Shown in pieces: positions 1 through 41,654 of a stretch of DNA of 41,654 bases; position 1 is the stretch's first letter, and each line of letters starts with the position of its first letter. The DNA comes from a virus, in IMG/VR virus record IMGVR_UViG_3300023284_000197, positions 1 to 41,654 of that record. One strand, 5' to 3'. Made by a program: the position numbers and the translations under genes. The notes beneath the pieces were generated by a model. The model worked only from the letters and a program-made list of their open reading frames with translations, was not told where the DNA came from and ran no database searches.

Positions 1-144
1 ATTAAGCGCGAAATCTACGGCAGCATTACAGGCCGCCTCGATCTGCCTCAAGGATGGGATGGCGATTTTATTAAGCTTCCCGATCACATTAAAGATGAGG
101 CGGTGCGGTCATATGTTAACGCCATTGTGCAGCACGGCGACTCC
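1..144. repeat. Terminal direct repeat, left copy (circular overlap)
   Basis: These 144 bases are identical to 41511-41654. A gene reads straight across the joint (ATG at 41496, stop at 493-495). The simplest reading is a circular or circularly permuted genome of 41,510 bp whose assembly overlaps itself. A physical terminal repeat is less likely, because the repeat falls inside a gene. Confidence 0.95.
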
Positions 145-495
145 CTGTGGTCGGCTGAACATTTCCCGGCAGCTTTTGGTGGTCGGATTATGCAAAAAGG
201 CTTAATTCAAAACTTATACACCAACCCCTTGCGTTTTTCGGAGATATGGGCGGGTGTTGTTGATGGCGCGCAATCCAAAGACGATTTGGATGAGTGTTTC
301 AGTTGCGAGGCTTTGTGGCTGGTCGATGAGGCCATACAGAGTGCTTTTGAATTGCTGCAAGACGACCACCTTGAGTTCGCCAAAACCGTTACTGATAAAT
401 GGTACGACTACACAGAAACTGTGCTGCAGGATGTTATTAAGCCGCTATGGGATCTTGAAGAGGCGCACCGAATGCTTGAGAGGAAAACAGGATGA
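1..495 (+). CDS. Hypothetical early phage protein, 3' part (gene starts at 41496)
   Basis: The frame is open from base 1 and ends at 493-495. Joined through the terminal overlap it starts at ATG 41496 and encodes 169 residues beginning MNIENIKREIYG. The start overlaps the stop of the KilA-N gene (ATGA), so the two genes are probably translationally coupled. The protein is acidic and soluble-looking with no membrane segment. I do not recognise the family. By position it belongs to the operon leading into the recombination genes and may work with the antirepressor; that role is inference from context only. Confidence 0.8.
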   Translation: MKREIYGSITGRLDLPQGWDGDFIKLPDHIKDEAVRSYVNAIVQHGDSLWSAEHFPAAFGGRIMQKGLIQNLYTNPLRFSEIWAGVVDGAQSKDDLDECFSCEALWLVDEAIQSAFELLQDDHLEFAKTVTDKWYDYTETVLQDVIKPLWDLEEAHRMLERKTG

Positions 496-641
496 GCGAC
501 TTTATCATTGATTTTCTTCGTGGTCAGTGGGATTGCGAAGAAGGCAAGCCCCGCAAACAAAATGAATCCGTCGCCTATAACCGGGGGTATTCCTCGCAGT
601 CTACAGCGGATAACGGCAGCGCAATTATAAGGGGAAGATGA
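492..641 (+). CDS. Small hypothetical phage protein, 49 aa
   Basis: ATG 492 lies four bases before the stop of the upstream gene, and the TGA at 639-641 overlaps the next start, so this is a tightly packed operon gene. The product begins MSDFIIDFLRGQWDCEEGKP and contains YNRGY. This D-F-x-R-G ... G-x-P-x-K ... Y-x-R-G-Y pattern is one I associate with small conserved phage proteins lying next to recombination genes. No function is known to me. There is no membrane segment and only one cysteine. Confidence 0.7.
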   Translation: MSDFIIDFLRGQWDCEEGKPRKQNESVAYNRGYSSQSTADNGSAIIRGR

Positions 642-1264
642 TGAGCGAAAAAAATATTTATCAACGCATTAACGCCGTAATGTCAGAGTGCGAGTACCTG
701 CAAAAAAAGCAGGCGCAGCAGGGCAAGGGCATCAAATACGATGAGGTTATGGCAATGCTAAGAGACCTCTTGATTAAGAACGGCATTGTTATGGTGGTGC
801 GCCAAAAATCAATGGAACAGATTGGAGGTCTTGAAGGTAAGAACCAGAAAATCTACCAGGGCGAGTACGAAATGGATTTGATTAACATGGATGATCCCGC
901 CCAAATTGTAACCCATTCGGCATTTGCGCACGGCATGGACGGTGGAGACAAAGCCCCCGGTAAGGCCCAAACCTATGCGGTAAAAATCATGCTGGTCAAG
1001 GGCTTTGGAATCGAAACCGGCGAAGACGAGGAAAGCCGATCCGAAAAAATGGAGCGGTTAAATACGATCACCCCCGAACAAGCAGCGCAGCTGATGCCCT
1101 ACTGCCTTGATCACGTTGACGGGTCTCTGGTCTGGACGAAAACGGGGCAACAGTTAGCCAATGCTTACCGAATAGCTCGACTGGAAGACCTGCCCGCCTC
1201 TAAATTTAATGAGGCTTTAGGCCGTTGCGAGCAACGGGAAGCCAAAAAGGATAAAGCCGCATGA
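638..1264 (+). CDS. erf: ERF-family single-strand annealing protein
   Basis: The 208-residue protein has the ERF pattern: an N-terminal helical region (IYQRINAVMSE), then GIKYDEVMAMLRDLLIKNGIV, a beta-rich core, and an AQTYAVKIMLVKGFGIETGEDEE segment matching the conserved A-x-TYA-x-K-x-x-L ... F-x-I-x-T-x-x-D-x-D motif. ERF proteins bind and anneal single-stranded DNA during phage recombination and genome circularisation. The partner exonuclease follows with an ATGA-type overlap and SSB is next, a complete SynExo-type module. ATG 638 and ATG 641 are both possible starts, with GGGGA just upstream. Confidence 0.88.
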   Translation: MMSEKNIYQRINAVMSECEYLQKKQAQQGKGIKYDEVMAMLRDLLIKNGIVMVVRQKSMEQIGGLEGKNQKIYQGEYEMDLINMDDPAQIVTHSAFAHGMDGGDKAPGKAQTYAVKIMLVKGFGIETGEDEESRSEKMERLNTITPEQAAQLMPYCLDHVDGSLVWTKTGQQLANAYRIARLEDLPASKFNEALGRCEQREAKKDKAA

Positions 1265-1875
1265 ACATGATAGCGAATATTCAGCAGGGCTCGGACGAGT
1301 GGCGACGCCTCCGGCTTGGGAAAGTCACAGCGTCTTGCTTTAGCGCGGTGCTTTCAAAAGGTAAGGGCTCTGCGCCCTCAAAAACCCGACACTCTTATAT
1401 GTTGCAACTGGCCGCTGAAATTATTACCGGAGAACCGCAAGATAATTTCACAAATAAGTACATGGAATGGGGCAATCAGTGTGAACCGCAAGCCCGGTCA
1501 ATGTACGAATTTGACACGTCTCTGGAGGTTGAAGAGGTTGGGTTTATTGAACACAACGATCATGTGGGTGTAAGCCCTGACGGAATGGTCGGTGATAGCG
1601 GTATGCTTGAAATTAAATGCCCTAAGACAACAACGCAAATAGAGCGCTACCTGGCCGGTAACTTTCCTGCCTGCTACAAGGCGCAAGTCCAGGGCCAGCT
1701 ATGGGTTGCAGAGCGCGAATGGAGCGACTTTGTGAGCTTTGACCCTCGCATTAACAGCTCCGCCAGCTTCTTTAAAATCCGCGTAGACCGTGATGATGAA
1801 TATATTGGTCTGCTCAGAGACGGTGTATATAAATTTGTTGACGAGCTTTTAGCTCTTATTGAAAAAATCAGGTGA
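1261..1875 (+). CDS. YqaJ/lambda-Exo-like recombination exonuclease
   Basis: The 204-residue protein is a PD-(D/E)XK nuclease of the lambda exonuclease/YqaJ class. It starts with the typical QGSDEWRRLRLGKVTAS segment. The catalytic motifs are visible: Glu75 (GNQCEPQAR), Asp107 (GVSPDGMVG), and Glu117 with Lys119 (LEIKCPK). The enzyme resects one strand of double-stranded ends so that the upstream ERF protein can anneal the product. It overlaps erf by four bases. After the TGA the same frame stays open for 33 more codons with protein-like composition (described separately). Confidence 0.9.
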   Translation: MNMIANIQQGSDEWRRLRLGKVTASCFSAVLSKGKGSAPSKTRHSYMLQLAAEIITGEPQDNFTNKYMEWGNQCEPQARSMYEFDTSLEVEEVGFIEHNDHVGVSPDGMVGDSGMLEIKCPKTTTQIERYLAGNFPACYKAQVQGQLWVAEREWSDFVSFDPRINSSASFFKIRVDRDDEYIGLLRDGVYKFVDELLALIEKIR

Positions 1876-1977
1876 ATCAAAGGCTGCGCCCAATACAAGC
1901 TAGGGGTGGAGGAATACAACCGCGACGATGTTGATAAAGTTCGCAAAATTTATCACCGTATGACGTTTAAGGGGTAA
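1876..1977 (+). other. In-frame protein-like extension after the exonuclease stop
   Basis: Thirty-three sense codons follow the exonuclease TGA in the same frame and end at TAA 1975-1977, three bases before the ssb start. The reading contains GVEEYNRDDVDKVRKIYHRM, a charged, helix-like and natural-looking sequence. GTG 1906 could start a 23-residue peptide but has no clear Shine-Dalgarno. It may be a separate micro-gene, a readthrough tail, or a decayed gene. Confidence 0.35.
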
Positions 1978-1980
1978 GAA

Positions 1981-2532
1981 ATGAGCAAAGGTATCAACAA
2001 AGTAATCATCATCGGCAATTGCGGCCAAGACCCTGAAACCCGACATTTTCCAGACGGCGGCGCGGTCACTAATCTCAGCATTGCCACCTCAGAAAGCTGG
2101 AAGGACAAGAAAACTGGGCAGACTCAGGAACGGACTGAGTGGCACAGGGTTGTATGCCGAGATCGCGGCAATTACCGGCTGGGGCAAATCGCCGGTGAGT
2201 ACCTGAAAAAAGGCAGCAAGGTTTATATCGAAGGCTCACTGCGCACCCGCAAGTGGCAGGGCCAGGACGGCCAGGATCGCTACACCACCGAGATCATCGC
2301 CAGTGAAATGCAAATGCTCGACGGCGTAAGCAAAGCCGGTGTACCGCAACCACAGGCTGGGCAGCAGGCACCACAACAACAGCCACAACAGCAGCACCAG
2401 GCACCACAGCAACAGCCGCAGCAGAATTATCAGGCACCGCAGCAGAACTATCAGCAGCCACAGCAGCAGGCACCGCAGCAAGCGCCTCAGCAGGACAACG
2501 GCTTCGATGATCCCAATGAAATTCCATTTTAG
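1981..2532 (+). CDS. ssb: Single-stranded DNA-binding protein (SSB)
   Basis: The N-terminal 110 residues form a bacterial-type OB fold ([21 protein letters not shown], then WHRVVC and [19 protein letters not shown]). The protein ends in the classic acidic tip FDDPNEIPF, which recruits recombination and repair partners. The linker between them (about residues 118-170) is extremely rich in glutamine, proline and alanine, from CAG/CAA/CCA codons. SSB coats single-stranded DNA made by the exonuclease and during replication. The length of 183 residues is normal. Only the low-complexity linker is unusual and probably length-variable. Confidence 0.96.
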
Positions 2533-2546
2533 GAGGCTGAATTCAA

Positions 2547-2915
2547 ATGTTTGCGGATTATGAAGCCTGGAAGAAACTGATCGCCTCCAAAACGGCAGAC
2601 TCAGAGATTGTGGAATGCCCTCACTGTGAGGGCGATGGCGTTATTTGCGAGGATTGCTGTGAGTGTGGGCATGAAAGTGAGCGAGAATGCTGCGAATGCG
2701 ACGGTCGCGGAGATATTAGATTTGGTGACTTATGCAAGCATGGCCTGAATATTTACTTTTTGTTAGCTCGGTACGAAGAGGCTGTTCTTGAAGACTTTAA
2801 GTACCTGTCTGGCTGGATTGGACAGTTCGATGCTATTGGCGAGTTAGCAAAAATAAATCACACTGCTTACTCAAAAGTCAGCTCCCATGAATTACAGATA
2901 AGGGCATTGGTATGA
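2547..2915 (+). CDS. Zinc-finger protein with DnaJ-like CxxCxGxG motifs
   Basis: The 122-residue protein carries CPHCEGDG at residues 24-31, CEDCCECG, and CCECDGRGD, arranged like the zinc-binding repeats of the DnaJ cysteine-rich domain. They probably hold one or two zinc ions. The C-terminal half is helical and unmatched. AGGAGG just upstream of ATG 2547 is a strong ribosome site. Such proteins are common next to SSB in phage early operons, and the role is unknown. Confidence 0.75.
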   Translation: MFADYEAWKKLIASKTADSEIVECPHCEGDGVICEDCCECGHESERECCECDGRGDIRFGDLCKHGLNIYFLLARYEEAVLEDFKYLSGWIGQFDAIGELAKINHTAYSKVSSHELQIRALV

Positions 2916-3274
2916 CTCCGCTCCAGATAGAAATCCTACTCCATTACCACTACTCACCGAGAGACTACCCTAACTTGTCGCCGCCATCACAACAGGACGC
3001 TATAAGCTATTTTTTAAACTCGGGATTTTTAACCAAAACTGATCTGCATGAAGATATGCCAGCGACCACGCCGAATTATCAGTCAACTGAGAAGTTAGAT
3101 GCGTTTTGCAGGGCGCTTTGTTCTGTCCCGGAGCCGGTACAGAGATGGGATGTGGGGCCGTCGTGCTGTGGGGGCGCGATAGAAAAAGCGCACATGGCTG
3201 GTCAGATTGATGCTGGCGTTGATCCAAGTCTGAGTAATGCGCAAGCATACTTTAAGGGGTTGGCGAGAGCATAA
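2912..3274 (+). CDS. Hypothetical phage protein, 120 aa
   Basis: The start (GTATGAC) overlaps the stop of the zinc-finger gene by four bases. The N-terminus, MTPLQIEILLHYHYSPRDYP, resembles small phage proteins that start TPLQIEILLHYH, a family I recognise by pattern but cannot assign a function. There is a CC pair at mid-protein (GPSCCGG) and no membrane segment. Confidence 0.7.
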   Translation: MTPLQIEILLHYHYSPRDYPNLSPPSQQDAISYFLNSGFLTKTDLHEDMPATTPNYQSTEKLDAFCRALCSVPEPVQRWDVGPSCCGGAIEKAHMAGQIDAGVDPSLSNAQAYFKGLARA

Positions 3275-3300
3275 ACATTAGCTAAGCCGCTTGTGCAGCT

Positions 3301-3320
3301 GAATTATTGAGGATAGTAAT
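3301..3320 (+). repeat. Start-adjacent repeat, family A copy 1
   Basis: This is a 20-bp block, GAATTATTGAGGATAGTAAT, directly abutting the GTG start at 3321. The same block with two changes abuts the starts at 39171 and 39399. It contains the Shine-Dalgarno (TTGAGGA). Confidence 0.8.
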
Positions 3321-3533
3321 GTGGTAGAGATAAGGTTAAAGCTACGGTGTTGCCCCTTCTGCGGTAGCAGAACAGATACTACAAATGACAGGCCATACCT
3401 TTCCGGCGGTGAGTATGTCGCTCAATGTGGAAATCCAGGCTGCGAAGCTGAGATAAGAGCTCCCACCCTTGGTGAATGCTTTAAAAGGTGGAACCGCCGA
3501 ATTCGTCAATTTAAAAGCGCAACCCCGATATAG
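3321..3533 (+). CDS. Lar-like zinc-ribbon protein (possible restriction alleviation)
   Basis: The 70-residue protein shows the Lar-family pattern: an N-terminal CPFCGS knuckle at residues 11-16, a second pair C-x4-C (CGNPGCEA), and a C-terminal A/C-x-x-x-W-N-R-R. Lar of prophage Rac modulates EcoKI restriction, and many phages carry short relatives of unproven role. GTG 3321 is chosen because ATG 3319 runs into a stop after two codons. A family A repeat supplies the ribosome site. Confidence 0.7.
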   Translation: MVEIRLKLRCCPFCGSRTDTTNDRPYLSGGEYVAQCGNPGCEAEIRAPTLGECFKRWNRRIRQFKSATPI

Positions 3534-3546
3534 AAACAAAGAGGAA
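3525..3546 (+). repeat. Start-adjacent repeat, family B copy 1
   Basis: This 22-bp block begins CCGATATAGAAACAAAGAGG and is identical to 3829-3850. It holds the stop codon of the upstream gene (TAG) and the Shine-Dalgarno (GAGGAA) for ATG 3553. Confidence 0.85.
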
Positions 3547-3552
3547 CTGAGC

Positions 3553-3828
3553 ATGTCCTGGGAAATGGAATCTATCACACACCCGGTCGCCAGAAAGGAC
3601 TACAGGTGCCAGGCTGCCGAATGGATTGATCGTGTTGGACTGCGCGAGGAAGACTACGATCCTGCCGACCTGGAATCCATCAATAAAGCCAGAGAAGAGG
3701 GCTGGAAAATATTAAAAGGCACTGCATACATAAAAGTGCGTGGAAAATGGGACGGCGAATTTTGTACTTTTAGGGCTAGACCTGAGCTGAATGATATATG
3801 CCAAGAGTATGACATTTATTCTGATTAA
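3553..3828 (+). CDS. Hypothetical phage protein, 91 aa
   Basis: The product starts MSWEMESITHPVARKDYRCQAAEWI. ATG 3553 is preferred over an earlier start at 3469 because GAGGAA lies seven bases upstream and the earlier start would lie inside the Lar-like gene. HPVARKDYRCQAAEW resembles the start of small phage proteins containing a C-x-A-C knuckle, but here only one cysteine of such a knuckle is present. No function is known. Confidence 0.72.
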   Translation: MSWEMESITHPVARKDYRCQAAEWIDRVGLREEDYDPADLESINKAREEGWKILKGTAYIKVRGKWDGEFCTFRARPELNDICQEYDIYSD

Positions 3829-3850
3829 CCGATATAGAAACAAAGAGGAA
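3829..3850 (+). repeat. Start-adjacent repeat, family B copy 2
   Basis: Identical 22-bp copy of 3525-3546. It carries the GAGGAA ribosome site for ATG 3857. Confidence 0.85.
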
Positions 3851-3856
3851 TTGAAA

Positions 3857-3967
3857 ATGAGCGATCAAATTGAATACATAATCAGGTGCAAGCTCCCATC
3901 GCCTCCCCGTGTTGGTTGCAGCTGTGCTGAATGCTCAGAAGAAATGCTGAAATGGATGGAGACATGA
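3857..3967 (+). CDS. Small cysteine-containing protein, 36 aa
   Basis: ATG 3857 has GAGGAA seven bases upstream, inside the second family B repeat. The product is MSDQIEYIIRCKLPSPPRVG followed by CSCAEC and a helical tail. The C-x-C-x2-C cluster plus an earlier cysteine could bind zinc. The TGA overlaps the next ATG. It is short, but the ribosome site, overlap and repeat context support translation. Confidence 0.55.
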   Translation: MSDQIEYIIRCKLPSPPRVGCSCAECSEEMLKWMET

Positions 3968-4140
3968 GTGATATCTACTTCAGCGAAGAAAAAGTCAAAG
4001 AACTGATTACTCACGAGAACTGGGAGCTTGTCCGAGTGACCGCCCATTACAGGCTTCGACAAAAAGAAAAAATTTATACGATGACCATGTGTTTTGAATT
4101 AGGCGACGACTTTGCAGAGAAGTACTTAACCGGTATATAG
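3964..4140 (+). CDS. Hypothetical phage protein, 58 aa
   Basis: ATG 3964 overlaps the preceding stop (ATGA) and has GGAG just upstream. An ATG at 3931 would extend into the previous gene and is rejected. The product begins MSDIYFSEEKVKELITHENW. It is small, mixed alpha/beta and soluble, with no recognised family. Confidence 0.6.
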   Translation: MSDIYFSEEKVKELITHENWELVRVTAHYRLRQKEKIYTMTMCFELGDDFAEKYLTGI

Positions 4141-4142
4141 AA

Positions 4143-4370
4143 ATGCACCTATGGCTGTCAAAAGAGGAAGTCCGCGAACTGACCGGAAAAGTTCAGAAGC
4201 AGGCACAAAAGCGCCAGTTGACAGCGTTAGGCTATCATTGGAACGAGCATACCGACGGTTCATTCGTGGTTCCAACTGCCCAGTTTATGACTCCGCAGGC
4301 GAATGCACCCACAGCAGAGATTTACAAATTAGACTTCTCAGGTTTAGGCAATGGCGCCGAAGCAGCGTAA
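4143..4370 (+). CDS. DUF4224-like protein next to integrase
   Basis: The 75-residue protein fits the DUF4224 pattern: a leading L-(S/T)-x-E-E-(V/L)-x-E-L-TG (residues 5-15), then Q-x-x-x-L-x-x-L-G-Y and a short V-x-P strand. DUF4224 proteins are typically encoded immediately before phage tyrosine integrases, as here, and are thought to act as small DNA-binding or directionality factors; that role is not proven. The last 20 bases overlap the integrase start. Confidence 0.75.
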   Translation: MHLWLSKEEVRELTGKVQKQAQKRQLTALGYHWNEHTDGSFVVPTAQFMTPQANAPTAEIYKLDFSGLGNGAEAA

Positions 4371-5484
4371 TAAATCGAATAAGCGCTACCCGACGAACTG
4401 GCGGGCGCGCAAGCGTGGCAACAGATATTACATCACATTCCGCTGTCCTCAATCTGCAAGGCATTTGTGGGGCGATAAGAGCGAGCCTACCCTCGGCATA
4501 GGCGACACACTGCACGAGGCCGAGAGGAAAGCACACGAAGCCTGGGCCGAGAAAATCCATTGCTCAGAAACCCCGTACACCATGGGCGCGGCGTTTGACC
4601 GGTACGAGGCCGAAGTGGTGCCGAAGAAAGCCCCGGCAACACAAAAATCCAATCTCTACAGCCTGAGGCGATTGCGCAGCGTGATCCCCGCCGACATGCC
4701 AGTCACCGCGTTTGAAACGCACCACGCCTACGCCTACCAGGATCAGTGTGCACGCCTGGAGAGCAAGAAAAAAGCCAACCTGGACACGGAGGTATTGTCC
4801 CACCTGTTTACAAAGTGCCTGGAGTGGGGAACGCCGCGGCTAAAAGAACACCCCATCCGCGGTAAAATGAAGAAATTGTCATTGCCGCCGCGGGACAGAT
4901 ACATTGAAGATTGGGAACTGGATGCCCTGCTGTCGGTCTCCTGCCCTATGCTGGCGGCTTATATCCCGCTCAAGCATGCCCTGGGCATCGACAAGTGCAT
5001 AATGCTGCGAATACAGCTCAGAGACATCAAAGAGGACTGTTTAAGCATCCCTAAGCGCACCAAAATCAAAAGTAACCCCAAGGCCAAGGCCAAAGACTAC
5101 CCGTTCTACAGCGAGGGAGAGAGTACCGGGCTGAAGGAGCTGATCGACGATGTGCTGGCCTGGCGAAAAAAGCACGTCAAAGTGTTGTCTCCGCATCTGT
5201 TTTGTACCTCACTGGGCAGACCCTACATTCAGGAGGACGGCACTACAGAGGCGTTTAACAGCGCGTGGCAGCGGGACATGACAAAAGTTTTGGAAGAAAC
5301 AGCGTTGACTGAGAAATTCACCGAGCACGACATCTGCGCAAAGGCAGCCTCAGATATTGAAACCCTGGAACAAGCGGCTGCGCTGCGCGGTCACTTAAAC
5401 ACGTCGACCACGGAAAAAATCTACCGCCGCAAGCCGAAAAAAGTAATACCGTTGGACACCCGAAGAGGGGGTAAGAAATCGTGA
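4351..5484 (+). CDS. int: Phage tyrosine integrase with altered catalytic arginines
   Basis: The 377-residue protein has an N-terminal arm-binding region (residues 15-35, RKRGNRYYITFR), a SAM-like core-binding domain (about 75-165) and a C-terminal catalytic domain. His326, His348 (RGHLN) and the nucleophile Tyr358 (TTEKIYRRKP) are present. The first catalytic arginine, expected in TG-x-R-x-G, is replaced by Asp214 (LGIDKCIML). The second, expected in HDLRAK, is Cys329 (HDICAK), one C-to-T change away from CGC. Such a protein would be predicted to be impaired. It lies directly beside attP, as expected for a site-specific integrase. Confidence 0.88.
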   Translation: MAPKQRNKSNKRYPTNWRARKRGNRYYITFRCPQSARHLWGDKSEPTLGIGDTLHEAERKAHEAWAEKIHCSETPYTMGAAFDRYEAEVVPKKAPATQKSNLYSLRRLRSVIPADMPVTAFETHHAYAYQDQCARLESKKKANLDTEVLSHLFTKCLEWGTPRLKEHPIRGKMKKLSLPPRDRYIEDWELDALLSVSCPMLAAYIPLKHALGIDKCIMLRIQLRDIKEDCLSIPKRTKIKSNPKAKAKDYPFYSEGESTGLKELIDDVLAWRKKHVKVLSPHLFCTSLGRPYIQEDGTTEAFNSAWQRDMTKVLEETALTEKFTEHDICAKAASDIETLEQAAALRGHLNTSTTEKIYRRKPKKVIPLDTRRGGKKS

Positions 5485-5493
5485 AAACTGCGC

Positions 5494-5509
5494 GGGAATG
5501 GGACAAGAT
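5494..5509 (+). promoter_or_regulatory. Candidate integrase arm-type site, left
   Basis: GGGAATGGGACAAGAT recurs with one change at 5745-5760 (GGGAATGGGACAGGAT), on the other side of the att core. A shorter GTGGGACAAA lies at 5517-5526 and an inverted TGTCCC at 5683-5688. Direct repeats flanking a core are typical of integrase arm sites. Confidence 0.5.
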
Positions 5510-5529
5510 AGCGCTTGTGGGACAAACCG

Positions 5530-5565
5530 AAAAACAAAGGGCCTGCACAATCTCTGCAAGCCCTT
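5530..5565 (-). terminator. Intrinsic terminator downstream of the reconstituted tRNA-Lys end
   Basis: Read on the minus strand, a stem of AAGGGC, one mismatch and four more pairs, with a 7-base loop, is followed by TTTGTTTTT. It lies just after the CCA end of the tRNA 3' half. It could end the host tRNA-Lys transcript in the lysogen, and the late operon transcript on the circular genome. Confidence 0.6.
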
Positions 5566-5582
5566 GATTCTAATGATAAAAT

Positions 5583-5630
5583 TGGTGGGTCGTGAGCGAC
5601 TCGAACGCTCGACCAATTGGTTAAAAGCCA
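5583..5630 (-). other. attP core: 3' half of a tRNA-Lys(UUU) gene
   Basis: On the minus strand the segment reads as the anticodon loop CTTTTAA, a variable loop, a perfect T-arm (GAGCG/CGCTC with loop TTCGAGT), the acceptor strand ACGACCC and ACCA. The 5' half of a tRNA is absent: pairing of the anticodon stem breaks at its second position, marking the edge of identity. Phages using tyrosine integrases commonly carry the 3' end of the target tRNA, so that integration restores the gene. The core is about 48 bp and 100 bp from int. Confidence 0.88.
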
Positions 5631-5694
5631 GCGGCATTTTAAGGATATTTGTCTTTTAAATCAAGTAGTTAAGTGCTTGGCCTGTCCCGCTAGT

Positions 5695-5710
5695 CTGTAC
5701 AAACGTACAG
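5695..5710. promoter_or_regulatory. LexA-like box / perfect palindrome
   Basis: CTGTACAAACGTACAG fits the gammaproteobacterial SOS box CTGT-N8-ACAG and is a 6+6 bp palindrome. No start codon follows closely on either strand, so it may instead be an integrase or excision-factor site, or a hairpin. Confidence 0.4.
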
Positions 5711-5744
5711 TTCGCAAGTTATTGATTTCATTAGATACGAGTTT

Positions 5745-5760
5745 GGGAATGGGACAGGAT
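5745..5760 (+). promoter_or_regulatory. Candidate integrase arm-type site, right
   Basis: Second copy (15/16 identical) of the 5494-5509 direct repeat, lying between the att core and the end of the late operon. Confidence 0.5.
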
Positions 5761-5775
5761 TTTAACCGGATTTAT

Positions 5776-8034
5776 TCACGCAATCACCGCCCCTCTAATA
5801 TCGCCGGTTACATCCTCGGTGAGCGTGAAGCCGTTTTTGTCGATTGCGTCGCCAGCAAATCCTCCAGAACTAAATCCGCCAGGCTGCCCAAGATCACCCC
5901 CTGCACCCCCTGCGCTGCCAATCGAAGTCCCTCCCGCTCCTCCTGTTTCGAGCGTCCCGTTTTTTGCTTCCAATATTTGCCCTAATGGTTGGCCAGCAAT
6001 TCCAAAAAACGACCCCGCTCCGCCTCCGCCGCCTGCCAATGGATCTTCTTCGCCGCCGCCGCCGCCGCCGCCAATGACGCCGTTATTAGTAATTGTGAGG
6101 TCATGATTTAAGATTATCGCTAATCCACCATCCTCTGCGAAGCCTGATTGGTCACCGCCACCATCGCCACCTTTCCCTACCGCGAAGCCGCCAGAATTCA
6201 GTTGTAGAGTGATCGTTGCACCGGCAGGCCAGGAGCCGGTATCCATGCCGGTTGCGAAGCTAGACGCTGATCCGATAACAACGCCATTTTCTATTATGAA
6301 TTTCGCTTGTGTGCTGGCGTCCGGTGCCGGGAACAAGCCGTTGTAAATGGTTCGGAGGTTTATGTTTTGGGCGTCCACACTCAGAATAACCAAATCAACA
6401 TCGGGATCGCCGCCGCCCTGATCCTCGGGCAGCTCATCGCCGTACACGAACTCAAGAGCCTTGTACTTAAAAACCTTATCTTCTTTGACGCTCAAGATTT
6501 GAAATATTGTATCGATAGGAACGCCGGAGAAATCGACGACATCCCGATGATTGATAGCGCGGCTCTGCCCTGCCCATACGTCCGAATCTTTGGCGTCTAG
6601 CGAAAAATTCATCATGCGCGGAATGTCGGAGAACCTGCGGCCTATCAACGCGGCCAGTTGCAGAGCTGCGGCTTTATTGGTGCTTGTAATCCATCGAGAA
6701 TTTATGACCTTGATCTGATCGGTGATAAATTTTGTGATTGATTCCGTGTCCACGCGCACATAGGACTGCAGATAATTATTGGGCTCATCCAGGCGCTTTG
6801 TGGGGTCGATCTGGCCGAAATTGACATAGACTGTAGATACCCGCTTTTCCGGCATATCTTTGACCGATACCGAATCCGCAACCAGGTTGCTGTCCATATC
6901 CAGGGTGTTCGCGGAAAGAGGCGGAGCTTTTAACGCCGTCAATTGGATTTCTTGTGTGCGCTCATCCCACCACAAATAATGTGGCATTTGCTCTGACACC
7001 TCTTTCAGCAGCTTCCAAACATCGGTGGGGCGCACGATAATGCCGGTCAAAAGCCCGCTCAAAAACGTATCTACCTCGGCCTGCCATGCGGCATCTGGAA
7101 TAAACGAGGCGTCAACTTTGGCAAAATTCGTCAGCAAGTCCTTAGCGATGATGTTGACCTGCTGCGCATTGAACTCCAGGGCCAGCTGCACGGTATCGTT
7201 CTGGCCGTGATCCTTTGCGACAGTGTTGTTTTGCGCACGAACTAAGGTTAAAACATCCGCGACACGGGTGAAACTCATCACCTCGGAACTGATAGAGACC
7301 TTGCCGCTGGCCGGGTATTCAAGGTTCCCGACGCCAGCTGGTGTAAGAGTGAGGCTCAATGCCGCCGCATTGATTCCGCCTGCATTTGAGATTTGTCCGG
7401 TTGAGGGTGCCGGAGCCTGGGCCTTTTTCCGTGACGCCAGGCGCAGAGGATCTTTAGCGGTAATGGTGGCTCGGCCCCTGGTGACATTCATCGACTCAAC
7501 GACATAATGCCGGGTTTGAAAATTCACCGGATCAAAAATCCCGCCGACAAGATAGCCGCTCAGCACTCGCAAATTGCGAAATTGATAGTTCGGATTCCTG
7601 GCCCTTAATTTTGTCCAGAATGTCCCCCGATCAGACGCAATAAAGCTGCGCTCATCAGCGTATTTATCAATATCGAATTGCCTGTCATCGTGTGGGTGGT
7701 CGCGGAATCGGAGGCTAACAGAGGAGCGAATGCCAAGTCCGCCACTCAGGTCTATTTGAGCGGGCGCAATGCTTGGCATTCCAATAAGACTGGGGATGGC
7801 ATCAAGGCCAATGGGGTGCGGGCTTCTCGCCTCACAGAATCGGTAGGTTTTAATCGTTGGGGTAAAATTAGGGAGGTCGTTGGTAGAGGCCTTGGTGTTA
7901 TAGCACTTGGCGTCACCGACTTCTGTCGCGGTGCAGGGGCCTATGCCGCTGGTGAGTGAGCAGTATTCGAGATCAAGCTCAACGACGTATAGGTGCTCCT
8001 TGCTGTACTCTCTCCGTCTACTATCGTATGTCAT
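5776..8034 (-). CDS. Tail tip / receptor-binding protein with glycine-rich C-terminus
   Basis: The 752-residue protein is the last gene of the late operon. The N-terminal ~550 residues look like a tail-hub or baseplate protein, with segments on extraction of a target path (PTDVWKLLKEVSEQMPHYLW) and a DWELGD-like middle. The C-terminal ~150 residues are strongly glycine-rich (runs of seven G, GGGGGAGS, GGAGGT) between short hydrophobic strands. This resembles the polyglycine-sandwich adhesins at T-even fibre tips (gp38) and other phage receptor-binding ends. The function is inferred from position and composition. Its start overlaps the HNH stop (ATGA). Confidence 0.7.
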   Translation of the reverse strand: MTYDSRRREYSKEHLYVVELDLEYCSLTSGIGPCTATEVGDAKCYNTKASTNDLPNFTPTIKTYRFCEARSPHPIGLDAIPSLIGMPSIAPAQIDLSGGLGIRSSVSLRFRDHPHDDRQFDIDKYADERSFIASDRGTFWTKLRARNPNYQFRNLRVLSGYLVGGIFDPVNFQTRHYVVESMNVTRGRATITAKDPLRLASRKKAQAPAPSTGQISNAGGINAAALSLTLTPAGVGNLEYPASGKVSISSEVMSFTRVADVLTLVRAQNNTVAKDHGQNDTVQLALEFNAQQVNIIAKDLLTNFAKVDASFIPDAAWQAEVDTFLSGLLTGIIVRPTDVWKLLKEVSEQMPHYLWWDERTQEIQLTALKAPPLSANTLDMDSNLVADSVSVKDMPEKRVSTVYVNFGQIDPTKRLDEPNNYLQSYVRVDTESITKFITDQIKVINSRWITSTNKAAALQLAALIGRRFSDIPRMMNFSLDAKDSDVWAGQSRAINHRDVVDFSGVPIDTIFQILSVKEDKVFKYKALEFVYGDELPEDQGGGDPDVDLVILSVDAQNINLRTIYNGLFPAPDASTQAKFIIENGVVIGSASSFATGMDTGSWPAGATITLQLNSGGFAVGKGGDGGGDQSGFAEDGGLAIILNHDLTITNNGVIGGGGGGGEEDPLAGGGGGAGSFFGIAGQPLGQILEAKNGTLETGGAGGTSIGSAGGAGGDLGQPGGFSSGGFAGDAIDKNGFTLTEDVTGDIRGAVIA

Positions 8035-8528
8035 TTTTTGCCGTGCCTTTCATGAAAACCGTAGTTGCGTTCTGCCTCAAGTCGCGCCTTGATAGCGTCT
8101 TCCTTATTGGAAAAATCACCTAAATGTATTTTCCTATAATTAAACTTAATAGACGCGCTCCACTTACTAGTGTCCTTTCTGAAATAAACGCCTGTCACGC
8201 CCGTTGTGTTATTCTTTGCCTTAACGCAATTTTTACAATTCTCATGCTGCGTTACATTGCGTAAGTTCACCACCCTGTTATCGTGTCGATCGCCATTGAT
8301 ATGGTCAATGCCAAGCCCATCAGGGATGGCGCCATGAACCATAGTCCATATAATCCTATGTAGGCCGTGCTGCTTGCCCTTGAAGCTGCCTAGCAAGTAT
8401 CCATTTCCTGACTTAGTGTTTATAACGTCACCGACCCGTACATTGTTTGACGTTCTTTTCTTCCTAACGACAACGCCCGTGGATGGATTGTAGTCAAATA
8501 TTTCTTTGAGTTCCTTTTGATCTAACAT
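8031..8528 (-). CDS. Free-standing HNH homing endonuclease with AP2 domain
   Basis: The product is about 165 residues from ATG 8528 (MLDQKELKEIFDYNPSTG). It has the typical phage HNH layout: a short N-terminal NUMOD-like segment, then GLHRIIW ... DHINGDRHDNRVVNLRNVT (the HNH core with two histidines and the asparagines), and a C-terminal AP2 domain (TGVYFRKDTSKWSASIKFN). A TTG at 8597 would give 188 residues but lies inside a hairpin, so the later ATG is preferred. It sits between two tail genes without disrupting either, consistent with a mobile endonuclease insertion. Confidence 0.88.
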   Translation of the reverse strand: MLDQKELKEIFDYNPSTGVVVRKKRTSNNVRVGDVINTKSGNGYLLGSFKGKQHGLHRIIWTMVHGAIPDGLGIDHINGDRHDNRVVNLRNVTQHENCKNCVKAKNNTTGVTGVYFRKDTSKWSASIKFNYRKIHLGDFSNKEDAIKARLEAERNYGFHERHGKK

Positions 8529-8554
8529 ATTTGTTACCCGCTTAGTAACCGCTG

Positions 8555-8592
8555 AAAAATAAAAGCCCAGTTTCGGCAGCGTATCCGAAACT
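8555..8592 (-). terminator. Hairpin terminator before the HNH gene
   Basis: On the minus strand the perfect stem AGTTTCGG/CCGAAACT, with an 8-base loop, is followed by GGGCTTTTATTTTT. An outer AAGCCC/GGGCTT pair (8611-8616 with 8563-8568) encloses it. It separates the upstream tail gene from the HNH gene, so late transcription of the last tail gene would need antitermination or an internal promoter. Confidence 0.6.
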
Positions 8593-8613
8593 TTCAACCG
8601 CTAAGTCTAGGGC

Positions 8614-9390
8614 TTATTCATTATGACCTCTCACGCTCATATCGACGGACATTAAGCGATTGCCGCCGCCCTGGTTAACCGGGGTAATGTCCGCAGTCGT
8701 ATGGCTGAAAGCAACTTCAGAGATATGTGCATCAGGGCGCCAGGCAATAAAGAAGGGAACGGTTTTAGCGGCATCCACAAACGGCTGGAAATTTTCTCTA
8801 TACCAATCATCGTCCAGGTTGCGCCAGCTGAATGTTGATTTTGAGCCTTGTCTTGTGATGGTCCGCCCCAGGAACTGGCCGGATTCTGACATGACAGATT
8901 GATATTTAGTATCGGCGGATAGATTGATAGGGCTGTGGCCACCGTAGATGGGCCTCTGCATTTGTAGGGCTGTTCCAGCGTAGACAACGCCATACTCCAG
9001 GCCCGCTGTAGTGTCGTGAGTAATAGCTATCTCAGCCACAGTGACGGAATCAAACAGCACCATGATTGCGCGGTTGTCAGTTTGTCGCACCTCTTCAATA
9101 TCGATTAAAGCGCCGCTGATAGTCGTTGCATAGCTGATTAAAACCGGCACACCGCCGACAACATGATTGCCGAAGTTGTGCGCAGCGATGGCGATAAAAT
9201 CAATGGGGGCGGCTGATCCAAGCTGAAATCGTGTTGTCACGGCGCCGGAGGCAGGCAGGTAGCGCTGGAATGTGTTTGGTATCAGCACAGCCTCTGCGGC
9301 TACTATATCGCTTGAAGTAAGTAGATTTTGAAACCCGATCCGGGCATTGTGCAGCTGGTCTTCTGATTGAATTTTTGGAATTAGAGGCAT
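8614..9390 (-). CDS. Tail tip-associated protein, 258 aa
   Basis: This is a beta-rich 258-residue protein (MPLIPKIQSEDQLHNARIGF ... SVDMSVRGHNE). It lies between the 141-residue tail gene and the tail tip protein, where siphoviruses encode distal tail or hub adaptors. Segments such as FIAIAAHNFGNHVVGG and TFSWRNLDDDWYRENFQPFVDAA look like a galactose-binding-type jelly roll. I recognise this as a conserved tail-module protein but cannot name the exact role. Start codon ATG 9390 follows the upstream TAA by one base. Confidence 0.65.
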   Translation of the reverse strand: MPLIPKIQSEDQLHNARIGFQNLLTSSDIVAAEAVLIPNTFQRYLPASGAVTTRFQLGSAAPIDFIAIAAHNFGNHVVGGVPVLISYATTISGALIDIEEVRQTDNRAIMVLFDSVTVAEIAITHDTTAGLEYGVVYAGTALQMQRPIYGGHSPINLSADTKYQSVMSESGQFLGRTITRQGSKSTFSWRNLDDDWYRENFQPFVDAAKTVPFFIAWRPDAHISEVAFSHTTADITPVNQGGGNRLMSVDMSVRGHNE

Positions 9391-9391
9391 T

Positions 9392-9817
9392 TTAATATTT
9401 CCATTTATGACCAGCCCAGGTTTGCAGTTTACCAGTCACATCAGTCACCGGCTCGTAACTCAAAACTTCGCCTTCTTCATCGGAAATAGGCGTATCCAGC
9501 ACGAATGGAAGAATAAGCGATTGATCGACCTTCTCCCCTTCTACCGCTAAGATTTCCCAATCCAAGCCCAGTGGCATCAGTGCTGTGTCGCCTGTTTCTG
9601 GGTCGGTAACGGGGTAACCATCTGCCAGCCATCCAGCAATCTCAGTCGCTGGCGTTTTGGTCAGCGCAAGGATTAGCTGATGGCTGCCGACTGCCTGGGT
9701 GCCGATCATGCGAGCTTGAGGCCACGTAATACCCGCCGCCCTAACTATCTGTTGAAGCAGTGGCGAAGAGGTCGCAATATCCTCTCCCTCGGTGATCTTT
9801 ACAATTATCTGACTCAT
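9392..9817 (-). CDS. Tail module hypothetical protein, 141 aa
   Basis: The acidic, beta-rich 141-residue protein (MSQIIVKITEGEDIATSSPL) overlaps the upstream tail fibre gene by four bases (ATGA). It contains no recognisable catalytic motif. Its place between the repeat-bearing fibre protein and the tail tip genes suggests a minor tail or fibre-assembly protein. Confidence 0.6.
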   Translation of the reverse strand: MSQIIVKITEGEDIATSSPLLQQIVRAAGITWPQARMIGTQAVGSHQLILALTKTPATEIAGWLADGYPVTDPETGDTALMPLGLDWEILAVEGEKVDQSLILPFVLDTPISDEEGEVLSYEPVTDVTGKLQTWAGHKWKY

Positions 9818-11910
9818 TGAAAAGTAATCTCCTGCTCTGTTAATGCCACGTCAAACAACCGCATGATCTTTATATGCCCACTCATAAATTGCGTGCCTGT
9901 TGACGTGCTGCCGATGGAGAATGAGGCCCACCCAAGGTTGCTCCCGCTCAGATTCTGACCGCCCTGCTTTACCCCGTTCAAATACCAGTCCGTTCGGTCG
10001 TTTTGTGCATTGCGACTGATGACATGCTGCGTCACCTCGCCAGGCACAATTGTCTGGCCGATAAGGGTGCTAGAAGACCCTGAGTCTGCGCCAATTGTAG
10101 TTCCTGTTGGGCTAATACGAGAGTTTCTAGCTGCCGTTCCTGATATCCCGTTGTCCAGTATGTATTGATTGCCGGATAGAAGTCCTGAAATATCAAATTC
10201 CAGCACAATAGCCCAGGGGCTTGAATAGGCCGTCATTAATGCTGGAGAGGCGTCAAAGTTATCAGCCGCCCTGCTAACAGTCGAATCTTCTGTGTGGATG
10301 TAGGAGGTAAAGTGGTCAAGCGCTTCTAATTGAGCGCCGAAGGTTAGAATATCAACCACCTGATCGGCGTCCGTACCTGTTGCCTCCAGTCCAAAATGCC
10401 CGTCCGAATCCAGAACTGACTTACCAAACCTCACCCATTCTGAACCAACAGTAATCAATGCTTGGCTGCCTGTGCTGTGCAGTCGCATTTCTTGTGCTGC
10501 GCCTGTGTTTGATTTAAGCCAAAATGATTCGGTGCCGTCGGAGCCGGTGAGCAGTGCTGCTGATTGCCTTAAAATTGATCTATCGCCAGACCCTCCACCT
10601 ACTCCAGAATCAAACACAACTCTGTCGGCAGATCTTGTTCCGTCAGGGGCTAGTCCCACATTAGCAGTGACAACAGGCAAAACGCCTGTTCCCTGCACAA
10701 GGCCTGCCCAAGACGGGTCGTTAAATTTTTCAGAATGCAGGGCAAGATTTGTGCTTGCTGGCTCAAGCTTGCCGCCCAACGCTGCACCTGTGGCAAAATC
10801 AAATTCACGGCGCAAAGACTCGGTGAATATTTTAATTACCGTGGATGATAGGGTTTTGACGTAGGGCTGGGGCTTGGCCGATTCGGTTACTTGCCCCGCA
10901 TCCACCAAAACACCAGCAGTGCCATTGGCTGTGACTGTGTCGGTGTTGTCAGCGTCAACAATGGCGAATTGTGCAAAACCAGCAACGGCTCCGTCTGCCA
11001 TCACCTCGCACAAAACCCATCCATCATCCAGCGGTGTGATTTTTGCCGCCGTTCCTGCTGAAATAGTGCCGATGGCGCCAAGCGCGATATTGAACCACGC
11101 GCCGTTGGCACCATCTGGATCGACGATTTTTACCCAACTAAACCCATCAGCTTTAAATCTGAAGCCAGCTGAATGCGCATTTGTGTTTAATGTTATTGCC
11201 TGCTCAAGCCCCCGAAATGTACCGGTCGAATCAGGAATGACTTTATCGGCGGATTGGCGACCGTCAAAAGTTCGGTCCACATTTGGCAATACAGTTACGC
11301 TGTTTTGTGTCCAAACAGCATTATCAAATTGTTCACTGAATGACGCCAGATTCTCAACATCGCCCACAAAATCCGTGTCAAGGAAAAAATCAAACTTTCC
11401 GCAAACGGTCCGGCGATTGATAAACGTCGCGGTGGTATTTCGGCTGTACGTGAATAAGTCGTCAAATGTCGCAGGAACGCCACACAATGCAAAACAATTT
11501 GCAGCGAAATCAAAATCAGCGACTGGGTGAATTGAACGAGGAATTGTGCCAGCAACGGCAACAGCGAGAACGTTGGGTATTGCCACTGTCCCGGCAGGCT
11601 GCTCCGTCAAATCGTTCGGTATAGCAACCGATCCTGCGGGTTGTTCGGTCAAGTCGTTGGGAATGGCAATTGAACCAGGCGCCAGCTCGGTTAAATTATT
11701 TGGTATAGAAACTGAGCCTGCGGGCTGCTCGGTGAGATTATTTGGTACTGCAACCGATCCGGCTGCCAGCTCTGTTAAATCATTCGGAATAGCAACAGAC
11801 CCTGCAGCCAATTCTGTCAAGTTATTTGGTATAGCTACTGAGCCTGCGGGCTGCTCGGTCAGGTCATTTGGTGGCCCGACTACTCCAGGCGGCTTTGGAA
11901 TTATTGCCAT
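9814..11910 (-). CDS. Tail fibre-like protein with seven N-terminal 14-residue repeats
   Basis: The 698-residue protein begins with seven tandem copies of PN(D/N)LTE(Q/L)(P/A)AGSVAI (residues 14-111) and a decayed eighth. Two jelly-roll, carbohydrate-binding-like modules follow (NLASFSEQFDNAVW ... and NLALHSEKFNDPSW ...), then a C-terminal LamG/concanavalin-like domain (about 560-698, WAIVLEFDISGLLSGNQYIL). This layout fits a side fibre or decoration protein that binds surface glycans. It lies directly after the tape measure gene. The extended repeats may act as a flexible stalk. Confidence 0.7.
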   Translation of the reverse strand: MAIIPKPPGVVGPPNDLTEQPAGSVAIPNNLTELAAGSVAIPNDLTELAAGSVAVPNNLTEQPAGSVSIPNNLTELAPGSIAIPNDLTEQPAGSVAIPNDLTEQPAGTVAIPNVLAVAVAGTIPRSIHPVADFDFAANCFALCGVPATFDDLFTYSRNTTATFINRRTVCGKFDFFLDTDFVGDVENLASFSEQFDNAVWTQNSVTVLPNVDRTFDGRQSADKVIPDSTGTFRGLEQAITLNTNAHSAGFRFKADGFSWVKIVDPDGANGAWFNIALGAIGTISAGTAAKITPLDDGWVLCEVMADGAVAGFAQFAIVDADNTDTVTANGTAGVLVDAGQVTESAKPQPYVKTLSSTVIKIFTESLRREFDFATGAALGGKLEPASTNLALHSEKFNDPSWAGLVQGTGVLPVVTANVGLAPDGTRSADRVVFDSGVGGGSGDRSILRQSAALLTGSDGTESFWLKSNTGAAQEMRLHSTGSQALITVGSEWVRFGKSVLDSDGHFGLEATGTDADQVVDILTFGAQLEALDHFTSYIHTEDSTVSRAADNFDASPALMTAYSSPWAIVLEFDISGLLSGNQYILDNGISGTAARNSRISPTGTTIGADSGSSSTLIGQTIVPGEVTQHVISRNAQNDRTDWYLNGVKQGGQNLSGSNLGWASFSIGSTSTGTQFMSGHIKIMRLFDVALTEQEITFQ
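11578..11871 (-). repeat. Seven tandem 42-bp coding repeats
   Basis: These are 7 x 42 bp in frame, encoding the 14-residue unit with core NDLTEQPAGSVAIP. Copies differ at both synonymous and non-synonymous sites, so the array is not freshly duplicated. Confidence 0.9.
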
Positions 11911-11914
11911 CTAT

Positions 11915-14395
11915 TCATCCTCCTGCGACGCCGAGTTCTACCCCGTCGCCAATTTGTTCGTTAATTTGCTCCATAAGTTCACGGACCTGATCGGTATTTA
12001 AAAGACCTTGGCCAGTGAATCTCACTTCGATATTCCTGGGTTGCTGCTGCCCTGGTTGCCCTGCGGGGGAGCCTGGGGATGTGCCGCCTGCTGCACCACC
12101 GCGAGATGGCGAGACGGAAGCTCCGCCGCCGCCGCCAGAGCCGCTGCCGCCTGATTTGATGGCGCCGATCAGGCTGGCTGTGCTTGCAATACTCGCCGCT
12201 GTGTAGGCAGCTGCAACAAGGGGCGCCCATGGCCCGCCTACACTCATTCCTGCCTGCCACGCATCCACCGCCGCCTGCTTGCCTTTAATCAAAGCCTGGG
12301 CGATAGCAGCGGCCTTCATCACCTTCTCTATTTTTTTGCTGTTTTGAGAAAGGGCTTTAAATCCAGCTTGAAGGCCGTTAACAGTGATTTGGCGCTTGAC
12401 TTCTTCTTCCCTGCGCCTGATCTCAGTCATGCGTTTGGAATGTTCATCCTGGCTTAATTCTTTAGCGGCCAGCTGAGCATCCAGCATTTCTTTTTCACGC
12501 TCGAATTGTTCCAGCTGCATTTCATTCTGGCTTTCAAACCGAAGGCCCATAGCCTCCAGAAGGCCGACTGTTTCCATCTCAAAAGTGCTGGCAGCTGCGG
12601 GCCCTCGGATGTCTGCTAATGCCTGCTCATGCTCAGCAAACAGCCCCTGTTCGCGCTCAAGCTCCTGTGCTGTGAGGTCGCTCTTGTCGGCAAAGGTGTT
12701 TCTCAGTCTTTCCAAATCTGCCGCAAAAGCTTTGTTTTCCCGCTCCTCTGCAGACAGGATTCGATTATCAAGATCCTCTAAAAATCGAGCTGTCTCAGCA
12801 GCTCTTTGTTTTGCTAATTCTTCCTCTATCTTTTTTTCGCGCTCCTGTCTTCTCTTTGCTGCGGCGGCTTCTTTTTTTCTTTTTTCGGCTTCGTCAAGGT
12901 CGATCTTGTCTTGTGCGCCCTTCTTCTCGACCTCCTCAACGCCCTGCAGAGCACCCACCAACTCTTGCAGTTTTGTCTTCTGCTTGGTCAGCTCCTCAAG
13001 CTCATCCCTGGCAGCGGAGATTCTCCCGCCGAGCGCACTAAAGCCTGACCCAAACTCACGGGTTGACTGCGTGGCCTGAACTTGCCTTTGTTGTAATTTG
13101 TCTATTTGCTCCTCAAGCTCTTTGCTTTTTGCGGCAACGGCAGCAAGGTCTTTTTCGGCCAGTTGTCTTTGGGTTTTTCCTAAGTTTTGGAGTGACTTAA
13201 TTTGTTCATCGACCCGCCTGGTGGTCTCTTCAGTTTGCTGCTCCGCCTCGCTTTCAGCACTTGCGAATGTCACTAATGCAATTGCCGCCAGGGTGGCCGC
13301 GCCAGCTGGCCCGCCAATCAGCGCAAGCGACCCTTTCAATGCCAGCGCGGCAAATCTTGACGCTCTCATAGCAGCTGTGGCGCGGGTGGTGGTTGTGACC
13401 ATCCGCATGACAGCGGCGCTATATACTGTGGTGGTTGTGGTGGCAGTCGTTTGAGCCAGAACTAATTTAACCTGGGCCACTGTTGCGGCAGATAGGGCGC
13501 CAACCATTCGCGCCCCGATTACTGCAGCAACAGCCGTCGCCACTTTTCCAACTGTCTCCAAATTCTCAGAGAGGAGAACTACCCCGTCTCCAGCCGTGCC
13601 AACCGCATCATTAATGGCGTCGTTGGCGCCGGTAAAGGCAATGGCGTTATTTTTCGCTACTTCTAATTTTTGGGAAAATGTCGCTGTAGCTTGAGCAAAA
13701 TCTGTATCAATTTTATCGGCGTATCTTTCCAGAGATTCTATTAAAACCTCTGCTGTGATAACGCCCTCGGCTGCAAGCTCCCTTAATTCTCCCGCAGTCT
13801 TCCCGGTGGCCTCCTTAACGGCCTCCATGATGATTGGGGCTTGCTCTGCGATAGAGTTGAATTCATCGCCTCTCAACGCGCCACTAGCCAGGGCTTGCCC
13901 AAGCTGCCGAATTGAGCCGGTCGTCTCCTGGGTGGTTGCGCCGCTGATTGCAAACGCTTTATTAATTGACTCGGTAACTTTAAGAAGACGTGATTGGGGT
14001 ATGTCAAGATTTCGCGTTGAACGCTCCAGCTTGGCGTACAAATCTACGGTAGATTCAACACTTGTGCGAGTTTCATTTGATGTTTTGAACAGCTGCTCGG
14101 TGACGAAATTCAGGTCTTCCGTGCTGTCAGTCGCAATCTTTAATTTATTGGTTATCGAGGTAAAGGCGTCAGAATATCCCTTCAGCTTTCCCGTCACTGC
14201 CACCACGGCCAGGCCAACAGCCGCCGTAGCGGCCGCTGCTTTTACATTCCAGCTTTCCCAGGTTTTAGCGTTCTTCTTGAGGCTTTTATCTATTTTTTTC
14301 AGCTCGGACTGAGATTTTTTACGGCCCTTTTTAAGGCCCTCGGTGTCCGCGCCTATCTTTATAGAGAGCTTTCCGAGACTTACATTTAAAGCCAT
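11915..14395 (-). CDS. Tape measure protein
   Basis: The 826-residue protein sets tail length. The N-terminal part carries the conserved tape-measure domain (GYSDAFTSITNKLKIATDS through QLGQALASGALRGDEFNSIAEQAP ... GELRELAAEGVITAEVL). Hydrophobic segments (about residues 280-380) and a long charged coiled coil (about 400-640) follow, then a glycine/proline-rich end. ATG 14395 shares its first A with the TAA of the frameshifted chaperone (TAATG), so translation is coupled. For a tail this size the length is ordinary. Confidence 0.92.
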   Translation of the reverse strand: MALNVSLGKLSIKIGADTEGLKKGRKKSQSELKKIDKSLKKNAKTWESWNVKAAAATAAVGLAVVAVTGKLKGYSDAFTSITNKLKIATDSTEDLNFVTEQLFKTSNETRTSVESTVDLYAKLERSTRNLDIPQSRLLKVTESINKAFAISGATTQETTGSIRQLGQALASGALRGDEFNSIAEQAPIIMEAVKEATGKTAGELRELAAEGVITAEVLIESLERYADKIDTDFAQATATFSQKLEVAKNNAIAFTGANDAINDAVGTAGDGVVLLSENLETVGKVATAVAAVIGARMVGALSAATVAQVKLVLAQTTATTTTTVYSAAVMRMVTTTTRATAAMRASRFAALALKGSLALIGGPAGAATLAAIALVTFASAESEAEQQTEETTRRVDEQIKSLQNLGKTQRQLAEKDLAAVAAKSKELEEQIDKLQQRQVQATQSTREFGSGFSALGGRISAARDELEELTKQKTKLQELVGALQGVEEVEKKGAQDKIDLDEAEKRKKEAAAAKRRQEREKKIEEELAKQRAAETARFLEDLDNRILSAEERENKAFAADLERLRNTFADKSDLTAQELEREQGLFAEHEQALADIRGPAAASTFEMETVGLLEAMGLRFESQNEMQLEQFEREKEMLDAQLAAKELSQDEHSKRMTEIRRREEEVKRQITVNGLQAGFKALSQNSKKIEKVMKAAAIAQALIKGKQAAVDAWQAGMSVGGPWAPLVAAAYTAASIASTASLIGAIKSGGSGSGGGGGASVSPSRGGAAGGTSPGSPAGQPGQQQPRNIEVRFTGQGLLNTDQVRELMEQINEQIGDGVELGVAGG

Positions 14396-14643
14396 TAAAG
14401 CACCTTAACCCCTTGTTTTTCGAGCTTTTCGCGTAGCTCGGCCAGTTTGTCAAATTCGTCTTCGTGAAGATTTCCAATTCGTTTAGGTCGATGAAATTCC
14501 AGGAGGATCAAGGCTTCTGAGGCCGACATGCCCCAAAATTCACTGGGAGGAATGCTGTAGTTTCCAACCAGCAGCTCATAGAGGGTTTCCCAGGGGTAGG
14601 CCCCTATTTTTTCTTGGTTGATTTTTTCTTGGTTGAGGCGCGC
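14395..14643 (-). CDS. Tail assembly chaperone, -1 frameshift extension (T part)
   Basis: This open frame has no start codon of its own. It continues the chaperone gene after a -1 shift at A-AAA-AAG (14649-14643) and runs 82 codons to TAA 14397-14395. The translation contains GAYPWETLYELLVGNYSIPP then FWGMSASEALILLEF. The proline/tryptophan and FW-x-MS-x-x-E motifs are typical of the T domains of lambda-like chaperones. The fused product would be 187 residues. The stop overlaps the tape measure start. Known family logic: G and GT bind the tape measure during tail tube assembly. Confidence 0.82.
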   Translation of the reverse strand, partial: ARLNQEKINQEKIGAYPWETLYELLVGNYSIPPSEFWGMSASEALILLEFHRPKRIGNLHEDEFDKLAELREKLEKQGVKVL

Positions 14644-14957
14644 TTTTTTTTTGGCTCAGGGAATATCGCTAAAAATATTTCCTCAAGCAGCGGAATTGTG
14701 TCTGCAGCCTGCAAGTCTCCGTCACCGAACATGCCCTCCCACACATCCTCTTGAGATACTTTCGCCCCTGCTGAAGTCAGCAAAATAGCGATCAGCTTGG
14801 CGACATGGCTGAACTTGACTTCGCCCCGGTTGAGACCGCTGTACATCGTCATCAGATTTATGCCGCGAGATTCGATCTCGTCAATAATGCGCATGGTGAT
14901 GCAGAGCGGGTAATCTTCCCCGCCCCAACTAAGATCAAGCTTTTTATTAATTGCCAT
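14604..14957 (-). CDS. Tail assembly chaperone, unshifted form (G part)
   Basis: The 117-residue protein (MAINKKLDLSWGGEDYPLCI) lies between the tail tube and tape measure genes, where lambda encodes gpG. It ends in a lysine-rich tail, KKKRASTKKKSTKKK, built on two long A tracts. The first A tract contains the canonical slippery heptamer A-AAA-AAG in the correct phase. Ribosomes that slip make the longer GT form, and those that do not stop at TAG 14606-14604. Confidence 0.85.
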   Translation of the reverse strand: MAINKKLDLSWGGEDYPLCITMRIIDEIESRGINLMTMYSGLNRGEVKFSHVAKLIAILLTSAGAKVSQEDVWEGMFGDGDLQAADTIPLLEEIFLAIFPEPKKKRASTKKKSTKKK

Positions 14958-14959
14958 AA

Positions 14960-15358
14960 TTAAACGCCTGGGGTAAAGGTGACGACACCGCTGGATGCAA
15001 ATGCGGCGTCGAAAGTTATAAGCCCATTACTCTCTCCGGTTTGAGAGATATTGCTCATAAAGCCATCAAATGACAGCACCGAGCCATCAGTGTATGTAAC
15101 CGTAATGGCGAATATTTGACTGGTGGAAGTGCCCCAAGTATTGAGAAGTTCCAGATTTTTCAAAATGCCACTAATTGCTAACTCAAGGTTTTTTACACCT
15201 GGCAGCGCCAGCAACTCAGTCCACCCGCTTGAGTTATCATCGGTTGTATCAAGAGGTTCATTGTTAAATGTCGTCCCATTTGTGGTTACACCTACCAACG
15301 TAGACCCACCCACTGTAACTATGACCTCACGTCCGATCATTCCAATTCCAACGCTCAT
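14960..15358 (-). CDS. Major tail (tube) protein
   Basis: The 132-residue beta-rich protein (MSVGIGMIGREVIVTVGGST ... VVTFTPGV) fits the TP901-1/lambda-V-like tail tube class in length, position and composition. LELAISGILKNLELLNTW and SQTGESNGLITFDAAFASSG are typical of tube subunits. It precedes the chaperone pair and overlaps the upstream gene stop by four bases (ATGA). Confidence 0.78.
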   Translation of the reverse strand: MSVGIGMIGREVIVTVGGSTLVGVTTNGTTFNNEPLDTTDDNSSGWTELLALPGVKNLELAISGILKNLELLNTWGTSTSQIFAITVTYTDGSVLSFDGFMSNISQTGESNGLITFDAAFASSGVVTFTPGV

Positions 15359-15783
15359 GTGCTATCTCCTATCGAGTCTCTAAAAGTGAAAAAAGTCATT
15401 GTGTAATTCCATCGGTTGTTGTCGTCTTTTCCAACTGGAATCAGCCCGCCAATGGGGGCAAATTCCAGATATTCGATGCCGTTTAATGTGGTGCGAACCT
15501 GCGCAATCACAAACTGATAGATGTCTCTGGCGCGGTCATACACGGCCAGAACAGCCTCGTTCGTTCCGCCTCGGACCTGGATAGTGAAGGTGGGCTGCTC
15601 GTATTCGTCCTTAATAAGCGCATCAGTCAGCGTTCCAGAATCAAGAACTAATATTTGCTCGTCGATCTCTTTGCCGTTGGCCCCGTTGCCCCACTGAAAC
15701 GAGAATAAATCGGTTCCTGCAACGCCTTTGCCTGCGGTATTCAAGAGCGACTGGATATCTTCAGCCACATTATTTAGAGCCAT
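15355..15783 (-). CDS. Tail terminator-like protein
   Basis: From ATG 15783 the product is 142 residues (MALNNVAEDIQSLLNTAGKG). GGGA six bases upstream supports this start over one eight codons earlier. It lies between the HK97 gp10-like protein and the tail tube, the usual place of the tail terminator (lambda gpU/HK97 gp11-like). The alternation of helix and strand with EQPTFTIQVRG in the middle agrees. It would cap the tail tube and join it to the head. Confidence 0.65.
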   Translation of the reverse strand: MALNNVAEDIQSLLNTAGKGVAGTDLFSFQWGNGANGKEIDEQILVLDSGTLTDALIKDEYEQPTFTIQVRGGTNEAVLAVYDRARDIYQFVIAQVRTTLNGIEYLEFAPIGGLIPVGKDDNNRWNYTMTFFTFRDSIGDST

Positions 15784-16186
15784 TTGATTTCCCGGCAAAT
15801 CTCGCAATGATGTTGATTATTTTTGTTAAATTTCGAGCCACTGCTTTTTGAAGGAATTTATTTTCCCCGCTGTCCCAGTATTTGCCCCTTCCGCTGGAGC
15901 GCGGCTGCCCCTGCAGCTTCATTTCAGCCTCGTGGACAAATGGCGCGTACTCTGCAGCGAATCCCACCTCTGCCACCGGGCCGCTCGGTGTTTTTTCCGT
16001 CACGGCAAATGATGAATTTCTCAACAGACCGGAATCGACTGGCGTCAACTCCATAGACTCGCCTTTTAAAAACAGCGACGCGGCCCTTACCCCGGCCACG
16101 GTGTTGTTTTCAATCTGCCGAGTTGCTTTATTCAGGTTTTCCTGAACCTCTTTAAGTCCAGAAATTTCAACGATTGCTTTTGTCAC
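15770..16186 (-). CDS. HK97 gp10-like head-tail joining protein
   Basis: The 138-residue protein has the gp10-like signature: an N-terminal ISGLKEVQENLNKATRQIEN helix, a LTPVDSGLLRNSS segment (the conserved P-V-D-T/S-G-x-L-R), and VGFAAEYAPFVHEAEM (Y-A-x-x-V-E/H). Proteins of this family form part of the neck between portal and tail. It uses a GTG start that overlaps the preceding stop (GTGA). Confidence 0.85.
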   Translation of the reverse strand: MTKAIVEISGLKEVQENLNKATRQIENNTVAGVRAASLFLKGESMELTPVDSGLLRNSSFAVTEKTPSGPVAEVGFAAEYAPFVHEAEMKLQGQPRSSGRGKYWDSGENKFLQKAVARNLTKIINIIARFAGKSNGSK

Positions 16187-16494
16187 GCTTTGTGCTGTAT
16201 TAAATTTGTCAGCGATGGGTTATCAACATTTGACATTACGATCCTCGACCCACTAGGGGGTGTTGCTGATACATCCACGCCTAAAACCACCCGCGCTCTT
16301 TTTGGAATGAGCACAGTGGCGTAAATAACAAATTCGGTTTTCTGGTCGTCGCCTTTGTCGTCAGTTGCGATGCCGTCTTTGCGCGCCCATCGCGCCTTGA
16401 TCGATACCGGTGCAGAGAATGACGGGCTGCCATTCACGTCGCTGGCGCCTGCCGTCCAGAAGGTCACGTCTTGAGTGAGGGGAAGCAGGCTCAT
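16183..16494 (-). CDS. Head closure / stopper-like protein
   Basis: From ATG 16494 (ATGA overlap with the upstream stop) the product is 103 residues, beginning MSLLPLTQDVTFWTAGASD. Small beta-barrel proteins of this length between the gp6-like adaptor and the gp10-like protein are normally head-closure proteins (lambda FII/SPP1 gp16 type). An upstream start at 16539 would intrude into the adaptor gene and is not used. Confidence 0.65.
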   Translation of the reverse strand: MSLLPLTQDVTFWTAGASDVNGSPSFSAPVSIKARWARKDGIATDDKGDDQKTEFVIYATVLIPKRARVVLGVDVSATPPSGSRIVMSNVDNPSLTNLIQHKA

Positions 16495-16868
16495 GCGAAT
16501 ACGATTCCTGGTTCGCGCTTCTCGAATTCCTGCAAGCATCCGTTGGAAATCGTGTTTGCCATCTGCCCGAAGTTGGTAGCCATGATTCCAGAATGACTGG
16601 AAACATTGCCGCGAGAGGCGGTAACAGAAGACCCCTCCACGCGCTCAGATATGATTGCCAGGCTTGGGTCTGTCTGCGCGGCTAGGTGCGCGGAGACGTA
16701 AATCTCTATGCACTCCAGCTCCGCATCCGTTAAATCCGATCCACACGGGCTTGCAGCCAAGCGATCTACCATGCCATTTGCGCACGATATAAATGGAACG
16801 GCTAAATCTGCAATGGTGGTGCCAGGAATGACCGCTCTAACCTGTGCATCTAAAACTGGTCTAGCCAT
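16491..16868 (-). CDS. Head-tail adaptor (gp6-like / DUF4054-like)
   Basis: The 125-residue helical protein contains the pattern D-x-x-x-x-I-x-A-H-L-A (LECIEIYVSAHLAAQ) and ISERVEGSSVTASRG, typical of the phage adaptor family that extends the portal ring. It follows the capsid gene and a small coiled-coil gene. Confidence 0.72.
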   Translation of the reverse strand: MARPVLDAQVRAVIPGTTIADLAVPFISCANGMVDRLAASPCGSDLTDAELECIEIYVSAHLAAQTDPSLAIISERVEGSSVTASRGNVSSHSGIMATNFGQMANTISNGCLQEFEKREPGIVFA

Positions 16869-16920
16869 TTTTTTCGCCTATAAAATCTGGCCACAACCCC
16901 GAAGGATTGCGGCCAGAGAT

Positions 16921-17148
16921 TTACTTCTTGGCAAGCTGCGCTTTCAATTCGGCGTTCTCAGCCTCCAGCGCTTTCAGCTTGTCGCCGTCTTTTTTCGAGG
17001 CTTTGTAAGCCCTCGCAGGCTCGACTTTATTCACCAGGTTTTTGGCCTGCGTTTCGGTCAGAGAAACTTCATCTCCGACCTCCAAACTCTTACCGGCAGC
17101 CGTGGTGTTTGGGCGAGTTACGACATATTTCTCTTTTTTGTCACTCAT
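16921..17148 (-). CDS. Small capsid-associated protein with C-terminal coiled coil
   Basis: The 75-residue protein directly follows the major capsid gene. The first half (YVVTRPNTTAAGKSLEVGDE, then VSLTETQAKNLVNKV) is a small beta unit seen in phage proteins after the capsid gene. The last 25 residues (KLKALEAENAELKAQLAKK) form a clear leucine-type coiled coil. It may be a minor head or connector-associated protein; the role is unproven. Confidence 0.65.
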   Translation of the reverse strand: MSDKKEKYVVTRPNTTAAGKSLEVGDEVSLTETQAKNLVNKVEPARAYKASKKDGDKLKALEAENAELKAQLAKK

Positions 17149-17160
17149 CGTTCGTCTCCG

Positions 17161-18177
17161 TTAAATTGAGCCAATTGCAAAGCCAACCTTGCCGTCACTG
17201 TCAACCATGAGCAGCGGCGCGCCAGCCGCGAACGTGGTAAACACCTGAGGCTGGGTGGGATTGATTTTCTGATGAGGGACTGAAACAACATCCGACTCCA
17301 GCACCCATTTCACAGTACGACTGTCCATCTCAACCAGGGCGACGGTTTTGTCGGCCAGGAATTCGGCGGCTTTCACGCCCTTGATTTGTGTGATACGGAG
17401 AAGGCGATCTAGAATGGTATCGCTACCTTTCTGCTCGCTGTGATCTTGCTCCAGCTTCATCGCGATATCATTAGAGACATACATCATCACGCTGTCATTC
17501 AGTACGCCGCCCTGGTTGTTCCACAGCTCAGCGAGCCCGGCAATGGTCTCATTGACGATGGTCACGCCAGTGGTGGCTAACAGCGTCCAGTCCGATATGG
17601 TGAACGTGGCGCGATTCGGGTGGGTTGTGTAGCCGAACAGGTTGAAAAGCGTCCCGTTGAAATTCACCGCAATATCAGCGCCATTGAACAGCGTGTTCTC
17701 AATCGCCTCCGACACTTTGCGCCCAGACTCGACAAATCCTTGTGTGCGCTTGATGTCGAAGCCCTGTTGACGCCAGGGGATTTCGAACGACTGGTGGTAA
17801 ATCGGCACAGGCACATAGGTCAGAGCAAACGACGTGTCGTTGTTCTGATTTGAACCCGGTGACATTTCAATTGCAGCGTCCCTGAACTCGTTGACATCCT
17901 CGAAGCCGACCAGGGTCTCCCCCAGGTCAGCAGGCATTGTCAGCCCCATACTGATGAGGTCAGACACGCCATTTAGTACACGACGGCGAATTTGAACGAC
18001 CTGCTCTTGAATGCGATCAAAGGTTTTCGACCGCAAAGCGCCTGCATTTGTGTACAGGTCTGACTCGCCAAGCTTATTGACAATATCCTGTTGAACATCG
18101 CCGGAATTGTGCATCAGCGCAGAAAAATCAATGCCGGATTCCGCGCCTAAGCTTTTTTGAAGTTTATTAAATTGCAT
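17161..18177 (-). CDS. Major capsid protein
   Basis: The 338-residue protein lies after the scaffold/protease-like and decoration-like genes. It begins MQFNKLQKSLGAESGIDFSA and has the E-loop and P-domain style of HK97-fold capsids related to encapsulin/linocin (DUF6260-like): IYHQSFEIPWRQQGFDIKRT, GRKVSEAIENTLFNG, NDIAMKLEQDHSEQKGSDT, then an A-domain ending DGKVGFAIGSI. There is no long N-terminal delta domain. It forms the icosahedral shell. Confidence 0.85.
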   Translation of the reverse strand: MQFNKLQKSLGAESGIDFSALMHNSGDVQQDIVNKLGESDLYTNAGALRSKTFDRIQEQVVQIRRRVLNGVSDLISMGLTMPADLGETLVGFEDVNEFRDAAIEMSPGSNQNNDTSFALTYVPVPIYHQSFEIPWRQQGFDIKRTQGFVESGRKVSEAIENTLFNGADIAVNFNGTLFNLFGYTTHPNRATFTISDWTLLATTGVTIVNETIAGLAELWNNQGGVLNDSVMMYVSNDIAMKLEQDHSEQKGSDTILDRLLRITQIKGVKAAEFLADKTVALVEMDSRTVKWVLESDVVSVPHQKINPTQPQVFTTFAAGAPLLMVDSDGKVGFAIGSI

Positions 18178-18188
18178 TTCATCTCTCC

Positions 18189-18632
18189 TTAAGCGATGCG
18201 GATGCGGATGCGGGCATCTGAGCCAGAGGCGACTACAGTTTCCAGCGGTTTAGCGACAAGCGCACCAGACACGGGCGTTGCTGCAACGGATTTTTTGAAC
18301 GTGCCGTCCCCGTTCGAGGACAGGAAGTCGGCGGGCGTTACTGATTGGCCGTCTTTCAAAAAAGCAAAGACTTCATCGCCAGTTCGGAACGCCGAAACTC
18401 GCACGGTCTCGCCATCCAGATAGACGCGGTTAATGTCACCCGCTGCAGCAATGGAGGTCTCAGCAAAAACAGGCAATGCTGTGCCGTCTGCCGTGGCGTG
18501 TTTGATTGACTTACCGTTCAGGTCCAGGTCGATCAGCATGCCGGGGATAATGGCTTGACTTGCCAACATGACCGCTTCGCTGATGACCGGCTCAGTGGCC
18601 GCGACCAGTTTGATTGTGTTTGGAATAGCCAT
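18189..18632 (-). CDS. Capsid decoration/cement-like protein
   Basis: The 147-residue beta-rich protein (MAIPNTIKLVAATEPVISEA) lies between the scaffold and capsid genes. This is the common location of head-stabilising proteins of the DUF2190/gp24-like type. Hydrophobic strands alternate with G-D-x-V turns (GDEVFAFLKDGQSV). Its ATG shares bases with the upstream TAA (TAATG). Confidence 0.6.
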   Translation of the reverse strand: MAIPNTIKLVAATEPVISEAVMLASQAIIPGMLIDLDLNGKSIKHATADGTALPVFAETSIAAAGDINRVYLDGETVRVSAFRTGDEVFAFLKDGQSVTPADFLSSNGDGTFKKSVAATPVSGALVAKPLETVVASGSDARIRIRIA

Positions 18633-19954
18633 TACTTATCCTCCGCGTAAGCTTCGGTCCAGGCGCCAAAAACCGGCTCCTTACCTGAATTAATGGAAAG
18701 CCCACCGGGGCGAGCCGAGTTGTCAGCAGATTTTTTCTGCCCCTTCAGGCTGTTGCTGATTTTCATCAACATGGCCTCGGGCATATTCGCAAGATCATCG
18801 GAATTGAAGTCCTCGGAATTCTCCGCGATCTCTTTGCGCAGGGTTTCCACACGCTCGGCCTGTTCGGCTTTGTATGCGTCATAACCCGCTTTGTTTTCCG
18901 TGTACTCTTTGAATGAGTCGCGGTTCTCGGTGTACTCTGCTAAAGGTTTTTCAACCTCTGAGAGCTTGTCGGCGGAATTCTGCGCGGCCTCGTACTCGGC
19001 GGCATTAACCACCTTGTGACCGGCATCTTCGACCAGCTGTTTGGCTTCGCTAAAAGAAGTCATAGCTTGTTCTCCAGATTGGTGGTTTTGCGTTTGTGAA
19101 CCGATTCCGGCCATGGGCCTGGGTTCATATATCACCTGGCGCTCCACTTCCGTGGCGACGCCCAGTAATTCGATAACGCCGCTTTCTGACAGCGTAAATT
19201 CTTGCGTGAATGTCTTTCCGTCCACGACATAGACGGCAGCGCTCTCATCGAGAATCACATCCTCAACATCAAGTCGTTTGTCGTCGGGTAAAAAAAGATG
19301 CGCCCTAAGTTTTAGCCGGAGCTTTTCAAACACCCCGCTGGAGGTAATGTGATTTAGCGCTTCCTCAACATCCGCTTTATCGAGATTGGCCATCGCCACA
19401 GATTCGTTGTTGTGCGTAACCTCTGTGCCAAACTCCTCGCCTGCTGCCTTTTCGTTGAGCAGTAGGGCTACGTGGTCAAACTTAAAATCCCTGCCGACAG
19501 CGTTGAATTCATGCCCGTCCTGGGTGCCGTCTCGGTTCTCCCTGGTCAACCTGAGCCCGGTGGACACGCCCAGTTTTTTGCCTTTTTTAATCCGCTTGAT
19601 AATTTCCTTGCCGCCGTCGCTTGTGTTTGCAACTTCGATGTCAATCCATAATTCGTTAGTGACTACCTTTCCGCGCTTTTTTGGATTGCGCACAAACGCG
19701 CCAATGTTGTGAGCATTGATTGCCATTGGGTGAAAAGCGGAAACGGGCTCGCCGTTAACTTCGGGGTGACGGTTTGGCGCGGGCAGATTGTCAAGCTGGT
19801 CAAATGAATTCGACACTTCGGCATCTGGGTATAAAATTCCATTCATCACAGAATCACCGACAATAGGCACCATATTCACAACCAGGTGCTCTCTGCCGTT
19901 TGTTCTGCGCACACGAAAACCGCCAGCAGTGCTGGAGTTGATTGCTATTAACAA
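18632..19954 (-). CDS. Prohead protease-scaffold fusion (DUF2213-like)
   Basis: The 440-residue protein has an N-terminal DUF2213-like domain (about 1-180: GVSTGLRL ... VGRDFKFDHVALLLN) and a C-terminal helical, acidic scaffold region (about 290-420, KLSEVEKPLAEYTENRDSFKEYTENKAGYDAYKAEQ). Such proteins are thought to provide maturation protease and scaffolding in one chain. TTG 19954 is the start, with AGGA seven bases upstream. No ATG is available nearby. Confidence 0.75.
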   Translation of the reverse strand: MLIAINSSTAGGFRVRRTNGREHLVVNMVPIVGDSVMNGILYPDAEVSNSFDQLDNLPAPNRHPEVNGEPVSAFHPMAINAHNIGAFVRNPKKRGKVVTNELWIDIEVANTSDGGKEIIKRIKKGKKLGVSTGLRLTRENRDGTQDGHEFNAVGRDFKFDHVALLLNEKAAGEEFGTEVTHNNESVAMANLDKADVEEALNHITSSGVFEKLRLKLRAHLFLPDDKRLDVEDVILDESAAVYVVDGKTFTQEFTLSESGVIELLGVATEVERQVIYEPRPMAGIGSQTQNHQSGEQAMTSFSEAKQLVEDAGHKVVNAAEYEAAQNSADKLSEVEKPLAEYTENRDSFKEYTENKAGYDAYKAEQAERVETLRKEIAENSEDFNSDDLANMPEAMLMKISNSLKGQKKSADNSARPGGLSINSGKEPVFGAWTEAYAEDK

Positions 19955-19963
19955 AATGATTTC

Positions 19964-20863
19964 CTACGTTGAGGAGCGCTCAAGCTCTAAAAGTTCTGAG
20001 CGCTCTTTGGAGAATTTCTGTTTTTTGACTTCGGTGTCAGTGCCTTGAATGACGGGCGCCAAACCACAGCGACAATTCCAGGGCGATACACCTTTGCGGC
20101 GGCGGGCCTCTTTCGGCGTGAAGATCTGGCCGTGCCACCTGGCGTGTAGGTGCCGCACTCTGCTGTCACGGGCGGACAGCCAGCGTAAGCCGACCTCCTC
20201 TCCTATCGCCTCAGAAGCAGCCTCCGCCTCATTTATTTGAGCTTGGCCAAATGCCTGATTGGTTTCGGTCTGAGCAATGACTTTCGCCCGCGACCTGCTT
20301 ACGCCAGTCCTTTCGCGGATGGCCGCAGCCGTGTCTCGAACGCTTTTGCCCTCGGCCACTGCATCAAATAAAATCTGCCGGGTTTCTTTGGCCAGCGCAT
20401 CCGTCCAACCTTTGAGGCTGTCATAGCTGCGCGTGAACAGAAACTCCAGGGCGTCCCGGTGGATAGGTAATGCTGCTTGAATACCCAGTGAAGGCGTTGC
20501 TGTAAAAGCCGTTATCTGACCGGCTATAGACGCTGCTTGCTGTGCTTGCAGCGGTGTTAGTGTTGATGTCAGTTGCGCACCGAATCGCTCCAGGCTGCGC
20601 TCGTACGCCTGCAGTTGGTATTTGGCTTGCCAGTTGGGCGGCTCCGCTGTCTCCAGCAATAATCGGTCAATCTCATCTCGCACAAAATCCATGTACGCCG
20701 ATGCTTGTGTCTGATCGAGGCCCAAATCTTTATTGACAACCAGGTCATTGCGCCGCTCAAGCTCATCGAGGATCGAGGCGGTGAACTCACGCCAGCGCCT
20801 GTTGACTTCCCTCTCCCAATTCCGCTCTATCGTGATTGTCCGCGTGGGATTGGCGCTAGCCAT
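19964..20863 (-). CDS. Minor head protein (SPP1 gp7 / Mu F-like)
   Basis: About 299 residues. The C-terminal domain carries the Mu-F/SPP1 gp7 signature: SRSRAKVIAQTETNQAFGQA, then WLSARDSRVRHLHARWHGQ and SPWNCRCGLAPV (the conserved D-x-R-x-x-H ... P-x-x-C-R-C). These proteins assist head assembly and DNA ejection and are encoded after the portal. ATG 20863 is chosen; a TTG four codons upstream is also possible. The gene overlaps the portal stop. Confidence 0.88.
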   Translation of the reverse strand: MASANPTRTITIERNWEREVNRRWREFTASILDELERRNDLVVNKDLGLDQTQASAYMDFVRDEIDRLLLETAEPPNWQAKYQLQAYERSLERFGAQLTSTLTPLQAQQAASIAGQITAFTATPSLGIQAALPIHRDALEFLFTRSYDSLKGWTDALAKETRQILFDAVAEGKSVRDTAAAIRERTGVSRSRAKVIAQTETNQAFGQAQINEAEAASEAIGEEVGLRWLSARDSRVRHLHARWHGQIFTPKEARRRKGVSPWNCRCGLAPVIQGTDTEVKKQKFSKERSELLELERSST

Positions 20864-22172
20864 CCAGTGAGTCAACCTTCAATCCGTCCAGGCCCAGGAG
20901 CGGAATTGCCGACTCCATATCAATCTCATCGCCGCCAATGGTTGATTTAGCAGTGGTCAGTTTCACCAGGGTATCGGCCTTCTTGTTGCCGATGTCGGCG
21001 CGGTCTTTTTCGTTCAGAGCCTCGACCACCGGCCACTCTATTCTGAATTCATCCGGTAGTTTCAGCCCGCCAGCTTCAGCCAGGATCTGAAGCGCGCGCA
21101 ACAACCACAGCGAACAGACCTGCTCCTGGCGATCACTGACCAGGTTGTTCCACGACTCTTTGTCCTCATTTCCAGCCAGTTGCCCGCCGCCCTCACCGGT
21201 TAAAATCCGCATACGCATACCGGTTTGCGCGGCAACCTCTTGTAAAGACACCTTGGCAGTGCCTGTGGGGTCGTAGTGCGTGGTATTCAGTGTGTGGGCC
21301 TTCACTCCAATCAGCCGCATGAAGTTCTGCATTCCGTTGTTGAAGCCCTCGACCTCCTCTTTAAATTGGTCGAGCGCCTTGGTGTCGGAGGCGTTGAAGT
21401 CTTTATCGATCTCCAGAGCAACTTTGCCGCTGGCATTCCTAAAATACGCTTCAGCGGCACCGCCAACTGATTTGTTTAAATCCTCAATGCGATTGGCGAT
21501 CGGCAGGAGACTCGACCGGCCCTCAATGTCATTATTTAGTGCGCCCTCAGCCATGTGCACAATGCGCGACCAGTGGACTTTGATCGGCTGGCGGATTTCA
21601 GCGGTGGATTGCTGCCCGTCTGCGCGAGTGACCGACAATTCGTACTGAGTAGGCTTCCCGTAGCGCTCATTCGCGGGGTCACTCTCGTACCGCGTGATGG
21701 TGATATCGTCTTCTTTGTACGGCGAGAAATAAACACCCTCAAAATCGCTTCCGATAGACCCGGCAGGCATGTCTGCTTTCAGTCCGTCCGGCAGGCCGAT
21801 AAATAAAACAGAGTAGCGGCCAATCCTATTGAGGATGTCGGCCCGCTCAAGCTTCTGGAATAAGCCCAGGCGCTTCAGGGCCTTGATCTCATCCTCAAGC
21901 ACCACGTTATCGCCCACCATAACGCTCACGCCCTCTCGCCAGCAGCTTTTAGGTAGTGCATCGACTACGCGATTGGCATAGCCCGAACGGGAGTACATAT
22001 CGAAGAAGTATTGAAACTCAGGATTTTCTGTGTAGCCGTAAATCTGGTTTAGGTCGCGCTTGCCGTCCTTCTGCAAGCCAAATATTGACAATACATCCCT
22101 GAATCTAGCGGTTAATTCTTGTACTACGTTAAGCTGGTGGACAATAGAGGGGCCTTTATTTCTCCACCACAT
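20856..22172 (-). CDS. Portal protein (DUF1073-type)
   Basis: The 438-residue protein resembles the DUF1073 portal family: an N-terminal YTENPEFQYFFDMYSRSGYA, then NRVVDALPKSCWREG and RADILNRIGRYSVLFIGLPDG. A central GGAAEAYFRNASGKVALEI is followed by RILTGEGGGQLAGNEDKESW (the conserved G-x-x-A-G-x-E-D). The portal ring sits at one head vertex and is the DNA entry and exit channel. The position after the terminases and before the minor head gene agrees. Confidence 0.87.
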   Translation of the reverse strand: MWWRNKGPSIVHQLNVVQELTARFRDVLSIFGLQKDGKRDLNQIYGYTENPEFQYFFDMYSRSGYANRVVDALPKSCWREGVSVMVGDNVVLEDEIKALKRLGLFQKLERADILNRIGRYSVLFIGLPDGLKADMPAGSIGSDFEGVYFSPYKEDDITITRYESDPANERYGKPTQYELSVTRADGQQSTAEIRQPIKVHWSRIVHMAEGALNNDIEGRSSLLPIANRIEDLNKSVGGAAEAYFRNASGKVALEIDKDFNASDTKALDQFKEEVEGFNNGMQNFMRLIGVKAHTLNTTHYDPTGTAKVSLQEVAAQTGMRMRILTGEGGGQLAGNEDKESWNNLVSDRQEQVCSLWLLRALQILAEAGGLKLPDEFRIEWPVVEALNEKDRADIGNKKADTLVKLTTAKSTIGGDEIDMESAIPLLGLDGLKVDSLDG

Positions 22173-22590
22173 TTATGATTCTCTCCAGCTCGATATAGGC
22201 ATCGCTGATGTTTGCAGTAGCCGTCCCAGTTTCCGGGCCAAATACCAACGCAAACTCAACCAGACCAGATAAGTTTCTTTCAAATTGCCGATGCTCAAAA
22301 TGAATGTCCCCCATGTTTTTAGGCTCTTGCCTATGTGTACTGCCCTGGGCAGCACTGTCGATCAGAAAGTCAGCCATAAATGCACGACTGGTCTGCGTGA
22401 TGTTCCAGGCATACCCTGTCGATAGCCGATATTTTCCATCCGGCAGGTCCACGGAAAATCTGATTTTATCGGCAGGGGTTATGGAAAAAGCAATGCTGGA
22501 TGGGCTGGACCCCAGCGATTCCCGGTAAGCCCGCACTGGGCTCGCGTAGAATGCCTTGCCGCGCCCATCCCCGCAGTTCACTGCTGCCAC
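22156..22590 (-). CDS. Hypothetical head-module protein, 144 aa
   Basis: This 144-residue beta-rich protein starts at GTG 22590, overlaps the gene before it and overlaps the portal start by 17 bases. No family is recognised. The content (TPADKIRFSVDLPDGKYRLS) suggests a compact beta fold. Its place between terminase and portal is unusual for a core gene and may mark an accessory structural protein. Confidence 0.6.
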   Translation of the reverse strand: MAAVNCGDGRGKAFYASPVRAYRESLGSSPSSIAFSITPADKIRFSVDLPDGKYRLSTGYAWNITQTSRAFMADFLIDSAAQGSTHRQEPKNMGDIHFEHRQFERNLSGLVEFALVFGPETGTATANISDAYIELERIINVVEK

Positions 22591-23054
22591 CTGGTCAGCG
22601 TGACAAAATACGCCTTGTCAGCATCCAAGCCGGTGACTGAGAACTTAATCCCGTCGAACACACCCTCGAACGGCTCGTATAGAAATTCTTTGGTTAGGTC
22701 CAGGTCTTGATCGGCCTGGATAAATGGCAGCGATAAAAACGGTCGCAGAGCCAAACAGAAGCTCCCCGCTGTCGGTACGGTGTTGGATAATTCGTTGAAA
22801 TCAGATTCATTCAGCACCCCCGAAGGCAGCGCCGCCTTTAACACCACCGAAACACTGACCTGGTTGCGCTTTGACGTGATGAATGTCGAGCCGTACAGAT
22901 CAACCAGCAAGCTCTCCGCGATGTTGTCGGATAGCTCGAGTGTCGATACGTCCCGGGGATTATTGCCGCTCGCGTCCCGCAGCCCCTCCGGAGTTACTAC
23001 AATATCGCCGTCACTTTCGGTAAATGGTCCTAGAAAATCTGTGATCCTGCCCAT
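22578..23054 (-). CDS. Hypothetical protein between terminase and portal, 158 aa
   Basis: From ATG 23054 the protein begins MGRITDFLGPFTESDGDIVV. A TTG at 23078 would overlap the terminase end. It is beta-rich and contains KRNQVSVSVVLKAALPSG. The gene and the next one are paired and overlapping, so the products may interact. I do not recognise either. Confidence 0.6.
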   Translation of the reverse strand: MGRITDFLGPFTESDGDIVVTPEGLRDASGNNPRDVSTLELSDNIAESLLVDLYGSTFITSKRNQVSVSVVLKAALPSGVLNESDFNELSNTVPTAGSFCLALRPFLSLPFIQADQDLDLTKEFLYEPFEGVFDGIKFSVTGLDADKAYFVTLTRWQQ

Positions 23055-23058
23055 AGCG

Positions 23059-24309
23059 TCACCACTGAAGTACGCCAACGCTCGATCTTTGCTTTATCAG
23101 TGGCGCCAGGCTGTAGCGCACCGCGTCCCAACAATGATCATTGCCTTTCAGCAACGTCGGCAAAATATCGCCTGTCAGCCGGTCGCGTTTATAACGCCAT
23201 AACCGTGCCTCCTCGATAGTATGGACACAGGATGGGTCTATCACAATATTATACGATCGTAGTTTACTTACTCCGTCCTCAACGCTGCCGGGCCACTTGT
23301 CAGCAGCAACAACGCGAGGCCATTTATGGTGGTTCATATAGCTGATTAGCTCTGGTCTGGCGTTATCAGCTCGTACCGTGTGCTTCCTGGCATCCGGTAT
23401 GTGGTTAAAGAATTCAGGGGTATCGTTGATCTCAATGCCGTGGCCGTACACCTCGCGGCGTATGTACAGCGTGTCGCCCTTTACCCAACACTCAATCAGT
23501 GTGTTTGGATCAACGGAGAAGCCCCAGTCAGCGCCGTAGTAGGGGCCATCCCAGAAGGCGTCAACTTCAAGCTCATCTATGCGCCAGCGGCCTGCTAGTA
23601 CCTGATCATCTGACTTGGTGTTGTACTCGCCCAGCCATATGTGGGCGTAGCCGTCCGGGTCTCTAAGTAAGCGCCGGGCGGCCTCTTTTTTCGACTTGTT
23701 TGTGCAGAATGGGTTGTCTGTGAAATTCGTCGAAACACAAATTGCATCAGGGTCGCCCTCCATGCTGCGAAAAAGCACGTCAACAGGGTCTGTTTCCTGA
23801 TCCGGGTTCCACGAGAACCAAATCTCCGACCCCTCGCCACGGATCGTGGGTACTAGCAAATCTATCGATCTATTTGAAAGACGCTGCGCTTCATCAACCC
23901 ACGCAATGCCAAAGTCCTCCAGGGATTTGATGGAATCCGCTGTGTGATCCTGCATCCCCTGGAAGAGAATGACTTCACTTCCGCCGTCGTGTCGTTTGCG
24001 TCTAATCTCGGTATCACGTATATCAAACAGGCGGGAAACGCCCATTGCTCGAATCTTTTTCTCAACTAAGCGCTTTGCTGAATATTTTAGTGACTTCAGA
24101 GTTTCCCGAATGCAAACAGACGACAAATATGGCTCACAGACGTGATACTCAACCAACCGCTCTGCGTAAAAATGTGATTTGCCGCCAGCCCTACCGCCTT
24201 TGGCCCCTTTGAGGTCAGATGGTTGCAGAAGCGGAACCGCCCATTCTGGCGTCGGCAGCTCAAGATTCGTCCGGTAAGTTGTCGGTAGATCAACTACCAC
24301 TCTTGACAA
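23059..24309 (-). CDS. terL: Terminase large subunit
   Basis: The 416-residue protein is the packaging motor. The Walker A-like loop is GAKGGRAGGKSH (35-46), Walker B is IAWVDEAQ (135-142), and the C-terminal RNase-H-like nuclease begins at YYGADWGFSVDP with Asp261. The protein is of the PBSX/Terminase_3 class by layout. The start at TTG 24309 overlaps terS by 20 bases; GTG 24300 is an alternative. It cuts concatemers and drives DNA into the prohead with ATP. Confidence 0.93.
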   Translation of the reverse strand: MSRVVVDLPTTYRTNLELPTPEWAVPLLQPSDLKGAKGGRAGGKSHFYAERLVEYHVCEPYLSSVCIRETLKSLKYSAKRLVEKKIRAMGVSRLFDIRDTEIRRKRHDGGSEVILFQGMQDHTADSIKSLEDFGIAWVDEAQRLSNRSIDLLVPTIRGEGSEIWFSWNPDQETDPVDVLFRSMEGDPDAICVSTNFTDNPFCTNKSKKEAARRLLRDPDGYAHIWLGEYNTKSDDQVLAGRWRIDELEVDAFWDGPYYGADWGFSVDPNTLIECWVKGDTLYIRREVYGHGIEINDTPEFFNHIPDARKHTVRADNARPELISYMNHHKWPRVVAADKWPGSVEDGVSKLRSYNIVIDPSCVHTIEEARLWRYKRDRLTGDILPTLLKGNDHCWDAVRYSLAPLIKQRSSVGVLQW

Positions 24310-24754
24310 TCGTCCGGGTTATCTCCACCGGTATCGGCGGTAGATCATCGGCGCCGCCTATCGCGTGTTTCACAGCAGCGTGGTTGCCGTCCATACGATT
24401 AAGCTCAGCCACAGCAGATACGACAGCGCCCAGGTTTGGAGGTGAGCCCTTACTGCCCTTGGCAGCCTCAACTCCCAGGCCCTTTTCCATAACCTCGGAT
24501 AGCGTCTTCTTCAGCTGTCCTACCGATAAATCAAACTCATCCTCGCCCGAGGTTTTAGCGATATTCTGTAGTTCCTCAACCCTGCAGCAAACCTGCAGCA
24601 GTTTATGGTATGCCGATGCCGCTGTATTCAGCGTACCGCTTGACATTGAGGTCTTTGGGAATGCAGCCAATAATGCTTTTGATTTATCCCCATACAATAC
24701 AAACGACTCAGCATAGCGATTGACCTGCGGTTTTGTGGGTTTTCGCAAGCTCAT
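24290..24754 (-). CDS. terS: Terminase small subunit
   Basis: The 154-residue helical protein has an N-terminal HTH-like segment (PTKPQVNRYAESFVLYGDKSKALLAAFP, similar to the R-Y-A-E-x-x-x-x-G-x-x-x-x-A-A terS start), a central coiled coil and an ending rich in V/T. Small terminases recognise the packaging site. It starts in an ATGA overlap with the o-spanin gene and precedes terL. Confidence 0.83.
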   Translation of the reverse strand: MSLRKPTKPQVNRYAESFVLYGDKSKALLAAFPKTSMSSGTLNTAASAYHKLLQVCCRVEELQNIAKTSGEDEFDLSVGQLKKTLSEVMEKGLGVEAAKGSKGSPPNLGAVVSAVAELNRMDGNHAAVKHAIGGADDLPPIPVEITRTIVKSGS

Positions 24755-25098
24755 TCCGCGTCCTTCTTCCGCTCTTGTATTTTCAGGAAATTAATATTGG
24801 CCTCCTCCAGCGCCCCTGCATAACTGGCAACCGCCTCAAGTAATTCGCCGTTCGTGGCCGTTGATATTTCTGGATGAGGGATTGTTTGTATTAACGCGTC
24901 AGGCGGGTATTGCTTAACGATCTTGGTTTGTATCACCGGTGTGCTGCTGCAGGCTGTCAATAGCATCAGCGAGGGCAGCGCGGGCAGCAGGCGGCACAGG
25001 CGTTTCAGCCCAGGATTTAACCTCGGGCGATTTGAGTACCTGCTTGACGTATATAATTTGCCCGCGCAGCTTTCCGCGCAATTTTTTGATCTCATCAT
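24751..25098 (-). CDS. o-spanin (Rz1-like lipoprotein), nested with Rz
   Basis: The frame carries a signal peptide with the lipobox LMLLTAC-SS, so a mature lipoprotein of about 63 residues (SSTPVIQTKIVKQYPP ...) would be anchored in the outer membrane. It overlaps the i-spanin gene in another frame by 185 bases. The start is uncertain: two adjacent ATGs at 25098 and 25095 follow AGGGG but give a long n-region. Spanin pairs fuse inner and outer membranes at the last step of lysis. Confidence 0.8.
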   Translation of the reverse strand: MMRSKNCAESCAGKLYTSSRYSNRPRLNPGLKRLCRLLPALPSLMLLTACSSTPVIQTKIVKQYPPDALIQTIPHPEISTATNGELLEAVASYAGALEEANINFLKIQERKKDAE

Positions 25099-25327
25099 CA
25101 CGCCCCTTGATCGCCTGATTGTCCCGCTCGTGCGCCGCTTGAAGTAGTTCAACGACCTTGCGCTCCTGGGCTAATGACTGAGTGAGTTGTGTGTTTACCG
25201 CGTCCAGGGCGCCGTTGGCTTTGATTTGCTTCCAGAGCCCGACCGATAATGCCGTGACTAACCCCACCATCAGGGCGATTATCTTTACGCCGGTGGTTAA
25301 TTTTGGGATGCTCGACAGGTTTATCAC
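24914..25327 (-). CDS. i-spanin (Rz-like)
   Basis: The 137-residue protein has one N-terminal membrane segment (VKIIALMVGLVTALSVGLW, residues 14-32) followed by a long periplasmic coiled coil (about 45-100), the usual Rz layout. It spans the periplasm and binds the o-spanin encoded inside its own gene. Its start overlaps the holin stop. Confidence 0.85.
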   Translation of the reverse strand: MINLSSIPKLTTGVKIIALMVGLVTALSVGLWKQIKANGALDAVNTQLTQSLAQERKVVELLQAAHERDNQAIKGRDDEIKKLRGKLRGQIIYVKQVLKSPEVKSWAETPVPPAARAALADAIDSLQQHTGDTNQDR

Positions 25328-25668
25328 CTGCCACCCCGTCTGTCGTCGTCATCATGCCGGCGGTCTCTCAAAACTTTAAACAGAGCGCCAGGGTTGTCGC
25401 GTAAGCGCTGGCTGTATTTGATTACGCCACGTACCAGATTTACGCCGACCATCCCAACAACGAATGCAACGCTGTTTTCAGTATCAGCCGGGAGGCCCAG
25501 GTAATGCATGGCAAGCGGTGTGGCGTAGTAGCTAACGCACAGGCCAGAGGCGACAGCCAGCAGCTTGTGGTGCCAGGGTGCCTCGTAGGGAACCGTGAAC
25601 AGCGCGCCCAGTACTCCAGCAATCAGGGTTCCAGGTTTTATTCCTGCCAATACAAACTCTCCCGGCAT
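25324..25668 (-). CDS. Holin-like membrane protein
   Basis: From ATG 25668 (GAGGA six bases upstream) the product has 114 residues with three hydrophobic segments (VLAGIKPGTLIAGVLGALF; HKLLAVASGLCVSYYATPL; AFVVGMVGVNLVRGVI) and a very charged C-terminus (RDRRHDDDDRRGGR). Length, topology and position between endolysin and spanins fit a class I holin. The earlier start codon at 25725 has no ribosome site. Confidence 0.8.
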   Translation of the reverse strand: MPGEFVLAGIKPGTLIAGVLGALFTVPYEAPWHHKLLAVASGLCVSYYATPLAMHYLGLPADTENSVAFVVGMVGVNLVRGVIKYSQRLRDNPGALFKVLRDRRHDDDDRRGGR

Positions 25669-25687
25669 ATCGTCCTCGCTCTCGTTG

Positions 25688-26101
25688 TTAGGATTGGACC
25701 AGCTCAAAATGCACCAAATCATCAAAATTGTTGTCTTTTACCTGGTAATCTCTGTCCCAGTCGCCGCCCCACCTAACCCTGTGAGATATAGCGCCGATCT
25801 GTTGCAATCTGTCTGCAGTACCGAGTACATAGCCCGCAAAATAGTGGAATCTCTCTCTGTCTTGCCAGTCAATCGGGTACGGCGCCACATCTACAGCCAT
25901 TGATGGGCTTGAGTTGTGACGGCTTTTCGGCCACCTGACCTGCGTTCTGTTCTGGCTATGCAGTTCGTTCTGTGTGGCCTTGTCCCGGTGGCCGCACGTG
26001 ACACGGCAATCAAACTCGCGGACAACCTCCAAAAGCAGGGTCTGCAGGTCTTTATGACATGTGCTTAGCTTGGCACGACTTCTCCCGCTGAATTTCGGCA
26101 T
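25688..26101 (-). CDS. Endolysin, M15-type peptidase
   Basis: From ATG 26101 (GGAG six bases upstream) the product is 137 residues. The zinc-peptidase motifs of the VanY/T5-Lys type are visible: a TCGHRDKATQNELH segment, SRHNSSPSMAVDVAPYP (H-x6-D type ligands), and the final HFEL. These enzymes cut peptide bridges in peptidoglycan. The frame extends upstream to 26221, but that part covers an intrinsic terminator and is not expected to be translated. Confidence 0.88.
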   Translation of the reverse strand: MPKFSGRSRAKLSTCHKDLQTLLLEVVREFDCRVTCGHRDKATQNELHSQNRTQVRWPKSRHNSSPSMAVDVAPYPIDWQDRERFHYFAGYVLGTADRLQQIGAISHRVRWGGDWDRDYQVKDNNFDDLVHFELVQS

Positions 26102-26164
26102 TGCAGCTCCAGAAAAAGGGGCGACATAGCCGCCCAAGTGGGGGGTGATACAAATTTCAGGCAC

Positions 26165-26187
26165 AAAAAAGCCCCGACTTGCGGGGC
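26165..26187 (-). terminator. Intrinsic terminator 2 in the late leader (tR'-like)
   Basis: GCCCCG-CAAGT-CGGGGC followed by TTTTTT on the minus strand. It lies between the late promoter and the endolysin gene. Confidence 0.85.
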
Positions 26188-26220
26188 ATGCACTCAAGAT
26201 TGCTGAGCGGGAAATTGGCA

Positions 26221-26244
26221 TAAAAAAACCGGCGCTAGGCCGGT
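26221..26244 (-). terminator. Intrinsic terminator 1 in the late leader (tR'-like)
   Basis: ACCGGC-CTAGC-GCCGGT followed by a run of Ts on the minus strand, about 35 bases after the predicted start of late transcription. Confidence 0.85.
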
Positions 26245-26281
26245 GAATGATGAATCAGGGGCAAGACCCCCAACCTAGTGA

Positions 26282-26310
26282 AGTGTAGTTTTTTTGTAAC
26301 ATCTTGTCAA
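26282..26310 (-). promoter_or_regulatory. Late promoter (pR'-like)
   Basis: On the minus strand TTGACA (26310-26305) and TACACT (26287-26282) are separated by 17 bases, near the sigma70 consensus. A small GGGG/CCCC hairpin (about 26256-26270) and two terminators follow before the lysis genes. This is the arrangement of lambda pR'-tR', where Q loads at the promoter and suppresses the terminators. Confidence 0.78.
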
Positions 26311-26320
26311 ATCTTTTTAA

Positions 26321-26620
26321 TTAGCGCTCCATGTGGAACATATTTTCCCCCACTTTCGCCGCCATGGCCATTTTGATCACCCTCAACTGAAGCCTTCTGG
26401 GGAGCTGCCAAAATTTACGGCCGACCTGCTTACCCTTACCGCCGACCTTCAAGGTTTCATCGACCAGCCAGCCCGGCAAATCTTCATTCAAAAGACCCTG
26501 GTCATCGTAGGAGGTCTGATATTGCCCATCGAAATACACGCGGTAGCACTGATCGCCGACAACCTCTACCTCAACCGCGCGGCCATAGGTCAGTCCAGCA
26601 ATTTGTCTGTCGTTGGCCAT
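26321..26620 (-). CDS. Hypothetical protein before the late promoter, 99 aa
   Basis: From ATG 26620 the product begins MANDRQIAGLTYGRAVEVEV. Beta strands in the first half (CYRVYFDGQYQTSYDDQGLL) precede a basic helical end (RKFWQLPRRLQLRVIKMAMA). I do not recognise it. The gene ends ten bases before the late promoter -35 element. Confidence 0.6.
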   Translation of the reverse strand: MANDRQIAGLTYGRAVEVEVVGDQCYRVYFDGQYQTSYDDQGLLNEDLPGWLVDETLKVGGKGKQVGRKFWQLPRRLQLRVIKMAMAAKVGENMFHMER

Positions 26621-26640
26621 CACGATTGAGATTACTTCTC

Positions 26641-26772
26641 TCACTGTTCGTCCAGCTCCACCCATTCGCCATCCTGCTTGGACGCTTCGACTTTATCAAA
26701 AGTCTCCATCCAGTCGGCTCTTAATTTCTTCAGCGCATCAATCATCCAAATCATCAATTTTATATCTTTCAT
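26641..26772 (-). CDS. Small hypothetical protein, 43 aa
   Basis: ATG 26772 overlaps the upstream TGA (ATGA). The product is MKDIKLMIWMIDALKKLRAD then WMETFDKVEASKQDG and an acidic end. It is a single amphipathic helix, probably co-translated with its neighbour. No family is known. Confidence 0.5.
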   Translation of the reverse strand: MKDIKLMIWMIDALKKLRADWMETFDKVEASKQDGEWVELDEQ

Positions 26773-27074
26773 GCCGCTATCCTCTGTTGTTGAGATTGAA
26801 TTTCCTGCAGCAGCTCCTCGGCAGCTTCCAAGACGTAGCCGATTCTCTCGATTCTCAGGCTGATCAAGTGGGCGAGCGCGGATTGCCCGGAAATCAGGCG
26901 GTTTTTGTCAAGATCGGAGCAGCTGCTGTCATCGTTCTCGCAAGATTCAATGATGCGTGTACTGCCCAGGAGGCCGTCGCAGGCTGATAAGATATCAATG
27001 TAGTCGTGAGACTTAACGAGACTTAATTGCTGGAGAACGGCTTGTAAACGGTTTTCAGGTGTGATGTTAGACAT
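26769..27074 (-). CDS. Hypothetical protein under C4-like leader control, 101 aa
   Basis: ATG 27074 has AAGGA eight bases upstream. The product (MSNITPENRLQAVLQQLSLV) is fully helical and ends in a glutamine-rich helix. No DNA-binding or enzyme motif is evident. The frame is open to 27287, but the upstream part is the structured leader. By the layout its translation would be blocked by the antisense segments in that leader. Confidence 0.65.
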   Translation of the reverse strand: MSNITPENRLQAVLQQLSLVKSHDYIDILSACDGLLGSTRIIESCENDDSSCSDLDKNRLISGQSALAHLISLRIERIGYVLEAAEELLQEIQSQQQRIAA

Positions 27075-27304
27075 GGGAGATTCCTTTTGAGTTTTAATAC
27101 TAAAGCCTCCAGTTAGTAGCTGGAGACCGGGTCTAACTAGAGCCTCAAAAGTCGCTCTGGGCATGTTTCCCCGAAGGGTATTGTATTCCGCCACTCGACC
27201 CGGCCATAAAGTTATGGCGCAAAAAAACCGCAAGACTGACAGGTGCGGAGGCCGCTTTTGAGTACTAGTGCAGCCATCGTAGTGCATAAATCACCTCTGT
27301 GCAA
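27075..27304 (-). ncRNA. C4-like antisense RNA leader, element 3
   Basis: Promoter-like TTGCAC (27304-27299), 17 bases, TACGAT (27281-27276). The RNA starts near 27268 with CTAGTACTCAAAAG, a mimic of the target. Antisense b' CTTTTGAG (27151-27144) and a' AGTTAG (27138-27133) can pair with a CTAACT (27116-27111) and b CTCAAAAG (27091-27084). Segment b runs into the AAGGA ribosome site of ATG 27074. An outer CCGGGTC/GACCCGG stem, a CCC-TTCG-GGG hairpin and an AGAGC/GCTCT stem are also visible. C4 RNAs of P1/P7 use this b'a'/ab logic; assignment to that family is inference from structure. Confidence 0.6.
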
Positions 27305-27307
27305 GTT

Positions 27308-28075
27308 TCATAAACAAACCCCTGGCCGCTGGTTCACCAGATTGTCCTCCACCTCCTCAATCTTCTCCAGCACTGTGAGATATTCAGCTATCGGCCCCAG
27401 TGCGCTCTTATCCAGATCGTCAATAGCAGCGATAACCACTGATTTAAAACGCCCCCAGGTTCTCGAGGCGTGAAACTCCATTCTGTTGACGCCCACCATT
27501 CGCGCCAGGTGTGAATCTGTGTATAAACCCGTACCATTGCTATAGCCCGCCTTCAGATCGTCCATCAGGGCTCTTACAACGTCGTTGTGCGTGGCTGTAT
27601 CGCGGGAAATCTGAGGGAGTAGCCCGATTTTTTTCAACTCACTGTACACATAATCAGCCACGTCATCGATATCAAACCACGTAAACTCTCGCGTATTGCA
27701 AAACATGCACCAAGCCCGGACTGGCACTTTATCATGCGGCAGCTTACCGACAAGCGACATAATTCGCCCGGCGTCCATTCCGTCCACAATCCGCCAGTCG
27801 TTATCTTTACCACCGGCAGACTGTTTAGCGTTCATTTTACCGCGGCATGTCAGCATACTGGGACGCCGAAACAGCGACTCGCAAGACCGGCAGCCCCACT
27901 TTTCGTCGCGCTTATCCCTTCCCGTCTCATAGCAATTGCCGTGAGTGCTGCAAGATGGGCAATACAGCCTGGGTGGCTCTGGATCGGTATCAAAATACTT
28001 GTAATCCGTCGCCGGGGTTAATTGCCCGCTGTCAGATGCCGCGATGATTGCCTGTCGTGCGCCGTAGAATCTCAT
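27308..28075 (-). CDS. Zinc-finger protein, candidate late antiterminator
   Basis: The 255-residue protein has two or three zinc-binding knuckles (CPSCSTHGNC; CRSCESLF; CMFCNTREF) and a C-terminal helix-turn-helix-like segment (YTDSHLARMVGVNRMEFHAS). It is the last regulatory-looking gene upstream of the late promoter, the place where lambdoid phages encode Q. Q-type proteins of some lambdoid groups contain zinc fingers. The sequence itself is not a match I can name, so the role is a positional inference. Confidence 0.5.
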   Translation of the reverse strand: MRFYGARQAIIAASDSGQLTPATDYKYFDTDPEPPRLYCPSCSTHGNCYETGRDKRDEKWGCRSCESLFRRPSMLTCRGKMNAKQSAGGKDNDWRIVDGMDAGRIMSLVGKLPHDKVPVRAWCMFCNTREFTWFDIDDVADYVYSELKKIGLLPQISRDTATHNDVVRALMDDLKAGYSNGTGLYTDSHLARMVGVNRMEFHASRTWGRFKSVVIAAIDDLDKSALGPIAEYLTVLEKIEEVEDNLVNQRPGVCL

Positions 28076-28449
28076 ATTGCATCCTTTTTCATTTTTATCA
28101 AATCAGCTATTACGCTGATGGCCTTGCCGCTTCGGACCATGCCGCCTGTGCACCGGTAAACTGCCCAGTTCATAAGCTGTGCACTCCCATATTTAATGCA
28201 ATCTCTCTCAAATCCGCCGCCCCGAGTGTGTGCACCGGATATCCATGTGCCGCCCTCCACTTCCACCGCCAGCATCAAGTCGGGCCACGAAAAATCAAAT
28301 CGCCAATCTCGCAATCCTGCGGCCTCCAGGCGGATTCCAAGCCCCTTGCCTATGCCTACGTGTTTAGCAGCGAACCGGTACTCTCTGACGGGCTCTGGCA
28401 GCTTGTGAGCGCGTATCTGAAATGCTAGTAAATCCTCTAATTCACTCAT
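28072..28449 (-). CDS. PD-(D/E)XK-type endonuclease (DUF559/Vsr-like)
   Basis: The 125-residue protein has the signature WRFDFSWPDLMLAVEVEGGTW (Asp52, Glu63, Glu65 region) followed by HTRGGGFERDCIKYGSAQLMNW. These match the catalytic core of phage endonucleases related to Vsr/DUF559. It probably acts on recombination or replication intermediates. It overlaps both neighbours by four bases. Confidence 0.82.
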   Translation of the reverse strand: MSELEDLLAFQIRAHKLPEPVREYRFAAKHVGIGKGLGIRLEAAGLRDWRFDFSWPDLMLAVEVEGGTWISGAHTRGGGFERDCIKYGSAQLMNWAVYRCTGGMVRSGKAISVIADLIKMKKDAI

Positions 28450-28742
28450 GCGACCAACTCCTGGCAGTAGGTTAATAATTCATTCTCGGTGCCGTGGCGG
28501 CGCTCAAACCGGGCCTTGTGCGGATGTCGGCTGGTGTACTCGGCGCAGTCTTTCCCGCCCTGGTGATGCGGATAGCACAGCGGAATAGTCAGCTTGTGTG
28601 CACCGGGTTTCGTCTTGCCGTCGATGTGGTGCGGCACTGCCGGACTGTAAACGCCATGCTCCCGTAGGCACACAATGCAGCCCAGTTGGCAGATAGCGTC
28701 CAGCCAGCGGCGTTCTTCGGCTGTTGGGGCTCGGCCTTTCAA
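28446..28742 (-). CDS. Ref-like HNH nuclease
   Basis: The 98-residue protein shows C-QLGCIVCLREHG, then PHHIDGKTKPGAHKLTIPLCYPHHQGG: two cysteines plus the H-H-I-x-G-x-T ... L-C-x-x-H-H motif of the P1 Ref family, RecA-dependent HNH nucleases. The C-terminal S-x-x-P-x-K-A-x-F-x-x-x-x-G fits phage relatives in nin-like regions. It lies between DUF1367-like and DUF559-like genes, a common lambdoid block. Confidence 0.82.
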   Translation of the reverse strand: MKGRAPTAEERRWLDAICQLGCIVCLREHGVYSPAVPHHIDGKTKPGAHKLTIPLCYPHHQGGKDCAEYTSRHPHKARFERRHGTENELLTYCQELVA

Positions 28743-29191
28743 AACTCAATCACCTTTTCGATCACCTCGTCCAAATCGTCGCGGGTGTAATTCGTCAAAA
28801 CTCGCTGCAGAATCACGTTCGCCACCGCGTTGTAAACCCGCCCGAATTCGTCCTCGCTCATGCTGCCGAACGATATGGATTTGGCGTCTGCCCTGACCTC
28901 GCATTTCAGATTTGCCACCAGGTCGTAAAATCCGGCTTGGATGATGCAATCCTTGCGGAACCGGTCAAAATCTTTCTGAACGATCCGGCCATGGTGCGTG
29001 GCTTCCGGCTCGAAAGCTTCAAAGCCGAGATTCAGCAGCGCGAAGAACTTGCGGTGGAATTGGGGATTCCTGACCTGGCGGTATTCACCAGAAACCAGAC
29101 TGCCCGAGGCAAACCGTCCAAGCTTCCGCTCATCCTCCTCGGTAGCAGGCATCAACACACCAGCGCGTTTAATCATGTTGATCTGAGTCAT
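28739..29191 (-). CDS. DUF1367-like phage protein
   Basis: From ATG 29191 (AGGAGG seven bases upstream) the product is 150 residues. It begins MTQINMIKRAGVLMPATEED and has the characteristic RNPQFHRKFFALLNLGFEAFEP and FRKDCIIQAGFYD segments of DUF1367, a conserved lambdoid gene near recombination nucleases. Its function is unknown. A TTG at 29215 could add eight residues but lacks a ribosome site. Confidence 0.82.
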   Translation of the reverse strand: MTQINMIKRAGVLMPATEEDERKLGRFASGSLVSGEYRQVRNPQFHRKFFALLNLGFEAFEPEATHHGRIVQKDFDRFRKDCIIQAGFYDLVANLKCEVRADAKSISFGSMSEDEFGRVYNAVANVILQRVLTNYTRDDLDEVIEKVIEF

Positions 29192-29414
29192 CCTTGTCCT
29201 CCTCGTAAGCGCCAACCAAAAGATTCAGTTTGAATTGGTCAATCAGCCAATTTGCCATTGTCCTGTCTATGCCTGAATTTCCGCGGACCTCAAGTTCGTT
29301 CTTTTTGTTCCAGCCAATAATTAAAACATTGTCGTAAACGCCAACAGCCGACTCCAGAGCATCATCCGGGTCGGCAGACGCGCTGCCCGGGTGTAGATTG
29401 ATCACGTCACCCAT
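29169..29414 (-). CDS. Hypothetical protein, 81 aa
   Basis: The small acidic protein begins MGDVINLHPGSASADPDDAL and contains VLIIGWNKKNELEVRGNSG, resembling short phage proteins of the nin-like region that end with an acidic tail. The 3' end overlaps the DUF1367-like start by 23 bases. Function unknown. Confidence 0.65.
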   Translation of the reverse strand: MGDVINLHPGSASADPDDALESAVGVYDNVLIIGWNKKNELEVRGNSGIDRTMANWLIDQFKLNLLVGAYEEDKDDSDQHD

Positions 29415-29604
29415 TCGATGCCCCCTGGATCAATTTAGCGATGGTTATGTTTATTGATTTAATGGCGTCATCCTGCATCACAATCGCCTGCTGGCGGGTG
29501 AAGCCTTTGGGAATACCGTGGCCTCCCTCGTAACTCTTGCGCCTCGCCTGCGCCGCTTCAAGCGCCTTTCTGGCCGTGTCTAATTTGGATTTTTGAATAC
29601 TCAC
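29407..29604 (-). CDS. Hypothetical helical protein, 65 aa
   Basis: The 65-residue protein (MSIQKSKLDTARKALEAAQA) is almost wholly helical, basic at the start, and lies with four to eight base overlaps to both neighbours. No family recognised. The tight operon position supports it. Confidence 0.6.
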   Translation of the reverse strand: MSIQKSKLDTARKALEAAQARRKSYEGGHGIPKGFTRQQAIVMQDDAIKSINITIAKLIQGASNG

Positions 29605-29909
29605 CTTGCGTTACTCCACTCAATGAACGGCGTACTCAGCAATTTAAACTTCCACTGGTGCGGCAGAAAATCAGCGTCCAATGAGTTCGGCGCCGATCTT
29701 TTTTTGCCCGTTCGCTTGTTTCTGCGGTACGAACTACTCAGGCCCAGCAGGGACTTGCCCCGGGTGATCATTTTTTGATAGGCGCCATCGGAGAGGCCGT
29801 ACCTGCCCATGATTTCGGTTGCCTCAAAACCCTGGAGGTACACAGACATCACGCCGCGAAGCCTGCGGTTTTTGATTTTGGACAAGTCGATTTTCTCACT
29901 CACGACCAA
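29601..29909 (-). CDS. Putative HTH protein, 102 aa
   Basis: The N-terminal half reads RRLRGVMSVYLQGFEATEIMGRYGLSDGAYQKM, with a helix-turn-helix-like G-x-x-x-x-E-I-x-x-R-Y-G-L-S pattern. The C-terminal half is basic. It follows the P-like gene and may be a DNA-binding accessory factor. The identification is by pattern only. Confidence 0.55.
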   Translation of the reverse strand: MVVSEKIDLSKIKNRRLRGVMSVYLQGFEATEIMGRYGLSDGAYQKMITRGKSLLGLSSSYRRNKRTGKKRSAPNSLDADFLPHQWKFKLLSTPFIEWSNAR

Positions 29910-30550
29910 CCCCCCACTTCCGCACTGAGTTTTTTAATCTGCGCCATTTGCTCACGGCGCGACAGAGGTTTGTTTTTTGGCTCATCGATCCGCTCAGCCT
30001 TCGGCACTTGCAGCTGTTCGCCAGCCATCACCCGGTTGATCACAGCCTGGTACTCACGCTCAAATTTCGGAAAAGCCTGGCGCTCCGTCTCCGATTTGAG
30101 GACGTAGGCAGTGGTGGCGACATACGCGATATACACCCCGGGATGTGTCCACTTCCGGTACTGAGGAGACTTTGCAAGCTGCCTGCAGGCTTCCAGGTAC
30201 GCAGCCTGGGCCGACGGCATACCGAAGTCTTCAGGGTGAGGTTTGCACAGTTCCGCCAGCACTCCTGGCCCTGGCATAAACTCCCGGCGCTTGGCGCGAT
30301 CCAGACCTTTGGCGATTTGCTGGCGTGTCAATCCGCGCAGCATTGCGGCGACCTCGGAGGCCAGCATTTCGACATTGCGCATGTCCGGAAACGCTTTGTC
30401 GAACTGCAGCGGCCAGTGCGTCCGGAGAACACCGATAACCATTTTTGCCATGTCAATCCGGGCCTGGTCTGACTGCTGCGTCGTAGATTTCTCCGACGAG
30501 CTGTGCGCCTGCTGAGATACGGTTTTGACCAGTTGATTGATTTGCTCCAT
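29900..30550 (-). CDS. Replication protein P-like (helicase loader)
   Basis: About 216 residues from ATG 30550 with GGAGG six bases upstream. It follows the O-like gene, as in lambda. WPLQFDKAFPDMRNVEMLAS and GLTRQQIAKGLDRAKRREFMPGPGVLAELCKP match the N-terminal region of lambda P-like loaders that bring DnaB to the origin. The start overlaps the O-like gene by 98 bases; a second start at 30451, right after the O stop, would give a shorter protein. Which is used is open. Confidence 0.8.
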   Translation of the reverse strand: MEQINQLVKTVSQQAHSSSEKSTTQQSDQARIDMAKMVIGVLRTHWPLQFDKAFPDMRNVEMLASEVAAMLRGLTRQQIAKGLDRAKRREFMPGPGVLAELCKPHPEDFGMPSAQAAYLEACRQLAKSPQYRKWTHPGVYIAYVATTAYVLKSETERQAFPKFEREYQAVINRVMAGEQLQVPKAERIDEPKNKPLSRREQMAQIKKLSAEVGGWS

Positions 30551-31253
30551 TGGAACCTCCACGGTTTTGATCTTTGGCCAGCCAGGAATTCATGAATTTC
30601 GGAACTCCCGACAGGGTTTTGCGTTTTGAAGAATTGGAATTTAACCAGCCGATCATGTTTCGGAATTGCTGCGGCACGTCCACCGCCGGGTACAAATTGG
30701 ACAGTTGGTCAATCTGAATCTGGTTAACCGGGTACACCTCCGATGAGGTGTTAAATTTATTTGTCGGCAGCTCAAAAATCGGAGGCTCGACAACCTCCGG
30801 CATGTCAGCCTCTGGCTGCGGGCAAGAGGTTTTATTGTTTGTTTGTTTGTTTAATTGTTTAATTGTTACATTGTTGTTTGTGGTTACTTGTTGGTTATTT
30901 GTTGGTTGTTTGTTGGTTACTTGTTGGTTAACTTGCTGGTTATTGTCCTGGTATTTACTCCAGCAACATATTGAAATCATTGAATATTTATTGGTTGATT
31001 TGATGGTTATCCCATTGGTTGATTTTAGCTTATTTAATGACGTCCTTATTTGCTGTTCTGAGAGCCCTGTTTCCGCGCTTAAAACGTGCCTTCCAGCTAT
31101 TAAACTGCCTGATTCAATAGTGATCCCACGCCATTTTTTTGGCTTGTGATTGGCTTTCAGCAGCAAGTGAATAAACAACCTGCAGGCGTTTTTATCGTCG
31201 TACCACTCCCACTCTAGGAGTGATCTATGCAGGCAAATCCAACCATCAGCCAC
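30453..31253 (-). CDS. Replication initiator O-like
   Basis: The 266-residue protein has an N-terminal winged-helix initiator domain (WICLHRSLLEWEWYDDKNAC; GSLIAGRHVLSAETGLSEQQIRTSL). A central glutamine/asparagine-rich linker (about 100-145) is encoded by iterated AACCAACAA-type DNA, and the C-terminal part (SNLYPAVDVPQQFRNMIGWL) would contact P. In lambda the origin iterons also lie inside O. The upstream 97-residue gene overlaps its start. Confidence 0.83.
   Translation of the reverse strand: MADGWICLHRSLLEWEWYDDKNACRLFIHLLLKANHKPKKWRGITIESGSLIAGRHVLSAETGLSEQQIRTSLNKLKSTNGITIKSTNKYSMISICCWSKYQDNNQQVNQQVTNKQPTNNQQVTTNNNVTIKQLNKQTNNKTSCPQPEADMPEVVEPPIFELPTNKFNTSSEVYPVNQIQIDQLSNLYPAVDVPQQFRNMIGWLNSNSSKRKTLSGVPKFMNSWLAKDQNRGGSNGANQSTGQNRISAGAQLVGEIYDAAVRPGPD
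30878..30945. other. Candidate replication origin: 11-bp iterons inside the O-like gene
   Basis: Four consecutive 11-bp units with core TGTTGGTT (plus strand; 30889-30932) are flanked by two degenerate copies. An A+T-rich tract (about 30960-31060) lies on one side and a poly-TTTG/TTAATT tract (about 30836-30870) on the other. This is the layout of lambda ori. Confidence 0.65.
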
Positions 31254-31539
31254 GGTCAGCTCCCTGGTTTAGATGAGTTTTAGTGCAGTCTTTTAGGGAG
31301 ACTCTTGGGATGTTGGTTAAATACCTCATTCCGTCCGTTAACACGATGTATTGATCCCCCCACTGGTCAGTGGTTACGGTGACGGTTTGACCCATCAGGA
31401 CGCATTCAGAGCCCACCAGAGAGTGAGTGGTGTTGTTGTTGTGACTGCATTTGTATGTGAAAAACGCTGGCACAGAAAAGGAAAAAATTAAACATAATGC
31501 CGTGGTCATTCCTGTGCCTTTAGTGTTAGTTTTTAACAT
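31246..31539 (-). CDS. Small exported or membrane-anchored protein, 97 aa
   Basis: GGAG six bases before ATG 31539. The N-terminus (MTTALCLIFSFSVPAFFTYK, about residues 11-30) is a hydrophobic export or anchor segment, followed by an extracytoplasmic-looking domain with three cysteines (KCSHNNNTTHS; SECVLMGQ; LKDCTKTH). It lies between the C4-like-controlled gene and the O-like gene, overlapping both. The family is unknown. Confidence 0.62.
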   Translation of the reverse strand: MLKTNTKGTGMTTALCLIFSFSVPAFFTYKCSHNNNTTHSLVGSECVLMGQTVTVTTDQWGDQYIVLTDGMRYLTNIPRVSLKDCTKTHLNQGADRG

Positions 31540-31759
31540 GGTCAGCTCCTTGATATTTATCCAGCATTTCGAGCATTCCGCGCCGGTCGGAATCGGATAG
31601 AAATACGTTTTCAGAAATGGATAATTCGGCGGATCGAGAAGGGGTGTGGCCGCTGTTTAAAAACCGCATAAACAGCATGATTGTCTCTTGGCCAGGCTGG
31701 TCTAAGTCGATGAATTTATTGATTGCTTCTTGAAATTTTGGTGCAGAAAATGCAGACAT
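31526..31759 (-). CDS. Hypothetical protein under C4-like leader control, 77 aa
   Basis: ATG 31759 follows CCGAGGGCACCACC, where GAGGG is the ribosome site. The helical product starts MSAFSAPKFQEAINKFIDLD. No family recognised. The frame continues upstream to 32032, but that DNA is the structured leader, so the long form is rejected. Translation would be blocked when the antisense segments bind, and the downstream replication genes could be affected through polarity. Confidence 0.65.
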   Translation of the reverse strand: MSAFSAPKFQEAINKFIDLDQPGQETIMLFMRFLNSGHTPSRSAELSISENVFLSDSDRRGMLEMLDKYQGADHVKN

Positions 31760-32029
31760 GGTGGTGCCCTCGGATAGATTGAGAGAACTGCCGCCATTAA
31801 TGCTAGTTAAGAGGGTGGCAGATGATACGGGCCTAGCATGACCGCTCCGAGGGGCGGCGCTCAAAAGAGCGCCCATATCATCCGCCATAAACTTCAGACG
31901 TAAAAAAAGACGCTTCTGATGAGCGCCGTTGCGCTCGGAACTTGGGATTTCAACCCTTGGGATGCTAGGCCCTGCGCCAGCTTTTGCCAGCGCACCCGAA
32001 GTATAGGCCGAGGAATTGCAGGGTGTCAA
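31760..32029 (-). ncRNA. C4-like antisense RNA leader, element 1
   Basis: A strong promoter TTGACA (32029-32024), 18 bases, TATACT (32005-32000). The RNA contains a target mimic (CTAGCAT at 31968-31962 and CCGAG at 31938-31934), hairpins GAGCGC/GCGCTC and GGCGCTC/GAGCGCC, then b' CCTCGG and a' ATGCTAGGCCC (31839-31829). These can pair with a CTAGCAT (31806-31800) and b CCGAGGGC (31773-31766), the last containing the ribosome site of ATG 31759. It shares the hairpin block GAGCGCAA-(A/C)-GGCGCTC, then TCAGAAGCG, a T-run and TTTATGG, with element 2. Confidence 0.72.
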
Positions 32030-32031
32030 CA

Positions 32032-32346
32032 TTACTTTGACCCCGGCTTTGGTGGCTTTTTAACGCGGACAGTGCGGCCATACCTGTTGCACTCGTCTTC
32101 ATAGTGAATTGAGCAATTCCAGTCTTTGCAGTCATCGTAGGAACGCTGCACAGGATCAGCAAAGCTCGGTACATCTACGCGTATCTGGCCAAGATGCTGC
32201 ACACCTCCCGCCTCAAATGCGCGCCTGAGCTTTTGGAATATCTCGGGCGCAAAGTCGTCAACACGAAGGTCTGAGAGCTCGCCTTGCTGAAGCTTCGTAA
32301 GCGCTACCGTTAAATCACAAATTGCTTTTAATTCGTCTGCTGTCAT
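32032..32346 (-). CDS. Hypothetical protein, 104 aa
   Basis: The product (MTADELKAICDLTVALTKLQ) is acidic and helical at first and ends in a basic tail with two cysteines (YDDCKDWNC). It starts in an ATGA overlap with the gene before it. ATGACAGCAGAC at its start is shared with two neighbours. Function unknown. Confidence 0.65.
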   Translation of the reverse strand: MTADELKAICDLTVALTKLQQGELSDLRVDDFAPEIFQKLRRAFEAGGVQHLGQIRVDVPSFADPVQRSYDDCKDWNCSIHYEDECNRYGRTVRVKKPPKPGSK

Positions 32347-32630
32347 GAATCTTCACCCTTCCACCAAAAAGGCGGAGTAATTCCATGCTTGTCGCACAGA
32401 TTTAAAATGGCGTCTTTTTCGCTCTTGCCAAATCCCATATCGTCCGGGTTATTCTTGTGCATGTACTCAAAAGCTGATTCAAATTCCATCCAGGCATTCC
32501 AGGGATTGGAATTCTGTGGAATCTCAGACTTGTGGGTGAAGACTTCATGCTCCACCTTCCAATCTGCAAGCGTGGCTTTTTGCTGGCCGATGCCGGGGAT
32601 TTCAATTTGTGGTGGGTTGTCTGCTGTCAT
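32343..32630 (-). CDS. Hypothetical protein, 95 aa
   Basis: ATG 32630 overlaps the upstream stop (ATGA). The product begins MTADNPPQIEIPGIGQQKAT and ends in FGKSEKDAILNLCDKHGITP then PPFWWKG. It is acidic and aromatic-rich, without a recognised family. An earlier start at 32723 would lie inside the next gene and is rejected. Confidence 0.62.
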   Translation of the reverse strand: MTADNPPQIEIPGIGQQKATLADWKVEHEVFTHKSEIPQNSNPWNAWMEFESAFEYMHKNNPDDMGFGKSEKDAILNLCDKHGITPPFWWKGEDS

Positions 32631-32962
32631 GCGGTGATCCTCAATACTGGCTTGCCCATTTTCCTTCGTTGCCGATGCCCCATATTCCACCAAATGCCTT
32701 GCAGTCCATTTTCCTCTTGCCATCTATCCCAATCTGGATGCTTGTCTGCCTTGTAGACGGCCCTTAATATCGAAAATGCGCCATCTTTAATACTGGCCCT
32801 CGGCGAATACAGGCCGCGAGCAATTGCGCGCTGAGCGCAGATAAAAACGATCTCTGGATTCCGTTTTATTTCATGGCGGATCAGTGAGGCATACAGACGG
32901 CGAGCCCTCCTGAGCTTCTTCTGGGATAGATCAAGCTGCTTGCGAGCCTGCGGAATTATCAT
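32627..32962 (-). CDS. Hypothetical basic protein, 111 aa
   Basis: ATG 32962 overlaps the upstream TGA. The product (MIIPQARKQLDLSQKKLRRA) is strongly basic, helical and tryptophan-containing (WDRWQEENGLQGIWWNMG). It may bind nucleic acid, but no named fold is seen. Confidence 0.6.
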   Translation of the reverse strand: MIIPQARKQLDLSQKKLRRARRLYASLIRHEIKRNPEIVFICAQRAIARGLYSPRASIKDGAFSILRAVYKADKHPDWDRWQEENGLQGIWWNMGHRQRRKMGKPVLRITA

Positions 32963-33666
32963 GCGCTCACCGTTTCGCTTTGCTCGATGTACCTGTCGAT
33001 GTTTTCGTGGATTACCTGAAAATTTAAACACCACACCCAGGGGTTTGAGTGCCAGCTTTTGTCCCCATAAGCCGACTCCCATAAATCCATAAATTGCCCC
33101 GTGAGAATGCCGGAAGTGAATTGGTCAGTAATGGGGAAACGCGGCTTAATGCCTTCCGCCCGAATGTCATCTGCTGATATATCCTTAATCCGCTCAACGC
33201 GCACATCGGTGATTTTTAGCGTGAGCCGGGACGCCCATCGGGGCATGTGGATAGATGGGCGAGTTGGTCTTGAGTAGTCCCAGTGTGCTATTACTGGGCC
33301 GCTATATTTACGACGGCTACACACAGAAAGTACGCGCCCTTTATCGGCGCAGTATCGAGATAGCGTCACGCAGTCACTGGTGTCATCGTCAGCCTCCGTG
33401 GTCTCTCTCACCCATATCAGATCGCCTGGCTGGCCGAAGGGGCAGAGGCGCCTAATTCCCCACGAAACAGGGCGCTCTTTGCTTATCCGCTCCCACATTG
33501 CCTTAGTGATTGCCCAAATGTTTACTTCACCACATTTCCCGACTAAATTTTGATTGCTGATCGGGCGGCGCGTTTGAGTTTTGCTACCATCGATCAGCGC
33601 GTTTACCAGATCGGCACTGAATAGCATTGGGGTTGTTTTCATGTGCTTCGCTCTGTCTGCTGTCAT
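32959..33666 (-). CDS. ASCH/PUA-like phage protein
   Basis: The 235-residue protein contains MLFSADLVNALIDGSKTQTRR, the start of a widespread phage family often labelled morphogenetic but structurally close to the ASCH/PUA fold. GDLIWVRET and MPRWASRLTLKITDVRVERI agree with that family. ATG 33666 has AGGA ten bases upstream; ATG 33642 (MKTTPMLFS) is a possible alternative start. Its role is unknown, and RNA or modified-base binding is a guess based on the fold. Confidence 0.78.
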   Translation of the reverse strand: MTADRAKHMKTTPMLFSADLVNALIDGSKTQTRRPISNQNLVGKCGEVNIWAITKAMWERISKERPVSWGIRRLCPFGQPGDLIWVRETTEADDDTSDCVTLSRYCADKGRVLSVCSRRKYSGPVIAHWDYSRPTRPSIHMPRWASRLTLKITDVRVERIKDISADDIRAEGIKPRFPITDQFTSGILTGQFMDLWESAYGDKSWHSNPWVWCLNFQVIHENIDRYIEQSETVSA

Positions 33667-33669
33667 TGG

Positions 33670-34716
33670 TTAAAATCCTGTGCTGTCAACATGGCCCACC
33701 CCTAAGTAGGCTTCGATGAACGCTTGCGCGACTTCTGCATTGATTGCATTGCCATATCCGCGCAGTTTTCCCACGCGGGAGGAAGTGCTTGCAGCCAGCG
33801 GGGATGATTTGGATTCAACTGGCCTCCACTTTCCATCTCTGCAGAGGAGCCAGTCAGCATCTCGCCAGAAGCCGTTAGTCGAACTGGGCCCGCCATTCCG
33901 GCCATGGGCGCTAAATGAATTTGATGGCCGTTTGCCAAAACGTTCAGGGCGTTCTTTGGGTGGTGCTTCAAGTCTTGTACTTGTGGCGTCGGCCATCCCG
34001 CCAATGCCGTCACACCCGGCAGAGCTACCGTTACCTTTCGACCGTCCGGCGTCCTTCCCGTGGCTGTTGTCCCCTCTGGTGGCTTCTGCCCGCCCGTTGC
34101 ATTGCCCACTGTGGGTGTCGGCCAGCCTGCTAGTTTGGCTTGGCCCAGTGGCGTTCCCAGGCCCCTGCGGCTGTTGTCTGGTTGATCGTTGGTGTTGGTG
34201 GTCGGAGTATTCCACCCCTTCAGCGACAAAATAAAGCCGTTGTCGGATATGCGGAGCACCGACGCCCGCAGCGCAGAGATCAATAGCCCCGCAGGCGTAA
34301 TTCGCTGCTTCCATGTCAACCTGAACAGTGTCGAGCCAACCGAGGCCGTCGAGGCTTGCAACCTGTTCGCCAAAGACCACGCCAGGTCTGCACTGCGCAA
34401 TGAGGTGGTAGAAGTCTGGCCAAAGGTGCCGCTCGTCAGCAATCCCCTCTCCTTTGCCTGCGCTGCTGAAAGGCTGGCAAGGGCAAGAGCCTGTCCACAC
34501 CGGCTTGTCGTCGGGCCATCCGGCGTTTCTAAGGGCGTAGCTCCACACTCCAATTCCTGCGAAGAAATGGCATTGTGTGTAAGCGGAAAGTTCATCTGGT
34601 CGAACATCTGAAATGCTCCTCTCGTCTACGTCACCTGGGGCGATATGACCGGCCTTAATCAGTTCTCTGAGCCATTGGGCAGCGAACGGGTCAAACTCGT
34701 TGTAGTACGCTGTCAC
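33670..34716 (-). CDS. C5 cytosine DNA methyltransferase
   Basis: The 348-residue protein shows motif I FAGIG (52-56), motif IV CPCQPFSSAGKG with the catalytic Cys80, motif VI EQV (117-119), motif VIII QRLYFVA (159-165), and motif X RGYGNAI near residue 326. The target recognition region lies between VIII and X. It methylates cytosine at C5 and could protect phage DNA from restriction. GTG 34716 overlaps the upstream stop. Most of the gene is also open in the +1 frame (33702-34607). Confidence 0.9.
   Translation of the reverse strand: MTAYYNEFDPFAAQWLRELIKAGHIAPGDVDERSISDVRPDELSAYTQCHFFAGIGVWSYALRNAGWPDDKPVWTGSCPCQPFSSAGKGEGIADERHLWPDFYHLIAQCRPGVVFGEQVASLDGLGWLDTVQVDMEAANYACGAIDLCAAGVGAPHIRQRLYFVAEGVEYSDHQHQRSTRQQPQGPGNATGPSQTSRLADTHSGQCNGRAEATRGDNSHGKDAGRSKGNGSSAGCDGIGGMADATSTRLEAPPKERPERFGKRPSNSFSAHGRNGGPSSTNGFWRDADWLLCRDGKWRPVESKSSPLAASTSSRVGKLRGYGNAINAEVAQAFIEAYLGVGHVDSTGF
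33702..34607 (-). other. 301-codon overlapping frame inside the methyltransferase gene
   Basis: The +1 frame is open for 301 codons from ATG 34607. It contains repeated GWPTP motifs (GWPTPTVGNATGG; GWPTPQVQD) and ends LTASGEMLTGS ... MESGGQLNPNHPRWLQALPP. These repeats and the ending recall phage proteins I know as a separate family. Here they are simply the shifted reading of the methyltransferase LADT(H) and RGYGNAI motifs. The frame may be a true overprinted gene or a passenger of the conserved nucleotides. Confidence 0.4.
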
Positions 34717-35309
34717 TGCGAACTCACCGCGGTTAATTCCGTACCGCGGTAGCCGCTTTTCTCAATGACCTTTTGTTTCATCGCTAAAATTCTGGATATC
34801 GTCTGGTCGGCGGCGTTGATTAAATCTGGCACATGCTGTAAGTCCTTCTCGTTGATTTGCATGTCGTCTAAAATTCGACCTTGAACCCGCAGAAGCTCAG
34901 AAAATTCCTGCACAATCTCTGCCAAGCTGCAGGCTTTGTTGTCCGACGCCGGCTTGACTGGGATATGACCCAACAGGCGCCCAATCTCCAGCTCGCATTC
35001 GTCGCGGCATTCCTCTAGGGCGTTCTGCCAGGACGGGTACAGTTCCAGGGTCATGCGCACTTCGCCGAGCATCAGGCGCTGAATGGCCTTCTCGTTGCGC
35101 GCTAAAATGGTTTCGATGACGTCGGTGTCGGGAATACTTCGCCAGTCCAAAAACTTCATGCCCCGGCGGTCTTCCGGCACCCGATCCAGATAATCAGAAA
35201 CCACCAATTTCGAGAATTCGCGCAACGATAGAGTGGTTGTAGCCAGCTCCAACTGCGTGTAGTGCATTAAAATCAGTGTTGGGTGTACAAATTGTCTGGA
35301 GTCAGACAT
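34713..35309 (-). CDS. Hypothetical early protein, 198 aa
   Basis: GAGGA nine bases before ATG 35309. The helical, acidic product (MSDSRQFVHPTLILMHYTQL) contains DYLDRVPEDRRGMKFLDWRS and a C-terminal coiled-coil-like region. No HTH or enzyme motif is clear. It is the second gene of the early minus-strand operon, after the Cro-like gene and a structured spacer. Its position resembles that of CII-like or replication-accessory genes. Confidence 0.65.
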   Translation of the reverse strand: MSDSRQFVHPTLILMHYTQLELATTTLSLREFSKLVVSDYLDRVPEDRRGMKFLDWRSIPDTDVIETILARNEKAIQRLMLGEVRMTLELYPSWQNALEECRDECELEIGRLLGHIPVKPASDNKACSLAEIVQEFSELLRVQGRILDDMQINEKDLQHVPDLINAADQTISRILAMKQKVIEKSGYRGTELTAVSSQ

Positions 35310-35363
35310 TAACTATTCCTCAATCGTTTGTTACAGTGCAAAAATGAGACATCTAACGCTTGT

Positions 35364-35576
35364 ACCCGGCACCGGCTATCTCTACACGCCAGGGCCGCAT
35401 TTACCTCTATGGCCCCCGCGTCTAGTGACGGTATGGGGGGTGCCGGTTAGTGCTTTAAATATACAACTGAGGCAATCAGGGCCGGTGTCGTTTACGCTGT
35501 CTGTAGATAACCCGAGGGGGAGAAGGTGATTATCCGCAGACTGCGGCCAGCCGTGGCCTCAGCCGTATATTTAAAG
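35364..35576. repeat. Structured intergenic element with nested inverted repeats
   Basis: Outer arms 35453-35473 and 35556-35576 are inverted copies over 21 bp (19 match), each containing CTTTAAATATAC. Inside, GTCTG/CAGAC and GATAA/TTATC can pair. A second inverted pair, CCGGCACC (35366-35373) and GGTGCCGG (35439-35446), encloses GGGCC/GGCCC. It lies between the Cro-like gene and the 198-residue gene. No convincing coding sequence fits. Confidence 0.7.
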
Positions 35577-35578
35577 GA

Positions 35579-35776
35579 TTAAGCGGGAGATTTTGAGCCC
35601 TCTTTGATTTTGCTAATCGGGATGCCGGTGTCCACATGGATATCAGCGATCAAGTAGAGCGGTACGCCGCGTATGCGCCAGTTATAAACGGCCATAGGCT
35701 GCATGTACTCAAAACGGGCCATGACGCCAGGTACACCGCCATAAGCTTCGATAATCTCGTTAACAATCTCTTCCAT
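35579..35776 (-). CDS. Cro/YdaS-like regulator
   Basis: The 65-residue protein (MEEIVNEIIEAYGGVPGVMA) has a helix-turn-helix with NWRIRGVPLYLIADIHVDTGI, the N-W-x-x-R-G-(V/I)-P ... I-x-x-x-T-G-I pattern of Cro and YdaS-like proteins. It is the first gene of the early minus-strand operon and diverges from the repressor gene, as cro does from cI. It would bind the intergenic operators. Confidence 0.82.
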   Translation of the reverse strand: MEEIVNEIIEAYGGVPGVMARFEYMQPMAVYNWRIRGVPLYLIADIHVDTGIPISKIKEGSKSPA

Positions 35777-35903
35777 TGGGGATCAATTTGTATGGGTTCA
35801 TTACATTAAAACACATTGTTTCAATAAAAGCAACACTATTAGTTTTATGTAACACAAGCCGTTTTATGCCATCATTGTATGAATTTCGTACAGGAAGCGT
35901 TGA
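35777..35903. promoter_or_regulatory. Divergent operator-promoter region
   Basis: This 127-bp A+T-rich spacer lies between the Cro-like and repressor genes. TTACATTAAAAC (around 35803) and its inverted counterpart GTTTTATGTAA (around 35843) differ by one base insertion and look like operator sites. On the minus strand TTGCTT followed after 17 bases by TTTAAT could be the Cro promoter. The repressor promoter is not clear. Confidence 0.6.
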
Positions 35904-36251
35904 GTGATAAAATCGATTGAGAATTATCGCGTTGCCAGATCACTGACAAAGGCCGATATGGCCCGGATTTTTGGCGTACCGTTGCAGAATTACAATAATT
36001 GGGTTTACAGGGGCAGTCTGCCCAAAGAGTACTTCAGAGAAGCTAGGCGGTTAGTCGGTGACGTGGAGATTGAGCGCGAGGCGTCAGAGATCGAGAGCAT
36101 CATACAGGCTCTCCCTCAGTGCCTCGCTGGTAGGGCTCTGGACATTCTGCGGTCGATAGAATCAGCCCGTGAACGCCATTCGGATGACGAGATTTTAGGA
36201 AAATTAGAAATTCTGTCTGCTGTCCTAGAGTTTCAGAAAAGGCCGAACTAA
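35904..36251 (+). CDS. Short CI-like repressor without peptidase domain
   Basis: The 115-residue protein (MIKSIENYRVARSLTKADMA) has an N-terminal helix-turn-helix (LTKADMARIFGVPLQNYNNWVYRGSLP) and a helical C-terminal region with no S24 Ser/Lys catalytic domain. The start is GTG 35904 with AGGA upstream. It is divergent from the Cro-like gene and is the likely lysogeny repressor. Lacking self-cleavage, it would need another inactivation route, such as the KilA-N antirepressor. Confidence 0.72.
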   Translation: MIKSIENYRVARSLTKADMARIFGVPLQNYNNWVYRGSLPKEYFREARRLVGDVEIEREASEIESIIQALPQCLAGRALDILRSIESARERHSDDEILGKLEILSAVLEFQKRPN

Positions 36252-36406
36252 AAGCCATTCCATCGTCGTGAAGACGGCTGAATTCATCAAACAATGCCAG
36301 GAAATCCACAACCCTCCGCCCCCCGAATATACCCTATTCTAATAACTCAGTGAGGCACTTTTTCCGGGGATTGCAAACAAAAAAACCAAAAGTGTGACGC
36401 AGTTCA
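36252..36406. other. Intergenic gap between repressor and moron operon
   Basis: No gene is supported here. A weak hairpin AGTG-AGG-CACT followed by five Ts lies near 36350-36367 and may end the repressor transcript. A C+T-rich tract (36310-36340) shows nothing else. Confidence 0.4.
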
Positions 36407-36562
36407 CTAATTGACTTTCTGATCCGGTTCTTTTTCAGCGGCTGCGCCACGCGCTCTCAGCTGTTCGTCGATCAGCGCGAATTCTTCTTCCAGGGCATCG
36501 TATTCGCGGCGCGCCTCCGGGTCTTGAAGGATGCGCTCTTTAAGTTGCTCTAGTTTGTCCAT
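36407..36562 (-). CDS. Small helical protein resembling a HigA N-terminus, 51 aa
   Basis: The product is MDKLEQLKERILQDPEARRE, then YDALEEEFALIDEQLRAR and an acidic tail. The pattern L-x-x-L-K-x-x-x-L-x-D-P-E-x-R-x-E-Y-D-A-L is the segment preceding the helix-turn-helix in HigA-type (XRE) antitoxins. The helix-turn-helix itself is absent. It follows the lipoprotein gene on the minus strand, inside a plus-strand area. No toxin partner is seen. Confidence 0.55.
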   Translation of the reverse strand: MDKLEQLKERILQDPEARREYDALEEEFALIDEQLRARGAAAEKEPDQKVN

Positions 36563-36564
36563 TA

Positions 36565-36837
36565 TCACTCGCACCTAAACACCAGCTCTACACTGCCGGG
36601 CCTGGCTATGTGCGTGTCAACTACTTTGAGATTGATGGTTTTTACGGACATGCCCTTCTTCGCACAAAATGCGTTGGCCTCCTTGTATATAGCGGCCTTG
36701 GTTCCGTTGGGTGGCCCGATGCCAAGCTGAGCGCTGCGGCTACTAATCATATATGTACCCTCGTCCATCAGAATGACGCCGGTGCTGCTGCATGACGCCA
36801 AAAACAACAACGATAAACCTATAAAAGCTGCTTTCAT
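36565..36837 (-). CDS. Phage-encoded small lipoprotein (possible moron)
   Basis: The 90-residue protein starts MKAAFIGLSLLFLASCSSTG with a signal peptide and a lipobox (FLAS-C), so it would be lipidated at Cys16. The mature part has two more cysteines (FCAKKG; VFRCE). The gene and its small partner oppose the flanking plus-strand operon, which suggests independent expression from the prophage. Surface alteration or superinfection exclusion is possible but unproven. Confidence 0.78.
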   Translation of the reverse strand: MKAAFIGLSLLFLASCSSTGVILMDEGTYMISSRSAQLGIGPPNGTKAAIYKEANAFCAKKGMSVKTINLKVVDTHIARPGSVELVFRCE

Positions 36838-36922
36838 CCTAATTCCATCCCGTCTCTAAAGTACCGCCAGAGTTTAAACCAAAACAGAAGGCGTTAAAAC
36901 GTCTGTTATAAAACGTTCTGTG

Positions 36923-36953
36923 TTGACATAGATACAACCATGTGTTTTACTGT
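36923..36953 (+). promoter_or_regulatory. Candidate plus-strand early promoter
   Basis: TTGACA (36923-36928) is followed after 17 bases by TTTACT or after 19 by TACTGT. Two AAAACGT-(T)-CTGT direct repeats just upstream (about 36897-36921) may bind a regulator. It precedes the plus-strand accessory gene operon. Confidence 0.55.
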
Positions 36954-37014
36954 ACCTCAACCACTCACCGATGCCAAGCCGAGCGAAGCATCAAAAAACG
37001 AATTGGGATTAAAA

Positions 37015-37278
37015 ATGAAACACAACTTCAAAATAGAATTGGGCGCTCCTGCCCGGGACAAGATAACCGGATTTGAGGGAATTGTCGTTAGCCGCACACA
37101 GTGGCTTAACGCATGCAACGTTTACGGAGTGCAGCCCAGCTCACTCAACAAGGACGGGGGCCTGAGGGATAAAGAGCATTTCGATGAGCCTCAACTGGAG
37201 GTCACTGGAACGAGCACGATAAAGCCAAAGCGCGAAACGGGCGGCCCGGCTCATGCGGCCGTACAGGCCAACAGGTAA
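37015..37278 (+). CDS. Conserved phage protein, 87 aa
   Basis: ATG 37015 is preferred because an ATG at 36940 lies in the promoter. The product (MKHNFKIELGAPARDKITGF) matches a small phage family with G-x-x-x-x-D-x-(I/V)-TGF-x-G-I-(V/A) then R-x-(Q/E)-(W/Y)-L-N-x-C-x-x-Y-G-V-Q-P and F-D-E-x-Q-L-E. It probably forms a small beta fold. Function unknown. Confidence 0.75.
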   Translation: MKHNFKIELGAPARDKITGFEGIVVSRTQWLNACNVYGVQPSSLNKDGGLRDKEHFDEPQLEVTGTSTIKPKRETGGPAHAAVQANR

Positions 37279-37361
37279 CTCCCCCTGGTGAGGCTGGCGG
37301 TGTAGCGAATAGCAGCTGCCAGCGGGTTAAACGAAAATCTACTTAAAGCAAGGGTAAAAAA

Positions 37362-37679
37362 ATGAGCCAACCAAACACCATCACAATCGACGACATTTTG
37401 TACGTTCGTCAGGATTCAATAAAGAAATCGGCCCCTGAAATCGGGGACACCAGGATCATCGCTGCAGATAAGGGGTTTGTCTTTGTCGGAAAGTGCGAAG
37501 ACCAAGAAGACGGCACTGTTGTCATTCGTAACGCAAAGAACATTCGACGCTGGGGGACCACAAAAGGGCTCGGCGAACTATCCGGTGGGCCTACATCAAA
37601 AACCCAATTCGATGACTACGGAACTGTTCGCTGCAAGCCCATTATCTCCATTGCGGTAACTGGCGGTTGGGATGATTGA
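37362..37679 (+). CDS. Conserved phage protein, 105 aa
   Basis: The product contains YVRQDSIKK, then GFVFVGKCEDQEDGTVVIRN and IRRWGTTKGLGELSGGPTSK. The G-(W/F)-V-F-V-G ... A-x-x-I-R-x-W-G-T-x-x-G-L-G-E-L pattern is a known small phage family of unknown function. It overlaps the start of the GYG-repeat gene (ATG inside GATGATTGA), so the two are probably translated together. Confidence 0.78.
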   Translation: MSQPNTITIDDILYVRQDSIKKSAPEIGDTRIIAADKGFVFVGKCEDQEDGTVVIRNAKNIRRWGTTKGLGELSGGPTSKTQFDDYGTVRCKPIISIAVTGGWDD

Positions 37680-37875
37680 TTTAGTGGTCGGCTACGGCTA
37701 CGGCTACGGCTACGGCGACGGCTACGGCAACGGCAACGGCTACGGCTACGGCAACGGCTACGGCTACGGCGACGGCTACGGCTACGGCAACGGCTACGGC
37801 AACGGCAACGGCGACGGCGACGGCAACGGCTACGGCTACGGCAACGGCAACGGCGACGGCGACGGCTACGGTTAG
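37672..37875 (+). CDS. Low-complexity (G-Y/N/D)n protein, 67 aa
   Basis: After MIDLVV the product is G followed by thirty X-G dipeptides with X = Tyr (15), Asn (9) or Asp (6). It could form a sticky, tyrosine-glycine-rich disordered peptide. The start is coupled to the preceding gene (overlap of eight bases). Every glycine except the last is GGC and every X is NAC, so the DNA varies only at the first base of X. The function is unknown. The opposite strand is also open but reads only Val-Ala. Confidence 0.6.
   Translation: MIDLVVGYGYGYGYGDGYGNGNGYGYGNGYGYGDGYGYGNGYGNGNGDGDGNGYGYGNGNGDGDGYG
37690..37869 (+). repeat. Thirty GGC-NAC hexamer repeats
   Basis: An array of 30 hexamers GGC-(T/A/G)AC without a single third-base change. 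C is never found at the variable base. Confidence 0.9.
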
Positions 37876-37880
37876 GAGCT

Positions 37881-38066
37881 TATATATGTAGGGGCAGTGG
37901 ATGCGCAGGCTGATGCGACACGACGCGGATAAGTGAAGGTGGAAAGGCGCTAAGCCAGTTGGCCAGGCGGCTAAGTAGCCCACCGGGTCAAATGCTCACC
38001 GTTTACGATTTGTAACCAGCAGACCAATGCCGGAGATCAGCACCGGCCACTGCCCCTTCATATATA
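37881..38066. repeat. Intergenic element bounded by a 20-bp inverted repeat
   Basis: TATATATGTAGGGGCAGTGG (37881-37900) and its inverse at 38047-38066 match at 19 of 20 positions and enclose 146 bp. Inside, GGCTAAGTAGCC forms a small hairpin and no long ORF is found. AGGAG followed after seven bases by ATG-TAG gives a start-stop minigene at the left arm. Confidence 0.75.
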
Positions 38067-38093
38067 GGTTTAAAGAATTAACAGAGGTGTGGA

Positions 38094-38276
38094 ATGAAAT
38101 GGCAAGATAAATTATCAAAACGTGAATTGTCTCACTTGCGGAAAAGTGGAGTAACCACCCTGACAGTGGCGCGCGCAAATGCTGAGCACCAGCTGAAGTT
38201 GCGCAGAAAGCCTGAATCTATTGAGCCGTGCTGGGACTGCAAGAGCATTAATCGCAAGCTTGGGCTTGCTGTATAA
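38094..38276 (+). CDS. Small basic protein, 60 aa
   Basis: GAGG lies nine bases before ATG 38094. The product (MKWQDKLSKRELSHLRKSGV) is strongly basic and helical and ends with C-W-D-C, a possible half zinc site. It resembles short phage proteins whose helix begins with K-x-x-R-E-L-x-H-L-R. Function unknown. Confidence 0.6.
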   Translation: MKWQDKLSKRELSHLRKSGVTTLTVARANAEHQLKLRRKPESIEPCWDCKSINRKLGLAV

Positions 38277-38291
38277 AATTGGGGAAGTGAA

Positions 38292-38468
38292 ATGAGCAAA
38301 ATATTACAGCGGATTAAATGCTTTTTGACAGAGCATAAATGGACTTGCGCTCCGGCTGAAGGGATTGACTGCACAGAGGCTCAATTGAGCGCGGGGTATT
38401 TCGGTTTCTTGGACTATTCAAAAACGTATTGCGGTCGCTGCGGAAAATTAAAGGGTGGTGTGAAATGA
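38292..38468 (+). CDS. Small zinc-knuckle protein, 58 aa
   Basis: ATG 38292 has GGGGA upstream. The product (MSKILQRIKCFLTEHKWTCA) has Cys near the start, CAPAEGIDC, and ends in YCGRCGKLKGG, a C-x2-C knuckle. Four or more cysteines could hold one zinc (DUF1660-like pattern, tentative). The TGA overlaps the next ATG. Confidence 0.55.
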   Translation: MSKILQRIKCFLTEHKWTCAPAEGIDCTEAQLSAGYFGFLDYSKTYCGRCGKLKGGVK

Positions 38469-38845
38469 AAGAAGTGAGATTTGAATCAGTAGAAGCGCTT
38501 GCTTTAGCGCTCATTAAAAGGCGGCGGTTTTGTATTCCTGGCGAATCCAAAGAAATTCATTATGACGAGGACGCTACAGGCTCCCCGTTCCGTTTCGGCA
38601 ACAGCGCCCTGGCTTACGGCTGGAACCACTATGAAAAACTCCATGAAATTGTGGAATGGTACGAAGAAGCCCTGCCGGGGAGGGTCTTGTGCTGGACAAG
38701 TGACAGATCACCAGGCGACAAAGACGAGGCCCATTGGGTAACACTCTACATCCCTAAGCGCACCTTTCCGTTTAGGGCTGAGAACTCCTTCTGGAAATAC
38801 GCCACCCCTGTTAAACCGGAAGAGTGCCTGGGTGGTGCGGAATGA
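38465..38845 (+). CDS. Hypothetical phage protein, 126 aa
   Basis: ATG 38465 overlaps the previous stop (ATGA). The product (MKEVRFESVEALALALIKRR) has HYDEDATGSPFRFGNSALAY and two W-rich segments. It is mixed alpha/beta and soluble. No recognised family. Confidence 0.65.
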   Translation: MKEVRFESVEALALALIKRRRFCIPGESKEIHYDEDATGSPFRFGNSALAYGWNHYEKLHEIVEWYEEALPGRVLCWTSDRSPGDKDEAHWVTLYIPKRTFPFRAENSFWKYATPVKPEECLGGAE

Positions 38846-39123
38846 GCAACGATAACTGCTGCCTATGCGGCGAGCCTAGGAAGCCAACACAAACTCCTGT
38901 TGAGAGTTTTGGTAACTCTGACCGAATAGTAACAATAAAACAGCACCGGGAGTTACAGGCGGGTCGATGGGAGCAAAGCCCACAACTAATCGTAAATGTA
39001 AGTTTTTGGCGCAATGGCGGAACAGCTCCAGGGCGAACCCACATCTGTAGCGGCTGTATTATTGTTGGATTACAACACGCCAAAAAATTTGTGGATGAAA
39101 CGCTACACCAAATGGGTGCCTAG
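38842..39123 (+). CDS. Zinc-ribbon-like phage protein, 93 aa
   Basis: ATG 38842 overlaps the upstream stop (ATGA). The product begins MSNDNCCLCGEPRKPTQTPV, and CCLCG at the start pairs with CSGCI near residue 73, a likely zinc ribbon. An in-frame start six codons upstream is not used. Function unknown. Confidence 0.62.
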   Translation: MSNDNCCLCGEPRKPTQTPVESFGNSDRIVTIKQHRELQAGRWEQSPQLIVNVSFWRNGGTAPGRTHICSGCIIVGLQHAKKFVDETLHQMGA

Positions 39124-39150
39124 CTCGCATAAATATACAAACTGAGATTT

Positions 39151-39170
39151 GAATTATTGAGGATGGTGAT
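39151..39170 (+). repeat. Start-adjacent repeat, family A copy 2
   Basis: GAATTATTGAGGATGGTGAT, directly before GTG 39171. Identical to copy 3 and differing at two bases from copy 1. Confidence 0.85.
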
Positions 39171-39380
39171 GTGAATTGTGAACGCGCAACCAAGTTAGTA
39201 CCAGGCTGCATTGTATTTATGAAGGCAGCGTCAGGAATGAGAGGCTACGGCAATCCTCAATGCGTTAGTAACGTTTGCGAACCGCTGGGAGAGATAAGTC
39301 TTTTTGGGCATAACCAATGCTACAAAGATTATCACGTATTAAGAGTCATTAAATACCCGCTTATCGAATGTGAAAGCTGA
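39171..39380 (+). CDS. Hypothetical protein, 69 aa
   Basis: GTG 39171 sits directly after a family A repeat, which supplies GAGGA. The product (MNCERATKLVPGCIVFMKAA) is beta-rich with five cysteines and does not resemble the other genes that share this repeat. Unknown function. Confidence 0.58.
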   Translation: MNCERATKLVPGCIVFMKAASGMRGYGNPQCVSNVCEPLGEISLFGHNQCYKDYHVLRVIKYPLIECES

Positions 39381-39398
39381 ATTATTGAGGATGGTGAT
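39379..39398 (+). repeat. Start-adjacent repeat, family A copy 3
   Basis: GAATTATTGAGGATGGTGAT, directly before ATG 39399. It overlaps the stop of the previous gene (TGA at 39378-39380). Confidence 0.85.
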
Positions 39399-39758
39399 AT
39401 GAAAATAATTAATTGGTTTAAAAAGCTGATGGAAATAGTTGCCGATTATGACAAAAAGATCGAGCAGCAGAAGAAGCAAAACAAAACTTATCGAAGGCTG
39501 ATAAGTGAGGCTGTCCGACTAATTCAAGACCGTACCGACATAAGTGTGGGTGCTGCATTCAATAAACATATGCACAATCAAATTATCGTTACGGGCAGGT
39601 ACAAAAATCGTGACTATGTTGAGGTGTTTACTATCGCTCACGGCGAACTTGAGCACTTAATACATCAGCTCAGAGAGATGCAGCGTTACGGCGTTGTTAA
39701 CAAAATTGATGCTCCTATCGGTATGCGAGCCGTTATTGACCGAGAGATTAGGTGGTGA
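39399..39758 (+). CDS. Hypothetical protein, 119 aa
   Basis: The product (MKIINWFKKLMEIVADYDKK) begins with an amphipathic helix and a coiled-coil-like basic segment (IEQQKKQNKTYRRLI). A small alpha/beta domain follows. The repeat-provided ribosome site supports the start. Family unknown. Confidence 0.62.
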   Translation: MKIINWFKKLMEIVADYDKKIEQQKKQNKTYRRLISEAVRLIQDRTDISVGAAFNKHMHNQIIVTGRYKNRDYVEVFTIAHGELEHLIHQLREMQRYGVVNKIDAPIGMRAVIDREIRW

Positions 39759-39780
39759 AATGACGACGGCTTTTATTTAA

Positions 39781-39799
39781 CTGTACTGGAGAAGACAAG
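39781..39799 (+). repeat. Start-adjacent repeat, family C copy 1
   Basis: CTGTACTGGAGAAGACAAG, identical to 40174-40192. It precedes ATG 39808 by eight bases and carries GGAG. Confidence 0.8.
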
Positions 39800-39807
39800 G
39801 AATTTAC

Positions 39808-40149
39808 ATGCTAGATGAAATGCTGGAAGTAGAGAGAAGCGATAAAATTTATCCTGGTATAAATACCCGCGTATTTGCTGACTTTGAACGTGAAGATACT
39901 GGCCCAGCTGAATTTCAAGGGCCGAGTTTTCAAGTAGGCAGTGGATATACTTTGATTTTAAAGGTGGGGGTCGATTTTATCGCAAACGATGTCGAGCTGC
40001 ACAGGAAGACCGAGCTTGCCAAAGAGCAACTGAGACATGCTTTGTACAAAGACGTGATTACAGACCTTCATGGGATCGGCAATTTATCGCAAGACGCTGA
40101 GGTTCAAAAAAGAGTGTATGCGCTCATCAAAAAGCTGCAAGTCACATAA
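39808..40149 (+). CDS. Hypothetical protein, 113 aa
   Basis: The product (MLDEMLEVERSDKIYPGINT) is acidic with a beta region (GSGYTLILKVGVDFIAND) and a C-terminal helix pair (QLRHALYKDVITDLHGIGNL). A family C repeat lies just upstream. Family unknown. Confidence 0.62.
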   Translation: MLDEMLEVERSDKIYPGINTRVFADFEREDTGPAEFQGPSFQVGSGYTLILKVGVDFIANDVELHRKTELAKEQLRHALYKDVITDLHGIGNLSQDAEVQKRVYALIKKLQVT

Positions 40150-40173
40150 CCCTACAAACTGAACACTAACGAT

Positions 40174-40192
40174 CTGTACTGGAGAAGACAAG
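40174..40192 (+). repeat. Start-adjacent repeat, family C copy 2
   Basis: CTGTACTGGAGAAGACAAG directly abuts ATG 40193. Confidence 0.8.
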
Positions 40193-40654
40193 ATGAAAAT
40201 TGAAAAAAAAGAAACAGAGACTTATGTACTGACCGACATGGAACGGCTAGACCCGGTGACGGTTTACGTCACAAATCATAAGGTGGGCCAAGGAAAGATT
40301 GTCATTGAGTGCTTTGGCGAATCCTGGTCTTACTTTTGGGGCGGCATGGGGGAGCGCTCACTGCAGCAATTTTTTGTGACATGCGAAAACGACTACGTCC
40401 TTGGAAAATTAGTGAAAGAAACTCGCCAAACTGACTTCGACGAGATTAACGGGATTGCACACACCAAGGGTGTTTCGCTTAGCGTTGGCAGCGATGTTGA
40501 TATCGCAATGCAGATGCAGGAAATGGACGAATGTTTTGGCCCGGACTGGCACATGGATTTACCAAAATGCAACACGCAAGAATATCACTATGTCGATAGG
40601 ATTGTGAGTGCTATCAAGGCGGCGTTTAGCGATGAATTAAAGGTCGCGGCGTGA
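40193..40654 (+). CDS. Conserved phage protein, 153 aa
   Basis: The product contains LDPVTVYVTNHKVGQGKIVI and SWSYFWGGMGERSLQQFF. The S-W-S-Y-(Y/F)-W-G-x-M-G motif is one I associate with a small lambdoid protein family of unknown function. Its end touches the promoter of the C4-like leader. Confidence 0.7.
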   Translation: MKIEKKETETYVLTDMERLDPVTVYVTNHKVGQGKIVIECFGESWSYFWGGMGERSLQQFFVTCENDYVLGKLVKETRQTDFDEINGIAHTKGVSLSVGSDVDIAMQMQEMDECFGPDWHMDLPKCNTQEYHYVDRIVSAIKAAFSDELKVAA

Positions 40655-40656
40655 GC

Positions 40657-40911
40657 TTGACACCAGCGGTAAACATGCGCTATTCTGATCCTGCACTGAC
40701 ACAAGTTGGTGCTGGGATTGATACCCTAGTTACGAGCGCAAAGGCGCTCTTCAGAAGCGCTTTTTTCATGCCCAAGCTTTATGGTGGGCTGTATGGGGGC
40801 TCTTCGGAGCGCCGATCTCGTACCGGTAGTATCAACCCCGTACAGTCCGCCACTTTTATACAGATTGATACCTGTTTGTGGCGGTTCTCTCACAAGTACG
40901 AGGGCTCCACC
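40657..40911 (+). ncRNA. C4-like antisense RNA leader, element 2
   Basis: Promoter TTGACA (40657-40662), 18 bases, TATTCT (40681-40686). The RNA has a target mimic (TTGATAC 40718-40724 and TACGAG 40731-40736), hairpins GAGCGC/GCGCTC and GGCTC-TTCG-GAGCGCC, then b' CTCGTAC (40817-40823) and a' GTATCAA (40829-40835). These can pair with a TTGATAC (40865-40871) and b GTACGAG (40896-40902), which lies on the ribosome site of KilA-N. The hairpin block is clearly homologous to element 1, while the pairing sequences differ. Confidence 0.75.
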
Positions 40912-41499
40912 ATGAACGATTTAGTCATACACGACAAATCCGTCCGCACTCTCAACAATCTGTACTGCCTCAACGATCTGCACAAAGCTTCTGGCGGTGT
41001 AGCCAAACACCAGCCAAGCAACTTCCTGCGCAATAATCAGGTTAAAGACCTGATAGCCGAAATTACAAACTCCTCAGATTTGAGGAATATACAATCAATC
41101 GCCGGTCGCCATGGCGGCACCTACGTTTGCGAGGAGCTGGTCTATGCCTATGCGATGTGGGTCAATGCTGAGTTTGCGCTACACGTAATCCGCGTATTTA
41201 AAGCACAGCAATACCCTGCCCTGTCCACCCTGCCCCCGGAAGTCACCGAATACATCGACAACACCGCGACTGTAATAGCCATGCAGGCGCGCACCAAGAT
41301 TGCCGCGAAGATCACCGCATGGGCGCACGAACGCCCTCACCTGTCGCCACAGGAGCTGATCGCCTGGATGGATGGCATCAGAAAGCCCCGGCCTTTATTC
41401 CTCACCAGCGAAGATACCGAGACCGTCAGGGCATTAATGAAAACCCTCACTCAGTTCAGTGCTGAGCTGGCCGCGAAACTGGAAGAGGTGGCGCTATGA
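40912..41499 (+). CDS. KilA-N domain protein, putative antirepressor
   Basis: The 195-residue protein starts at ATG 40912, nine bases after the b segment of the C4-like leader. Residues 1-100 are a KilA-N domain (CLNDLHKASGGVAKHQPSNF; YVCEELVYAYAMWVNAEFAL). The C-terminal half is helical. KilA-N proteins include the antirepressors of P1 and related phages, which inactivate the lysogenic repressor. An earlier start at 40651 would translate the leader and is rejected. The stop overlaps the next start. Confidence 0.85.
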   Translation: MNDLVIHDKSVRTLNNLYCLNDLHKASGGVAKHQPSNFLRNNQVKDLIAEITNSSDLRNIQSIAGRHGGTYVCEELVYAYAMWVNAEFALHVIRVFKAQQYPALSTLPPEVTEYIDNTATVIAMQARTKIAAKITAWAHERPHLSPQELIAWMDGIRKPRPLFLTSEDTETVRALMKTLTQFSAELAAKLEEVAL

Positions 41500-41654
41500 A
41501 TATTGAAAACATTAAGCGCGAAATCTACGGCAGCATTACAGGCCGCCTCGATCTGCCTCAAGGATGGGATGGCGATTTTATTAAGCTTCCCGATCACATT
41601 AAAGATGAGGCGGTGCGGTCATATGTTAACGCCATTGTGCAGCACGGCGACTCC
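41496..41654 (+). CDS. Hypothetical early phage protein, 5' part (continues at base 1)
   Basis: ATG 41496 overlaps the KilA-N stop. The first five codons (MNIEN) are unique here. The rest is the terminal overlap, and the gene continues at base 16 of the left end to a stop at 495. No stop codon appears before the window end. Confidence 0.85.
   Translation, partial: MNIENIKREIYGSITGRLDLPQGWDGDFIKLPDHIKDEAVRSYVNAIVQHGDS
41511..41654. repeat. Terminal direct repeat, right copy (circular overlap)
   Basis: Exact 144-base copy of bases 1-144. Confidence 0.95.

Follow-up and report, generated by a model that had tools for sequence, protein, structure and literature searches.

Does a single phage genome carry three C4-like antisense RNA switches, each with its own pairing code, and could they form a regulon? 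The question came from an earlier note on the window, that is, the whole 41,654-nt stretch of viral DNA analysed here (IMG/VR record IMGVR_UViG_3300023284_000197). All three leaders with their named segments are indeed present, at or within 1 to 2 bases of where the note had placed them (Table 1). The gene settings are also as described: a KilA-N gene, whose product is probably an antirepressor, an operon with an O-like/DnaD and a P-like gene, and the stretch from a weak Q-like gene to the endolysin gene. In all three leaders segment b lies at the ribosome site, and a' and b' are complementary to a and b. The b'a'/ab geometry of the P1/P7 C4 RNA (RF01695) is supported for the three leaders; it comprises a three-way junction, in which b' occupies the loop of hairpin 2 and a' the junction itself, with targets a and b placed ahead of the gene, and a single transcript that holds both leader and target. 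In contrast to P1/P7, the window has three different codes, only leader 3 stands before an antirepressor gene, and leader 1 does not match C4.

Table 1. Parts of the three leaders and the genes behind them (positions in the window)
Feature	Position	Strand	Remark
Leader 1 promoter-like site	27276..27304	-	weak; TTGCAC, 17 nt, TACGAT; from sequence
Leader 1 mimic, a1 ACTAGT + b1 CTCAAAAG	27255..27269	-	a1 27264-27269; b1 27255-27262
Leader 1 terminator-like hairpin	27221..27248	-	CCGC...GCGG, then T7
Leader 1 antisense element	27117..27205	-	sRNA-Xcc1 family (RF02221), under curated cut-off
Leader 1 b' CTTTTGAG	27144..27151	-	hairpin-2 loop
Leader 1 a' AGTTAG	27133..27138	-	junction
Leader 1 target a CTAACT	27111..27116	-	in hairpin loop
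Leader 1 target b CTCAAAAG	27084..27091	-	overlaps ribosome site
P0002	26769..27074	-	101-aa orphan; first gene behind leader 1, before endolysin
Leader 2 promoter-like site	32000..32029	-	TTGACA-18-TATACT; 11/12 consensus matches
Leader 2 mimic, a1 CTAGCAT + b1 CCGAG	31934..31968	-	a1 31962-31968
Leader 2 terminator-like hairpin + T run	31902..31927	-	
Leader 2 C4 antisense RNA (RF01695)	31811..31892	-	55.7 bits, cut-off 45
Leader 2 b' CCTCGG	31847..31852	-	
Leader 2 a' ATGCTAG	31833..31839	-	
Leader 2 target a CTAGCAT	31800..31806	-	
Leader 2 target b CCGAGG	31768..31773	-	over Shine-Dalgarno region
P0001	31526..31759	-	77-aa orphan; first gene behind leader 2; overlaps next operon gene
DnaD/O-like gene	30453-31253		same operon as P0001
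P-like gene	29900-30562		same operon as P0001
Leader 3 promoter-like site	40657..40686	+	TTGACA-18-TATTCT; 10/12 consensus matches
Leader 3 mimic, a1 TTGATAC + b1 ACGAG	40718..40736	+	a1 40718-40724
Leader 3 hairpins, then T run	40734..40766	+	missed by stricter terminator scan
Leader 3 C4 antisense RNA (RF01695)	40777..40857	+	58.9 bits, cut-off 45
Leader 3 b' CTCGTAC	40817..40823	+	
Leader 3 a' GTATCAA	40829..40835	+	
Leader 3 target a TTGATAC	40865..40871	+	
Leader 3 target b GTACGAG	40896..40902	+	over Shine-Dalgarno region
KilA-N domain protein	40912..41499	+	PF04383, E 7.5e-19; phrog_129 transcriptional regulator, E 5.9e-38

The check with the Rfam C4 covariance model that the earlier note had proposed placed leaders 2 and 3 over the cut-off, but leader 1 gave no match, did not reach the C4 cut-off and resembled sRNA-Xcc1 (RF02221) instead. 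Its match to the sRNA-Xcc1 model was full length (46.8 bits, cut-off 53, E 2.4e-5), and a 601-base search gave an end-to-end alignment with an E of 3.4e-7. The layout of the module equals that of sRNA-Xcc1 members over the cut-off, as found by alignment with 39 phage members and the symE modules and by the own-target test, and GCGGTTTTTTTG 3' of the mimic is common to leader 1 and the symE modules. Judged by its sequence, leader 1 is a divergent sRNA-Xcc1 member rather than a C4 match and would only work like C4. In folding, the antisense RNAs of leaders 2 and 3 had z values of -5.75 and -5.86, but the stability of leader 1 was not above that of shuffles (z -1.4). A promoter had been proposed for each leader; the consensus scan picked out those of leaders 2 and 3 and missed the TTGCAC/TACGAT site of leader 1, and leader 1 is without a good sigma-70 site. 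The mimic copies the target in all three leaders, but in leaders 2 and 3 its b1 segment falls short of the full length of b. For the mimic of leader 1, the complementarity score was 13 with its own leader and 9 to 10 with the other two.

If these are switches with codes of their own, the antisense segments should fit their own targets better than foreign ones. The comparison covered 69 to 72 elements of the C4 and sRNA-Xcc1 families, most of them found in other phages. With a loose pairing score, the difference between own and shuffled targets was only moderate, and zone-restricted tests were used instead. In both families, an element's b' (hairpin-2 loop) and a' (junction) fitted the site downstream in that element much better than the sites of others (z 25 and 18), and its upstream mimic repeated this code. 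Among 69 elements, the longest b'/b match was 7.04 for own and 4.08 for foreign targets (highest of 10,000 permutations, 4.61), and the longest a'/a match was 6.35 versus 3.99. With 71 elements, the combined pairing test gave 13.6 versus 9.4 (highest of 5,000 permutations, 10.4) and the mimic test 13.6 versus 9.6 (highest of 5,000 permutations, 10.5). Each leader of the window ranked its own target first among the targets of the 71 elements, and thus the pairing in the window goes beyond chance. The covariation of a/a' and b/b' that the earlier note had named as its own test was strong across the elements. By column it was counted in the C4 alignment, loop lengths in sRNA-Xcc1 being variable: the a'/a helix was 92.7% paired, versus 25 to 47% in slid versions, and 26 cells were changed on both sides versus 6.8 in shuffled alignments (0 of 500 shuffles). 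The three codes, said to be distinct, were mutually specific in silico, with energies of -22.2, -27.2 and -27.2 kcal/mol for own targets and -5.7 to -17.2 kcal/mol for the others. Together with the gene settings, the sequence would predict a working three-switch regulon.

The note had also taken three switches in one phage to be exceptional, and this had to be given up: of 100 records to which both models were applied, 11 had three to six such elements, in most cases 5' of antirepressor genes. Many C4-like sRNAs are also described for Acinetobacter genomes (PMC5320573). A loose C4 sequence pattern yielded mostly chance hits (real C4 in 4 of 44 records), whereas a stricter pattern was effective and was the source of all 35 C4-bearing records in one scan. 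The genes behind the elements (n = 65) were mostly antirepressor genes (Bro-N, 18; KilA-N, 16; P22_AR_N, 9; AntA, 6; pRha, 4). What is unusual in the window is that two of its three switches front small orphan genes, which head the replication operon and the pre-lysis region. A probable antirepressor operon as target was found for leader 3, with its KilA-N gene; for leaders 1 and 2, the gene next in line had no family match. P0002 had no match in Pfam, PHROG, PDB, phages or plasmids, and an alignment of small proteins did not support one family of P0002 and other small targets; P0001 had no family match and no phage relatives. Peptide patterns found no IMG/VR relatives of P0001, P0002 or the Q-like protein, and AlphaFold models made without alignment were of low confidence for both P0001 and P0002 (pLDDT 57 and 71). 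A close relative that shares the three leaders with the window was not found, so a single genome is the basis for the two orphan targets. In the scanned relatives of its replication module (Vibrio, Pseudoalteromonas and Shewanella phages; IMG/VR records), C4 was absent from that place.

The upstream mimic itself is already known: it is filed in Rfam as c4-a1b1 and isrK and is seen in Gifsy-1, where the locus runs IsrK, C4 (STnc1160 region), orf45 and anrP (PMC4825925; RF01394, RF03163, RF01695). Our control scan of Gifsy-1 gave the order Q, c4-a1b1/isrK, C4, anrP. In the window, c4-a1b1, which matched in Gifsy-1, had no match up to an E of 1; the mimic-terminator regions of leaders 2 (31903-31993; 29.0 bits, E 0.016) and 3 (40693-40767; 29.6 bits, E 0.011) matched isrK weakly (cut-off 50). 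Leader 1 shares the setting of Gifsy-1, in which a mimic RNA with terminator, C4, a small ORF and the antirepressor gene come directly after the Q gene, but leader 1 has an antisense RNA of the sRNA-Xcc1 type and stands before an orphan gene, with lysis genes next in line. The C4-like Group 1 sRNAs of Acinetobacter baumannii are also numerous in one genome, with different a' and C4-like processing patterns, and a move to host targets has been proposed for them; unlike in the window, no downstream target of their own is described in the part of that report at hand (PMC5320573).

sRNA-Xcc1 is known as an integron-borne, virulence-linked, trans-acting sRNA of Xanthomonas with no assigned target (PMC2996969, PMC12444791), and in Rfam it stands outside the C4 clan. 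Its members in phages, plasmids and chromosomes are nevertheless laid out like C4, with a mimic, a terminator, an antisense RNA and a target. Since b' and a' match the member's own target and the code recurs in the mimic, we regard sRNA-Xcc1 as a C4-type switch. As a by-product, full-module sRNA-Xcc1 was seen 5' of SymE toxin genes in other bacteria.

How would the three leaders work? A promoter would drive a leader composed of mimic (a1 b1), terminator-like hairpin, folded antisense RNA and target (a b), the target lying across the first gene's ribosome site. A stop at the terminator would leave a short mimic RNA; read-through would give the C4-type RNA and the mRNA. In P1/P7, the C4-type RNA is excised by RNase P as an RNA of about 77 nt (PMC5320573, citing Hartmann 1995), and we infer processing in this phage as well. 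In trans, b' of the antisense RNA would then bind b at the ribosome site, and a' would bind a; this would repress translation of the gene as well as, by coupling or polarity, that of the operon which follows. By competing for the antisense RNA, the short mimic may lift the block, much as short IsrK switches on AnrP in the Gifsy-1 prophage locus. With three different codes, the switches would act independently of each other, one on the antirepressor gene, one at the start of the replication operon and one on the gene that comes first between the Q-like gene and the lysis genes. That the phage has three C4-type switches with different codes working in this way is, in our judgement, highly probable.

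Alternatively, the main action of the leaders could be P4-like attenuation in cis: pairing of the antisense RNA with the upstream mimic would cause premature termination rather than a block of the ribosome site in trans. The mimic bears the code of the target, and 51 of 72 elements have a terminator-like hairpin between mimic and antisense RNA (1.9% of shuffles). P4 CI RNA works in this manner by pairing with seqA (discussed in PMC4825925); by analogy, P4 immunity would resemble leader 2 in its antisense RNA, complementary sites on either side and control of a replication operon, P4 acting by premature termination where the window has a terminator-like site. However, most elements have segment b over the ribosome site, some 8 to 12 nt 5' of the start codon, a position that attenuation does not call for, and the two modes are not mutually exclusive; we consider a mainly cis mode unlikely. 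Less probable still, and in our view improbable, is that only leader 3 is a working C4 switch and that leaders 1 and 2 are left over from antirepressor cassettes in which unrelated small genes have taken the place of the lost antirepressor gene, while the RNA parts have not yet decayed. Nearly all other elements do stand before antirepressor genes, leader 1 occupies the place after the Q-like gene that C4-anrP has in Gifsy-1, C4 cassettes sit 5' of a replication gene in G139, and P0001 and P0002 are orphans. Yet a relic would be expected to lose the match of a'/b', a/b and a1/b1, and neither leader 1 nor leader 2 shows any loss in its codes, mimic, terminator or spacing to the start codon; moreover, well-matched C4-type leaders are also found 5' of small non-antirepressor genes in other phages and bacteria. 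Chance complementarity around ordinary hairpins can be practically dismissed: the segments are only 6 to 8 nt long and shuffled sequence often yields a single match of such short length, but for the families it is excluded by the permutation and covariation tests on about 70 elements, and the window's own sites come first among 71.

Should the three C4-type switches work as proposed, such switches may govern replication and the entry into lysis besides antirepressors. A wider reading, for which we see the case as evenly balanced, is that C4-type RNAs are a plug-in module of general use whose code changes freely, beyond the control of antirepressors as in P1, with three to six independent copies at work in some phages; this phage would also gate its replication operon and its entry into lysis with them, and sRNA-Xcc1 would belong to the same class and be the antisense antitoxin to SymE in integron cassettes. 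sRNA-Xcc1, an experimentally described RNA carried on the most widespread integron cassette of Xanthomonas, would gain a mechanism and a predicted, testable target, and IsrK, C4 and sRNA-Xcc1 would be joined in one module. With several antisense switches, each specific to its own target, phages would have a natural set of orthogonal RNA regulators.

The three leaders of the window, on which the earlier note had proposed C4-like switches, comprise a mimic (a1/b1), a terminator-like hairpin, an antisense RNA with b' in the loop of hairpin 2 and a' in the junction, and the targets a and b; all segments named in that note were found in place. With Rfam, leaders 2 and 3 matched C4 (RF01695) with 55.7 and 58.9 bits (cut-off, 45), whereas leader 1 gave no C4 match but aligned end to end to sRNA-Xcc1 (RF02221) with 46.8 bits, below the cut-off of 53 (E 2.4e-5, entire window against all families). 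In leaders 2 and 3, the stretch of mimic and terminator gave weak isrK matches (29 bits, E 0.01 to 0.02).

Judged from its sequence, sRNA-Xcc1 belongs to the C4-type switches. Scanning IMG/VR with a pattern gave well over 100 matching stretches, the majority sRNA-Xcc1-like, and the sRNA-Xcc1 model matched 50 of 50 pattern-matching records (47 above the cut-off). The b' and a' of 72 Rfam-called C4 and sRNA-Xcc1 elements, including the three of the window, were scored against their own downstream leader and all others. Own leaders scored 13.6 on average and foreign leaders 9.4, where 5,000 permutations reached a mean of at most 10.4; the corresponding values for the upstream mimic were 13.6, 9.6 and 10.5. 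With b restricted to the 26 nt upstream of the start codon, own and foreign pairing was 7.04 and 4.08 nt for b'/b (z = 24.9) and 6.35 and 3.99 for a'/a (z = 18.2). In an alignment of 16 C4 sequences, the a'/a helix was paired to 92.7%, with 26 double changes versus 6.8 in shuffled alignments (0 of 500 shuffles); sliding the helix lowered pairing to 25 to 47%. Of the 72 elements, 51 had a terminator-like hairpin between them and the mimic, compared to 1.9% of mononucleotide shuffles. Most of 65 downstream proteins were antirepressors (Bro-N, 18; KilA-N, 16; P22_AR_N, 9; AntA, 6; pRha, 4), and independent annotation agreed (AntB in Stx phage P27; BRO, Bro-N and Rha genes on plasmids). No paper joining C4 and sRNA-Xcc1 mechanistically was found in the open-access literature, from which alone novelty was judged.

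The distinct pairing codes proposed for the three leaders were borne out by computed duplex energies of short segments, which predict rather than measure binding: the summed values were -22.2, -27.2 and -27.2 kcal/mol with the own targets and -5.7 to -17.2 kcal/mol with the other two, the own target pairing best each time. Among 52 elements of multi-switch phages, the means were -20.3 (own) and -12.0 (other). Three switches in one phage are, however, not the exception they had been taken for, and are not rare among carriers: both models were applied to 100 records, and 11 of these had at least three elements; since the majority of the 100 had been picked for bearing a motif, this is not a prevalence. 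Six elements were found in G004 and G040, five in G012, four in G011, G032 and G139, and three in G014, G035, G042, G111 and G129. In G139, four tandem C4 cassettes, each with its own code and followed by a gene that we read as a Rha-like regulator, lie immediately upstream of a replication gene, the same place as leader 2.

The window still stands out for the genes behind leaders 1 and 2, which are small orphans (P0002, 101 aa, and P0001, 77 aa, respectively); through them, the two leaders are predicted to front the lysis region in the first case and the replication operon in the second. The 41.7-kb IMG/VR virus record has a lambdoid gene order: an integrase-like gene, weak Cro-like and CII-like genes, a methyltransferase, a DnaD/O-like and P-like replication operon, NinB, a Ref-like nuclease, a weak Q-like match, endolysin and terminase. 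Behind leader 2, translational coupling is plausible, since P0001 shares 14 nt with the next gene, which in turn shares 8 nt with the O-like gene; behind leader 1, P0002 is followed by a gap of about 100 nt. The window also contains a long low-complexity stretch that would read as a VAVAVA repeat protein on the reverse strand.

Positions of features in the window and in record G139
Feature	Strand	Positions
ORF, in our reading the integrase		4351-5484
Leader 1	-	27075-27304
Leader 1, sRNA-Xcc1-like element	-	27117-27205
Open frame through leader 1	-	26769-27287
Leader 2	-	31760-32029
Leader 2, C4 match	-	31811-31892
Open frame through leader 2	-	31526-32032
Low-complexity stretch		37681-37983
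Leader 3	+	40657-40911
Leader 3, C4 match	+	40777-40857
Open frame through leader 3	+	40651-41499
Alternative pairing, leader 3		40847-40853 with 40878-40884
Four C4 cassettes (L455)		G139:34000-46000

The downstream gene's frame continues uninterrupted through all three leaders (216, 300 and 276 nt upstream), and among 64 elements such frames were only mildly enriched (16 in-frame versus 7 and 9); gene callers may therefore misplace starts in such leaders. Where sRNA-Xcc1 elements fall outside the antirepressor group, many precede small proteins of 70 to 150 aa (L471, L474, L476, L478, L481, L483, L497, L278, L312), several without a Pfam match where scanned, which are perhaps Icd-like leader proteins; at L449 and L454, a small gene is followed by an antirepressor.

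The mimic is already known as Rfam family c4-a1b1 (RF03163). Since Gifsy-1 has the order Q, c4-a1b1/isrK, C4, anrP, leader 1, directly after the weak Q-like gene, occupies the position of the Gifsy-1 cassette. The steps from folding to repression would follow those described for P1/P7 C4 (PMC5320573) and IsrK (PMC4825925). Short IsrK turns on translation of the read-through transcript, which is also processed to give STnc1160, the RNA immediately downstream; the authors likened this arrangement to P4 CI RNA (PMC4825925). Going beyond the claims of that paper, we interpret IsrK as sponging a C4-type RNA. In C4-type leaders (A3 columns), a GTGGTGA-like copy downstream of target a provides another possible pairing partner for the antisense RNA's 3' arm; the predicted alternative hairpin would expose a in its loop and exclude the C4 fold in cis.

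sRNA-Xcc1 matches were also found in 25 of 369 gammaproteobacterial genomes. In two of these, G286 and G222, elements (L470, L472, L495, L496, L500, L501) lie about 30 to 50 nt upstream of genes for proteins of 65 to 66 aa; all four proteins tested matched SymE_toxin (PF08845) above the cut-off, and two more looked similar. Each element belongs to a whole module with mimic, terminator and matching a/b, and the a code varies in step across antisense, target and mimic (a'/a: GTTGTCAA/TTGACAA, TTTTGAA/TTCAAAA, TTTTCAC/GTGAAAA, TTTCTAA/TTAGAAA, TTTCTAG/CTAGAAA). The b codes are less distinct, and a clean separation of cross energies was not found within this set. Some of the elements have attC-like repeats close by. 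sRNA-Xcc1 near SymE-type genes is possibly a C4-type antitoxin of SymE. The most widespread integron cassette of Xanthomonas carries sRNA-Xcc1 upstream of symE, with its mechanism unexplained (PMC12444791); from the G286 and G222 modules, we propose that sRNA-Xcc1 acts there as the antisense antitoxin of SymE.
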